Assembly: GCA_964019135.1 (NCBI GenBank)
Contig: OZ025248.1
Location: 43,269,670-43,333,669, forward strand
Reading direction: 5' to 3'
Origin: Arenicola marina
Lineage: Eukaryota > Annelida > Polychaeta > Arenicolidae
DNA length: 64,000 nt
A program made the translations under genes and the position numbers. A model generated the notes under the pieces. It saw only the letters and a program-made list of their open reading frames with translations, was not told where the DNA came from and ran no database searches. Positions within the stretch are counted from its first letter, which is position 1. Every line of letters begins with the position of its first letter. Below, piece by piece: positions 1 through 64,000 of the stretch.

Positions 1-199
1 CTGCCTGCTCCTGATTACGTTGCTGGACGACGATGAGCCGTTAACGATAGTACCAACGATGCATAATATATGCAATCAAGCGTATGTGCTATATTCTAAT
101 AAGGGGTTGTACACTTCCCTCTGTGCCTTGGGTATGGATGGTGTTCCCATATCATAAACAGAGAAACATATTGTTTGGTAGACTGTACATCGTTCGGTT
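1..199. other. Unassigned sequence, no gene seen
   Basis: I see no coding exon, RNA gene or repeat in this leading stretch. It is probably upstream or intronic sequence of the large gene to the right, but nothing in it shows this. Confidence 0.4.
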
Positions 200-740
200 T
201 ATGGTCTGTATTCTATTGATGGCCGTATAGTTTATGGTCTGCTTTATTCTATTCTCGATCTTTTTAAGGTCTGTGTTCTACTGATGGTCATATAGTTTAT
301 GGCATCCATTCTATTGGTGATCGTAATGGGCATATAGTTTATGGCCTCCATTCTATTGGTGATCGTTCAGTTTAAGGTCTGCATTCTACTGATGGTCATA
401 TAGTTTATGGCCTCCATTCTATTAGTGATCGTTCAGTTTATGGGCTCCATTCTATTGATGTTCATTCAGGTTAAGGTCTGTGTTCTACTGATGGTCATAT
501 AGTTTATGGGCTCCATTCTATTGGTGATCGTTCAGGTTAAGGCCTGTGTTCTACTGATGGTCATATAGTTTATGGCCTCCATTCTATTGGTGATCGTTCA
601 GTTTATGGTTTGCTTTATTTTATTCACGGTCTTCCTTATTAAATATTTCTATTCTAGTCTTGTAATTCCTTTTATGAACTCCATTCTCTTCATAATCGTT
701 CAGTCTATGGTCTGCTGCATTCTATTCGCGGTGTTACGTT
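200..740. repeat. Minisatellite, about 60-bp degenerate unit
   Basis: The phrases CATATAGTTTATGGCCTCCA, TTCTATTGGTGATCGTTCAG and TTCTACTGATGG alternate along this stretch, giving a composite repeat of roughly 60 bp with much divergence between copies. The short open frame over it follows from the repeat and is not a gene. Confidence 0.75.
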
Positions 741-947
741 TTCGTGTCTGTATTCTCTTGATGATCTGTCAGCTAATGGTATGTATCCTCTTGATTATCT
801 GTCAGCTTATGGTATGTATTCTCTTGATGATCTGTCAGCTTATGGTATGTATTCTCTTGATAATCTGTCAGCCTATGGTCTGTATTCTCTTGATGATCTG
901 TCAGTTTATGGTCTGTATTCTCTTGATAATCTGTCAGGGTTATCATG
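741..947. repeat. Minisatellite, 33-bp unit
   Basis: TCTCTTGATGATCTGTCAGC followed by TTATGGTATGTAT recurs about six times at 33-bp spacing. The unit is a multiple of three, which explains the repetitive open frames (CILLMICQLMV) in two frames. I do not regard them as coding. Confidence 0.85.
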
Positions 948-1059
948 TGTACAACATGCGGCCAATTACGTCTTGCAGTAGGGGCGATACTTTGGACTGT
1001 CTCTGTTGTCTATCATCGCCTACGTGTTTAGCCAGGTCGATAAAAATATGTTGCTATAC

Positions 1060-1410
1060 TGTGGTGTGATGGCGAGCGGGTTATGGCCGCGTTGATTGCT
1101 GCCTGTTACACTGTGGTGAGATGGCGAGCGGGTTATGGCCGCGTTGATTGTTGTCTGTTACACTGTGGTGTGATGGCGAACGGGTTGTGGCCGCATTGAT
1201 TGCTGCCTGTTACACTGTGGTGTGATGGCGAGCGGGTTATGGCCGCGTTGATTGCTGTTTGTTAGACTCTGGTGTGATGGCGAGCGGGTTATGGCCGCGT
1301 TGATTGCTGTTTGTTAGACTCTGGTGTGATGGCGAGCGGGTTATGGCCGCGTTGATTGCTGTTTGTTAGACTCTGGTGTGATGGCGAGCGGGTTATGGCC
1401 GCTTTGATTT
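1060..1410. repeat. Minisatellite, 52-bp unit
   Basis: GTGTGATGGCGAGCGGGTTA and TGGCCGCGTTGATTGCTG recur about seven times at 52-bp spacing. Three central copies are almost identical, which suggests recent local expansion. The roughly 280 bp to the right (to 1690) is unique sequence in which I see nothing. Confidence 0.9.
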
Positions 1411-1689
1411 GTGTCTTGTTTTCATTGCTTGTTGACTTTGGCGTATTAGGCGGGGCTCTGTGCTGCCTGCCCCTATCTGTCCACCGTGCTGTGGGCTGTC
1501 AACCACGCCCCTGTGTCCTCCCAGCGTAAGGTTTATATCTAACGTGCTAACGTGGGGAGGGAAGGGAGTATTGTGTGGCCCGGTTTTGTTTGGTTAACCA
1601 TATTTAATAACCTCGAGTTGTGTTGGTTGATGAACGTCGCGGAAACACAGCTGCAGTTGATCAGGGTTGAAAGGGTGTGTTGACTTCTT

Positions 1690-2125
1690 GCTGGTCGTTG
1701 CTGGTTATTCATGGTCGGTGTTGGCTTGTCGTTTCTGGTTATTCATGGTCGGTGTTGGCTGACCGTTGCTTGTTATTCATGGTCGGTGTTGGCTGGTCGT
1801 TGCTGGTTATTCATGGGCGGTGTTGGCTCGTCGTTTCTGGTTATTCATGGTCGGTGTGAGCAGGCCGTTGCTGGTTATTCATGGTCGGTGTTGGCTGGTC
1901 GTTTCTGGTTATTTATGATCGGTGTTGGCTGATCGTTGCTTGTTATTCATGGTCGGTGTTGGCCGATCGTTGCTGGTTATCCATGGTCGGGGTTGGCTGG
2001 TCGTTGCTGGTTATTCATGGTCGGTGTTGGCTGGTCGTTGCTGGTTATTCATGATCGGTGTTGGCTGGTCGTTGCTGGTTATGCATGGTCCGTGTTGGCT
2101 GGTCGTTTCTGGTCGTTACTGATGG
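1690..2125. repeat. Minisatellite, 34-bp unit
   Basis: TTGGCTGGTCGTTGCTGGTT plus ATTCATGGTCGGTG repeats about 13 times at 34-bp spacing. A short remnant of the same array, about two units, recurs at 4130-4200 at the start of the second copy of the downstream duplication, so the array edge was copied with that segment. Confidence 0.9.
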
Positions 2126-3165
2126 TCCTCGCACGGTTCCCTTTGGGAACACATTGAGGGCTGGTCACGTGGTTAAGGGCGTGGCCCCCGCGATATCACA
2201 AGAGACATGTGGGAGACGACAGGGCTAGTGTATCGGTACTGATCGGTATAGGATCAGGGGCTGTGGCAGTGACCGTGGGGTCGGGTAGGACATATGCAGC
2301 CACAGCGGCTCTACGATCGATCGGTAAAGGTAAATGTGGGAAACACGTCGGATAAGCCGATCACAGCTTCATCTCTTCGCATATATACTACTGCTAGTTT
2401 ATACCTCCAAGGACAGTGTCGGTCTCACCAAATTGTGCCACATGCAACGTCTGGACCTTGTCATGGGTCACTTCTCAGAGGCCTTTCGCACAAGCCACCC
2501 ACAAAATAAACGAGGCTGGTGTTCTATCACCGAACCGCAATCATTATGCAAATCTCACCTGCGTAATATATGTATCAATATCAACATCATATAAGTGAGG
2601 TTTTGAGTAATACAATGAGTAATGATTCGATTCGGGGTAGTCGTGCAACCTGAATAATTGGCCTTGCCATGAATAACCCGAGATCTAGCGTAGCAGATGA
2701 TGAGGCCATCGTAGAGCATTCCCCAATCTTCATGCCTCCGATGGTCTTAAATAATAATCATAACACGGTATTCTATGGATTCGCTGCGCGGGCGATTCAA
2801 TTTTGGGCCCCGATGCGCCTGGCGGCCTTGCTACAACAAGTGGTTAATCGAGGCAATACGGTATATGTTTGTCAGGCTGAGATAACATTGGCGTACAACT
2901 CATAAACTAATACAGGAATTGATTTAGGATTTAGGATTTATGTCGTTGTAAATTAAGCAGCGAAACCAGTTTACCGGCTTTAGTATAAGACGTGATGTAA
3001 CTTTTGCGAAAGCGGTGACTTGTTTCCTATATGTTTCTCTCAGCAAGAACTTAGTAATATATTATGCTCTGTATCTGTTCGCCCTGGTGTTTCCATTAGC
3101 CAAGATGGAGTAAATTAAGATCCTTTTTTTCTCGTCTGCATGCTCATTTCCGACATTCCCTCCAG

Positions 3166-3231
3166 CGGAGACGACCTCTGCTACTCCTCCGGATACTACT
3201 GCGGATACTACTAAGACTACATCTCCGCCAA
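3166..3231 (+). CDS. Candidate Thr/Pro-rich exon of the receptor gene, copy 1
   Basis: Small candidate exon. The acceptor is a pyrimidine-rich tract ending TTCCCTCCAG and the donor is CCAA|GTAAGG. It is 66 bp, phase 1 at both ends, with no stop, and reads ETTSATPPDTTADTTK followed by TTSPP, a mucin-like composition suited to O-glycosylation. Spliced to the next copy the junction codon is ACG (Thr); spliced to the first FN3 exon it is ACT (Thr), so the frame is continuous either way. This is inferred from splice signals, phase, composition and three-fold conservation only. It could be a chance open stretch carried in a duplicated intron. Confidence 0.6.
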
Positions 3232-3571
3232 GTAAGGTCATAGGTCTTGGCACTAGACGTAATCTAGCGCCTTGCATCTGATTCCATATATTGCGATAGG
3301 CTTTACCGCGGTTTCTGACCTATAGGTGGGATAAAGGGCTGACGCATGTTGGGTACATGTCCGTTGTCCAGTCACCGGGTGATGGGGAGCGGGTGTCGCC
3401 CGCCGAGCGCGGTCACCCACGTGCCTCTCTCTGTATCTGGTGGTAAAGGTGGTATATCCCCTGTTATATAGCGAAGTGGCGGAAGCTGCCGCTGTGAAAA
3501 GTCCTGCTGGTCCTGAGATTGCATGTACTTGTATATATTGCACCAACTGAAGCAAGACACGATAGTCTTCT

Positions 3572-3823
3572 GGGGCCGTATTCATAATCGTCACTTAGGA
3601 TACGCCACTAGACTTAGCGGTAAGTGGAAGATTTGTCGAGCGATTATCGGGTTCAAAGTACATAAATAGTCACCCAAGAAGTGGATTTTCCAAATTAAGA
3701 AAGTGCTAAAATTATATTGAAAAGGATTTCTTAATCATGAGCACCGCAACAATGAGCTGGGGAGGCTAAGAGGAAAACGCACTTTTCGTGCGTAACTTAC
3801 GAGGGGATTATGAATACGGCCCC
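3572..3823. mobile_element. Non-autonomous inverted-repeat DNA transposon (MITE), copy 1
   Basis: The element starts GGGGCCGTATTCATAAT and ends with its exact reverse complement, a 17-bp perfect terminal inverted repeat on 252 bp. It carries no open frame. GTCTT occurs just outside both ends, two bases from the repeat, and may be the target duplication with ends CTGGGG and CCCCGG. It was copied with the surrounding 2-kb segment, so the three copies stem from one insertion. The superfamily is not assigned. Confidence 0.85.
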
Positions 3824-4129
3824 GGGTCTTGACTCGTATTGCTTATATTAGCTCTTCTCGTGACGGACGTGTACACAGTGCACGTTTGTTTGTGATCTCT
3901 CATTATTACCTGTTCTGGGGTCTGCGTCATTTCGTGACTTGACCGAGTGACGCAGCCCGTCCGTAGACTGGAAGTAGGCCAACTGATTATAGGTGAACAC
4001 GTGACTATAATTTGCATATAGGTTTGTAAATACGCTTGGTAAATAATCGCGCATATATGGGAGCTAATAGCAAAATCAACTGTGGGGCATATTATCATCC
4101 TACATTGGCATTCAACTTGAATTTGAATG

Positions 4130-4203
4130 TTATTCATGGTCGGTGGTTATAACCATGTTGGTTAGTCATGGTCGGTGTTGGCTGGTCGTTGCTGGTCGTT
4201 ACT
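4130..4203. repeat. Remnant of the 34-bp minisatellite
   Basis: About two units of the 34-bp repeat seen at 1690-2125 (TTGGCTGGTCGTTGCTGG) lie here, at the join between the first and second segmental copies. They place the duplication breakpoint inside the minisatellite. Confidence 0.8.
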
Positions 4204-5389
4204 GATGTTCCTCGCACGGTTCCCTTTGGGAGCCCATCGAGGGCTGGTCACGTGGTTAAGGGCGTGGCCCCCGCGATATCACGAGAGACATGTGGGAGAC
4301 GACAGGGCTAGTGTATCGGTACTGATCGGTATAGGATCAGGGGCTGTGGCAGTGACCGTGGGGTCGGGTAGGACATATGCAGCCACAGCGGCTCTACGAT
4401 CGATCGATAATGATGGCAGGAAGATGGCGGGGTCGGGGACAGTAATGACGAAACGCGTTATAGTCAGGCCAGCGATCGTTATGTTTAAAGGTAAATGTGG
4501 AAAACACGTCGGATAAGCCGATCACAGCTTCATCTCTGTGCATAATATACTACTACTAGTTTATACCTCCAAGGACAGTGTCGGTCTCACCAAATTACGC
4601 CACACGCGACGCCTAGACCTTGTCATGGGTCAATTCTCAGATTCCTTTCGCATCAGTCACCTACAAAATCAAGGAGGTTGGTGTTTTATCCCCGGACCGC
4701 AATGACGTCATTTCATTGTGCGTCATTATGCAAATCTTACCTGCGTAGTATATTTATAAATATCAACATTAAATACGTGATGTTTTGAGTACTACAATAA
4801 GTAATTATTCGGTTCGGGGTAGTCGTGTAACCTAAACATTGGCCTTGCCATGAATAACCCGAGATCTAGTGTAGCAGGTGATGGTGGGGGTAGTCGTGCA
4901 ACCTGAACATTTGCCTTGTCATGAATAACTCTAGATCTAGTGTAGCAGATGATGAGGCCATTGTAGAGCATTCCCCAATCTTCATGCCTCCGATGGTCTT
5001 ATATATTAATCATAACACGGTATTCTATGGATTCGCTGTGTGTGCGATTCAATTTCGGGCCCCGATGCGCCAGGCGGCTTTACTGGAACGAGTGGTTAAT
5101 CGAGGCAAAACGGCATATATAACACATAAACTAATACAGGAATGGATTTAGGATTTATGATTTATGTCGTTGTAAATTAAGCAACGAAACCAGTTTACCG
5201 GCTTTAGTATAAGACGTGATGTAACTTTTGCGAAAGCGGTGACAAGTTTCCTATATGTTTCTCTCAGCAAGAACTTAGTAATATATTATGCTCTGTATCT
5301 GTTCGCCCTGGTGTTTCCATTAGCCAAGATGGAGTAAATTAAGATCTTCTTTTTCTCGTCTGCATGCTCATTTCCGACATTCCCTCCAG

Positions 5390-5455
5390 CGGAGACGACC
5401 TCTGCTACTCCTCCGGATACTACTGCCGATACTACTAAGACTACATCTACGCCAA
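5390..5455 (+). CDS. Candidate Thr/Pro-rich exon, copy 2
   Basis: Second copy of the 66-bp phase 1-1 exon. The acceptor TTCCCTCCAG and donor CCAA|GTAAGG are preserved. Length and frame are kept, and differences from copy 1 include one codon near the end (TCT ACG CCA in place of TCT CCG CCA, Pro to Thr), which keeps the Thr/Pro character. Splicing exon 1 to exon 2 gives a Thr codon at the join. Same caveat as copy 1: transcript evidence is lacking. Confidence 0.6.
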
Positions 5456-5795
5456 GTAAGGTCATAGGTCTTGGCACTAGACGTCGTCTAGCGCCTTGCA
5501 TCTGCTTCCATATATTCCAGTAGGGTTTACCCCGGTTGCTGACCTATAGGTCGGATATAGGGCTGACGCGTGTTGGGTGCATGTCCGTTGTCCAGTCACC
5601 GGGCGATGGGGAGCGGGTGTCGCCCGCCGAGCGCGGTCACCCACGTGCCTCTCTCTGTATCTGGTGGTAGAGGTGGTATATCCCCTGTTATATAGCGAAG
5701 AGGCAGCAGCTGCCGCTGTGGAAAGTGGTGCTGGTCCTGAGATTGCATGTACTTGTATATATTTCACCGACTGAACTAAGACACGATAGTCTTCT

Positions 5796-6047
5796 GGGGT
5801 CGTATTCATAGTCGTCAGTTAAGCTACGCCACTAGACTTAACGCTAAGTGGAAGATTTGTTGAGCGATTATCAGGTTCAAATTACATAAATAGTCACCCA
5901 AGAAGTGGATTTTCTAAATTAAGAAAGTGCTAAAATTATATTGAAGAGGATTTCTTAATCATGAGCACCGCAACAATGAGCTGGGGAGGCTAAGAGGAAA
6001 ACGCACTTTTCGTGCGTAACTTACGAGGGGATTATGAATACGGCCCC
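5796..6047. mobile_element. MITE, copy 2
   Basis: A 252-bp copy of the element at 3572-3823, at the same place in the duplicated segment, so it arose by segmental duplication and not by a new insertion. Its left end has drifted (GGGGTCGTATTCATAGT) while the right end keeps the original sequence. Confidence 0.85.
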
Positions 6048-6339
6048 GAGTCTAGACTCGTATTGCTTCTATTAGCTCTTCTCGTGACGGACGTGTACAC
6101 TGTGCACGCTTGTTTGTGATCTCTCATTATTACCTTTTCTGGGGTCCGCGTCATTTCGTGTCTTGACCGAGTGACGCAGCCCGTCCGTAGACTGGAAGTA
6201 GGCCAACTGATTATAGGTGAACAGGTGGCTATAATTTGCATATAGGTTTATAAATACGCTTGGTAAATAATCGCACATATATGGGAGCTAATAGCTAAAT
6301 CAACTGTGGGGCATATTATCATCTTACATTGGCATTCAA

Positions 6340-6655
6340 CTTGTTGAGCGTAAGAAATGCGCCGTCCTTTCATTTGATTATCCTTCTTCATGAAATTATG
6401 TTTCAATTTCTGGCACGTCTGTTGAACAGTTTGTATCGTTTTCCCATGGCACGCCGTACCATTTCCCCCACCCACTCCAACCCACCCCCGCTTACTAACA
6501 AATCCCAATGCTTTCTAGCGCACGTGATGACCTCCGCTCAGAGGATCTCGCAAGCAGTCCCATCCCAGCTTACCTTCAACCCACTGTCGATCACTACAGC
6601 CGCTTACCACCTAAACATCCAGTCAGAGAAGGAGAAGCAAGAAGAAGGGGAAGGG
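6340..6655. repeat. Duplicated 310-bp segment (partner at 8740-9050)
   Basis: The sequence from TTGAGCGTAAGAAATGCGCC through the GAGAAGGAGAAG stretch matches 8740-9050 with few changes and is absent after segmental copy 1. It is open in two frames (one reads LASSPIPAYLQPTVDHYS), but the first copy runs into a low-complexity GAAG/GGGG stretch and the second into the 42-bp array. I do not recognise a protein in it. Confidence 0.7.
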
Positions 6656-7150
6656 GGGTGGTAGTCGTGCAACCTGAACATTGGCCTTGTCATGAATAAC
6701 CCGAGATCTAGTGTAGCAGATGATGAGGCCATTGTAGAGCATTCCCCAATCTTCATGCCTCCGATGGTCTTATATATTAATCATAACACGGTATTCTATG
6801 GATTCGCTGTATGTGCGATTCAATTTCGGGCCCCGATGCGCCTGGCGGCCTTACTGGAACGAGTGGTTAATCGAGGCAATACGGTATATATAACACATAA
6901 ACTAATACAGGAATGGATCTATGATTTATGATTTATGTCGTTGTAAATTAAGCAGCGAAACCAGTTTACCGGCTATAGTATAAGACGTGATGTAAAGCGG
7001 TGTCTTGTTTCCTATATGTTCCTCTCAGCAAGAACTTAGTAATATATTATGCTCTGTATCTGTTCTCCCTGGTATTACCATTAGCCAAGATGGAGTAAAT
7101 TAAGATCCTTTATTTCTCGTCTGCATGCTCATTTCCGACATTCTCTCCAG

Positions 7151-7216
7151 CGGAGACGACCTCTGCTACTCCTCCGGATACTACTGCGGATACTACTAAG
7201 ACTACATCTCCGCCAA
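7151..7216 (+). CDS. Candidate Thr/Pro-rich exon, copy 3
   Basis: Third copy of the 66-bp phase 1-1 exon, encoding the same residues as copy 1. The acceptor reads TTCTCTCCAG, one base changed but still pyrimidine-rich, and the donor is CCAA|GTAAGG. It would splice directly to the first FN3 exon at 11043, giving SPP-T-LEQPSD at the join. Retention of length, frame and both splice signals in all three copies is the main argument that it is a real exon. Confidence 0.6.
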
Positions 7217-7353
7217 GTAAGGTCATAGGTCTTGGCACTAGACGTAATCTAGCGCCTTGCATCTGATTCCATATATTGCGATAGGCTTTACCGCGGTTTC
7301 TGACCTATAGGTGGGATCAAGGGCTGACGCATGTTGGGTGCATGTCCGTTGTC

Positions 7354-7952
7354 TATTTATGTACTTTGAACCCGATAATCGCTCAACATATCTTCCACTT
7401 AGCGCTAAGTCTAGTGGGGTAGCTTAATTGACGATTATGAATACGGCCCCAGAAGACTACCGTGTGGCGTTTGGTGGCGTCGTGCACTGAGCGTCGTAGC
7501 CCGCCAGGTGGTTGGGTGGCGACACTGGCTGTTGACACTGGGATGTTGACTAGGGTGTTGACATGTGGGGCGGGGGGCGGTGAAACTGGGGTGTTGACAC
7601 TAGGGTGTTGACTGTGGATTGGGTTGCCCTATGGTGGGTTTCGCAAAGATGGTATTTAGTAATAGCAGTATTAACTTTTATACCGGCAAATTTTGTCATT
7701 TAGGTAAGACGGACCCGCAATACTGTTTCACAAACGCAAATAAAGAAGGTATTAGCAATGACCGGTATTAAGTGATTTAATGCCGATCTGATTATCAGTG
7801 ACGTCGCAACATATCGTTACAAAACGCTAAACGTGACCCTGCAATGGCACAATGGTACTCGCATCCTATCTCGCTAGTCCGTGTCTTGTTCTGCTTTCAT
7901 GATTCACCTTCTGTTCGTATCGTGGTGACGGGACCTATTAACTGTGTATTTG
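7354..7952. other. Composite insertion: inverted MITE half plus FN3-intron block
   Basis: 7354-7465 is the reverse complement of about 8185-8298 (left half of the MITE with its flank). 7468-7952 is a near-exact copy of 11999-12481, a block otherwise found only in introns of the FN3 cassettes. The whole is bracketed by a 42-bp direct duplication (7312-7353 and 7953-7994, one mismatch). The structure suggests template switching or gene conversion between the two clusters rather than a transposon. Confidence 0.8.
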
Positions 7953-8197
7953 TGGGATAAAGGGCTGACGCATGTTGGGTGCATGTCCGTTGTCCAGTCA
8001 CCGCTCGATGGGGAGCAGGTGTCGCCCGCCAAGCGCGGTCACCTACGTGCCTCTCTCTGTATCTGGTGGTAGAGGTGGTATATCCCCTGTTATATAACGA
8101 AGAGGCGGCAGCTGCCGCTGTGAAAAGTCCTGCTGGTCCTGAGATTGCATGTACTTGTATATATTTCAGAGACATAACGAAGACACGGTAGTCTTCT

Positions 8198-8449
8198 GGG
8201 GCCGTATTCATAATCGTCAATTAAGTTACCCCACTAGACTTAGCGCTAAGTGGAAGATATGTTGAGCGATTATCGGGTTCAAAGTACATAAATAGTCACA
8301 CAAGAAGTAGATTTTCTAAATTAAGAAAGTGCTAAAATTATATTGAAGTAGATTTCTTAAACATGAGCACCGCAACAACGACCTGGGGAGGCTAAGAGGA
8401 AAACGCACTTTTCGTGCGTAACTTACGAGGGGATTATGAATACGGCCCC
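8198..8449. mobile_element. MITE, copy 3
   Basis: A 252-bp copy with intact 17-bp terminal inverted repeats (GGGGCCGTATTCATAAT and its complement), carried in the third segmental copy. Its left half also appears inverted at 7354-7465. Confidence 0.85.
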
Positions 8450-8739
8450 GGGTCTTGACTCGTATTGCTTCTATTAGCTCTTCTCGTGACGGACGTGTGC
8501 ACTGTGCACGCTTGTTTGTGATCTCTCATTATTACCTTTTCTGGGGTCCGCGTCATTTCGTGTCTTGATCGAGTAACACAGCCTGTCCGTCGACTGGAAG
8601 TAGGCCAACTGATTATAGGTGAACAGGTGGCTATAATTTGCATATAGGTTTGTAAATACGCTTGGTAAATAATCGCGCATATATGGGAGCTAATAGCAAA
8701 ATCAACTGTGGGGCATATTATCATCTTACATTGGCATTC

Positions 8740-9090
8740 AACTTGTTGAGCGTCAGAAATGCGCCGTCCTTTCGTTTGATTATCCTTCTTCATGAAATTA
8801 TGTTTCCATTTCTGGGACGTCTGTTGAAAAGTTTGTATCTTTTTCCCATGGCACGCCGTACCATTTCCCCCACCCACTCCAACCCATCCCCGCCTTCTAA
8901 CGAATCCCAATGCTTTCTAGCGCACGTGATGACCTCCGCTCAGAGGGGCTCGCAAGCAGTCCCATCCCAGCTTACCTTCAACCCACTGTCGATCACTACA
9001 GCCGCTTACCACCTAAACCTGCAGTCAGAGAAGGCGAAGCAAACTGTGTCCACCAATGGCGTGACAGATACGACAGACCGCAAGCTAACT
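8740..9090. repeat. Second copy of the 310-bp segment, leading into the 42-bp array
   Basis: Matches 6340-6655. To its right an open frame on the + strand continues without a stop into the 42-bp array, from 8662 to 10020. Possible acceptors such as ATGACCTCCGCTCAG lie inside, but I cannot pick a convincing exon start, so no CDS is called. Confidence 0.6.
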
Positions 9091-9094
9091 GTCA

Positions 9095-9980
9095 CCATTC
9101 TGTTGGAGAACCAGCCTACCACGACCGCCATTCATGAGCCAAACGTAGAGAACCAGCGTACCACGACCGCCATTCATGGGCCAGACCTCGAGAACCAGCG
9201 TACCACAGCCGCCATTCATGGGCCAGACCTCGAGAACCAGCGTACCACGGCCGCCATTCATGAGCCAGACGTAGAGAACCGGCGTACCACAGCCGCCATT
9301 CATGAGCCAGACGTAGAGAACCAGCGTACCACGACCGCCATTCATGAGCCAGACGTAGAGAACCAGCGTACCACGACCGCCATTCATGGGCCAGACGTAG
9401 AGAACCAGCGTACCACGGCCGCCATTCATGGGCCAGACGTAGAGAACCAGCGTACCACGACCGCCATTCATGAGCCAGACGTAGATAACCAGCGTGCCAC
9501 AGCCGCCATTCATGGGCCAGACCTCGAGAACCAGCGTACCACGACCGCCATTCATGGGCCAGACGTAGAGAACCAGCGTACCACGACCGCCATTCATGGG
9601 CCAGACGTAGAGAACCAGCGTACCACGACCGCCATTCATGAGCCAGACGTAAATAACCAGCGTACCACAGCCGCAATTCATGGGCCAGACGTAGAGAACC
9701 AGCGTACCACGACCGCCATTCATGAGCCAGACGTAGATAACCAGCGTACCACAGCCGCCATTCATGGGCCAAACGTAGAGAACCAGCCTACCACGACCGC
9801 CATTCATGAGCCAGACGTAGATAACCAGCGTACCACAGCCGCCATTCATGGGCCAGACGTCGCGAACCATCGTACCACAGCCGCCATTCATGGGCCAGAC
9901 GTAGAGAACCAGCGTACCACGACCGCTATTCATAAAACAGACGTAGAGAACCAGCGTACCACGGCCCGGCCAAATAGGGC
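9095..9980 (+). repeat. 42-bp minisatellite encoding a 14-residue Thr-rich repeat if translated
   Basis: About 21 units of 42 bp (GAACCAGCGTACCACGACCG, then CCATTCATGGGCCAGACGTA). In the + frame each unit reads ENQRTTTAIHGPDV and the frame stays open through the whole array; the minus strand is open too, as expected for a 42-bp unit without stops. Copies differ mainly at G/E after IH and at T/A in the TTT run. It could be a mucin-like exon of the receptor gene or a non-coding array. No splice sites decide the matter. Confidence 0.8.
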
Positions 9981-9984
9981 CCAA

Positions 9985-10681
9985 CCTGGATGTAGGTACA
10001 ACGGAAGCCACGCCCATTGACCACACCGTGGATCTACAGCCAACAGAGGTCACGCCCATTGACCCCACCCTGAATGTACAGCCAACAGAGGCCACGCCCA
10101 TTGGCCAAACCGTGGATGTGCGAGCAACAGAGGCCACGCCCATTGGCCCCACCGTGGATGTACAGACAACAGAGGCCACGCCCATTGACTACACCATGGA
10201 TGTACAAGCAACATAGGCCACCCCCATTAAACCCACCGTGGATGTACAGACAACAGAGGCCACGCCCATTGACTACACCGTGGATGTACAAGCAACAGAG
10301 GCCACGCCCATTGAGCCCACCGTGGATGTACAGACAACACAAGCCACGCCCATTGACCCCACCGTGGATGTACAGCCAACAGAGGCCACGCCCATTGACC
10401 CCACCCTGGATGTACAGCCAACAGAGGCCACGCCCATTGACCAAACCGTGGATGTACAAGCAACAGAGGCCACGCCCATTGGCCAAACCGTGGATGTGCG
10501 AGCAACAGAGGCCACGCACATTGGCCCCACCGTAGATGTACAGACAACAGAGGCCACGCCCATTGACTACACCGTGGATGTACAAGCAACATAGGCCACG
10601 CCCATTGGCCCCACCGTGGTTGTACAAGGAACAGAGGCCACGCCCATTGACCACACCGTGGATGTAAAGACAACGGAAGCC
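9985..10681 (+). repeat. Second 42-bp array, 14-residue TEATPI-type repeat
   Basis: About 16 units (ACAGAGGCCACGCCCATTGA, then CCCCACCGTGGATGTACAGA). In frame each unit reads like TEATPIDPTVDVQT. Two units carry an in-frame TAG (10214 and 10592) at the same place, nine units apart, and their neighbours match too, so there is a nine-unit higher-order repeat. If this was once coding, the frame is now broken twice. The array stops abruptly at the FN3-intron block that begins TCTCTTATTGTATGG. Confidence 0.85.
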
Positions 10682-11042
10682 AGTCTCTTATTGTATGGAA
10701 TACAAGTACACGTGGAGGTGTGGGTCTCATTGGGAACATAGCTAACATATAGACTACACGCACATCGGTTTGTTAGCTGGCATATACCGTGTGACGTCAC
10801 ACAGAGCAGTGCTGCGCATTGAGCTAGTCGGTCCCCTATACTGGGCGGTTTGGTATGTAGACTCGTACCAACTAGTGAGACTGTGTCAGCAAGCTGCGGG
10901 ATGCCACAGATGGTCCATATATATGTACGTTAGTTATCCATATCATAGATTAAAGCCCACGAAATGGATTATTATGGGAAATGATAGGCGTGAGTAATAC
11001 GTGAGCTATGTTAAAACAATGGTCCACCCTGTTTATCTGCAG
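10682..11042. repeat. FN3-intron block, 3' part (copy before exon 4)
   Basis: The last 360 bp of the block found ahead of FN3 exons 4-10, from TCTCTTATTGTATGGAATAC to the acceptor TTTATCTGCAG. It supplies the branch region and acceptor of the first FN3 exon. A 75-residue open frame (LVGPLYWAVWYVDS) runs through most copies of the block but has stops in others. Confidence 0.8.
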
Positions 11043-11318
11043 CTCTGGAGCAACCGAGTGATGTCACAATTGGGGATATCACAACGACAACCATCACCGT
11101 GACGTGGAAGGATCCAAACGGGACTTTTGATCAAATCAGGGTTGATTGTAGCCCAACACATGGCGGCGTGCCTAACACAACGTGTGTGGGTAAAGCGATC
11201 CAGAATGCGACTTGCGAAGGCCTCACCCCAGGGTCCCGCTACAATGTGACCGTCAGCAGCGTGTTCGATGACAGCTCGGTACCCCCAGCATCGGCTCCAT
11301 CACTGGAGGCTGTCACGG
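11043..11318 (+). CDS. FN3 exon 1 of 11 (receptor ectodomain)
   Basis: One complete FN3 domain in a 276-bp phase 1-1 exon. The acceptor is TTTATCTGCAG and the donor CACGG|GTAAGT. The frame reads LEQPSDVTIGD, the strand-B Trp at residue 22 (VTW), and the strand-F SRYNVTVSSV with Tyr 67. It is the most divergent of the eleven, with three cysteines (36, 48, 58) where its neighbours have two (36, 58), and several N-glycosylation sequons. FN3 domains are extracellular beta-sandwich modules, and a symmetric phase 1-1 exon is the classic form for shuffling and tandem duplication. Confidence 0.9.
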
Positions 11319-11998
11319 GTAAGTAACAGGGCTGATGGTGGGCGCTGTCACGGGTAAGTAACAGGGCTGGTGGTGGACGCTGTCACGGGTAAGTTACAGG
11401 GCTGGTGGTGGACGCTGTCACGGGTAAGTAACAGGGCTGGTGGTGGACGCTGTGACGGTTAAGTAATGGGGCTGATGGTGGATACTGTCGGGGGTAAATA
11501 ACAGGCCTGGTGGTGGACGCTGTCACGGGTAAGTAACAGGGCTGGGGTGGACGCTGTCACGTGCAAGTAACAGAGCTGGTGTTAGACGCTTTCACGGGTA
11601 AGTAACAGGGCTGATGGTGGACGCTGTCACTGGTAAGTAACAGGGCTGATGGTGGACGCTGTCACGGGTAAGTAAGAAGGATGGTGATGGACGCTTTCAC
11701 TGGTAAGTAACAGGGCTGGTGGGGGACGCTGTCACGAATAAGTAACAGGTTTGATGATGGACGCTGTCACGGGTAAGTAACAGAGCTGATGGTGGACGCT
11801 GTCACGGGTAAGTAACAGGGATGGTGGCGGCCGCTGTCACGAGTAAGTAACAAGGCTGATGGTGGATGCTGTCACGGGTAAGTAACAAGGCTGGTGGTGG
11901 ATGTTGTCACGGGTAAGTAACAGGGCTGGGGATGGATGTTGTCACGGCTAGGTAACAGGGCAGGTGGTGGATGCTGTCACTGGTAGGTAACAGGCCTG
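11319..11998. repeat. 35-bp splice-donor minisatellite, intron 1
   Basis: About 19 units follow the exon directly. The unit runs from GGTAAGTAACAGGGCTGG through GTGGTGGACGCTGTCACG, 35 bp, so each copy restores the exon end plus a full 5' splice site (GCTGTCACGG|GTAAGTAA). The first unit is in register with the real junction at 11318/11319. Confidence 0.95.
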
Positions 11999-13159
11999 TT
12001 TGGTGGTGTCGTGCACTGAGCGTCGTAGCCCGCCAGGTGGTTGGGTGGCGACACTGGCTGTTGACACTGGGATGTTGACTAGGGTGTTGACATGGGGGGC
12101 GGGGGGCGGTGAAACTGGGGTGTTGACACTGGGGTGTTGACTGTGGATTGGGTTGCCCTATGGTGGGTTTCGCAAAGATGGTATTTAGTAATAGCAGTAT
12201 TAACTTTTATACCGGCAAATTTTGTCATTTAGGTAAGACGGACCCGCAATACTGTTTCACAAACGCAAATAAAGAAGGTATTAGCAATGACCGGTATTAA
12301 GCGATTTAATGCCGATCTGATTATCAGTGACGTCGCAACATATCGTTACAAAACGCTAAACGTGACCCTGCAATGGCAGAATGGTACTCGCATCCTATCT
12401 CGCTAGTTCGTATCTTGTTCTGCTTTCATGATTCACCTTCTGTTCATATCGTGGTGACGGGACCTATTAACTGTGTATTTGTCTAACCCTGTGTTAGTGT
12501 TCAGAGTGTGAAAGGGTATCGAGCGTAGATTCCCTAGAAGCCGCCAATGGGCGATTGTTGTTTCAGTGTCGTCGCCCACTTGTACCCAACACCATCATCA
12601 TTCCACAAATCTTTCGCGAAGTAATTAATAAAAGTTTATACAATAACTTTTTAAAATAATACTGTCAGTATTTCTGTATGTTTGGTACATATTTACACGA
12701 TAAAATGAGTTGATTGTTGCATTTCTGTTAAGTTAAAGTGTATGCCATAACATTACCGTAACGATGAGCCAGTACTAGCTGCGCTGAATTGTTATTATAC
12801 TCTCTTATTGTATGGAATACAAGTACACGTGGAGGTGTGGGTCTCATTGGGAACATAGCTAACATATAGACTACACGCACATCGGTTTGTTAGCTGACAT
12901 ATACCGTGTGACGTCACACAGAACAGAGATGCGCACTGAGCTAGTCGGTCCCCTGTACTGGGCTGTTTGATATGTAGACTCCCACCAACTAGTGAGACTG
13001 TGTCAGCAAGCTGGGGGATGCCACAGATAGTCCATATATATGTACGATAGTTATCCATATCGTGGATTAAAACCCACGAAATGGATTATTATCGTAAATG
13101 ATAGGCGTGAGTAATACGTGAGCTATGTTAAAACAATGGTCCACCCTGTTTATCTGCAG
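11999..13159. repeat. FN3-intron block, full copy (intron 1)
   Basis: A roughly 1.16-kb block from TGGTGGTGTCGTGCACTGAG to the acceptor of the next exon, repeated with few changes in introns 3-6 and in part in intron 2. It starts with a short GTTGACACTGGG-rich patch and a G run, then unique AT-rich sequence, then the 3' part also seen at 10682. No gene is seen. The open frame in its last third has an in-frame stop in this copy. Confidence 0.9.
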
Positions 13160-13435
13160 ATCTGGAGCCACCGACTGATGTCACAATTGGGGATATCACA
13201 ACGACAGCCATCACAGTGACGTGGACGGATCCAATCGGGAACTTTGATCAAATCAGGGTTGATTGCAACACGACAAATGGCGACAACAGTGACACACAAC
13301 ATGTCCCGGACAACAGCTCGACGGCGACATGCGTCAACCTCACCCCGGGGGCCCACTACCTGGTGACCGTCAGCAGCGTATTAAATGACGGCTCGGCACA
13401 CCCAGTGTCGGCTGAATCAAAGGAGGCTGTCACGG
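13160..13435 (+). CDS. FN3 exon 2 of 11
   Basis: 276 bp, phase 1-1, acceptor TTTATCTGCAG, donor CACGG|GTAAGT. It reads LEPPTDVTIGD, VTWTDPIGNFDQIRVDC, and HYLVTVSSVLNDGSAHP, ending SAESKEAVTG. The core is of the WTDPIGNF type shared with exons 8-11, while its ending is shared only with exon 11. Cysteines lie at 36 and 58. The domain is complete with the usual Trp and Tyr. Confidence 0.9.
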
Positions 13436-13495
13436 GTAAGTAAGGGAGCTGGTGGTGGACACTGTCACGGACAAGTAACAGGGCAGGGGTTAGGC
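13436..13495. repeat. 35-bp donor repeat, one to two units (intron 2)
   Basis: Only one or two degenerate units of the junction repeat follow this exon (GTAAGTAAGGGAGCTGGTGG, then CACGGACAAGTAACAGGG). Intron 2 is thus the one FN3-cassette intron without a large donor array, and it instead holds the 37-bp array. Confidence 0.8.
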
Positions 13496-13499
13496 AGGG

Positions 13500-15118
13500 T
13501 GTTACTGACGACCCGGTGGGTTACCTTGTTGTATAGTGTTACTGACGACCCAGTGGGTTACCTTGTTGTATATTGTTACTGACGACCCGATGGGTTACCT
13601 TGTTGTATAGTGTTACTGACCATTCCGTGGGTTACTTGTTGTATAGTGTTACTGACGACCCGGTGGGTGACCTCGTTGCATAGTGTTACTGACGACACGG
13701 TAGATTATCTTGTTGTGTAGTGTTACTGACGACCCGATGGGTTACCTCGTTGTATAGTGTTACTGACGACCCGGTGGGTTACATTGTTGTATAGCGTTAC
13801 TGACAGCCCGGTGGGTTACCTTGTTGTATAGTGTTACTGACGACCCAACGGGTTACCTTGTTGTATAGTGTTACTGACGACTCGGTGGGTTACCTTGTTG
13901 CATAGCGTTACTGACAACCCGGTGGGTTACCTTGTTGTATAGTGTTACTGACGACCCGGTTGGTTACCTTGTTGTATAGTGTTATTGACGATCCGGTGGA
14001 TTACCTTGTTGTGTAGTGTTACTGACGACCCGATGGGTTTCCTTGTTGTATAGTGTTACTGACGACCCGGTGAGTTACCTTGTTGTATAGTGTTACTGAC
14101 GACCCGGTGGGTTACCTCGTTGTATAGTGTTACTGACGACCCGATGTGTTACCTTGTTGTATAGCGTTACTGACGACCTGGTATGTTACCTTGTTGTATA
14201 GTGTTACTGACGACCCGGTGGGTTACCTTGTTGTATAGCGTTACTGACGACCCGGTGGGTTACCTTGTTGTATAGTGTTACTGACGACCCGGTTGGTTAC
14301 CTTGTGGTATAGTGTTATTGACGATCCGGTGGATTACCTTGTTGTGTAGTGTTACTGACGACCCGGTGGGTTACCTTGTTGTATAGTGTTACTGACGACC
14401 CGGTGGGTTACCTTGTTGTATAGCGTTACTGTCAACCCGGTGGGTTACCTTGTTGTATAGTGTTACTGACGACCCGGTTGGTTACCTTGTGGTCTAGTGT
14501 TATTGACGATCCGGTGGATTACCTTGTTGTGTAGTGTTACTGACGACCCGGTGGGTTACCTTGTTGTATAGTGCTACTGACGACCCGATGGGTTTCCTTG
14601 TTGCATAGTGTTACTGACGACCCGGTGGGTTACCTTGTTGTATAGTGTTACTGACGACCCAACGGGTTACCTTGTTGTATAGCGTTACTGACGACTCCGT
14701 GGGTTACTTGTTGTATAGCGTTACTGACGACCCGATGGGTTACCTTGTTGTATAGTGTTACTGACGACCCGGTGGGTTACCTTGTTGTATAGTGTTACTG
14801 ACGACCCGGTATGTTACCTCGTTGTATAGTGTTACTGACGACTCCGTGGGTTACCTTGTTGTATAGTGTTACTGACGACCTGGTATGTTACCTTGTTGCA
14901 TAGTGTTACTGACGACTCCGTGGGTTACCTTGTTGTATAGTGTTACTGACGACCTGGTATGTTACCTTGTTGCATAGTGTTACTGACGACCCGATGGGTT
15001 ACCTTGTTGTATAGTGTTACTGACGACCCGGTGGGTTACCTTGTTGTATAGCGTTACTGACAACCCGGTGGGTTACCTTGTTGTATAGTGTTACTGACGA
15101 CCCGATGGGTTACCTTGT
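13500..15118. repeat. 37-bp GTTACTGACGACCC minisatellite, intron 2
   Basis: About 43 units of GTTACTGACGACCCGGTGGG plus TTACCTTGTTGTATAGT at 37-bp spacing, with blocks of several units repeated as larger groups. Each unit carries a pyrimidine stretch followed by TAG. Related shorter arrays end introns 7-10. Confidence 0.95.
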
Positions 15119-16169
15119 TGGGGGGGGGGGGTGAAACTGGGGTGTTGACACTAGGGTGTTGACTGTGGATTGGGTTGCCCTATGGTGGGTTTCGCAAAGA
15201 TGGTATTTAATAATAGCAGTATTAACGGCAAATTTTGTCATTTAGGTACTACGGACCCGCAATACCGTTTTACAAACGCAAATAAAGAAGGTATTAGCAA
15301 TGACCGGTATTAAGCGATTTAATGCCGATCTGATTATCAGTGACGTCGCAACATATCGTTACAAAACGCTAAACGTGACCCTGCAATGGCAGAATGGTAC
15401 TCGCACCCTATCTCGCTAGTCCGTGTCTTGTTCTGCTTTCATGATTCACCTTCTGTTCGTATCGTGGTGACGGGACCTATTAACTGTGTATTTGTCTAAC
15501 CCTGTGTTAGTGCTGAGAGTGTGAAAGGGTATCGAGCGTAGATTCCCTAGAAGCCGCCAATGGGCGATGGTTGTTTCAGTGTCGTCGCCCACTTGTACCC
15601 AACACCATCATCATTTCACAAATCTTCCGCGAAGTATTAATAACAGATTATACAATAATTTATAAAATAATACTGTCAGTATTTCTGTATGTTTGTTACA
15701 TATATACACGATAAACTGAATAGCTTGTTGCATTTCTGTTAAGTTAAAGTGTATGCCATAACATGACAGTAACCATGACCCAGTACTAGCTGCGCTGAAT
15801 TGTTATATTAGTCACTTATTGTATGGGATGCAAGTACACGTGGAGGTGTGGGTCGCATTGGGAACATAGCTAACATCTATGATTACACACATCGGTTTGT
15901 TAGCTGACATATACCGTGTGGCGTTACACAGAGCAGTAATGCGCATTGAGCTGGTCGGTCCCCTGTACTGGGCTGTTTGGTATGTAGACTCCCACCAACT
16001 AGTGAGACTGTGTCAGCAAGCTGCGGGATGCCACAGATGGTCCATATATATGCACGATATTTATCCATATCATAGATTGAAGCACACAAAATGGATTATT
16101 ATCGGAAATGGTACGCGTGAGTAATACGTGAAATATGTTAAAACAATGGTCCAACCTGTTTATCTGCAG
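15119..16169. repeat. FN3-intron block, 5'-shortened (intron 2)
   Basis: After a run of 12 G the block resumes at GTGAAACTGGGGTGTTGACA and continues to the acceptor of the next exon. The first roughly 110 bp seen in other copies are missing, replaced by the 37-bp array. No gene seen. Confidence 0.85.
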
Positions 16170-16445
16170 ATCTGGAGCAACCGACTGATGTCAAAATTAG
16201 GAATATCACAACGACAACCATCACAGTGACGTGGAAGGATCCAAACGGGACCTTTGATCAAATCAGGGTTGATTGTAACACGACGAATGGCGCCAACAGT
16301 GACACAAAGTACGTCGCTGGCGGTGCCGAGACGGCGAGCTGCGTGGACCTCACCCCGGGGGCCCACTACCTGATGACCGTCAGCAGCGTGTTGAATGACA
16401 GCTCGGCACCCCCAGCATCGGCTCCATCACAGGAGGCTGTCACGG
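16170..16445 (+). CDS. FN3 exon 3 of 11
   Basis: 276 bp, phase 1-1, normal acceptor and donor. It reads LEQPTDVKIRNI, VTWKDPNGTFDQIRVDC, then NSDTKYVAGGAETASC, with HYLMTVSSVLNDSSAPP and the ending SAPSQEAVTG. It founds the WKDPNGTF subfamily (exons 3-7), whose members are nearly identical. Cysteines at 36 and 58; sequons at NGT, NTT and NDS. Confidence 0.9.
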
Positions 16446-17158
16446 GTAAGTAACAGAGCTGGTGTTGGACGCTGTCACGGGTAAGTAACAGAGCTGGTGT
16501 TGGACGCTGTCACGGGTAAGTAACAGTGCTGGAGGTGAACGCTGTCGTGTGTAAGTAACATGGCTGGTGGTGGACGCTGTCACGAGTAAGTAACTGGGCT
16601 GGGGGTGGACGCTGTCACGTGTAAGTAACAGGGCTGGTGGTGGACGCTGTCACGGGTAAGTAACAGCTGGTGGTGGACGCTGTCACGGGTAAGTAACAGG
16701 GCTGGTGGTAGACGCTGTCACGGGTAAGTAACAGGGCTGGTGGTGGACGCTGTCACGGGTAGGTAACAGGGCTGGGGGTGGACGCTCTCACGTGTAAGTA
16801 ACAGGGCTGGTGATAGACGCTGTCACGGGTAAGTAACAGGGCTGGGGGTGGACGCTGTCACGTGCAAATAACATAGCTGGTGGTAGACCCTGTCACGGGT
16901 AAGTAACAGGGCTGATGGTGGACGCTGTCACGGGTAAGTAACAGGGCTGGTGGTGGACGCTGTCACGGGTAAGTAACAGGTCTGATTGTGGACGCTGTCA
17001 CGGGTACGTAACAGGCTGGTGGTGGATACTGTCAAGGGTAAGTAACAAGGCCGGTGGTGGATGCTGTCACGGGTAAGTAACGGGGCTGGGGATGGATGCT
17101 GTCACGGCTAGGTAACAGGGCTGGTGGTGGATGCTGTCACTGGTAGGTAACAGGCCTG
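16446..17158. repeat. 35-bp splice-donor minisatellite, intron 3
   Basis: About 20 units of the junction-spanning repeat, starting in register at the exon end. Most keep GTAAGTAA; a few read GTAGGTAA or GCAAATAA, which would be weaker donors. Confidence 0.95.
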
Positions 17159-18312
17159 TTTGGTGGCGTCGTTTACTGAGCATCGTAGCCCGCCAGGTGG
17201 TTGGGTGGCGACACTGGGTGTTGATACTGGGATGTTGACTAGAATGTTGACATGTGGTGGGGGGGTGTGACACTAGGGTGTTGACACTAGGGTGTTGACA
17301 GTTGATTGGGTTGCCCTATGGTGGGTTTCGCAAAGATGGTATTTAGTGATAGCAGTATTAACTTTTATACCGGCAAATCTTGTCATTTAGGTACGACCGA
17401 CCCGCAATACCGTTTCACAAACGCAAATAAAGAAGGTATTAGCAATGACCGGTATTAAGCGATTTAATGCCGATCTGATTATCAGTGACGTCGCAACATA
17501 TCGTTACAAAACGCTAAACGTGACCCTGCAATGGCAGAATGGTACTCGCACCCTATCTCGCTAGTTCGTATCTTGTTCTGCTTTCATGAATCACTTTCTG
17601 TTCGTATCGTGGAGACGGGACCTATTAACTGTGTATTTGTCTAACTCTGTGTTAGTGTTCAGAGTGTGAAAGGGTATCGAGCGTAGATTCCCTGGAAGCC
17701 GCCAATGGGCGATTGTTGTTTCAGTGTCGACGCCCACTTAGATACAGCACCATCATCATTCCACAGCTCTTCCGCGAAGTAATTAATAAAAATACAATAA
17801 CTTTTTAAAATAATACTGTCAGTATTTCTGTATGTTTGTTACATATTTACATGATAAACTGAACAGCTTGTTGCATTTCTGTTAAGTTAAAGTGTATGCC
17901 ATAACATGACAGTAACCATGAGCCAGTACTAGCTGCGCTGAATTGTTATATTAGTCCCTTATTGTATGGAATACAAGTACACGTGGAGGTGTGGGTCTCA
18001 TTGGGAACATAGCTAACATATACGATTACACACATCGGTTTGTTAGCTGACATATACCGTGTGGCGTTACACAGAGCAGTAATGCGCATTGAACTAGTCG
18101 GTCCCCTGTACTGGGCTGTTTGGTATGTAGACTCCCACCAACTAGTGAGACTGTGTCAGCAAGCTGCGGGATGCCACAGATGGTCCATATATATGTACGA
18201 TATTTATCCATATCATAGATTGAAGCACACAAAATGGATTATTATCGGAAATGGTAGGCGTGAGTAATACGTGAAATATGTTAAAACAATGGTCCACCCT
18301 GTTTATCTGCAG
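17159..18312. repeat. FN3-intron block (intron 3)
   Basis: Full copy of the intron block, from TGGTGGCGTCGTTTACTGAG to the acceptor TTTATCTGCAG. It is very close to the copies in introns 4-6, fitting recent duplication of the whole cassette. No gene seen. Confidence 0.9.
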
Positions 18313-18588
18313 ATATGGCGCAACCGACTGATGTCAAAATTGGGAATATCACAACGACAACCATCACAGTGACGTGGAAGGATCCAAACGGGACCTTTGA
18401 TCAAATCAAGGTTGATTGTAACACGACGAATGGCGCCAACAGTGACACAAAGTACGTCGCTGGCGGTGCCGAGACGGCGAGCTGCGTGGACCTCACCCCG
18501 GGGGCCCACTACCTGGTGACCGTCAGCAGCGTGTTGAATGACAGCTCGGCACCACCAGCATCGGCTCCATCACAGGAGGTTGTCACGG
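18313..18588 (+). CDS. FN3 exon 4 of 11
   Basis: 276 bp, phase 1-1. WKDPNGTF subfamily, almost identical to exon 3. It begins MAQPTDVKIGNI (the ATG is internal to the exon, not a start codon) and has a conservative Arg to Lys change after DQI. It ends SAPSQEVVTG before GTAAGT. Cysteines at 36 and 58, strand-F Tyr present. Confidence 0.9.
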
Positions 18589-19968
18589 GTAAGTAACAGA
18601 GCTGGTGTTGGACGCTGTCACGGGTAAGTAACAGTGCTGGAGGTGAACGCTGTCGCGTGTAAGTAACATGGCTGGTGGTGGACGCTGTCACGAGTAAGTA
18701 ACTGGGCTGGGGGTGGACGCTGTCACGTGTAAGTAACAGGGCTGGTTGTGGACGCTGTCACGGGTAAGTAACAGGGCTGGTGGTGGATGCTGTCACGTGT
18801 AAGTAACAGGGCTGGTGGTGGACGCTGTCACGGGTAAGTAACAGGGTTGGTAGTAGACGCGGTCACGGGTAAGTAACAGCTGGTGGTGGACGCTGTCACG
18901 GGTAAGTAACAGGGCTGGTGGTGGACGCTGTCACGGGTAGGTAGCAGGGCTGGGGGTGGACGCTGTCACGTGTAAGTAACAGAGCTGGTGGTAGACCCTG
19001 TCACGGGTAAGTAACAGGGCTATTGGTGGACGCTGTCACGGGTAAGTAACAGAGCTGATGGTGGAAGCAGTCACGGGTAAGTAACAGGGATAGTGAAGGA
19101 CGCTTTTACTGGTAAGTAACAGGGCTGGTGGTGGACGCTGTCACGGAGAAGTAACATGGTTAATGGTGGACGCTGTCACGGGTAAGTAACAGAGCTGGTG
19201 TTGGACGCTGTCACGGGTAAGTAACAGTGCTGGAGGTGAACGCTGTCGCGTGTAAGTAACAGGGCTGGTGGTGGACGCTGTCACGAGTAAGTAACATGGC
19301 TGGTGGTGGACGCTGTCACGAGTAAGTAACTGGGCTGGTGGTGGATGCTGTCACGTGTAAGTAACAGGGCTGGTGGTGGACGCTGTCACGGGTAAGTAAC
19401 AGGGTTGGTAGTAGACGCGGTCACGGGTAAGTAACAGCTGGTGGTGGACGCTGTCACGGGTAAGTAACAGGGCTGGTGGTGGACGCTGTCACGGGTAGGT
19501 AACAGGGCTGGGGGTGGACGCTGTCACGGGTAAGTAACAGAGCTGATGGTGGACGCAGTCACGGGTAAGTAACGGGGATAGTGAAGGACGCTGTCACGGG
19601 TAAGTAACAGAGCTGATGGTGGAAGCAGTCACGGGTAAGTAACAGGGATAGTGAAGGACGCTTTCACTGGTAAGTAACAGGGCTGGTGGTGGACGCTGTC
19701 ACGGATAAGTAACATGGTTAATGGTGGACGCTGTCACGGGTAAGTAACAGGGCTGGTGGTGGACGCTGTCACGGGTAAGTAACATGTCTGATTGTGGACG
19801 CTGTCACGGGTAAGTAACAGGCTGGTGGTGGATGCTGTCACGGGTAAGTAACAAGGCCGGTGGTGGATGCTGTCACGGGTAAGTAACGGGGCTGGGGATT
19901 GATGCTGTCACGGCTGGGTAACAGGGCTGGTGGTGGATGCTGTCACTGGTAGGTAACAGGCCTGTTTG
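18589..19968. repeat. 35-bp splice-donor minisatellite, intron 4
   Basis: About 39 units. A group of units (from the AGAGCTGGTGTTGGACGCTG unit onward) occurs at 18596 and again near 19190, so several units were copied together. The array is twice as long as in introns 3 and 5, though the flanking exons and blocks are nearly identical, which shows fast length change. Confidence 0.95.
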
Positions 19969-21177
19969 GTGGCGTCGTTCACTGAGCGTCGTAGCCCGCC
20001 AGGTGGTTAGGTGGCGACACTGGGTGTTGATACTGGGATGTTGACCAGAATGTTGACATGTGGTGGGGGGGGGTGACACTGGGGTGTTGACACTGGGATG
20101 TTGACTAGGATGTTTACATGTGGTGGGGGGGGGGGTGACACTGGGGTGTTGACACTAGGGTGTTGACAGTGGATTGGGTTGCCCTATGGTGGGTTTCGCA
20201 AAGATGGTATTTAGTGATAGCAGTATTAACTTTTATACCGGCAAATTTTGTCATTTAGGTACGACGGATCCGCAATACCGTTTCACAAACGCAAATAAAG
20301 GTATTAGCAATGACCGGTATTAAGCGATTTAATGCCGATCTGATTATCAGTGACGTCGCAACATATCGTTACAAAACGCTAAACGTGACCCTGCAATGGC
20401 AGAATGGTACTCGCACCCTATCTCGCTAGTTCGTATCTTGTTCTGCTTTCATGGTTCACCTTTTGTTCGTATCGTGGTGACGGGACCTATTAACTGTGTA
20501 TTTGTCTAACCCTGTGTTAGTGTTCAGAGTGTGAAAGGGTATCGAACGTAGATTCCCTGGAAGCCGCCAATGGGCGATTGTTGTTTCAGTGTCGACGCCC
20601 ACTTAGACACAGCACCATCATCATTCCACAGCTCTTCCGCGAAGTAATTAATGAAAATACAATAAGTTTTTAAAATAATACTGTCAGTATTTCTGTATGT
20701 TTGTTACATATATACACGATAAACTGAATAGCTTGTTGCATTTCTGTTAAGTTAAAGTGTATGCCATAACATGACAGTAACCATGACCCAGTACTAGCTG
20801 CGCTGAATTGTTATATTAGTCCCTTATTGTATGGAATACAAGTACACGTGGAGGTGTGGGTCGCATTGGGAACATAGCTAACATATATGATTACACACAT
20901 CGGTTTGTTAGCTGACATATACCGTGTGGCGCTACACAGAGCAGTGATGCGCATTGAACTAGTCGGTCCCCTGTACTAGGCTGTTTGGTATGTAGACTCC
21001 CACCAACTAGTGAGACTGTGTCAGCAAGCTGCGGGATGCCACAGATGGTCCATATATATGCACGATATTTATCCATATCATAGATTGAAGCACACAAAAT
21101 GGATTATTATCGGAAATGGTACGCGTGAGTAATACGTGAAATATGTTAAAACAATGGTCCACCCTGTTTATCTGCAG
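19969..21177. repeat. FN3-intron block (intron 4)
   Basis: Full copy with a small internal duplication of the GTTGACACTGGGATGTTGAC patch and two G runs around 20065 and 20128. It runs to the acceptor of exon 5. The internal open frame has a stop here (CTGTACTAGG near 20976). Confidence 0.9.
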
Positions 21178-21453
21178 ATCTGGAGCAACCGACTGATGTC
21201 AAAATTGGGAATATCACAACGACAACCATCACAGTGACGTGGAAGGATCCAAACGGGACCTTTGATCAAATCAGGGTTGATTGTAACACGACGAATGGCG
21301 CCAACAGTGACACAAAGTACGTCGCTGGCGGTGCCGAGACGGCGAGCTGCGTGGACCTCACCCCGGGGGCCCACTACCTGATGACCGTCAGCAGCGTGTT
21401 GAATGACAGCTCGGCACCCCCAGCATCGGCTCCATCACAGGAGGCTGTCACGG
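21178..21453 (+). CDS. FN3 exon 5 of 11
   Basis: 276 bp, phase 1-1, WKDPNGTF subfamily. Its translation matches exon 3 except for the start (KIGNI in place of KIRNI). Acceptor TTTATCTGCAG, donor CACGG|GTAAGT. The array and block behind it also match those of exon 3, so exons 3-4 and 5-6 look like a duplicated pair of cassettes. Confidence 0.9.
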
Positions 21454-22235
21454 GTAAGTAACAGAGCTGGTGTTGGACGCTGTCACGGGTAAGTAACAGA
21501 GCTGGTGTTGGACGCTGTCACGGGTAAGTAACAGTGCTGGAGGTGAACGCTGTCGCGTGTAAGTAACATGGCTGGTGGTGGACGCTGTCACGAGTAAGTA
21601 ACTCGGCTGGGGGTGGACGCTGTCACGTGTAAGTAACAGGGCTGGTGGTGGACGCTGTCACGGGTAAGTAAGCGGGCTGGTGGTGGATGCTGTCACGTGT
21701 AAGTAACAGGGCTGGTCGTGGACGCTGTCACGGGTAAGTAACAGCTGGTGGTGGACGCTGTCACGGGTAAGTAACAGGGCTGGTGGTAGACGCTGTCACG
21801 GGTAAGTAACAGGGCTGGTGGTGGACGCTGTCACGGGTAGATAACAGGGCTGGGGGTGGACGCTCTCACGTGTAAGTAACAGGGCTGGTGATAGACGCTG
21901 TCACGGGTAAGTAACAGGGCTGGGGTGGACGCTGTCACGTGCAAATAACATAGCTGGTGGTAGACCCTGTCACGGGTAAGTAACAGGGCTGATGGTGGAC
22001 GCTGTCACGGGTAAGTAACAGGGCTGGTGGTGGACGCTGTCACGGGTAAGTAACAGGTCTGATTGTGGACGCTGTCACGGGTACGTAACAGGCTGGTGGT
22101 GGATACTGTCAAGGGTAAGTAACAAGGCCGGTGGTGGATGCTGTCACGGGTAAGTAACGGGGCTGGGGATGGATGCTGTCACGGCTAGGTAACAGGGCTG
22201 GTGGTGGATGCTGTCACTGGTAGGTAACAGGCCTG
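21454..22235. repeat. 35-bp splice-donor minisatellite, intron 5
   Basis: About 22 units, with the same order of variant units as intron 3, including the GCAAATAACATAGCTGGTGG unit and the GGTACGTAACAGGCTGG unit. This shared order shows that introns 3 and 5 descend from one array. Confidence 0.95.
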
Positions 22236-23391
22236 TTTGGTGGCGTCGTTCACTGAGCGTCGTAGCCCGCCAGGTGGTTGGGTGGCGACACTGGGTGTTG
22301 ATACTGGGATGTTGACTAGAATGTTGACATGTGGTGGGGGGGGGGGTGACACTGGGGTGTTGACACTAGGGTGTTGACAGTTGATTGGGTTGCCCTATGG
22401 TGGGTTTCGCAAAGATGGTATTTAGTGATAGCAGTATTAACTTTTATACCGGCCAATTTTGTCATTTAGGTACGACGGACCCGCAATACTGTTTCACAAA
22501 CGCAAATAAAGAAGGTATTAGCAATGACCGGTATTAAGCGATTTAATGCCGATCTGATTATCAGTGACGTCGCAACATATCGTTACAAAACGCTAAACGT
22601 GACCCTGCAATGGCAGAATGGTACTCGCACCCTATCTCGCTAGTTCGTATCTTGTTCTGCTTTCATGAATCACTTTCTGTTCGTATCGTGGTGACGGGAC
22701 CTATTAACTGTGTATTTGTCTAACCCTGTGTTAGTGTTCAGAGTGTGAAAGGGTATCGAGCGTAGATTCCCTGGAAGCCGCCAATGGGCGATTGTTGTTT
22801 CAGTGTCGACGCCCACTTAGACACAGCACCATCATCATTCCACAGCTCTTCCGCGAAGTAATTAATAAAAATACAATAACTTTTTAAAATAATACTGTCA
22901 GTATTTCTGTATGCTTGTTACATATTTACATGATAAACTGAACAGCTTGTTGCATTTCTGTTAAGTTAAAGTGTATGCCATAACATGACAGTAACCATGA
23001 GCCAGTACTAGCTGCGCTGAATTGTTATAATAGTCCCTTATTGTATGGGATACAAATACACGTGGAGGTGTGGGTCGCATTGGGAACATAGCTAACATCT
23101 ATGATTACACACATCGGCTTGTTAGCTGACATATACCGTGTGGCGTTACACAGAGCAGTAATGCGCATTGAACTAGTCGGTCCCCTGTACTGGGCTGTTT
23201 GGTATGTAGACTCCCACCAACTGGTGAGACTGTGTCAGCAAGCTGCGGGATGCCACAGATGGTCCATATATATGTACGATAGTTATCCATATCATAGATT
23301 GAAGCACACGAAATGGATTATTATCGGAAATGGTAGGCGTGAGTAATACGTGAGCTATGTTAAAACAACGGTCCACCCTGTTTATCTGCAG
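22236..23391. repeat. FN3-intron block (intron 5)
   Basis: Full copy of the block, from TGGTGGCGTCGTTCACTGAG to the acceptor of exon 6. No gene seen. Confidence 0.9.
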
Positions 23392-23667
23392 ATCTGGAGC
23401 AACCGACTGATGTCAAAATTGGGAATATCACAACGACAACCATCCCAGTGACGTGGAAGGATCCAAACGGGACCTTTGATCAAATCAGGGTTGATTGTAA
23501 CACGACGAATGGCGCCAACAGTGACACAAAGTACGTCGCTGGCGGTGCCGAGACGGCAAGCTGCGTGGACCTAACCCCGGGGTCCCACTACCTGGTGACC
23601 GTCAGCAGCGTGTTGAATGACAGCTCGGCACCCCCAGCATCGGCTCCATCACAGGAGGTTGTCACGG
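23392..23667 (+). CDS. FN3 exon 6 of 11
   Basis: 276 bp, phase 1-1, WKDPNGTF subfamily, closest to exon 4 (shared ending SQEVVTG). A Thr to Pro change sits two residues before the strand-B VTW (ATC CCA GTG), and Gly-Ser replaces Gly-Ala before HYLVTV. Otherwise complete, with both cysteines and the usual Trp and Tyr. Confidence 0.9.
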
Positions 23668-24590
23668 GTAAGTAACAGAGCTGGTGTTGGACGCTGTCAC
23701 GGGTAAGTAACAGTGCTGGAGGTGAACGCTGTCGCGTGTAAGTAACATGGCTGGTGGTGGACGCTGTCACGAATAAGTAACTGGGCTGGGGGTGGACGCT
23801 GTCACGTGTAAGTAACAGGGCTGATGGTGGATGCCGTCACGTGTAAGTAACAGGGCTGGTGGTGGACGCTGTCACGGGTAAGTAACAGGACTGGTGGTGG
23901 ACGCTGTCACGGGTAAGTAACAGGGCTGGTGGTAGACGCGGTCACGGGTAAGTAACAGCTGGTGGTGGACGCTGTCACGGGTAAGTAACAGGGATAGTGA
24001 AGGACGCTGTCACGGGTAAGTAACAGAGCTGATGGTGGAAGCGGTCACGGGTAAGTAACAGGGATAGTGAAGGACTCTATCACTGGTAAGTAACAGGGCT
24101 GGTGGTGGACGCTTTCACGGATAAGTAACAGGGTTGATGGTGGACGCTGTCACGGGTAAGTAACAGAGTTGATGGTGGACGCTTTCACGGGTAAGTAACA
24201 GGATTGATGGTGGACGCTGTCACGGGTAAGTAACAGAGTTGATGGTGGACGCTTTCACGGGTAAATAACAGGGCTGGTGGTGGACGCTGTCACGTTTAAA
24301 TAACAGGGCTGATGGTGGACGCTGTCACGGGTAAGTAACAGGGCTGGTGGTGGACGCTGTCACGGGTAAGTAACAGGTCTGATTGTGGACGCTGTCACGG
24401 GTAAGTAACAGGCTGGTGGTGGATGCTGTCACGGGTAAGTAACAGGCTGGTGGTGGATGCTGTCACGGGTAAGTAACAAGGCCGGGGGTGGATGTTGTCA
24501 CGGGTAAGTAACGGGGCTGGGGATTGATGCTGTCACGGCTAGGTAACAGGGCTGGTGGTGGATGCTGTCACTGGTAGGTAACAGGCCTGT
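23668..24590. repeat. 35-bp splice-donor minisatellite, intron 6
   Basis: About 26 units, resembling intron 4 in its first units and then diverging by local expansion of a pair of GTTGATGGTGGACGC units near 24120-24260. Confidence 0.95.
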
Positions 24591-25745
24591 TTGGTGGCGT
24601 CGTTCACTGAGCGTCGTAGCCCGCCAGGTGGTTGGGTGGCGACACTGGGTGTTGATACTGGGATGTTGACTAGAATGTTGACATTTAGTGGGGGGGGGGG
24701 TGACACTGGGGTGTTGACACTAGGGTGTTGACAGTTGATTGGGTTGCCCTATGATGGGTTTCGCAAAGATGGTATTTAGTGATAGCAGTATTAACTTTTA
24801 TACCGGCAAATCTTGTCATTTAGGTACGACCGACCCGCAATACCGTTTCACAAACGCAAATAAAGAAGGTATTAGCAATGACCGGTATTAAGCGATTTAA
24901 GGCCGATCTGATTATCAGTGACGTCGCAACATATCGTTACAAAACGCTAAACGTGACCCTGCAATGGCAGAATGGTACTCGCACCCTATCTCGCTAGTTC
25001 GTATCTTGTTCTGCTTTCATGAATCACTTTCTGTTCGTATCGTGGTGACGGGACCTATTAACTGTGTATTTGTCTAACCCTGTGTTAGTGTTCAGAGTGT
25101 GAAAGGGTATCGAGCGTAGATTCCCTGGAAGCCGCCAATGGACGATTGTTGTTTCAGTGTCGACGCCCACTTAGACACAGCACCATCATCATTCCACAGC
25201 TCTTCCGCGAAGTAATTAATAAAAATACGATAACTTTTTAAAATAATACTGTCAGTATTTCTGTATGTTTGTTACATATTTACACGATAAACTGAATAGC
25301 TTGTTGCATTTCTGTTAAGTTAAAGTGTATGCCATAACATGACAGTAACCATGAGCCAGTACTAGCTGCGCTGAATTGTTATATTAGTCCCTTATTGTAT
25401 GGAATACAAGTACACGTGGAGGTGTGGGTCTCATTGGGAACATAGCTAACATCTATGATTACACACATCGGTTTGTTAGCTGACATATACCGTGTGGCGT
25501 TACACAGAGTAGTAATGCGCATTGAGCTGGTCGGTCCCCTGTACTGGGCTGTTTGGTATGTAGACTCCCACCAACTAGTGAGACTGTGTCAGCAAGCTGC
25601 GGGATGCCACAGATGGTCCATATATATGCACGATATTTATCCATATCATAGATTGAAGCACACAAAATGGATTATTATCGGAAATGGTAGGCGTGAGTAA
25701 TACGTGAAATATGTTAAAACAATGGTCCACCCTGTTTATCTGCAG
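24591..25745. repeat. FN3-intron block (intron 6), last full copy
   Basis: Last full copy of the block. Later cassette introns lack it and use a different 3' region, so there is a switch of intron type at exon 7. Confidence 0.9.
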
Positions 25746-26021
25746 ATCTGGCGCAACCGACTTATGTCAAAATTGGGAATATCACAACGACAACCATCAC
25801 AGTGACGTGGAAGGATCCAAACGGGACCTTTGATCAAATCAGGGTTGATTGTAACACGACGAATGGCGCCAACAGTGACACAAAGTACGTCGCTGGCGGT
25901 GCCGAGACGGCGAGCTGCGTGGACCTCACCCCGGGGGCCCACTACCTGGTGACCGTCAGCAGCGTGTTGAATGACAGCTCGGCACCCCCAGCATCGGCTC
26001 GACCAGTAAACGCTGTCACGG
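25746..26021 (+). CDS. FN3 exon 7 of 11 (chimeric)
   Basis: 276 bp, phase 1-1. The body is of the WKDPNGTF type (NSDTKYVAGGAETASC), but the ending reads SARPVNAVTG, as in exons 8-10 (SAPPVNAVTS), in place of SAPSQEAVTG. It therefore looks like a crossover between the two subfamilies, with the breakpoint in its last 30 bases or so, exactly where intron type also changes. The donor is still CACGG|GTAAGT. Complete FN3 with cysteines 36 and 58. Confidence 0.9.
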
Positions 26022-26480
26022 GTAAGTAACAGGGCTGGTGGTGGACGCTGTCACGGGTAAGTAACAGGACTGGTGGTGGACGCTGTCACGGGTAAGTAAC
26101 AGTGCTGGAGGTGAACGCTGTCGCGTGTAAGTAACATGGCTGGTGGTGGACGCTGTCACGAGTAAGTAACTGGGCTGGGGGTGGACGCTGTCACGTGTAA
26201 GTAACAGGGCTGGTGGTGGACGCTGTCACGGGTAAGTAACAGGGCTGGTGGTGGTCGCTGTCACGGGTAAATAACAGAGCTGGTGGTAGACGCTGTCACG
26301 GGTTAGTAACAGATATGGTGTTAGGCGCTGTCACGGGTAAGTAACAGGAATGGTGGTAGACGTTGTCACCTGTAAGTAACAAGGATAGGTCTGGTGGTGG
26401 ATGCTGGGTCGGGTAAGTAACAGGGATGGGGGTAGACCCTGTCACGGGTAAGTAACAGGGCTGGTGGTGGACGCTGTCAC
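26022..26480. repeat. 35-bp splice-donor minisatellite, intron 7
   Basis: About 13 units from the junction onward, then directly the 37-bp array. Late units are more degenerate (GGGTCGGGTAAGTAACAGGG). The same end sequence recurs at the end of intron 8's array. Confidence 0.95.
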
Positions 26481-26779
26481 TGTTACTGACGACCCGATGG
26501 GTTACTTTGTTGTATAGCGTGACCGACTCGATGGGTTACCCTGTTATATAATGTTACTGACGACCCGATGTGTCACCTTGTTGTATAGTGTTACTGACGA
26601 CCCGATGGGTTACCTTGTTGTATGGTGTAACTGACGACCTGGTGGGTTACCTTGTTGTATAATGTTACTGACGACCCGATGGGTTATCTAGTTGTATAGT
26701 GTTACTGGCGATCCGATGTGTTACCTTGTTGTCTAGTGTTACTGGCGACCCGATGGATTACCTTTTTTTATATCTGCAG
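26481..26779. repeat. 37-bp acceptor-side minisatellite, intron 7
   Basis: About eight units of the GTTACTGACGACCCGATGGG / TTACCTTGTTGTATAGT repeat. The last unit runs into the true acceptor (GATTACCTTTTTTTATATC then TGCAG), so the pyrimidine tract of the acceptor is itself part of the array. Confidence 0.9.
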
Positions 26780-27055
26780 CTCTAGAGCAACCGACTGGTG
26801 TCACGATTGTGGAAACCAAAACGACAACCATCAAAGTGACGTGGACGAATCCAATCGGGAACTTTGATCAAATCAGGGTTGATTGTAACACGACAAATGG
26901 CGACAAGAGTGACACACAACATGTGACTAACAAAACCGCGACGGCGACATGCGTCAACCTCACCCCGGGGGCGCACTACCTGGTGACCGTCAGCAGCGTG
27001 TTGAATGACAGCTCGGCACACCCAGCATCGGCTCCACCAGTAAACGCTGTCACGA
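26780..27055 (+). CDS. FN3 exon 8 of 11
   Basis: 276 bp, phase 1-1. It reads LEQPTGVTIVETKTTT, VTWTNPIGNFDQIRVDC, then KSDTQHVTNKTATATC, HYLVTVSSVLNDSSAHP and PPVNAVT. Donor is CACGA|GTAAGT, with A in place of G at the last exon base. It founds the WTNPIGNF group (exons 8-11). Cysteines at 36 and 58. Confidence 0.9.
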
Positions 27056-29333
27056 GTAAGTAACAGGACTGGTGTTGGACGCTGTCACGGGTCAGTAACA
27101 GGGCTGGTGGTGGATGCTGTCACGGGTAAGTAACAGGGCTGGTGGTGGACGCTGTCACGGGTCAGTAACAGGGCTGGTGGTGGATACTGTCACGGGTAAG
27201 TAACAGGGCTGGTGGTGGACGCGGTCACGGGTAAGTGACAGGGCTGGTGGTGGACGCTGTCACGGGTCAGTAACAGGGCTGGTGGTGGACGCTGTCACGG
27301 GTAAGTAACAGGGCTGGTAGTGGACACTGTCACGGGTCAGTAACAGGGCTGGTGGTGGATGCTGTCATGGGTAAGTAACAGGGCTGGTGGTGGACGCTGT
27401 CAGGGGTCAGTAACAGGGCTGGTGGTGGATGCTGTCACGGGTAAGTAACAGGGCTGGTGGTGGACGCTGTCACGGGTCAGTAACAGGGCTGGGGGTGGAT
27501 GCTGTCACGGGTAAGTAACAGGGCTGGTGGTGGACGCTGTCACGGGTAAGTGACAGGGCTGGTGGTGGACGTTGTCACGGGCATGTAAAAGGGTTGGTGG
27601 TGGACGCTGTCGCTTGTAAGTAACAGGGATGTTGGCAGACGCTGTCACGGGTAAGTAACAGGGCTGGTGGTGGACGCTGTCACGGGTCAGTAACAGGGCT
27701 GGTGGTGGATGCTGTCACGGGTAAGTAACAGGGCTGGTGGTGGACGCTGTCACGGGTAAGTGACAGGGCTGGTGGTGGACGCTGTCACGGGTCAGTAACA
27801 GGGCTGGTGGTGGACGCTGTCACGGGTAAGTGACATGGCTGGTGGTGGATGCTGTCACGGGTCAGTAACAGGGCTGGTAGTGGACGCTGTCACGGGTAAG
27901 TGACAGGGCTGGTAGTGGACGCTGTCACGGGCAAGTAAAAGGGTTGGTGGTGGACGCTGTCGCTTGTAAGTAACAGGGATGTTGGCAGACGCTGTCACGG
28001 GTAAGTAACAGGGATGGTGGTAGATGCTGTCACATGTGAGTAAGAAGGCTGCTGTTGGACCCGGTCACGCGTAAGTAACAGGGCTGGTGGTGGATGCTGT
28101 CAATGGTAAGTAACAGGGCTGGTGGTGGACGCTGTCACGGGTAAGTAACAGGGATGGTTGTGGACGCTGTCACGGGTAAGTAACAGGGCTGGTGGTGGAC
28201 GCTGTCACGTGTAAGTAACAGGGCTGGTGGTGGACGCTGTCACGGGTAAGTAACAGGGCTGGTGATGGACGCTGTCACCGGCAAGTAAAAGGGATGGTGG
28301 TGGACGCTTCCACGGGTAAGTAACAGGGCTGGTGGTGGACGCTGTCACGGGTCAGTAACTGGGCTGGTGGTGGACGCTGTCACGGTTAAGTAACAGGGTT
28401 GGTGGTGGATTCTGTCATGGGTAAGTAAAAGAGCTGGTGGTGGTCGCTGTCTCGGGTAAATAACAGGGCTGGTGGAGGACGCTGTCACGGGTCAGTAACA
28501 GGGCTGGTGGTGGATGCTGTCACTGGTAAGTAACAGGGCTTGTGGAGGATGCTGTTACGGGTAAGTAACACGGATGGTGGTAGACGCTGTCACGTGTAAG
28601 TAACAGGGCTGGTGGTGGACGCTGTCACGGGTAAGTGACAGGGCTGGTGGTGGACGCTGTCACGGGTCAGTAACAGGGCTGGTGGTAGACACTGTCACTT
28701 GTAAGTAACAGGGCTAGTGGTGAACGCTGTCGCGAGTGAGTAACAGCGTTGGTGGTGGACGCTGTCACCTGTAAGTAACAGAGCTGGTGGTGGACGCTGT
28801 CACGTGTAAGTAAGAGGGCTGGTGGTGAATGCTGTCGCGGGTAAGTAACAGGGCTGGCGGTGGACACTGTCACGGGGAAGTAACAGGGCTGGAGGTGGAC
28901 GCCTTCACGGGTAAGTAACAGGGCTGGTGGTGGATGCTGTCACGGGTAAGTAACAGGGCTGGTGTCGGACGCTGTCACGGGTAAGTAACAGGGCTGGTGG
29001 TGGACACTGTCACGGGTAACTAACAGTGCTGGAGGTGAACGCTGTCACGGGTAAGTAACAGGGCTGGAGGTGAACGCTGTCACGGGTAAGTAACAGGGCT
29101 GGAGGTGGACGCTGTCACGGGTAAGTAACAGGGCTGGTGGTAGACGCTGTCACGGGTTAGTAACAGATATGGTGTTAGGCGCTGTCACGGGTAAGTAACA
29201 GGAATGGTGGTAGACGTTGTCACCTGTAAGTAACAAGGATATGTCTGGTGCTGGATGCTGGGTCGGGTAAGTAACAGGGATGGGGGTAGACCCTGTCACG
29301 GGTAAGTAACAGGGCTGGTGGTGGACGCTGTCA
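27056..29333. repeat. 35-bp splice-donor minisatellite, intron 8 (largest)
   Basis: About 65 units, the longest junction array in the window. Many units alternate GTAAGTAA with GTCAGTAA, which loses the A at +3, so about every second unit here is a poor donor. Multi-unit blocks (the AAAGGGTTGGTGG / GCTTGTAAGTAACAGGGATG pair) recur several times. Confidence 0.95.
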
Positions 29334-29707
29334 CTGTTACTGACGACCCGATGGGTTACTTTGTTGTATAGCGTGACTGACTCAATGGGTTACCCTGTTA
29401 TATAATGTTACTGACGACCCGATGTGTCACCTTGTTGTATAGTGTTACTGACGACCCGATGGGTTACCTTGTTGTATGGTGCAACTGACGACCTGGTGGG
29501 TTACCTTGTTGTATAATGTTACTGACGACCCGATGGGTTACCTTGTTGTATGGTGTAACTGACGACCTGGTGGGTTACCTTGTTGTATAATGTTACTGAC
29601 GACCCGATGTGTTATCTAGTTGTATAGTGTTCCTGGCGATCCGATGTGTTACCTTGTTGTATAGTGTTACTGGCGACCCGATGGATTACCTTTTTTTATA
29701 TCTGCAG
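29334..29707. repeat. 37-bp acceptor-side minisatellite, intron 8
   Basis: About ten units ending in the acceptor TTTTTTTATATCTGCAG. Same order of variants as in introns 7 and 9, with one pair of units duplicated. Confidence 0.9.
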
Positions 29708-29983
29708 CTCTAGAGCAACCGACTGGTGTCACGATTGTGGAAACCAAAACGACAACCATCAAAGTGACGTGGACGAATCCAATCGGGAACTTTGATCAAA
29801 TCAGGGTTGATTGTAACACGACAAATGGCGACAAGAGTGACACACAACATGTGACTAACAAAACCGCGACGGCGACATGCGTCAACCTCACCCCGGGGGC
29901 CCACTACCTGGTGACCGTCAGCAGCGTGTTGAATGACAGCTCGGCACACCCAGCATCGGCTCCACCAGTAAACGCTGTCACGA
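29708..29983 (+). CDS. FN3 exon 9 of 11
   Basis: 276 bp, phase 1-1, translation identical to exon 8 over the whole domain. At the DNA level the two differ at hardly any base. The donor is CACGA|GTAAGT. Such identity means very recent duplication or ongoing gene conversion. Confidence 0.9.
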
Positions 29984-31101
29984 GTAAGTAACAGGACTGG
30001 TGTTGGACGCTGTCACGGGTAAGTAACAGAGCTGGTGTTGGACGCTGTCACGGGTAAGTAACAGTACTGGAGGTGAACGCTGTCGCGTGTAAGTAACAGG
30101 GCTGGTGGTGGACACTGTCACGGGTCAGTAACAGGGCTGGTGGTGGATGCTGTCACGGGTAAGTAACAGGGCTGGTGGTGGACGCTGTCACGGGTCAGTA
30201 ACAGGGCTGGTGGTGGATGCTGTCACTGGTAAGTAAAAGGGTTGGTGGTGGACGCTGTCGCTTGTAAGTAACAGGTATGTTGGCCGACGCTGTCACGGGT
30301 AAGTGACAGGGCTGGTGGTGGACGCTGTCACGGGTCAGTAACAGGGCTGGTGGTGGATGCTGTCACGGGTAAGTAACAGGGCTGGTGGTGGACGCTGTCA
30401 CGGGTCAGTAACAGGGCTGGTGGTGGATGCTGTCACGGGTAAGTAACAGGGCTGGTGGTGGACGCGGTCACGGGTAAGTGACAGGGCTGGTGGTGGACGC
30501 TGTCACGGGTCAGTAACAGGGCTGGTGGTGGACGCTGTCACGGGTAAGTAACAGGGCTGGTAGTGGACACTGTCACGGGTCAGTAACAGGGCTGGTGGTG
30601 GAGCTGTCACGGGTAAGTAACAGGGCTGGTGGTGGACGCTGTCACGGGTCAGTAGCAGGGCTGGGGGTGGATGCTGTCACGGGTAAGTAACAGGGCTGGT
30701 GGTGGACGCTGTCACGGGCAAGTGACAGGGCTGGTGGTGGACGTTGTCACGGGGATGTAAAAGGTTGGTGGTGGACGCTGTCGCTTGTAAGTAACAGGGA
30801 TGTTGGCAGACGCTGTCACGGTTAAGTAACAGGGCTGGTGGTGGACGCTGTCACGGGTCAGTAACAGGGCTGGAGGTGGATGCTGTCACGGGTAAGTAAC
30901 AGGGCTGGTGGTGGACGCTGTCACGGGTAAGTGACAGGGCTGGTGGTGGACGCTGTCACGGGTCAGTAACAGGGCTGGTGGTGGACGCTGTCACGGGCAA
31001 GTAAAAGGGTTGGTGGTGGACGCTGTCGCTTGTAAGTAACAGGGATGTTGGCAGACGCTGTCACGGGTAAGTAACAGGGATGGTGGTGGACGCTGTCACT
31101 G
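29984..31101. repeat. 35-bp splice-donor minisatellite, intron 9
   Basis: About 32 units, sharing long runs of unit order with introns 8 and 10, including the alternating GTAAGTAA and GTCAGTAA forms. Confidence 0.95.
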
Positions 31102-31397
31102 TTACTGACGACCCGATGGGTTACTTTGTTGTATAGCGTGACTGACTCAATGGGTTACCCTGTTATATAATGTTACTGACGACCCGATGTGTCACCTTGT
31201 TGTATAGTGTTACTGACGACCCGATGGGTTACCTTGTTGTATGGTGTAACTGACGACCTGGTGGGTTACCTTGTTGTATAATGTTACTGACGACCCGATG
31301 TGTTATCTAGTTGTATAGTGTTCCTGGCGATCCGATGTGTTACCTTGTTGTATAGTGTTACTGGCGACCCGATGGATTACCTTTTTTATGTCTGCAG
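31102..31397. repeat. 37-bp acceptor-side minisatellite, intron 9
   Basis: About eight units leading into the acceptor TTTTTTATGTCTGCAG of exon 10. A + strand open frame runs from the array into the exon, but this is repeat readthrough and not an alternative start I can support. Confidence 0.9.
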
Positions 31398-31673
31398 CTC
31401 TAGAGCAACCGACTGGTGTCACGATTGTGGAAACCAAAACGACAACCATCAAAGTGACGTGGACGAATCCAATCGGGAACTTTGATCAAATCAGGGTTGA
31501 TTGTAACACGACAAATGGCGACAAGAGTGACAGACAACATGTGACTAACAAAAGCGCGACGGCGACATGCGTCAACCTCACCCCGGGGGCCCACTACCTG
31601 GTGACCGTCAGCAGCGTGTTGAATGACAGCTCGGCACACCCAGCATCGGCTCCACCAGTAAACGCTGTCACGA
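31398..31673 (+). CDS. FN3 exon 10 of 11
   Basis: 276 bp, phase 1-1, WTNPIGNF group. It differs from exons 8 and 9 by a Thr to Arg change (SDRQHV) and a Thr to Ser change (NKSATATC). The ending PPVNAVT and the donor CACGA|GTAAGT are shared with exons 8 and 9. Confidence 0.9.
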
Positions 31674-33771
31674 GTAAGTAACAGGACTGGTGTTGGACGC
31701 TGTCACGGGTAAGTAACAGAGCTGGTGTTGGACGCTGTCACGGGTAAGTAACAGTACTGGAGGTGAACGCTGTCGCGTGTAAGTAACAGGGCTGGTGGTG
31801 GACACTGTCACGGGTCAGTAACAGGGCTGGTGGTAGATGCTGTCACGGGTAAGTAACAGGGCTGGTGGTGGACGCTGTCACGGGTCAGTAACAGGGCTGG
31901 TGGTGGATGCTGTCACGGGTCAGTAACAGGGCTGGTGGTGGATGCTGTCACGGGTAAGTAACAGGGCTGGTGGTGGACGCTGTCACGGGTCAGTAACAGG
32001 GCTGGAGGTGGATGCTGTCACGGGTAAGTAACAGGGCTGGTGGTGGACGCGGTCACGGGTCAGTAACAGGGCTGGTGGTGGACGCTGTCACGGGTAAGTA
32101 ACAGGGCTGGTAGTGGACACTGTCACGGGTCAGTAACAGGGCTGGTGGTGGATGCTGTCACGGGTAAGTAACAGGGCTGGTGGTGGACGCTGTCACGGGT
32201 CAGTAACAGGGCTGGGGGTGGATGCTGTCACGGGTAAGTAACAGGGCTGGTGGTGGACGCTGTCACGGGCAAGTGACAGGGCTGGTGGTGGACGTTGTCA
32301 CGGGCATGTAAAAGGGTTGGTGGTGGACGCTGTCGCTTGTAAGTAACAGGGATGTTGGCAGACGCTGTCACGGTTAAGTAACAGGGCTGGTGGTGGACGC
32401 TGTCACGGGTCAGTAACAGGGCTGGTGGTGGATGCTGTCACGGGTAAGTAACAGGGCTGGTGGTGGACGCTGTCACGGGTAAGTGACAGGGCTGGTGGTG
32501 GACGCTGTCACGGGTCAGTAACAGGGCTGGTGGTGGACGCTGTCACGGGCAAGTAAAAGGGTTGGTGGTGGACGCTGTCGCTTGTAAGTAACAGGGATGT
32601 TGGCAGACGCTGTCACGGGTAAGTAACAGGGATGGTGGTAGATGCTGTCACATGTAAGTAGGAAGGCTGGTGTTGGACGCGGTCACGCGTAAGTAACAGG
32701 GCTGGTGGTGGACGCTGTCAATGGTAAGTGACAGGGCTGGTGGTGGACGCTGTCACGGGTAAGTGACAGGGATGGTTGTGGACGCTGTCACGGGTAAGTA
32801 ACAGGGCTGGTGGTGGACGCTGTCACGTGTAAGTAAGAGGGCTGGTGGTGGACGCTGTCACGGGTGAGTAACAGGGCTGGTGGTGGACGCTGTCACCGGC
32901 AAGTAAAAGGGATGGTGGTGGACGCTTCCACGGGTAAGTAACAGGGCTGGTGGTGGACGCTGTCACGGGTCAGTAACTGGGCTGGTGGTGGACCCTGTCA
33001 CGGTTAAGTAACAGGGCTGGTGGTGGATTCTGTCACGGGTAAGTAAAAGAGCTGGTGGTGGTCGCTGTCTCGGGTAAATAACAGGGCTGGTGGTGGACGC
33101 TGTCACGGGTCAGTAACAGGGATGTTGGCAGATGCTGTCACGGGTAAGTAACAGGGATGGTGGTAGATGCTGTCACATGTAAGTAACAAGGCTGGTGTTG
33201 GACGCCGTCACGGGTAAGTAACAGGGCTGGTGGTGGACGCTGTCAATGGTAAGTAACAGGGCTGGTGGTGGACGCTGTCACGGGTAAGTAACAGGGCTGG
33301 TAGTGGACGCTGTCACGTGTAAGTAACAGGGCTGGTGGTGGACGCTGTCACGGGTAAGTAACAGGGCTGATGGTGGACGCTGTCACCGGCAAGTAAAAGG
33401 GATGGTGGTGGACGCTTCCACGGGTAAGTAAGAGGGCTGGTGGTGGACGCTGTCACCGGTCAGTAACTGGGCTGGTGGTGGACGCTGTCACGGTTAAGTA
33501 ACAGGGCTGGTGGTGGATTCTGTCACGGGTAAGTAAAAGAGCTGGTGGTGGTCCCTGTCTCGGGTCAGTAACAGGGCTGGTGGTGGATGCTGTCACTGGT
33601 AAGTAACAGGGCTTGTGGTGGTTGCTGTTACGGGTAAGTAACAGGGATGGTGGTAGACGCTCTCACGTGTAAGTAACAGGGCTGGTGGTGGACGCTGTCA
33701 CGGGCAAGTAACAGGGCTGGAGGTGGATGCTGTCCCTTGTGAGTAACAGGGTTGGTGGTGGACGGTCTCAG
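31674..33771. repeat. 35-bp splice-donor minisatellite, intron 10
   Basis: About 60 units. The first half matches intron 9 in unit order and the second half matches intron 8, so it looks like a recombinant of the two. Confidence 0.95.
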
Positions 33772-34036
33772 TGTTACTGACGACCCGATGGGTTACCTTG
33801 TTGTATAGTGCTACTGACGACCCGATGGATTACGTAGTTGTATTGTGTCACTAACGACCCGATGGGTTACCTTGTTGTATAGTGTTACTGGCACCCCGAT
33901 GGGTTACCTAGTTGTATGGTGTTACTGACGACTCGATGGATTACGTAGTTGTATAGTGTCACTAACGACCCGATGGGTTACCTTGTTGTATAGTGTTACT
34001 GATGACCCGATGGGTTATCTTGTTGTGTATCTGCAG
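33772..34036. repeat. 37-bp acceptor-side minisatellite, intron 10
   Basis: About seven units. The last reads GGGTTATCTTGTTGTGTAT and is followed directly by CTGCAG, so the acceptor of exon 11 is a repeat unit with only the last bases changed. Confidence 0.9.
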
Positions 34037-34312
34037 CTCTAGAGCAACCGACTGGTGTGGCGATTGGGGAAACCACAACGACAACCATCAAAGTGACGTG
34101 GACGAATCCAATCGGGAACTTTGATCAAATCACGGTTGATTGTAACACGACAAATGGCGACAAGAGTGACACACAACATGTGACTAACAAAAGCGCGACG
34201 GCGACATGCGTCAACCTCACCCCGGGGGCCCACTACCTGGTGACCATCAGCAGCGTGTTGAATGACGGCGCAGCTCCCCCAGTGTCGGCTGAATCAAAGG
34301 AGGCTGTCACGG
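34037..34312 (+). CDS. FN3 exon 11 of 11 (chimeric)
   Basis: 276 bp, phase 1-1. The first two thirds follow exons 8-10 (VTWTNPIGNFDQITVDC, NKSATATC), but the ending is VSAESKEAVTG as in exon 2, with donor CACGG|GTAAGT. It is thus a second chimera and closes the run of 276-bp cassettes. The junction codon to the next exon is GTA (Val). Confidence 0.9.
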
Positions 34313-34640
34313 GTAAGTAACAGGGCTGGTGCTGGACGCTGTCATGGGTCAGTAATAGGGCTGGTGGTGGACGCTGCCACGGGTCAGTAACAGTCCTGGT
34401 GGTGGACACTGTCACGGGTAAGTAACTGGGCTGGTGGTGGTCGCTGTCACGGGTAAGTAACCGGGCTGGTGGTGTACGCTGTCACAGGTAAGTAACAGGG
34501 ATGGTGGTGGACGCTGTCACGGGTAAGTAACAGGGCTGGTGGTAGACGCTGTTACGGGTAAGTAACAGGGCTGGTGGTGGACGCTGTCATCGGTCAGTTA
34601 CCGGGCTGGTGATGGATGCTGTCACGGATGAGTACTAGGT
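34313..34640. repeat. 35-bp splice-donor minisatellite, intron 11
   Basis: About nine units, the last of the junction arrays, fading near 34640 (CACGGATGAGTACTAGG). Confidence 0.9.
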
Positions 34641-34679
34641 CTTCAGGCGTTCATTTTTGCTGTCATAGCTCGGCAACGT

Positions 34680-35350
34680 GTTTGGGATGTAGACTTTCGA
34701 CACTGGATTGTTGACACTGGGGAGTTGACACTAGGGTGTTCACACTGGAGTGTTGACAATGTGGTGTTGACACTGGGCTGTTGAAACTGGGATGTTGACA
34801 CTGGTGTTAAGATATGGATTTCGACACTGGGGTGTTGACACTAGGGTTTTGACAGTGGGGTGTTGACACTGGGGTGTTGACAATAGGATGTTGATACTGG
34901 GATGTTGACATCAGGGTGTTGACACTGGGATATTTGCTCTGGGATTTTGACACTGGGGTGTTGACACTGGGGTATTGACACTGTGGTGTTGACACATGGA
35001 TTTCGACACTGGGGTGTTGACACTGGGGTGTTGACACTGGGGTGTTGACACGGGTGTTGACACGGGGGTGTTGACACTGGGGTGTTGACACTGGGGTGTT
35101 GACACTGGGTTTCGTCACTGTGTGTTGACACTGGGTTTTTGACACTATGGTGTTGACATTGGGGTGTTTACGCTGGGGTGTTGTCATTGGGGTGTTGACA
35201 CTGGGGTGTTGACACGGGTGTTGACACTGTGGTGCTGACATTATGGTGTTGACACTCGAGTGCTGACATTATGATGTTGACACTCGGTTGTTGACATTAT
35301 GGTGTTGACACTGGTGTGTTGACATGGTGTGCACGCTTGAATGTTGACAA
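34680..35350. repeat. 14-bp GTTGACACTGGGGT minisatellite
   Basis: Around 45 units of GTTGACACTGGGGT with many variants. The same motif forms the short patch at the start of each FN3-intron block, so this array may be its expanded relative. The long minus-strand open frames (NTPVSTPQCQHPSV) come from three units making 42 bp. Confidence 0.9.
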
Positions 35351-37240
35351 TGGGGTAGTGACTCTGTAGTAGGTTCATAGCTCAGTACCCTTGAGGCTAT
35401 TGACGGAAAAGGTCAGCGGTACCTTCATATCTCGACATGGTCTTAATGGACAATGGCTAGTGACCGTGGAGGAAGACTCAAAGGGGGATGGGGGGAGTGC
35501 AATTTGTAGTTATCTTACCACTCAGTACAATGTCACTAGTGCCACACTTGCCACTTTTAAAAACCCAGAACCCCCCACCGACCAAAAGATTGAATTTTGT
35601 TAATTTTCGGTTCTGGAGTCCTGGGACAACTTGACCGATATAGGGTAAATATTTTGGCCGAACTAAAAGGAAAGAAGTAGCGTTGCCTCGTGATACCGTA
35701 CTTACCTGGAACTTCTATTTTCAGCACTTGCAGATCGTGTGGTGTTCTTGCTGATTTAAAGTCCCTCTGTTTATGAATCCTGACTCCTCTTTCCCAGTCA
35801 TTGTCGCAGCATGAGTAATGAAATTGCTTCAATTCCTTTTCTTTTCCCTTTGCCTGCGATTTGTCTTACTGAGGTCTGATTTTCAGTTGTTATATGTTCT
35901 CTGTTAAGATAAACTTACAAGCACTAGAACCGTTCACATCATGCCGTATTTATTGTCTTTCAATCCCAAGCCATATGAATAATCCAACATCAACATTATT
36001 GGTATGCCGTCTAGCTCATTACTCCAAGTTACCAGTCTCTTAGCCTGACTATCTAGACATCTCTGTTCTTTTCTACAAGTTCATGTTTGCTGTCGGTTTA
36101 TTAAGATGCCCCTCATGTTATCCATCATGTTGGCCCTGGCTATGCCTAGATGGCATGCTATATTATGACGTCTTGCCATGTTGATCTTACTGCAACTCGG
36201 TTTGTCGTGATTCAGGCTTCATTCTTGTCAGAGCGAATGGGGATATTGGTCGGGAAATATCATAGAAGTTGTGTTTGGCACATCACTGACATTTTTTTTA
36301 TCCGTCTCGTCTTATTATTGACATTTTCTTGTTGACCTGTCATTAGTGTGGACGTTTTGCATTTGCTTTCGGTCCATCTCGTGTTTGGCAGGAAAAAAAA
36401 GATTGATATTTCTGACCAGCGTGATTGTCGAGTTTGTTCTTGCACGTAAAGACCAATCAGGTAATTTAGATATATTCTTTCATCCGAATAACTCTTTTGC
36501 TTTGCTTTAATGCTACGTTTTGTGCATGACAGAAAACACGCATAGAATCCTCCCGACTTATATATAGACACAAATGTCATATTTACTCGTCTGGGATCAA
36601 TTTACAACGACTGGAAACACTTTCATATCATGTTCTACTTCCTGCAATTCCTTTGCTAAGCAATATGGTTTTCTTCTATCTATTCTTTTTTTCTTTCTAC
36701 TCGCCCTGCGTCCATTTATCCGTCGCTTAGTAGTCTCTGTTCTGTTCCGCCAGTCAATGTTTGAAGACGTTTTGTTGTGGTGGCACTGGTATTGGCTCTT
36801 CTTGTGATGGAGTGTACTATCGAAATAGAGAATATCATGTGGCTGGTTTTGTGTATTTGTTTATGGTTTCAACTACGCGGTTCCACATCTAGCAAAATAT
36901 TAATCTTCTGTGGTTTCTTGTCGCTTCCTTTCAGCGAGTTCAATTATTATTTGCTGATGCTACATATTTGACGATTTAAACTTCTATTCGTTCTAGTCCT
37001 TTTCCCTTATTAAGTCTTCTCATGGAGTATATTATTATTTATTTATTTCTTTTGAAGACTATGTTTATTAATTTTACTTTCAGGGGCCTTCATATTTTGT
37101 TTGTAATTCACGTTTACGCTGTGTACTATATCGGATTTATTTGTTCGATGTTAAGTATCGCGTGTCCTTGGTATCATATTCATTAATATCTTTGTACTGT
37201 GTTTTCTGCCAAAGTACGTAGTATATGACTCGCTCACTGT
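35351..37240. other. Unique intron sequence, nothing recognised
   Basis: AT- and pyrimidine-rich sequence without repeats that I can see. Only short open frames occur, none with a recognisable domain or paired splice signals. It is best read as ordinary intron DNA of intron 11. Confidence 0.5.
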
Positions 37241-37242
37241 AA

Positions 37243-37405
37243 CCCGGGGCCGTAGTCATAGACCATACTTAGCGCTTAGCAAATCTACCTAGCGCTAGCA
37301 ACAGTTTGAAGGTTTATGTCGCCAATTTGTGATTCTAGACACCTACAACGAAAATACCTACGTACGACGTGCGTAACTTATCTCGTTTTAAGAAACCCGG
37401 CTCTG
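37243..37405. mobile_element. Degenerate MITE-like remnant
   Basis: Starts CGGGGCCGTAGTCATAGAC and contains TTAGCGCTTAGC and GTGCGTAACTTA, echoing the MITE family at 3572, 5796 and 8198, but it lacks a clear right end. It sits next to a better copy and is probably an older insertion. Confidence 0.5.
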
Positions 37406-37626
37406 TAGGCCCTATTCATCAACCACATTTGAGCTACGCCAATTGACTTAGCGCTAAGTGGAACATTTGTCGAGCGATTATCGGGTTTAAAATACATACG
37501 TATTCACAATAAAATTATAATGAATGCGATTTATTGTTCATGAGCACCATCACAATGAGCTGGCGAGGCTAAGACGATAATGCACTTTTCGTGCGTAAGT
37601 TACGTGTGGTTTGTGAATACGGCCCC
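37406..37626. mobile_element. MITE of the 3572 family, diverged copy
   Basis: Shares the internal phrases GACTTAGCGCTAAGTGGA, GAGCGATTATCGGGTT and TGCACTTTTCGTGCGTAA with the 252-bp elements and ends GTGAATACGGCCCC. The left end is AGGCCCTATTCATCAACCAC, still a partial inverted match. The right end runs directly into the 37-bp array. Confidence 0.75.
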
Positions 37627-38541
37627 ACTGGGGCGGTACTCCTGGACCACGCGATACGGCCCCACTGGGGCGGTACTCCTGGACCACGCGATACGGCCCC
37701 ACTGGGGCGGTACTCCTGGACCACGCGATACGGCCCCTCTGGGGCGGTACTCCTGGACCACGCGATACGGCCCCACTGGGGCGGTACTCCTGGACCACGC
37801 GATACGGCCCCACTGGGGCGGTACTCCTGGACCACGCGATACGGCCCCACTGGGGCGGTACTCCTGGACCACGCGATACGGCCCCACTGGGGCGGTACTC
37901 CTGGACCACGCGATACGGCCCCACTGGGGCGGTACTCCTGGACCACGCGATACGGCCCCACTGGGGCGGTACTCCTGGACCACGCGATACGGCCCCACTG
38001 GGGCGGTACTCCTGGACCACGCGATACGGCCCCACTGGGGCGGTACTCCTGGATCACGCGATACGGCCCCACTGGGGCGGTACTCCTGGACCACGCGATA
38101 CGGCCCCACTGGGGCGGTACTCCTGGACCACGCGATACGGCCCCACTGGGGCGGTACTCCTGGACCACACGATACGGCCCCACTGGGGCGGTCCTCCTGA
38201 ACCACGCGATACGGCCCCACTGGGGCGGTCCTCCTAGACCACGCGATACGGCCCCACTGGGGCGGTACTCCTGGACCACGCGATACGGCCCCACTGGGGC
38301 GGTACTCCTGGACCACGCGATACGGCCCCACTGGGGCGGTACTCCTGGACCACGCGATACGGCCCCACTGGGGCGGTACTCCTGGACCACGCGATACGGC
38401 CCCACTGGGGCGGTACTCCTAGACCACGCGATACGACCCCACTGGGGCGGTACTCCTGGACCACGCGATACGGCCCCACTAGGGCGGTACTCCTGGACCA
38501 CGCGATACGGCCCCACTGGGGCGGTCCTCCTGGACCTCGCG
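37616..38541. repeat. 37-bp GATACGGCCCCACTGGGGCG minisatellite
   Basis: About 25 almost identical units at 37-bp spacing (GATACGGCCCCACTGGGGCG then GTACTCCTGGACCACGC). The unit holds an inverted repeat, GCCCCA-C-TGGGGC. The start of the unit matches the end of the MITE (GAATACGGCCCC), so the array seems to have grown from the transposon edge. All six frames are open over long stretches because the unit has no stops; these are not genes. Confidence 0.95.
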
Positions 38542-38882
38542 TAGCTTACGTCTGACATTCTGATGAGTCAGTTTCCCAGCTACCGATGCACGGACAGTGG
38601 TGTTCTACGTGCCAATCCTATTAGAAATGATAGTAGTAGCAATAGATACCGCAGTTGTCGCGGTGCGTGACGTACATGCAAATTCCGGTTTAATCGCTAA
38701 ATATAGGTAGGTAGAAAAATTGGTATGTATGAGAAGTAGGATGTCGCCGGTCGGTTTTCGTTGTGTTGAATGCATAATATCTGGAATAGCGTTTAACCTT
38801 GCGATGTTTTATAACGGAGTTTTTAACGAAAGAAATACATGTAGTATCATACTATAATCAGTCTAATTGTCTCCTCTTCCAG
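38542..38882. other. Unique intron sequence before exon 15
   Basis: No repeat or gene seen. It ends in the acceptor TAATTGTCTCCTCTTCCAG, or more exactly the pyrimidine tract CTAATTGTCTCCTCTTCCAG at 38863-38882. Confidence 0.5.
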
Positions 38883-39152
38883 TACCTATGCCTGCGGATA
38901 TTGAGGTGGATGACTGGAACACGACCGCCCTGGTCGTAACTATTAATTGCAAGTCTGGGACCAAATGTACGCGCTTTGAAGTGTCCACCGCGAACATAAC
39001 GCTAATCGCGAATTGGACAGGCAGCACAAAGAAGGTGGTCATCTCTGGCCTGGAAAGCGACACGCTGTATGAAGTGAATGTGATAACAATCAGTGACTGC
39101 GGAGCCAACCTCACAAAGAGGAGTGAGAAGGCCACGGCCTCCAGTTGGACGC
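38883..39152 (+). CDS. FN3-like exon, 270 bp
   Basis: Phase 1-1 exon with acceptor TCCTCTTCCAG and donor GACGC|GTAAGT. It reads VPMPADIEVDDWNTT, then VTINCKSGTKCTRFEV, ISGLESDTLYEVNVITI and SDCGANLTKRSEKATAS. The strand-F Tyr pattern (LYEVNV) is clear, while the strand-B Trp is missing (VVTIN in its place), so this is a divergent FN3 domain. It carries three cysteines. It differs fully in sequence from the 276-bp series. Confidence 0.85.
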
Positions 39153-39301
39153 GTAAGTGGCTGCTTCGGGTTGCTACCCACACAACATATCGTGTCTGTA
39201 CATGCTGTTTTAGCCAAACTTGCAATACCCTCTACAATGTCCTAAGAGGTAACTCCTGGCGGATCGTGCCAGCACAGCCAAGTGTAGCCAATCTGGTGTA
39301 A

Positions 39302-39670
39302 CCGTGGTTAGGGAATGAGAGTGGGGGGGGGGGGGGTATGGTGCAACCGCGGTTAGGGAATGAGGGGGGGGGGCGTTGGGGTTATGGTGTATCTGTGGTT
39401 GGGGAATAAGGGGGCGTGGGGGTTATGGTGTATCTGTGGTTGGGGAATGAGGGGGGGGGGTGGGCGTGGGGGTTTGGTGTAACCGAGGTTAGGGAATGAG
39501 GGGCGGGGGGGTTATGGTGTAACCGTGGTTAGGGAATGAGGTGGGGGGGGGGTATAGTGTATCTGCGGTTGAGGAATGGCGGGGGGTATGGTGTAACCGT
39601 GGTTATGAAATGACAGGAGGGGGGGGGGGTTATGGTGTATCTGTGGTTAGGGAATAAGGGGGGTTGGGGG
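39302..39670. repeat. G-rich minisatellite, about 40-bp unit
   Basis: Units of GTAACCGTGGTTAGGGAATG or TGTATCTGTGGTTGGGGAAT followed by a run of 7 to 13 G. About nine units. Run length varies between units. On the + strand this sequence could form G-quadruplexes. Confidence 0.85.
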
Positions 39671-40417
39671 GTGGGTATCAATGATCTGTATGTATCACTA
39701 ACCCGTCCCGTCACGTGTTGTCCACGCCAGGAAGCTGCTAGAAGAGAACCGGAAGAGAGGACGGCCCGTACGCAACATACAATAAGACGTCTTTGTACTT
39801 CCTTAATATCCGGCATGTTGCTGTGTCTTTATATGTGTTAAGTTATTAGACCTATATTTATTAACTTGTCACCGTTCTGGTTTAAAGATTAGTCGTTTCA
39901 ACTCCGTTTTTCCTCAGTCGTAATATATATGACCGTTTATATCAACCAACGTTCGGGCTTCGTCAGGTAAGGTCCCTTTTTGAAGAAATACCCTTATTAT
40001 GTCAGGGAATTAACTGTAGCTAGGTGCCGTGTCTCATTATTGTGTAGTTATACTTGGTCTGGCCATTGGTTGTAAGTGTTATTATCCTGTTTCTACTCAG
40101 CCAAATATCTTCCTGCCGCATGTCCATCTTGAGATGTAATGAAGTATCAGTACGGCATTAGTGCATTCACACCAATAGACACTTAACAGCTACACAGATG
40201 TCGTGTGATAAACATCAATTGGACCTATTCACGAAGTAGATTTCAAGGAACAGATCTTCTGCGTGTAAATCCTTCTTAAGAATAGCATGCATCGCATAAT
40301 GTTCATGTCGGTTAAGAAGTCTGACCCTACACAAACATCCCGCTTGATGTCGTCTTGTGCTGGCGTTTAACCTGCTGTAGAGTACAGCGTATGATGATTA
40401 TTTGGCTTATTGAACAG
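39671..40417. other. Unique intron sequence
   Basis: No repeat, RNA gene or coding exon recognised. It ends with the acceptor CTTATTGAACAG at 40417. Confidence 0.5.
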
Positions 40418-40581
40418 GACCTGATATCGTGAGAGATCTGAGTGCGGTACCGACTGGGTCCAGGGACATCAACGTCGCGTGGACGGCGCCCACGGATGAC
40501 CCAAGCTCCGCCATGCAGTACGTCCAGCTCCTCGAGGGCCCTTCGGGCTGCGTTCTCCGCACGAACTTCCTCCCGCCAAAT
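40418..40581 (+). CDS. FN3 domain, first half exon
   Basis: 164 bp, phase 1 in and phase 0 out. Acceptor TTATTGAACAG, donor CCAAAT|GTAAGT. It reads PDIVRDLSAVPTGSRDINVAWTAPTDDPSSAMQ in consecutive parts, then YVQLLEGPSGC, giving strands A to C of an FN3 with its Trp (VAW). The other half is the exon at 46701, 6.1 kb away. The two together are 354 bp, a whole number of codons. The intron between them holds a 47-bp minisatellite and the LTR element. Confidence 0.8.
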
Positions 40582-40919
40582 GTAAGTCTTCAAGTCGCCG
40601 GGTCATACAAGTCATGTAAGTTCTGGCAACACTGCCGGTCGTATAGGCATCGGAGCTAACTTACATATACAAACAAAGCAATACGAGGCGCTATTTTCTC
40701 TGTAAGATTGTCTAGCTTGTAAAAAAGAGAAGTCAGCTAAACGAGCCATCTTGTATTATTTCTGTGAGAATTCTCGATCAAACAAATTTCTTTGAGGCCT
40801 ACTGAAAAAGCTGTTTGTCGTTACAAAGTGTTGGCCATGTCATGGATAGAGTACACAGTACGGAGATTTAAATTATAAGACGTGTGTTCGTCATACCATT
40901 TAAGAGATATTGTGAAAAC
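40582..40919. other. Unique intron sequence
   Basis: AT-rich intron start, nothing recognised. Confidence 0.4.
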
Positions 40920-41337
40920 TGACATAGTGGTTCGGTTTACTTGGAGAGCGCCTGAGTGACGGTGACTACCATTGTGGTTCGGTTAACTTGGAGAAGGCCT
41001 GAGTGACGGTGACTACCATTATGGTTCGGTTAACTTGGAGAAGGCTTGAGTGACGGTGACTACCATTGTGGTTCGGTTTACTTGGAGAACGTCTGAGTGA
41101 CGGTGACTACCAATGTGGTTCGGTTTACTTGGAGAACGCCCGAGTGACGGTCACTACCATTGTGGTTCGGTTTACTTGGAGAACGTCTGTGACGGTGACT
41201 ACCATTGTGGTTCGGTTTACTTGGTGAACGCCTGAGTGACGGTGACTACCATTGTGGTTCGGTTTACTTGGAGAACGCCCGAGTGACGGTGACTACCATT
41301 GTGGTTCGGTTAACTTGGAGAACGCCCGAGTGACGGT
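40920..41337. repeat. 47-bp minisatellite, left part
   Basis: About nine units of GTGGTTCGGTTTACTTGGAG then AACGCCTGAGTGACGGTGAC and TACCATT, 47 bp. The array is cut by the LTR element at an ACGGT within the unit and resumes at 46156. Confidence 0.9.
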
Positions 41338-41490
41338 TGTTGCAATACACCACATTCGTACCTACGGTAGTTCGTCTTAATAAGTGAGCTCCGGATTAGT
41401 GACGGTCGAATAAAGATATACTGGTAGAAAACAACATGCCTGTCGCCTCGATGAATCTGTGCGTCTACATTATAAAGCGATAACACAACA
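41338..41490 (+). repeat. 5' LTR
   Basis: 153-bp long terminal repeat, TG...CA ended, with an AATAAAG in its middle that could serve polyadenylation. Nearly identical to the 3' LTR. Confidence 0.95.
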
Positions 41491-41675
41491 TGGTGGCAGC
41501 GGTGAGTCTGATCCAACGTCATATAAGCTGATGAGGTATCCAGGAACAAATGTCGAGCAACGCGACGTAGCCTATGAACACAGGCAAGTGACTATTTTGA
41601 GCACTGTGGAGAGCGGCATCAGCCCATGCGGTATTGCGCAAGACACAACGTGACTCATACGAGATACACATCAAG

Positions 41676-44600
41676 ATGGCAGAGCTCCCGAAGCTGATAT
41701 GGAAGCAGGACAACCTTCGAGATAAGTTCAGACTTTTTAAACAAAGACTGGAGCTTTATTTTCAACTCAAGAAAATAACAGAAGGTAGAGAGAAGTGTTA
41801 TTATTTGCTTCGCGCATTGGACGATGACGCATTGGAAGTTTTCAACTCCTGGAACATCCAGGGGGCCCAGGCTGAAAATTATGGCCACGTCGTGAAGACG
41901 TTTGAAGATGCCCTAGGCCAGACCACCATCAACTTTAGGGTCGCCAGGTTGCAACTTCACTACATGTACCAGGATAAGGGCGAGACACTGGACAATTTTG
42001 TCACCAGATGCAGAACCCAAGCTCTGAAGTGTGATTTTGAAGAGAAAGAATTGCAGGACAGGATAATCGAGCAAATAATTGCCAGTACGCCATTGGAAGC
42101 ATACCAGAACGAACTCCTGGGCAAAGACGGAACACTTACCTTGGAGCAAGCAATCGACGCGGGGCGGAAGCATGAAGCCACGGTATTCAGCGTGGAAAAG
42201 CTGAAGGGAATGTCAACCAGCAGCACCATTGAAGTTGATGCTGTCAAAAAGTCCACACTGTGCAAGAGGTGTGGAAAAGACCATCCTAGGAAAGCGTGCC
42301 CAGCCCTAAATGCTAAGTGCTACGCGTGCGGTCGCATAGGTCATTGGGGCAAGGTATGCCTGAACAGAGCACGGGGGAGAAGCCCCGGTCAGAGTCGTGG
42401 CGGTGGCCCAAGACCTCACTACAGGAAGGACCATAGTAGAGGCAGGAACAAAAACATTCACAGCATGGAGGAACCAGGAGACCGTCGCCAGGGAGATAAC
42501 CCAGAACGCTTTTACGACAACATCGACGTCATCCGGATATCATCCGTAAACGACGGTGATCCGCAGAATGCCGGCAGAAAAAAAGCATTCGTCATTCTGG
42601 ATATTCAGCCAGACAATGGCTACAAAGGTAAACAGGCACTAAAGCTGAAAGTGGACAGCGGCGCAGAGGGGAACACTCTGCCACTACGCACGTTCAAGAG
42701 CATCTTCCCAGACCTCATGGACCAAAACGATCTTCCCACCATCCCTCCAGCCCAGGGTATACGGCTAACGGCGTACAACGGAACGCCCATAAAGTGCTAT
42801 GGAGAAGTATGGATCAACAGTTCGTTCGAGGAGAGAAGGTGCAACGTCCATTTCTATGTGGTGGACACACCAGGACCAGCAATATTGGGCCTCCCTACGA
42901 GCGAACACCTCCACGTTATCCAACTGAACTGCAGTATAGATGCAACAAGGAAGAGCAACACAGAGGTGGAGCTAGATGAACGGGCAAAACACCCAATCCG
43001 GTCGGTGGACGACCTTCAGAGGTTATACCCGGACCAGTTTGACTGTCTGGGTGACTTCGGAGAGAAATTCAAGGCGAAACTGATCCTGAAGGAAGACGCC
43101 GAACCATACATCGACCCACCAAGAAAGTACCCGATTCACAAGACAGCAGATATACAGGCTGAACTTGACCGGATGGAGTCCATAGGCGTCATTCGACGCG
43201 TAACAGAGCACACCGAATGGTGCAGCAGCTTGGCATTCGTGACAAAAAGCGATGGCAGCCTACGAATATGCCTCGACCCAGCAAAACTCAACAAGGCATT
43301 AGCCAGGTGTCCTCATAAAATGCCGAATTTGGAGGAACTGAACTACAAGCTCTCGGGCGCGAAGGCGTTCAGCAAGGTGGACGCCAAGACCGGCTATTGG
43401 TCAATTCGCCTGGACGAGCAGAGCCAACTCCTGACAACGTTCCGGACTCCAGTTGGCAGATACTGTTTCAACAGACTACCGTTCGGGTTATCCGTGTCAC
43501 AAGATATCTTCCAACAGGCCATGGACACGATATTAGAAACATGTGCAGGAGTCATCGGAAAGGCCGATGACATCACCGTGTTCGGGAGAAATCAAGTTGA
43601 ACACGACCGAAACCTCCATCGGCTATTCCAAACAGCAGAAAAGCACGGGCTCAGATTCAATAAGAAGAAGTGTGAGATATCAGTAGAAAAGGTCACCTTC
43701 TTCGGAAACGAGTATGGAGCACGCGGAGTGACCCCTAGCCCGGAAAAGATCAATGATTTACAGCACTGCGAGGAGCCAGAGTGCAAAGAGGACCTTCAAA
43801 GATTCCTCGGTTTCATTCAGTTCCTGTCGCCCTTCATACCAAACCTGTCACACGAGGCAGCACCATTGCGCGATCTACTTAAGGAAGACACCCCATGGAT
43901 GTGGCAGGAAGACCACGCACACATCTTCCACAAGCTCAAGACGCTGGTTTCGGCTGATTGCGCGCTCCTGTACTACGATACCATGAAACCAGTGCAGTTG
44001 CATTGCGACTCGAGTATGCGGGGTGCTGGGGCATGCCTGATGCAGCCCCGGGAGATACTTCAGCAAACGGAAGACTGCAACAAATCAGAGTATGCACCCG
44101 TAGCATACGCGAGTAAAGCCCTCTCCGAAACGGAACAGAGATACTCAAACCTCGAGCGAGAACTTCTGGCCATCGTTTTTGGTGTGGAGAGATTCAGTAC
44201 GTACCTGTTCGGGAGAAGGTTTTGTGTCGTGACGGATCACCGGCCATTGGAAGCCATCTGTACGAAAAGCCTGACCCAAGCACCCCCCAGAGTTCAACGC
44301 TTATTACTACGGTTACAAGGGTACGATTTCAAGGTTGAATACAGGCCGGGCAAGAGCCTCGTCGTCCCTGACTGGCTGTCCCGAGCCCCAAATGTGGGGA
44401 ACAAAGAGCCGGTTCAGCTGGACGTGCGTGTCGATTTCATCAGTTTTGCACCAGAAAAGCTCGTCGAGTTGCAGAAGGAAACGCAGAGAGACGAAGTGCT
44501 GCAACAGTTGAAAACTCAAATACTGATTGGTTGGCCAAAAACAGTGAAACAGATTCCGCAAAGCATCCGCGCGTTCTGGGATTACCGTGATGAGCTGGCC

Positions 44601-45767
44601 GTCGAAAACGGACTGATTATTAAAGGCTGCAGGATTATCATACCGGCATCCATGCAGGACTATATCCTCAACAAGATCCATACCGGGCACATGGGAATCA
44701 CCAAGTGCCAGTTGAGGGCGCGGGATACCGTGTTCTGGCCAGGAATAAACCAGCAGATCAAGAACCTAATCAGTAGATGCATGGTATGCCAGAAGTATCA
44801 GGATGCGCAGGGCAAGGAGCAAATGATGCCACATGACGTACCAAACACGCCGTGGGCCAAAGTCGGGTCCGATTTGTTCCATCTTCACAATCGACAATAC
44901 CTGATGGTCACTGACTATACATCGAAGTTTGCTGTGGTGAGACAGCTGCCCCCGACAGCACCGTCAAATGCAGTGATAGCAGAACACAAGGGAATCTTTG
45001 GTGAATTCGGCGTTCCTGGTGAACTCGTGTCCGATAGAGGCCCGCACTATAACTCGCGGGAGTTCGCTGAATTCTGCGCCGAGTGGGGAATCACTCATCA
45101 TCGCAGCAGCCCCACGTATGCCCAACGTAATGGAGCTGCGGAGCGAGCAATCAGGACCGCAAAGAACATCTTGAAGAAAGCTGTTGAATCACACGAAGAT
45201 CCACAATTAGCGTTGTTGGCATGGAGATGCACTCCTCTTGACGGTCAAACAAGCAGTCCCGCTGAACTGCTGTTTGGGCGCAAGATACAAGTCAACCTAC
45301 CGATCAGGACCTGCCCCCTATCTGATGCCATATTGGAAAGTCGGCAGGCGAAACAGCAAGGAACTGTGGATAGGTATAACCAACACGCTAGGGAACTGGC
45401 GCCATTACAGCAAGGAATGCAGGTGATGTTCCAGGATGGGAACTATTGGAGACCTGGGGAAATAACAACAGCTTGGAAGGATCAGCGCAGCTATGAAATT
45501 AAAACTGGAACCGGAACAACGGTCGTCAGGAATAGGAGACACGTCAGGCCCATCATGCCAGAGTTTCGGCACGTGGACAAAGCACCCAACATGCAGACCC
45601 AATGTGGAGCTCCATCTCAAAGTGCCGACATCCAACGAGGAAGAGACGCGGTGGACATGGAGCCGCGTGCAAATCAGAAGAAACATGTTGCGTTCAAGAG
45701 AACAGAAGACCGACCAGTCCACACACGTTCAGGGAGACTGGTTAAAAAACCATCCAGATGGTGTTAA
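41676..45767 (+). CDS. Gag-Pol polyprotein of the Ty3/gypsy element
   Basis: One frame of about 1,360 residues from the ATG before MAELPKLIWKQ (an upstream ATG 14 codons earlier is less likely). In order: a gag region; two zinc knuckles around residues 196-228 (CKRCGKDH and CYACGRIGHWGKVC); an aspartic protease (DSGAEGNT, about 327); reverse transcriptase with its DD pair near 631; RNase H from about 777 (LHCDSS, then VTDHRPL); and integrase with an HHCC finger (HTGHMG to CMVCQ) and a DDE core (TDYTSK, SDRGPH, AAERAIR). Domain order with integrase last is that of Ty3/gypsy. By memory it recalls the K02A2.6-like invertebrate group, which I cannot confirm. Confidence 0.93.
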   Translation: MAELPKLIWKQDNLRDKFRLFKQRLELYFQLKKITEGREKCYYLLRALDDDALEVFNSWNIQGAQAENYGHVVKTFEDALGQTTINFRVARLQLHYMYQDKGETLDNFVTRCRTQALKCDFEEKELQDRIIEQIIASTPLEAYQNELLGKDGTLTLEQAIDAGRKHEATVFSVEKLKGMSTSSTIEVDAVKKSTLCKRCGKDHPRKACPALNAKCYACGRIGHWGKVCLNRARGRSPGQSRGGGPRPHYRKDHSRGRNKNIHSMEEPGDRRQGDNPERFYDNIDVIRISSVNDGDPQNAGRKKAFVILDIQPDNGYKGKQALKLKVDSGAEGNTLPLRTFKSIFPDLMDQNDLPTIPPAQGIRLTAYNGTPIKCYGEVWINSSFEERRCNVHFYVVDTPGPAILGLPTSEHLHVIQLNCSIDATRKSNTEVELDERAKHPIRSVDDLQRLYPDQFDCLGDFGEKFKAKLILKEDAEPYIDPPRKYPIHKTADIQAELDRMESIGVIRRVTEHTEWCSSLAFVTKSDGSLRICLDPAKLNKALARCPHKMPNLEELNYKLSGAKAFSKVDAKTGYWSIRLDEQSQLLTTFRTPVGRYCFNRLPFGLSVSQDIFQQAMDTILETCAGVIGKADDITVFGRNQVEHDRNLHRLFQTAEKHGLRFNKKKCEISVEKVTFFGNEYGARGVTPSPEKINDLQHCEEPECKEDLQRFLGFIQFLSPFIPNLSHEAAPLRDLLKEDTPWMWQEDHAHIFHKLKTLVSADCALLYYDTMKPVQLHCDSSMRGAGACLMQPREILQQTEDCNKSEYAPVAYASKALSETEQRYSNLERELLAIVFGVERFSTYLFGRRFCVVTDHRPLEAICTKSLTQAPPRVQRLLLRLQGYDFKVEYRPGKSLVVPDWLSRAPNVGNKEPVQLDVRVDFISFAPEKLVELQKETQRDEVLQQLKTQILIGWPKTVKQIPQSIRAFWDYRDELAVENGLIIKGCRIIIPASMQDYILNKIHTGHMGITKCQLRARDTVFWPGINQQIKNLISRCMVCQKYQDAQGKEQMMPHDVPNTPWAKVGSDLFHLHNRQYLMVTDYTSKFAVVRQLPPTAPSNAVIAEHKGIFGEFGVPGELVSDRGPHYNSREFAEFCAEWGITHHRSSPTYAQRNGAAERAIRTAKNILKKAVESHEDPQLALLAWRCTPLDGQTSSPAELLFGRKIQVNLPIRTCPLSDAILESRQAKQQGTVDRYNQHARELAPLQQGMQVMFQDGNYWRPGEITTAWKDQRSYEIKTGTGTTVVRNRRHVRPIMPEFRHVDKAPNMQTQCGAPSQSADIQRGRDAVDMEPRANQKKHVAFKRTEDRPVHTRSGRLVKKPSRWC

Positions 45768-46002
45768 GGATGCTCCGGATGAATATGATTGTTTAGTTTT
45801 GTGCCAGAGATGCAGTGAAGAGAGAGCTGCATGTGACATTTATTGTGCGTTTTTTTTTTGTCGTTGTGCTGAACTGACCAAGACATGCTTCGTAACGGAG
45901 TTCAAAGCTATGATGACGTTTCAGTGTTTCAAGTTGATATCAGAACCTGTCGTTGTGTTCTTTTTCCGTAGATGCCTAATTATTTTTTTGTAAGAAGGGG
46001 GA

Positions 46003-46155
46003 TGTTGCAATACGCCACATTCGTACCTACGGTAGTTCGTCTTAATAAGTGAGCTCCGGATTAGTGACGGTCGAATAAAGATATACTGGTAGAAAACAAC
46101 ATGCCTGTCGCCTCGGTGAATCTGTGCGTCTACATTATAAAGCGATAACACAACA
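46003..46155 (+). repeat. 3' LTR
   Basis: Right-hand 153-bp LTR, directly after the purine tract and followed by the ACGGT target duplication and the resumed minisatellite. Confidence 0.95.
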
Positions 46156-46660
46156 ACGGTGACTACCATTGTGGTTCGGTGTACTTGGAGAACGTCTGAG
46201 TGACGGTGACTACCATTGTGGTTCGGTTAACTTGGAGAACGTCTGAGTGACGGTGACTACCATTGTGGTTCGGTTAACTTGGAGAACGCCCGAGTGACGG
46301 TGACTACCATTGTGGTTCTGTTTACTTGGAGAGCGCCTGAGTGATGGTGACTACCATTGTGGTTCGGTTTACTTGGATAGAGCCTGAGTGACGGTGACTA
46401 CCATTGTGGTTCGGTTTACTTGGAGAGCACCTGAGTGACGGTGACTACCATCGTGGTTCGGTTAACTTGGAGAACGCCCGAGTGACGGTGACTACCATTG
46501 TGGTTCTGTTTACTTGGAGAGGGCCTGAGTGACGGTGACTACCATTGTGGTTCGGTTTACTTGGATAGAGCGTGAGTGATGGTGACTACCATTGTGGTTC
46601 GGTTTACTTGGAGAGCACCTGAGTGACGGTGACTACCATTGTGGTTCGGTTTACTTGGCT
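46156..46660. repeat. 47-bp minisatellite, right part
   Basis: About eleven further units of the 47-bp repeat cut by the LTR element. Variant units (GGATAGAGCCTGAG, GGAGAGCACCTGAG) recur as a three-to-four-unit group. Confidence 0.9.
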
Positions 46661-46700
46661 CGTAGTATTTGTACGTCTATGAGTGTAGTATTTATTGCAG

Positions 46701-46890
46701 GTGACACTGCATCCCGGTGATGATGACTGTACAAACAGTAGTACGGTACATATCAACATCAGTCAGATTGAGATAGCATACCCCGTTCCTGGGCTGACAC
46801 CCTACACCAACTATACTGTTGAAGTTGTGGCCGTCAACCTGGCCAACAGCAGTGCGCCTGATACCTATGTGGTATTGACGGATGAAGACA
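46701..46890 (+). CDS. FN3 domain, second half exon
   Basis: 190 bp, phase 0 in and phase 1 out. Acceptor GTATTTATTGCAG, donor AAGACA|GTAAGC. It reads VTLHPGDDDCTNSST, then YPVPGLTPYTNYTVEVVAV and NLANSSAPDTYVVLTDED. The PGLTPYTNYTVEV phrase is the hallmark strand E-F region of FN3. It completes the domain begun at 40418. The pairing of a Cys here (DDC) with the Cys in the first half (SGC) echoes the cysteine pair of the 276-bp domains. Confidence 0.85.
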
Positions 46891-46989
46891 GTAAGCATGT
46901 GGTTCTTGTGATACCCTTCAGTGTTTCAAGAAATATGTACTTATCTACGAATGCGAGGGGTGTAAAACGTAGTCAGTTTTGACGTGAAT

Positions 46990-49900
46990 CAGGCATGATC
47001 TGGTAATGGGTGGTTATTGTCTAGATGTAATGTAGTCTGGGTGCGGCATGATGTGGTAATGGGTGGGTCAGTTATTGTCTAGATCTAATGTAGTCTGGGT
47101 GCTGCATGATGTGGTAATGGGTGGGTCAGTTATTGTCTAGATCTAATGTAGTCTGGGTGCTGCATGATGTGGTAATGGGTGGGTCAGTTATTGTCTAGAT
47201 CTAATGTAGTCTGGGTGCTGCATGATGTGGTAATGGGTGGGTCAGTTATTGTCTAGATCTAATGTAGTCTGGGTGCTGCATGATGTGGTAATGGGTGGGT
47301 CAGTTATTGTCTAGATCTAGTGTAGTCCGGGTGCTGCATGATGTGGTAATGGGTTGGTCAGTTATTGTCTAGATCTAATGTAGTCTGGGTGCTGCATGAT
47401 GTGGTAATGGGTGGGTCAGTTATTGTCTAGATCTAATGTAGTCTGGGTGCTGCATGATGTGGTAATGGGTGGGTCAGTTATTGTCTAGACCTAGTGTAGT
47501 CTGGGTGCTGCATGATGTGGTAATGGGTTGGTCAGTTATTGTCTAGATCTATTGTAGTCTGGGTGCTGCATGATGTGGTAATGGGTGGGTCAGTTATTGT
47601 CTAGATCTAATGTAGTCTGGGTGCTGCATGATGTGGTAATGGGTGGGTCAGTTATTGTCTAGATCTAGTGTAGTCTGGGTGCTGCATGATGTGGTAATGG
47701 GTGGGTCAGTTATTGTCTAGATCTAGTGTAGTCTGGGTGCGGCATGATGTGGTAATGGGTGGGTTAGTTAATGTCTAGATCTTGTGTAATCTGGGTGCGG
47801 CATGATGTGGTAATGGGTGGGTCAGGTAATGTCTGGATCTAGTGTAGTCTGGGTGCGGCATGATGTGGTAATTGATGGGTTAGTTATTGTCTAGATCTAA
47901 TGTAGCCTGGGTGCGGTATGATGTGGTAATGGGTGGTTCAGTTATTGTCTAGATCTAGTGTAGTCTGGGTGCGACCGGATGAGGTAATGGGTGGGTCAGT
48001 TATTGTCTAGGTCGAGTGTTGTCTGGGTGCGGCATGATGTGGTAATGGGTGGGTCAGTTATTGTCTAGATCTAGTGTAGTCTGGGTGCTGCATGATGTGG
48101 TAATGGTTGGGTCAGTTATTGTTTAGATCTAGTGTAGTCTGGGTGCTGCATGATGTGGTAATGGGTGGGTCAGTTATTGTCTAGATCTAGTGTAGTCTGG
48201 GTGCAACATGATGTGGTAATGGGTGGGTCAGTTATTGTCTAGATCTAGTGTAGTCTGGCTGCGGCATGATGTGGTAATGTGTGGGTCAGTTATTTTCTAG
48301 ATCTAGTGTAGTCTGCGTGCGGCATGATGTGGTAATGGGTGGGTCAGTTATTGTCTAGATCTAGTGTAGTCTGGGTGGGGCATGATGTGGTAATGGTTGG
48401 GTCAGTTATTTTCTAAGTCTAGTGTAGTCTGGGTGCTGCATGATGTGGTAATGGTTGGGTCAGTTATTGTCTAGATCTAGTGTAGTCTGGGTGTGTCATG
48501 ATGTGGCAATGGGTGAGTCAGTTATTGTCTAGATCTAGTGTAGTCTGTGTTCTGCATGATGTGGTAATGGTTGCGTCAGTTATGGTCTAGATCTTGTGAA
48601 GTCTGGGTGCTGTATGGTGTGGTAATGGTTGGGTCATTTATTGTCTAGATCTAGTGTAGTCTGGGTGCGGCATGATGTGGTAATGGGTGGCTCATTTAAT
48701 GTCTGGATCTAGTGTAGTCTGGGTGCGGCATGATGTGGTAATTGATGGGTCATTTATTGTCTAGATCTAATGTAGTCTGGGTGCTGCATGATGTGGTAAT
48801 GGGTGGGTCAGTTATTGTCTAGATCTAGTGTAGTCTGGGTGCTGTATGGTGTGGTAATGGTTGGGTCATTTATTGTCTAGATCTAGTGTAGTCTGGGTGC
48901 GGCATGATGTGGTAATGGGTGGCTCATTTAATGTCTGGATCTAGTGTAGTCTGGGTGCGGCAGGATGTCGTAATTGATGGGTCAGTTATTGTCTAGATCT
49001 AATGTACTCTGGGTGCTGCATGATGTGGTAATGGGTGGGTCAGTTATTGTCTAGATCTAGTGTAGTCTGGGTGCTGTATGATGTGGTAATGGGTGGGTCA
49101 GTTATTGTCTAGATCTAGTGTAGTCTGGGTGCTGTATGATGTGGTAATGGTTGGGTCATTTATTGTCTAGATCATTGTAGTCTGGGTGCGGCATGATGTG
49201 GTAATGGTTGGATCAGTTATTGTCTAGATCTAGTGTAGTCTGGGTGCGGCATGATGTGGTAATGGTTGGATCAGTTATTGTCTAGATCTAGTGTAGTCAG
49301 GGTGCGGCATGATGTGGTAATGTGTGGGTCAGTTATTGTCTAGATCTAGTGTAGTCTGGGTGCGGCATGATGTGGTAATGGATGGGTCAGTTATTGTCTA
49401 GATCTAATGTAGTCTGGGTGCTGCATGATGTGGTAATGGGTGGGTCAGTTATTGTCTAGATCTAGTGTAGTTTGGGTGCTGCATGATGTGGTAATGGGTT
49501 GGTCAGTTATTGTCTAGATCTAATGTAGTCTGGGAGCTGCATGATGTGGTAATGGGTGGGTCAGTTATTGACTAGATGTAGTGTAGTCTGGGTGCTGTAT
49601 GATGTGGTAATGGGTGGGTCAGTTATTGTCTAGATCTAGTGTAGTCTGGGTGCTGTATGATGTGGTAATGGTTGGGTCATTTATTGTCTAGATCTAGTGT
49701 AGTCTGGGTGCGGCATGATGTGGTAATGGTTGGATCAGTTATTGTCTAGATCTAGTGTAGTCTGGGTGCGGCATGATGTGGTAATGTGTGGGTCAGTTAT
49801 TGTCTAGATCTAGTGTAGTCTGGGTGCGGCATGATGTGGTAATGTGTGGGTCAGTTATTGTATAGATCTAGTGTAGTCTGGGTGCGGCATGATGTGGTAA

Positions 49901-50500
49901 TGTGTGGGTCAGTTATTGTATAAATCTAGTGTAGTCTGAGTGCGGCATGATGTGGTAATGGGTGGGTCAGTTATTGTCTAGATCTAGTGTGGTCTGGGTG
50001 CGGCATGATGTGGTAATGGTTGGGTCAGTTATTGTCTAGATCTAGTGTAGTCTGGGTGCGGCATGATGTGGTAATGGTTGGATCAGTTATTGTCTAGATC
50101 TAGTGTAGTCTGGGTGCGGCATGATGTGGTAATGTGTGGGTCAGTTATTATCTAGATCTAGTGTAGTCTGGGTGCGGCATGATGTGGTAATGGATGGGTC
50201 AGTTATTGTCTAGATCTAGTGTAGTCTGGGTGCGGCATGATGTGGTAATGTGTGGGTCAGTTATTGTCTAGATCTAGTGTAGTCTGGGTGCGGCATGATG
50301 TGGTAATGTGTGGGTCAGTTATTGTATAGATCTAGTGTAGTCTGGGTGCGGCATGATGTGGTAATGGATGGGTCAGTTATTGTCTAGATCTAGTGTAGTC
50401 TTGGTGCGCCATGATCTGGCAATGGTTGGGTCAGTTATTGTCTAGATCTAGTGTAGTCTTGGTGGGGCATGATGTGGTAATGGGTGGGTCAGTTATTGTC
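46990..50500. repeat. 58-bp minisatellite
   Basis: About 60 units of TCTAGATCTAGTGTAGTCTG then GGTGCGGCATGATGTGGTAA and TGGGTGGGTCAGTTATTG, 58 bp. It contains the palindrome CTAGATCTAG. Early units read GGTGCTGCATG, later ones GGTGCGGCATG, with several higher-order groups. It fills almost the whole intron. Confidence 0.95.
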
Positions 50501-50551
50501 TAGTTCTTTGCCATTCTTGATTTTCATGTTTTCATTACTTTTCTTCTACAG

Positions 50552-50851
50552 TTCCTGGCGTCGTAAATGCAAGCAGCATTAAGGTCAATTCGGCGTTTGA
50601 TTCCGTAAATCTGACATGGGATTCACCCGTGCCAGAAAATGGTGTTATAACCGAATACTGGATTATCACCTGCGAAGTGAGTGAGAACGGCGAGGAGACG
50701 TGGAAAAATAACGACACCGCTTATCCAAACCGCACTGCCATTGTTGATGGCTTGGAGGCGGTCAGTTACTACAGCTTCCGGATTGCCGCCAGGACCATAG
50801 TTGGATGGGGGGAGTTCTCTGACCCGGTGTACAGCGAGACGAGGACAGGAG
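50552..50851 (+). CDS. FN3 exon, single-exon domain, 300 bp
   Basis: Phase 1-1, acceptor ACTTTTCTTCTACAG, donor GGAG|GTGAGT. It reads PGVVNASSIKVNSAF, VNLTWDSPVPENGVITEYW, ITCEVSENGEETW, then VDGLEAVSYYSFRIAART and VGWGEFSDPVYSETRTG. This is a textbook FN3, closest to the general consensus in the window (LTW, YYSFRIAA, GWGEFS). The LINE lies in the intron behind it. Some in-frame readthrough past the donor is open but ends within about 40 codons. Confidence 0.92.
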
Positions 50852-51117
50852 GTGAGTGCGTTCGGTCGCCGTTATATCGCTCGCTACCACGGGGCTTGCG
50901 TCCACTTTCACCGGCCAACCCTCCGTCCATTTCATCTACAACCCAAGGCCTATCGAAGGGTTGTTTATCCCCATTACTTTAGATGCATAGCAGACGTATG
51001 ACTGGTATCGCTGTGTCAAGATATCAGTCACATGTTGCATGTATATATATATATTATGTTATTTATAGCCCCCTCCCCCCCCCCGCGGCACGCCATTGCA
51101 GGCAATCAGCCTATCTT

Positions 51118-54100
51118 GGTAAAAGGTCAAGTGAAGAAGATGAATATTTAGAACTAAACTTTATACAGCATTCGCCATATTTCGATGTTGACTCTGTAAA
51201 TGCTGTTTTAAATACTGAGGATAAGTTTAACATACTAAGCCTAAACGTTTGTTCGTTGTCTGCTAAATTGGACGAATTAAGGATTTTTTTAGCAGAATTA
51301 AGGGATCGTAGTATCACATTTCAAGCTATATGTATACAAGAAAGCTGGCTGGATGACAATGCGGATCCTTCCAGCTTTGATATTGAAGGGTTTCATTTTA
51401 TATCTCAAGGGAAAATATGTAGTGCTCATGGAGGTTTGGTTATTTACTTAAGTGATCAGTTTCATTATGAAGAACTCTCCATTCCCGGTGTAAGAACCGG
51501 ATGGGAAGCTCAGTTCATTGAAGTTAGAAATGACTTAAGAAAGAAAGATATGATTATTGGTAATGTTTATAGGCCTCCCCAAGATTTAGTGGCGAGTTAT
51601 GCAAGTTTTACGATTGAACTGTCAGACACGTTCTCGACATTAAATTTAACAAGTAAAATTGTCATTGTTGCTGGGGATTATAACATAGATCTTTTAAGAG
51701 TTCACGAAAAGTCATCTGTGGCTGAATATTTTGACGCTATAACTTCTTCGGGTTTTTTCCCCAGAATTACCCTGCCTACAAGGTTGTGCAAATGTAGAGC
51801 CACCATAATTGATAATTTTTACTGCAACATGTGCAGTGAACTCACTGAATCCAAAGCAGGTATATTTGTCAAATCTTTGTCTGATCACCTGCCCTACTTT
51901 CTGAGCGTCCATTATATTGATCCTCGCCTCAAACGTAAGAAAATGGTTAAAGTTAGTCCACGTGACCCAGACTCGATGCTTCGTTTTCTACATGAACCTA
52001 TGGCTGATCCAAATGAAAATTACGATATATTTGAAAATGCTCTTCTTGATGCGAAAGCAAAGCACCTGCCCACAAAGTGGATAAAATTTCGCAAAACGAA
52101 ACATAAATCCAACCCTTGGATAACACAGGGTATCATTAAATCTATTAGATTTCGGGATAAAATGTATAAGAATCTTAAGATGACTGACCCAGCTTTACCT
52201 ATATTTGAGACGATAAAAACTAACCTAAAAACTTACAACAGGATCCTTAAGAGAAATATTTACCTTGCTAAACGACAATATTTCCATGGACGATTCGTAA
52301 ATTGTAAGAATGACTTAAAACAAACCTGGGGTGCCCTAAAAGAAATTTTAAACGTTTCCAAAAATAAAAAAATGCTTCCTAAATATATCCGTATCGGTAA
52401 TAAGGATAACTCGGATAGCTTGGTCATCTGTGAAAAATTTAACTCGTTCTTTTCACAAGCTGGTCCAAATCTTGTTAAAAACTTAAACTCACCCAAGAAG
52501 TTTTATGACTATATGAAATCCAAAACAAATGCGGAGTTTAACTTGTCTCTTGTGTCTGAGAGGACCGTTACGGAAGTTATTGATAACCTGAAGCCCAAAA
52601 ATAGTTGTGGCGTCGATTTAATCTCTGTTAACCTCCTTAAGAAAATTAAAACTGAGATAGCGGAATCCCTCACATTTTTGATTAACCAAACATTGTCCAC
52701 GGGTATTTTTCCTAATAAATTAAAGGTTGCGAAGGTGGTGCCAGTCTATAAAAAGGGCGACATAAATGATCTCAATAACTACAGTCCTATATCTGTCCTA
52801 CCATCAATATCTAAGGTCTTTGAAAAGATCGTTGCCACTCAATTGTATAATTATTTTGAAGAGAATAAACTATGTACAGCTAGTCAGTACGGCTTTCGCA
52901 CAAAGCACTCAACTGAACTCGCTATTCTTGAAGTGGTAGACAGGACAATAATGTCCATGGACAGGAATGAATCCCCTGTAAACATTTACTTGGACCTCTC
53001 AAAAGCGTTCGATACCATAGACCATCGTATTCTCATAAATAAGCTATGTTATTATGGAGTAAATGATGTTGCACTCAACCTATTCAAGAACTACCTTTCT
53101 GAACGAAAACAGTTTGTCAGTCTTGATGATATAGCATCCAATCCATGTGATATCACAACTGGCGTCCCACAGGGATCTATCCTCGGGCCACTGCTCTTTA
53201 TTATTTATATTAACGACATAGAATGTGCCAGTGATTTTTTTCAATTTATAATATATGCGGACGATACCACCCTTTTTTTCTCCTTATGTTCTGCAACAAG
53301 CGGCTCAACGTCCTCTGTTGTTATTAATGCTGAATTGGATAAAATATATGACTGGCTGACTGCTAATAGGCTTGTATTAAACGTGCAAAAGTCTAAATTT
53401 ATTATTTCCCATACTGCACAGCGACAGATTGTACTTCCTACGCTTAAAATTAATAATGTGATACTTGAATGTGTGGATGATTTTAATTTTCTTGGCATTA
53501 CCATCCATAAACATGTGAAATGGCACGGTCATGTAGATAAAATTTCAAAGAAGATCTCAAAGGCCATTGGCATTATGTCAAGACTAAAACAAATAGTCCC
53601 GCAAGACGTATTGCAGATTCTGTATGATTCGCTTATCTTACCTCAATTAACATATGGGATTCTCGTCTGCTGCTATGAAGATCAAAGACTGTTTCTCTTG
53701 CAAAAAAAAGCACTCCGCATAATAACATTAAGTAAATATAACGCACATACTGAACCACTATTTAAAGAACGTCGTTGTTTAAAGTTGAGTGATATCCATA
53801 GGATTCAGATTTTAAAATTTTATTATAAGCTAAAGAAGGGCATTCTGCCTAACTATTTTTCTGACTTACCGCTTTATCAACATAGTCAAGTACATGGCCA
53901 TGACACTAGACATAAATCCTTTGTTTACACCACGCGAATCAGCCATATCTTTGCACAAAAATGTATTCGACACAGTCTTGTTTATGCAATAAACAATGAA
54001 CCTGCCTGCATCCTTTCCAAACTAGACAGTCATAGCCTCGAAGGATTTTCGAAATATGTTAAAGTTGTTACCCTCGACAAATACAATTATACGTGCTCCA

Positions 54101-54129
54101 TCGAAGATTGTTATATTTGTCTCAATTAA
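51118..54129 (+). CDS. LINE ORF2: endonuclease and reverse transcriptase
   Basis: Open frame of about 1,000 residues to the stop at 54127 (it is open leftwards to 50983 only through host sequence). The APE-type endonuclease starts at NILSLNVCS (51229), with the catalytic-type phrases IQESW, GNVYRPP, AGDYNIDLL and SDHLPY. Reverse transcriptase blocks follow: PVYKKGDIND, ISVLPSISKVFEK, QYGFRTKHST, DLSKAFDTIDH, GVPQGSILGPLLF and YADDTTLFF (53254). One oddity is NYSPIS where most relatives have NYRPIS, a change at a usually conserved Arg that may have cost activity. The catalytic Asp residues are present. The group is inferred from motif style. Confidence 0.88.
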   Translation, partial: GKRSSEEDEYLELNFIQHSPYFDVDSVNAVLNTEDKFNILSLNVCSLSAKLDELRIFLAELRDRSITFQAICIQESWLDDNADPSSFDIEGFHFISQGKICSAHGGLVIYLSDQFHYEELSIPGVRTGWEAQFIEVRNDLRKKDMIIGNVYRPPQDLVASYASFTIELSDTFSTLNLTSKIVIVAGDYNIDLLRVHEKSSVAEYFDAITSSGFFPRITLPTRLCKCRATIIDNFYCNMCSELTESKAGIFVKSLSDHLPYFLSVHYIDPRLKRKKMVKVSPRDPDSMLRFLHEPMADPNENYDIFENALLDAKAKHLPTKWIKFRKTKHKSNPWITQGIIKSIRFRDKMYKNLKMTDPALPIFETIKTNLKTYNRILKRNIYLAKRQYFHGRFVNCKNDLKQTWGALKEILNVSKNKKMLPKYIRIGNKDNSDSLVICEKFNSFFSQAGPNLVKNLNSPKKFYDYMKSKTNAEFNLSLVSERTVTEVIDNLKPKNSCGVDLISVNLLKKIKTEIAESLTFLINQTLSTGIFPNKLKVAKVVPVYKKGDINDLNNYSPISVLPSISKVFEKIVATQLYNYFEENKLCTASQYGFRTKHSTELAILEVVDRTIMSMDRNESPVNIYLDLSKAFDTIDHRILINKLCYYGVNDVALNLFKNYLSERKQFVSLDDIASNPCDITTGVPQGSILGPLLFIIYINDIECASDFFQFIIYADDTTLFFSLCSATSGSTSSVVINAELDKIYDWLTANRLVLNVQKSKFIISHTAQRQIVLPTLKINNVILECVDDFNFLGITIHKHVKWHGHVDKISKKISKAIGIMSRLKQIVPQDVLQILYDSLILPQLTYGILVCCYEDQRLFLLQKKALRIITLSKYNAHTEPLFKERRCLKLSDIHRIQILKFYYKLKKGILPNYFSDLPLYQHSQVHGHDTRHKSFVYTTRISHIFAQKCIRHSLVYAINNEPACILSKLDSHSLEGFSKYVKVVTLDKYNYTCSIEDCYICLN

Positions 54130-54487
54130 CTGTCTGTACAAGCGTTTATCGGTATCTTTTTATGTGTATGTATGTGTGCCTGCGCCTCCAACTGCTGCTT
54201 GTGTATACTGCAAGGGAGGGGGGTGGGAGTTGTAGTTGTGTGTTGTATTGAAGAGTAGTAATTTTGTAAAGCTGTATCACTCTAAATTCGGATCATCATA
54301 TTGTTTCTTATCTGACGCAAACACGTTTTTGTCTTAAGTATTTTAGAGTTTTATGGGTGGCCCAGGCGGCAGCGACAACATGTCTTAGCCTGGGTCTCCT
54401 AACCGATAAGCTGTACCAACGTATGATCGCATTATTATTGTTTTTCTTTTTGGTTGAATAAACGTCACTGAATCTGAATCTGAATCT
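54130..54487 (+). other. LINE 3' untranslated region and tail
   Basis: About 360 bp after the ORF2 stop, ending with AATAAA and the short CTGAAT tail. It is followed by ordinary intron sequence and the acceptor of the next exon. Confidence 0.7.
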
Positions 54488-54553
54488 ATCTATCGCTAGG
54501 GATTTTTTTACTGCAATTTGAAGTCATTGTATTATTTTATTTCTCTGTTTTAG

Positions 54554-54721
54554 TACCGTTTGCCCCCATCGATGTTCAGGCCGAAGCTGAGGGTCCCGAA
54601 GCCCTCCGGGTGACGTGGGACCTGCCGCCAGGAGCACGAGCCACGGGGGAAACCGTTTACTACGACGTGTTGGCAATGGACTCCGAGAATAACTCCGACA
54701 TCCGTAACGTCAATGTAACTG
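54554..54721 (+). CDS. FN3 domain, first half exon
   Basis: 168 bp, phase 1-1. Acceptor ATTTCTCTGTTTTAG, donor TAACTG|GTGAGT. It reads PFAPIDVQAEAEGPEALRV in parts, then VTWDLPPGARATGETVYY and DVLAMDSENNSDI. This gives strands A to C' of an FN3 with its Trp. It is completed by the exon at 55272 (together 315 bp). The donor region is repeated downstream with 52-bp spacing. Confidence 0.87.
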
Positions 54722-54890
54722 GTGAGTAAAGCTTTTGTCTCAGACCCCGTCATCGGTGACGTCACGGTAACTGGTGAGTATGGCTCTTGTCTCAGACCCC
54801 GTCATCGGTGACATCACAGTAACTGGTGAGTATGGCTCTTGTCTCAGACTCCGTCATCCGTGCCATGACAGTAATTGGTAAGTATGGCGA
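54712..54890 (+). repeat. 52-bp splice-junction tandem repeat (four donors)
   Basis: The exon end GTAACTG|GTGAGT is repeated downstream at 54774, 54826 and 54878 (GT positions), exactly 52 bp apart, the first true junction being at 54722. The unit carries GCTCTTGTCTCAGACCCCGT between donors. The last copy reads GTAATTG|GTAAGT. The sequence is unrelated to the 35-bp repeat but has the same architecture. Confidence 0.93.
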
Positions 54891-55271
54891 GCATAGTCAC
54901 TTGTCGGTTAGACAGTCATTGTTATACCTATAACTATCCCTATTCTTGTAACGTTCTAGTTTTATTACGTGATGTTTTTGGTTATATGTGTTTTCTTTGG
55001 GTGGTTACTTAGCTAGCGGCAGTCCCCAGAGCGAGAATCTTTAAGTCAGCTTAGTCTTCGGTTCTTGCTCCAAAAAGATGCCGAATCATATTTGCGTCTA
55101 TGAGCAAATAGATCAGTGTATTCTTGGTCATTTCGAGTGGTTCCGTCAGTTTGACTGATAATCCAAGGTGCAGCTATAACGTCAAATGATTTGTTATCTT
55201 AGTATACGCGATTTGATTTGTACGACACTGGTTTGAGCTTGTGATATATTGATGGCCCCGCTGCTGTGTAG
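54891..55271. other. Unique intron sequence
   Basis: Nothing recognised. It ends with the acceptor GCTGCTGTGTAG. Confidence 0.5.
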
Positions 55272-55418
55272 GTTTCGACGTGAGAACTGCGACGATTGAC
55301 GGTCTCCATCCCTACTGGGTCTACAACATCAGCGTGACGGCGCGGACAGAGGATGTGGGTCTCAACATGACATACACGGCCCCTGGCCCAGCAAGTCAAG
55401 GCAGAACGGGAGAGACCA
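55272..55418 (+). CDS. FN3 domain, second half exon
   Basis: 147 bp, phase 1-1. Acceptor CCGCTGCTGTGTAG, donor GACCA|GTGAGT. It reads FDVRTATIDGLHPYWVYNI, then SVTARTEDVGLNMTY and TAPGPASQGRTGET. The IDGLHPYWVYNISVTA phrase is the strand E-F region of FN3. The pyrimidine tract is weak, but phase and domain continuity with 54554 support the exon. Confidence 0.83.
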
Positions 55419-55462
55419 GTGAGTAACAAGCTGTACATCTTGATACCCGTTTAAACTAGGGG

Positions 55463-55765
55463 GGCCTCCCTGGTGTAGTGGTTAGCGCACTATACCTAGC
55501 ACAGGTCAATAAGTGATGGGTTCGAATCCGGGCCTGGGCACCTAATCGTCGCTGGAGGATCCTTGGCCCAGTTTGGCCTTCATGTGTACAATAGAGGCAT
55601 AAGACCAACGTATCATTTTGACTTACGTTACTCATTGAATGATTTGTGTGTGTTGGTTTACTGTCTGGTGGTGAGCGTGGTATCGCCTCCAAAGTGGTTT
55701 TTAAATAGAAGCGAGAACAATCTTTTAAATTGTGCAATCGGGACGATTCGAGACCAGTTTGTGTA
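55463..55765 (+). mobile_element. tRNA-derived SINE
   Basis: The head (55463-55545) has an A box (TGGTGTAGTGGTTAGCGCA) and a perfect B box (GGTTCGAATCC), the RNA polymerase III signals of a tRNA. The ends do not pair as an acceptor stem, so it is a SINE head and not a working tRNA gene. The body probably runs to about 55765; its right edge is uncertain. Confidence 0.75.
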
Positions 55766-56105
55766 TCGATGTAGGAGGGCTGACCCTGAATAATAATTGA
55801 TCCCTGTCCTAGATCCGGATTGTGTGTCGTTGTGAAATGGGTGACCCTGCATAATAATTGATCTCTGTCCTAGATCTGGATTGTGTGTCGTTGTAGAATG
55901 GGTGACCCTGCATAATAATTGATCTCTGTCCTAGATCTGGATTGTGTGTCGTTGTAGAATGGGTGACCCTGTATAATAATTGATCGCTGTACTAGATCTG
56001 GAGGATTGTGTGTCGTGGTGGGAGGGCTGACCCTGAATAATAATTGATCCCTTGTGCTGGATCTGGATTGTGTGTTGTTGTGGAATGGCTGACCCTATAT
56101 GTCCA
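55766..56105. repeat. Minisatellite, about 61-bp unit
   Basis: About five units of GATTGTGTGTCGTTGTAGAA then TGGGTGACCCTGCATAATAA and TTGATCTCTGTCCTAGATCTG. It ends just before the pyrimidine tract and acceptor of the next exon. Confidence 0.88.
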
Positions 56106-56122
56106 CTCAATGCCCTCCCCAG

Positions 56123-56271
56123 CCCCCGGTCCCGTGGTCTCATTCACCGTCAAGAACCAGCAGCCTGACAACGTGTGCAACCAGCTCACAGTCCAGTGGG
56201 CGCCGCCAACAGCTTGGGACAGTCATGGCGAGATCCTATCATACACCGTCACTGTCACCTCCGTCGACCAG
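56123..56271 (+). CDS. FN3 domain, first of three exons
   Basis: 149 bp, phase 1 in and phase 0 out. Acceptor AATGCCCTCCCCAG, donor GACCAG|GTAGGT. It reads PGPVVSFTVKNQQPDNVC, QLTVQWAPPTAWDSHGEI and LSYTVTVTSVDQ, which are strands A to C' of an FN3 with the Trp (VQW) and the typical GEILSYTV turn. The next two exons finish the domain. Confidence 0.87.
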
Positions 56272-56279
56272 GTAGGTTT

Positions 56280-57780
56280 GACATCCAAATCTCAGGCCAT
56301 ATCATCGTACGTTATGACGCCCATATCTCACGCCATGTCATCGCACATTATGACATCCATATCTCACGCCCTGTCATCGCACATTATGACATCTATATCT
56401 CACGCCATGTCGTCGCACATTATGACGCCCATATCTCACGCCATATAATCGCACATTATGACATCCATATCACACGCCATGTCGTCGCACATTATGACAT
56501 CCATATCACACGCCATATCATCGCACATTATGACGCCCATATCTCACGCCATGTCATCGCACATTATGACGCCCATATCTCACGCCATATAATCGCACAT
56601 TATGAGATCCATATCACACGCCATGTCGTCGCACATTATGACATCCATATCACACGCCATATCATCGCACATTATGACGCCCATATCTCACGCCATGTCA
56701 TCGCACATTATGACGCTCATATCTCACGCCATGTCATCGCACATTATGACGCCCATAACTCACGCCATATAATCGCACATTATGACATCCATATCACACG
56801 CCATATCATCGCACATTATGACGCCCATATCTCACGCCATGTCATCGCACATTATGACATCCATATCTCACGCCATGTCATCGCACATTATGACATCCAT
56901 ATCACACGCCATGTCATCGCACAATATGACACCCATATCTCACGCCATGTCGTCGCACATGACGCCATATCACACGCCATGTCATCGCACATTATAACAC
57001 ATTATAACATTCACATCTCACGCCATGTCATCGCACATGACGCCATATCTCACGCCATGTCATCGCACAGTATGACATCCATATCACACGCCATGTCATC
57101 GCACATTATAACACATTATATCATCCACATCTCACGCCATGTCATCGCACATGACGCCATATCACACGCCATGTCGTCGCACATGACGCCATATCTCACG
57201 CCATGTCATCGCACATGACGCCATATCACACGTCCTGTCATCGCACATTATGACATCCATATCTCACGCCATGTCATCGCACATGACGCCATATCTCACG
57301 CCATGTCATCGCACATGACGCCATATCACACGCCATGTCATCGCACAATATGACACCCATATTTCACGCCATGTCGTCGCATTTAATGACATCCATATCG
57401 CACGCCATGTCATCGCACATGACGCCATATCTCACGCCATGTAATCGCACATTATGACACCCATATTTCACGCCATGTCATCGCACATTATGACACCCAT
57501 ATCTCACGCCATGTCATCGCTCATTATGACGCCATATCTCACGCCATATCATCGCACATTATGACGCCCGTATCCCACGCCATGTCATCGCTCATTATGA
57601 CGCCATATCTCACGCCATATAATCGCACATTATGACGCCCATATCTCACGCCATGTCATCGCACACTATGACATCCATATCCCACGCCATGTCATCGCAT
57701 TTAATGACATCCATATCGCACGCCATGTTATCGCACATGACGCCATATCTCACGCCATATCATCGCACATTATGACGTGA
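56280..57780. repeat. 36-bp minisatellite
   Basis: About 41 units of TATGACATCCATATCTCACG then CCATGTCATCGCACAT, 36 bp, with shorter units lacking ATTATGACA-type pieces in the right half. It starts about ten bases behind the donor. Because 36 is a multiple of three, long frames (HISRHVIAHYD) stay open. They are repeat products; the frame continuing from the exon ends at 56446. Confidence 0.95.
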
Positions 57781-58164
57781 TACAGTGGTGATCTCCGGGC
57801 CGATGTTTGATTCTTATTTTATTCATATGGTTATCATATGGTTCAAAGTTACCATTTCGACAACATGTGAACAAGCACGCTGACGCGGCCGCATGACCTA
57901 ATCTTTCGATGGGTCTTAGACTCACATATTACGATTGAGTCTTCTTTAAAATGTGACGACAATGGTCAGCACCACCTAATTCGCAGAAAATAAGGGTTGT
58001 GTTACCATCAGTAATTGTTTTCTTCTTAAAAACCCACGAGACCTTTCTGGACAAAGTTGTGCTGCCCGGTGTGTTTATTGTTTTGTTGAAATAGTGCCTT
58101 GAACGTTCGTGATTTATCCGTGGTCTTTTTTGTACGTGATCCATATCCTATTTCATTGTTGCAG
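57781..58164. other. Unique intron sequence
   Basis: No repeat or gene seen. Ends with the acceptor ATTTCATTGTTGCAG. Confidence 0.5.
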
Positions 58165-58257
58165 ACTGATAAACCACTAACTCAAGATTACCCAGCAGAT
58201 AGTGAAGGGGGTAATTTTACAGATGTTGATCCCAACAACAGTAATTATACCGCCACG
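58165..58257 (+). CDS. FN3 domain, middle exon
   Basis: 93 bp, phase 0-0. Acceptor TTTCATTGTTGCAG, donor GCCACG|GTAAGT. It reads TDKPLTQDYPADSEGG then NFTDVDPNNSNYTAT. The final NSNYTAT fits the strand E-F part of FN3 (Tyr followed by T.T). It is short and less certain alone, but both splice sites are good and the phases fit both neighbours. Confidence 0.78.
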
Positions 58258-58830
58258 GTAAGTCTATTCTGACAGCCCTGGAGTCTGTTGTGTATGATCA
58301 CAACACACAACACAAGGCAAAACTGAAATTAAAGGATCTCCTGCGGAAGTTTTTCACAGTTTTTTATCAATTATTTTTGGTCTGAAATGTCTTTGACACA
58401 TTTTGAATATGTTATCATAATTAAAGCAGCAACGAACACTGGCGATGTCCAATCTTGATAACCTGCAATAGTAAAATAATAACCCTTTCCTGCTCGAGAT
58501 TTGGGTAGAAAAGTGGCTTAATAACATGTCCTGGTTTATATGTGTTCTTAATACAATTACAACCTCATACCTCATAACCATTTGAATTTTTTTTTTCTGG
58601 GAAAAAATATTGCTGTATGAGCAAGTTTAATGTCCCTGGGATTAGAATATGGGCCCTGTGAGGCCCGGAGCATAGACGTGACAAAGAAAGCTGCATTGTG
58701 TTCAAAATCTGCTTCATGCAAATAACACTGCTGGAATATTGGCTGTTCCCACAGTTGCTGTTACAAAACCAAATGTAGACTAATGAACTGGATTTATATA
58801 CTATACTGATGGTCTTATGTAGACGCATCT
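58258..58830. other. Unique intron sequence
   Basis: AT-rich, nothing recognised. The minisatellite begins after it. Confidence 0.5.
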
Positions 58831-58839
58831 ACATGTACA

Positions 58840-61680
58840 CGTACATGTATCACCTTGTACACGGTATGTCTCATGACATGTATCACTTTTTACAGGGTAT
58901 GTCTCATGACATGTTTCACCTTGTACACGGTATGTATTATGACATGTATAACCTTGTACACGGTATGTCTCATGACATATATCACCTTTTACACGGTATG
59001 TCCCATGACATGTATCACCTTGTACCCGGTATGTCTGATGGCATGTATCACCTTGTACATGGTATGTCTCATGACATGTATCACCTTGTACACGGTATGT
59101 CTCATGACATGTATCACCTTGTACACGGTATGTCTCATGTCATGCATCACTTTGTACACGGTATGTCTCATGACATGTATCACTTTGTACACCGTATGTC
59201 ATGACATGTTTCACCTTGTACAGGGTATGTCTCATGACTTGTATCACCTTGTACACGGTATGTCTCATGACAAGTATCACCTTGTACACGGTATGTCTCA
59301 TGACATGTATCACTTGTACACGGTATGTCTCATGACATATATCACCTTGTACACGGTCTGTCTCATGACATGTATCACCTTGTACACGGTATGTCTCATG
59401 ACATGTATCACCTTGTACACGGTATGTCTCATGACATGTATCACCTTGTACACGGTATGTCTCATGACATGTATCACCTTGTACAGGGTATGTCTCATGA
59501 CATGCATCACCTTGTACACGGTATGTCTCATGACATGTATCACCTTGTACACGGTATGTCTCATGACATGTATCACCTTGTACACGGTATGTCTCATGAC
59601 ATGTATCACCTTGTTACCGGTATGTCTCATGACATGTATCAACTTGTACACGGTATGTCACATGACATGTATCACCTTGTACAGGGTATGTCTCATGACA
59701 TGTATCACCTTGTACACGGTATGTCTCATGACATGTATCACCTTGTACACGGTATGTCTCATGACATGTATCACCTTGTACACGGTATGTCTCATGACAT
59801 GTATCACCTTGTACAGGGTATGTCTCATGACATGCATCACCTTGTACACGGTATGTCTCATGACATGTATCACCTTGTACACGGTATGTCTCATGACATG
59901 TATCACCTTGTACACGGTATGTCTCATGACATGTATCACCTTGTTACCGGTATGTCTCATGACATGTATCAACTTGTACACGGTATGTCACATGACATGT
60001 ATCACCTTGTACAGGGTATGTCTCATGACATGTATCACCTTGTACACGGTATCTCTCATGACATGTATCACCTTGTACACGGTATGTCTCATGACATGTA
60101 TCACCTTGTACACGGTATGTCTCATGACATGTATCACCTTGTACACGGTATGTCTCATGACATGTATCACCTTGTACACGGTATGTCTCATGAGATGTAT
60201 CACCTTGTTACCGGTGTGTCTCATGACATGTATCAACTTGTACACGGTATGTCACATGACATGTATCACCTTGTACAGGGTATGTCTCATGACATGTATC
60301 ACCTTGTACACGGTATGTCTCATGACATGTATCACCTTGTATGTCTCATGACATGTATCACCTTGTACACGGTATGTCTCATGACATGTATCACCTTGTA
60401 CACGGTATTTGTCACATGACATGTATCACCTTGTACAGGGTATGTCTCATGACATGTATCACCTTGTACACGGTATGTCTCATGATATGTATCTCCTTGT
60501 ACACGGTATGTCTCATGACATGTATCACCTTGTACACGTTATGTCTCATGACATGTATCACCTTGTACAGGGTATGTCTTATGACATGTATCACCTTGTA
60601 CACGGTATGTCTCATGATATGTATCACCTTGTACACGGTATGTCTCATGATATGTATCACCTTGTACACGGTATGTCTCATGACATGTATCACCTTGTAT
60701 GTCTCATGACATGTATCACCTTGTACACGGTATGTCCCATGACATGTATCACCTTGTACACGGTATGTCCCATGACATGTATCACCTTGTACACGGTATG
60801 TCCTATGACGAACAGGTATCTTCTTGTACACGGTATGTCTCATGACATGTATCACCTTGTACACGGTATCTCTCATGACATGTATCACCTTGTACACGGT
60901 ATGTCTCATGACATGTATCACCTTGTACACGGTATGTCTCATGACATGTATCACCTTGTACACGGTATGTCTCATGACATGTATCACCTTGTACACGGTA
61001 TGTCTCATGAGATGTATCACCTTGTTACCGGTATGTCTCATGACATGTATCAACTTGTACACGGTATGTCACATGACATGTATCACCTTGTACAGGGTAT
61101 GTCTCATGACATGTATCACCTTGTACACGGTATGTCTCATGACATGTATCACCTTGTATGTCTCATGACATGTATCACCTTGTACACGGTATGTCTCATG
61201 ACATGTATCACCTTGTACACGGTATTTGTCACATGACATGTATCACCTTGTACAGGGTATGTCTCATGACATGTATCACCTTGTACACGGTATGTCTCAT
61301 GATATGTATCTCCTTGTACACGGTATGTCTCATGACATGTATCACCTTGTACACGTTATGTCTCATGACATGTATCACCTTGTACAGGGTATGTCTTATG
61401 ACATGTATCACCTTGTACACGGTATGTCTCATGATATGTATCACCTTGTACACGGTATGTCTCATGATATGTATCACCTTGTACACGGTATGTCTCATGA
61501 CATGTATCACCTTGTATGTCTCATGACATGTATCACCTTGTACACGGTATGTCCCATGACATGTATCACCTTGTACACGGTATGTCCTATGACGAACATG
61601 TATCTTCTTGTACACGGTATGTCTCATGACATGTATCACCCTGTACATGGTATGTCTTATGACGTACATGTATGACCAAA
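58840..61680. repeat. 33-bp minisatellite with higher-order structure
   Basis: About 86 units of ACATGTATCACCTTGTACAC then GGTATGTCTCATG, 33 bp. A ten-unit block repeats at 330-bp spacing (the TTGTTACCGG unit at 59610 and 59940), and a larger block repeats at 817 bp (the GGTATTTGTCACATGAC unit at 60403 and 61220). Every frame stays open over hundreds of codons (TVCLMTCITLY), which is a repeat artefact. Confidence 0.95.
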
Positions 61681-61764
61681 GTATGTTATATGTCTCATGA
61701 CTTTGTATATCACCAAAGATTGTCTAGAGCCTTGTATGTCGGTTAACGGATATGTTTTATGCAG

Positions 61765-61834
61765 ATCCAAGCCGCCACATCAAAGGGACTGGGCGACGCA
61801 TACAGCCAAATGCCTGTTTCAACGGGAGCTTGCA
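61765..61834 (+). CDS. FN3 domain, last of three exons
   Basis: 70 bp, phase 0 in and phase 1 out. Acceptor ATATGTTTTATGCAG, donor TTGCA|GTAAGT. It reads IQAATSKGLGDAYSQMPVS then TGAC. The AATSKGLGDAYS phrase is the typical FN3 end (strand F-G: A.T..G.G..S). Together the three exons give a complete domain of usual size. Confidence 0.83.
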
Positions 61835-61929
61835 GTAAGTTACAGCACCTTAGTGTTTTGTCGAATCATATCACTTAGTAGGAATAACTTATTTTGCAAT
61901 AGTAAAGCGCCTTACATATGGACTGGTAT

Positions 61930-63475
61930 TAGTTACAGCTGCCTACAAGTACCATACAGCTATGTATGACATGCTATCACTTACAGCTGTCTACAATTAT
62001 CATGAAGCTATTTATGTCATGCTATCAAGTACAGCTGTCTACAAGTATCATGAAGCTATGTATGCATGCTATCACTTGCAGCTGTCTACAAGTATCACTT
62101 AAAACTGTCTGCAAGCATAGCTGTCCACAAGTATCATGAAGCTATGTATGACATGCTGTCACTTACAACTGTCTACAAGTATCATGAAACTATGAATGTC
62201 ATGCTGTCACTTACAGCTGTCTACAAGTACCATGAAGCTATGTATGTCATGCTGTCACTTACAGCTGTCTACAAGTACCATGAAGCTATGTATGTCATGC
62301 TGTCACTTACAGCTGTCTACAAGTACTATGAAGCTATGTATGTCATGCTATCACTTACAGCTGTCTACAAGCATCACCTACAACTGTCTACAAGTACAGC
62401 TGTCTACAAGTATCATAAAGCTGTGTGCCATGCTATCACTTACAGCTGTCTGCAAGTACCATATTGCTATGTATCACATGCTGTGACCTACAGCTGTTTA
62501 CAAGTTCCACGAAGCTATGTATGCCATGCTATCACTTACAGCTGTCTACAACTAACTTGAAGCTATGTATGACATGCTATCGCTTATAGCTGTCTACAAG
62601 TACCATGATGGTCTTCAGGTGTGACATGTTATAACTGACAGCTGACTGACGCCAAACAACATTGAATGGCGTAATGCTACTCCACACCTGTGACCACTAA
62701 TATGTTAACATGAAATTAGGTATGACATGCTATTACTTACAGCTGTCTACATATATCACGAAGCTATGTATGTCATGCTATCACTTACAGCTGTCTACAA
62801 GTATCATGAATCTCTGTATGACATGCTATCACTTACAGCTGTCTACAAGTATCATGAAACTATGTTTGTCATGCTATTACGTACAGCTGTCTGCAAGTAT
62901 CGCTATGTATGTCATGTTATCACTTACAGCTGTCTGCAAGTATCGTGAATCTATGTATGTCATACTGTCATTTGCAGCTGTCTGCAAGTACCATATTGCT
63001 ATGTATGATATGCCATCACCTACAGCTCTCTGCAAGTACCAGAACGCTATATATGACATGCTATCACTTACAGCTGTCTACAAGTTCCATGAAACTATGT
63101 ATGTCATGCTATCACTTACAGCTGTCTACAAGTACCATGAGACTATGTATGTCATGCTATCGCTTACAGCTGTCTACAAGAATCATGAAATTAGGTATGA
63201 CATGCTATCACTTACAGCTGTCTACATATATCATGAAGTTATGTATGTCATGCTATCACTTACAGCTGTCTACAAGTATCATGAATCTCTGTATGACATG
63301 CCATCACCTACAGCTGTCTACAACTAACTTGAAGCTATGTATGACATGCTATCGCTTATAGCTGTCTACAAGTACCATGATGGTCTTCAGGTGTGACATG
63401 TTATAACTGACAGCTGACTGTAGCCAAACAACATTGAATGGCGTAATGCTACTCCACACCTCTGACCACTAATAT
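61930..63475. repeat. 48-bp minisatellite with a duplicated block
   Basis: Units of TATGTATGTCATGCTATCAC then TTACAGCTGTCTACAAGTAT and CATGAAGC, 48 bp, about 28 in all. A non-repeat stretch of about 155 bp (62549-62703) recurs at 63321-63475, 772 bp apart, so the array was duplicated with its right flank. Open frames over it follow from the multiple-of-three unit. Confidence 0.92.
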
Positions 63476-63665
63476 GTTCCATCAGTTGATCTGACATGCA
63501 TCATGGCTTTGAGTCATCCCTCGCCTTGGGTCTTTATTGTATAGCGATAGGACTCCCTGGCGCAAGCTTTGGCCAACGGGTATGTGAGGCACTTAACGTG
63601 GCCGCTAGGGCAGGTAGAGGAGCTCCGTTTTTTGTCATCTAATCCTTGATTTTCCATCAACACAG
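63476..63665. other. Unique intron end
   Basis: Ordinary intron sequence ending in the acceptor TTTTCCATCAACACAG. Nothing else seen. Confidence 0.5.
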
Positions 63666-63824
63666 AACCTTTAGACATCACCAATGCCACAGCAGCGGAG
63701 GTTATCGACAGTCAAACTGACCAAACGCAGACAAGCGTCACCGTCCCGCTTTCCCTGTCATTTCTCTGTGACGACTCCAATGGGAAATTGACCTTCAGAG
63801 GGATCATCGTGGCGGCCAAGGACA
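63666..63824 (+). CDS. Exon resembling the pre-membrane segment of R3-type receptor phosphatases
   Basis: 159 bp, phase 1-1. Acceptor CCATCAACACAG, donor GGACA|GTAAGT. It reads PLDITNATAAEVIDSQ, TSVTVPLSLSFLCDDSNG, then KLTFRGIIVAAKD. In R3 receptor phosphatases (PTPRB, PTPRO, Ptp10D group) the FN3 run is followed by a segment with F..D.NG and a hydrophobic I.V...; this exon fits that style (FLCDDSNG, GIIVAA). This is recognition by pattern and could equally be one half of another divergent FN3. The gene continues past the window. Confidence 0.7.
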
Positions 63825-64000
63825 GTAAGTAAAGACGTGGCCCGCCCTCCTGTTTGAGACTGAAGCTGCCTGTTGGTCTTTGTTTAGTAGCCCTAAAATC
63901 AATGGCGTATATCAAAAAAATCCTACAATAAAATATCTCACACATGAACAGTGCAATAAGATAACAGTGCCAAAGTAAGAATGTCAATACAGAATTTATG
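63825..64000. other. Start of the next intron
   Basis: Sequence after the last donor; nothing recognised before the window ends. Confidence 0.4.

Follow-up and report, generated by a model that had tools for sequence, protein, structure and literature searches.

A 35-bp minisatellite in register with exon ends opens the introns behind eleven FN3-type exons of Arenicola marina

The window analysed here is a stretch of 64,000 nucleotides of Arenicola marina DNA in which 18 exons were placed. Eleven of them (exons 1-11) are 276 bp long and of phase 1-1 as judged by their open frames, and all 11 frames are open. Each is preceded by TCTGCAG and followed by GTAAGT. Pfam fn3 matched all four of the 276-bp exons that were scanned (1, 3, 8 and 11; E 1.2e-10 to 3.2e-14), and among solved structures exon 1 comes closest to the FN3 repeats of fibronectin and tenascin. 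DNA identity among the 11 exons is 76-100%, exons 8-10 being mutually 99-100% identical. Exons 12-18 were located via splice consensus and reading frame; among the four of these that were scanned, exon 15 passes the fn3 cut-off and exons 12, 14 and 18 fall below it. The features are, in order along the window:

11043..11318, + strand: FN3 exon 1, phase 1-1 (Pfam fn3 E 3.2e-14)
11319..12006, + strand: 35-bp array, intron 1; 19.7 units, 20 unit starts, 14 GTAAGT
13160..13435, + strand: exon 2, FN3-type by similarity (no Pfam scan); 86% identity to exon 3
13436..13490, + strand: 35-bp array, intron 2; only 1.6 units, then a 37-bp array
13499..15120, + strand: 37-bp array (TACTGAC ... TATAG unit), intron 2; 43.8 units, 1,049 bp 5' of exon 3
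16170..16445, + strand: FN3 exon 3 (Pfam fn3 E 1.6e-12)
16446..17166, + strand: 35-bp array, intron 3; 20.6 units, 21 unit starts
18313..18588, + strand: exon 4, FN3-type; 97% identity to exon 3
18589..19972, + strand: 35-bp array, intron 4; 39.5 units, 40 unit starts
21178..21453, + strand: exon 5, FN3-type by exon similarity
21454..22243, + strand: 35-bp array, intron 5; 22.6 units, 23 unit starts
23392..23667, + strand: exon 6, FN3-type by exon similarity
23668..24597, + strand: 35-bp array, intron 6; 26.6 units, 27 unit starts
25746..26021, + strand: exon 7, FN3-type, mosaic; body of the type seen in exons 3-6, with a final ~21 bp of the type seen in exons 8-10
26022..26480, + strand: 35-bp array, intron 7; 13.1 units, 13 unit starts
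26481..26772, + strand: 37-bp array, intron 7; stops 7 bp short of exon 8
26780..27055, + strand: FN3 exon 8 (Pfam fn3 E 2.2e-11); donor CGA/GTAAGT predicted weaker than most copies 3' of the exon
27056..29334, + strand: 35-bp array, intron 8; 65.1 units, 65 unit starts
29335..29700, + strand: 37-bp array, intron 8; stops 7 bp short of exon 9
29708..29983, + strand: exon 9, FN3-type by exon similarity; donor as in exon 8
29984..31099, + strand: 35-bp array, intron 9; 31.9 units, 32 unit starts
31100..31383, + strand: 37-bp array, intron 9; stops 14 bp short of exon 10
31398..31673, + strand: exon 10, FN3-type by exon similarity; donor as in exon 8
31674..33770, + strand: 35-bp array, intron 10; 59.9 units, 60 unit starts
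33770..34026, + strand: 37-bp array, intron 10; stops 10 bp short of exon 11
34037..34312, + strand: FN3 exon 11 (Pfam fn3 E 1.2e-10); final ~35 bp the same as in exon 2, body resembling exons 8-10
34313..34642, + strand: 35-bp array behind exon 11; 9.4 units, 10 unit starts
54554..54721, + strand: 168-bp exon placed by splice consensus (no Pfam scan), taken as part of the same gene
54695..54888, + strand: 52-bp boundary array behind the 168-bp exon; four GTGAGT/GTAAGT donors 52 bp apart

An R3 receptor tyrosine phosphatase was considered as the host gene; the Dep-1 FN3 model matched only below its own cut-off, and no PTP domain turned up in the 20 reading frames searched with Pfam. PMC5336234 reports that an R3 orthologue was not found in B. 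floridae. In the upstream region (1-11 kb), 10 reading frames compared with Pfam gave nothing above the curated cut-off, and the whole window gave 0 hits both with Rfam (at the gathering threshold) and in a tRNA scan. An exact scan for CTGTCACGGGTAAGTAACAG in viral and prokaryote contigs gave 0 matches in each.

The 35-bp arrays were detected by Tandem Repeats Finder and measured by wraparound alignment begun at each of the 11 donors, from which the unit numbers given above derive. Behind all 11 of the 276-bp exons the intron opens with such an array, in register with the exon end. A first-pass annotation of this DNA had made an exception of exon 2, which proved mistaken, as 1.6 units are present at 13436-13490 before the distinct 37-bp array begins. 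It gave about 10.5 kb and roughly 300 units; the measured values are 10,849 bp in sum and 313 unit starts, with an identity to the unit consensus of 86-93% in the individual arrays. GT is found at 278 of the 313 unit starts and GTAAGT at 218, where base composition alone would give 3.8 GTAAGT in the arrays, so that the annotated statement that most copies carry a consensus donor holds. Outside positions 11001-34700 the window contains 10 GTAAGT in 40,300 bases.

The unit was also said to span the exon-intron junction, and it does so behind every one of the 11 exons: in the true register 11-13 of the final 14 exon bases agree with the unit, the next best of the 35 registers reaching 5-9. The exon-equal part of the unit had been put at about 12-13 bases. 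The unbroken match is 10 bases long in exons 1, 2, 3, 5 and 11, 8 in exons 4 and 6, and 12 in exon 7, and exons 8-10 end in A, against a G at that place in the unit.

A 37-bp array follows directly on the 35-bp array in each of introns 7-10, and both together make up 99.0 to 99.7% of the intron. The consensus of the 37-bp unit contains TACTGAC, which resembles a branchpoint consensus. A distance of 27 bases from TACTGAC to the next AG occurs in all five 37-bp arrays, alongside other distances of 2 to 167. TACTGAC is present 40 times in the ~44 units of intron 2 and only 3-5 times in the ~7-10 units of each of introns 7-10, and the branchpoint-like reading is therefore weaker in the latter. Judged from the sequence, the last 37-bp copy provides the pyrimidine stretch 5' of the acceptor. 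The idea that the 37-bp arrays copy the 3' exon boundary was rejected because exon similarity was absent where it was tried, in exon 8 only, the first 30 bases of which score 9 against the unit (shuffle mean 9.9, p 0.68).

A second boundary array lies behind the 168-bp exon that ends at 54721. Its three downstream copies agree with the final 30 exon bases at 24, 23 and 22 positions, compared with shuffle means of 7.5 to 7.8, and none of 5,000 shuffles reached the observed values. Since the 52-bp unit is unrelated to the 35-bp unit, formation of boundary arrays seems to have happened at least twice. In all, 12 of the 18 placed exons (1-11 and the exon ending at 54721) have a boundary-overlapping array, and exons 12-15, 17 and 18 have none.

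The consensus of the 35-bp unit does not differ among the 10 introns with 8 or more usable internal units (8 to 64 each; intron 2 has too few), despite differences of up to 24% in DNA between the exons. The first units are 0-4 bases off this consensus, as against a mean of 2.7 for internal units; introns 3-6 have one first unit in common and introns 8-10 another. Seven pairs of arrays were aligned to compare the order of their units. Introns 3 and 5 gave 21 aligned units, 17 of them identical, with one two-unit gap, and introns 4 and 6 likewise 21, of which 9 are identical, with larger gaps. Between introns 9 and 10, 28 units could be aligned and 20 of them are identical, intron 10 alone having a further block of 30 units close to the end, and intron 8 aligned with intron 9 over 23 units (15 identical) and with intron 10 over 45 (21 identical). 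For introns 1 and 3 only 13 units were aligned, 2 of them identical, and for introns 7 and 8 the 12 aligned units, 6 of them identical, are scattered through the longer array. Because unit order is conserved between duplicated introns, the array most likely predates the exon duplications and has since gained and lost blocks, as minisatellites ordinarily do. Conversion that moved the unit between introns would also explain the common consensus.

Two exons also seem to have had their coding ends changed by exchange near the arrays, to judge from the distribution of differences in windows that were picked after inspecting the data. Exon 7 differs from exon 5 at 3 positions in the first 255 bases and has 7 of the 10 differences in the last 21 of 276 (binomial p 1.4e-6), and it differs from exon 8 at 2 positions in those last 21 bases. 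Exon 11, the body of which is closer to exons 8-10, differs from exon 8 at 24 positions, 16 of them within the final 46 bases (p 6.7e-8), and from exon 2 at 28 positions, none of them within the final 35 bases (p 0.02).

Donor strength was predicted with ViennaRNA as pairing with the 5' end of U1 (11 bases). The donors of exons 1-7 and 11 are predicted to pair with -13.0 kcal/mol and those of exons 8-10 with -7.2. In introns 1-7 no copy is predicted to be stronger than the true donor, while many are equal to it (22 of 39 in intron 4), and behind exon 11 one of nine copies is predicted to be stronger than the true one. For introns 8, 9 and 10 the copies predicted to surpass the exon's own donor number 52 of 64, 25 of 31 and 43 of 59, respectively. 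For exons 12-18 the seven donors lie between -4.5 and -11.9, with three weaker than -7.2 (-6.8, -5.4 and -4.5), and on these predictions a value of -7.2 is by itself not odd for the locus. By the same measure, strength alone would not pick the exon end within introns 8-10.

Behind all 11 exons the open frame runs into a stop at intron bases 6-8, and as a consequence every later donor would yield the same truncated end and no longer protein. This agrees with the first-pass annotation in that the first donor must be favoured if the normal protein is to be made, and it speaks against the staggered isoforms proposed there, longer protein isoforms being unlikely. Position, through exon definition or the order of transcription, is the likely selector of the donor, and we infer that regular splicing is undisturbed at this locus, as is reported for published cases of such repeats. 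The TAA triplet at bases 6-8 remains a stop in 292 of 294 units, with 0, 5 and 3 changes at its three bases; this was noticed post hoc and reflects few independent changes, and it was set aside as evidence.

Mismatches in the donor hexamer amount to 5.7% over the 294 internal full units, compared with 7.7% overall (rank 9 of 35 windows). On a tree, 5.3 changes per position were inferred for the hexamer and 7.3 for the rest (rank 4 of 35). The nine-base stretch that starts at the donor shows the fewest changes of the 35 windows, all of these conservation figures resting on related units and a 35-base tree. They give a hint of constraint on the donors that is weak at best, and no proof of it. 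The hexamer being only mildly less changed, its conservation would neither prove nor exclude that the arrays act as U1 sinks. These nine bases, as a weak hint of constraint, and the six of 18 exons that lack a boundary-overlapping array count against the main reading, which follows.

With a probability of roughly 0.75, the 35-bp arrays are largely neutral boundary minisatellites of the kind described as mirages in amphioxus, spread by exon duplication and block changes and tolerated since splicing takes the donor next to the exon. The 35-bp array would have grown out of a short tandem duplication that straddled the 5' splice site of an ancestral FN3 exon, would then have been carried along as exon and intron were duplicated to 11 copies, and would keep shifting in length by gain or loss of blocks of units. 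The arrays would be mostly neutral to selection, with the spliceosome taking the exon-adjacent donor via exon definition and/or because it is transcribed first, and with use of a later donor leading to a truncated or decayed message through the intron stop. In two of the 11 exons, exchange in and around the arrays would have overwritten the final 20-46 bases. Passive tolerance of this kind requires positional control, because the donors of introns 8-10 are predicted to be weaker than most of their copies.

The copies may instead act as regulatory decoys, binding U1 in competition with the true donor; some transcripts would then end at the intron stop and be decayed or encode a short ectodomain, and array length would tune the amount of full-length protein. 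Such a role would fit the 120 of 154 copies in introns 8-10 that are predicted to pair with U1 more strongly than their own donor, and the in-frame stop common to all 11 exons. AATAAA and ATTAAA are both absent (0 and 0) from the 10,849 bp of arrays, compared with 10 and 1 in the 9,715 bp of remaining sequence of introns 1-10, which makes U1 protection from early polyadenylation conceivable, but this count may only mirror the G+C content (0.57 in the arrays and 0.44 in the remaining intron sequence). We consider regulation by decoys improbable, however, as conservation of the donor bases does not clearly exceed that of other bases, introns 1-7 are without any copy predicted to be stronger than the true donor, the weak donor of exons 8-10 is not unusual for the locus, and published mirages are said to leave the mRNA normal (PMC3087553, PMC3902484).

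It is still less probable that the arrays, or the near-identical exons 8-10, are assembly artefacts or uncollapsed haplotypes. The near identity of these three exons could be taken in that sense, and according to a legend in PMC3087553 the genome draft seems to contain one globin mirage in misassembled form. Against this, perfect internal full units number only 40 of 294 and the average unit departs from the consensus at 2.7 positions, array lengths and unit order differ in structured ways, and every exon frame is open. Very little weight, finally, is given to the proposal that the units are kept as promoters of recombination that shuffles FN3 exon ends and thereby serves as a device for diversification. 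Differences are indeed clustered at the ends of exons 7 and 11, but any tandem array would be expected to cause such swaps as a side effect, the breakpoints fall within the exon, 5' of the 10-14 shared bases, and only two of the 11 exons show them, in test windows chosen post hoc.

The locus bears on a point on which splicing models disagree, the choice among equal donors: ten of its paralogous introns carry 10 to 65 donor copies each, and a further one has hardly any. As the exons are related, the strength, number and position of donors could be separated by ordinary long-read RNA. Rather doubtfully, we would go further and see introns 7-10, with 13 to 65 donor copies and ~7-10 of the 37-bp units, as an extreme natural test of splice choice in which the donor in introns 8-10 is chosen by position and not by strength, against the proximal preference, and in which leakage gives a stop-terminated ectodomain isoform at a level set by array length. 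The findings also suggest that boundary minisatellites can be copied together with exons and may feed changes into coding ends.

Competing 5' splice sites in mammals are reportedly subject to a factor, SF2, described by Krainer et al. in 1990 (cited in PMC8724738) as "activating proximal sites". The present introns resemble those substrates in that several equal donors face one acceptor, and differ from the proximal preference in that the normal protein requires the most intron-distal donor among up to 65. The mirage in the amphioxus gene Adh3, for its part, is said to have been reported originally by Canestro et al. in 2002 (doi 10.1093/nar/gkf386).

The first-pass annotation knew of no described gene family built in this way. 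Repeats that duplicate exon/intron boundaries have, on the contrary, been published in amphioxus as mirages (PMC3087553, PMC3902484). Mirages are known there from Adh3 and the globin genes BflGb6 and BflGb9 (PMC3087553) and from troponin C and PGBD5 (PMC3902484), with units of 10-72 bp in Adh3 and 150-160 bp in globin; in the globin mirage the boundary units are reported to be kept out of homogenisation (PMC3087553). Adh3 data and globin RT-PCR are said to suggest no interference with regular splicing (PMC3087553), and the Adh and troponin C mirages to yield no aberrant mRNAs (PMC3902484). No such boundary array in an FN3 gene was found in the open-licence literature, as judged by titles and the opening of abstracts.

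The arrays described here share with the amphioxus mirages a tandem repeat lying across the exon-intron boundary in register (at all 11 exons and at the exon ending at 54721), a splice signal in many but not all units, and a unit length (35 and 52 bp) within the published range. Copy number varies in both, between haplotypes in amphioxus and between duplicated introns here. The differences concern scale, the 313 unit starts in 11 introns contrasting with 3-6 units in BflGb6 and 2-7 in PGBD5, and also the duplication of the array along with its exon, the 37-bp partner arrays, and the true donors that are in some cases predicted to be weaker than their copies. The Rogers model, in which introns are gained via tandem duplication of AG/GT sites (discussed in PMC3087553), likewise involves a tandem duplication that spans a splice signal; unlike in that model, the present sequence bears no sign of a copy turned into a new exon. 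The kind of repeat is thus already known, and what is new is the size of the arrays, their duplication together with exons, four introns that are 99% repeats of two kinds, donors predicted to be outranked by their own copies, the stop in frame at bases 6-8 of all 11 introns, the mosaic exon ends, and the presence in what is taken as one gene of one array type behind 11 duplicated exons together with an unrelated 52-bp boundary array.

Retention of a stop triplet is nearly complete in the 35-bp arrays, whose tandem units copy the end of the FN3-type exons together with the donor. Of the 294 internal full units, 292 have TAA, TGA or TAG at unit bases 6-8, counted from the donor GT, and all 294 keep the T of TAA; this pattern was noticed post hoc and reflects few independent changes (0, 5 and 3 at the three bases).

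According to a list compiled from Tandem Repeats Finder output, 34 tandem arrays cover 29,621 of the 64,000 bases of the window, and three arrays stop about 25-45 bp upstream of acceptors (array ends 46658, 50507 and 56096). Upstream of exon 1, within 3062-8916, a block of about 2.2 kb seems to be present about three times, as judged from frames on the minus strand (3253, 5477 and 7897) that resemble one another; a Pfam scan of 10 reading frames from the upstream region (1-11 kb) gave nothing above the curated cut-off.

Two features carry reverse transcriptase domains:

50983-54129, open reading frame that matches RVT_1 (reverse transcriptase) at E 1.1e-29
41338-46155, LTR retrotransposon of Ty3/gypsy type, with RT, RNase H and integrase domains

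The open reading frame, located in the intron downstream of exon 50552-50851, was taken for a LINE. A short TGAATC repeat lies nearby, close to 54470. By eye, 55455-55560 resembles a tRNA-derived SINE (GGTGTAGTGGTTAGC ... GGGTTCGAATCC); ARAGORN found no tRNA in the window, including at this sequence. The Ty3/gypsy-type element has LTRs of 153 bp with 98.7% identity, is flanked by ACGGT at either side, and is surrounded by a 47-bp minisatellite (40923-41337 and 46156-46658).
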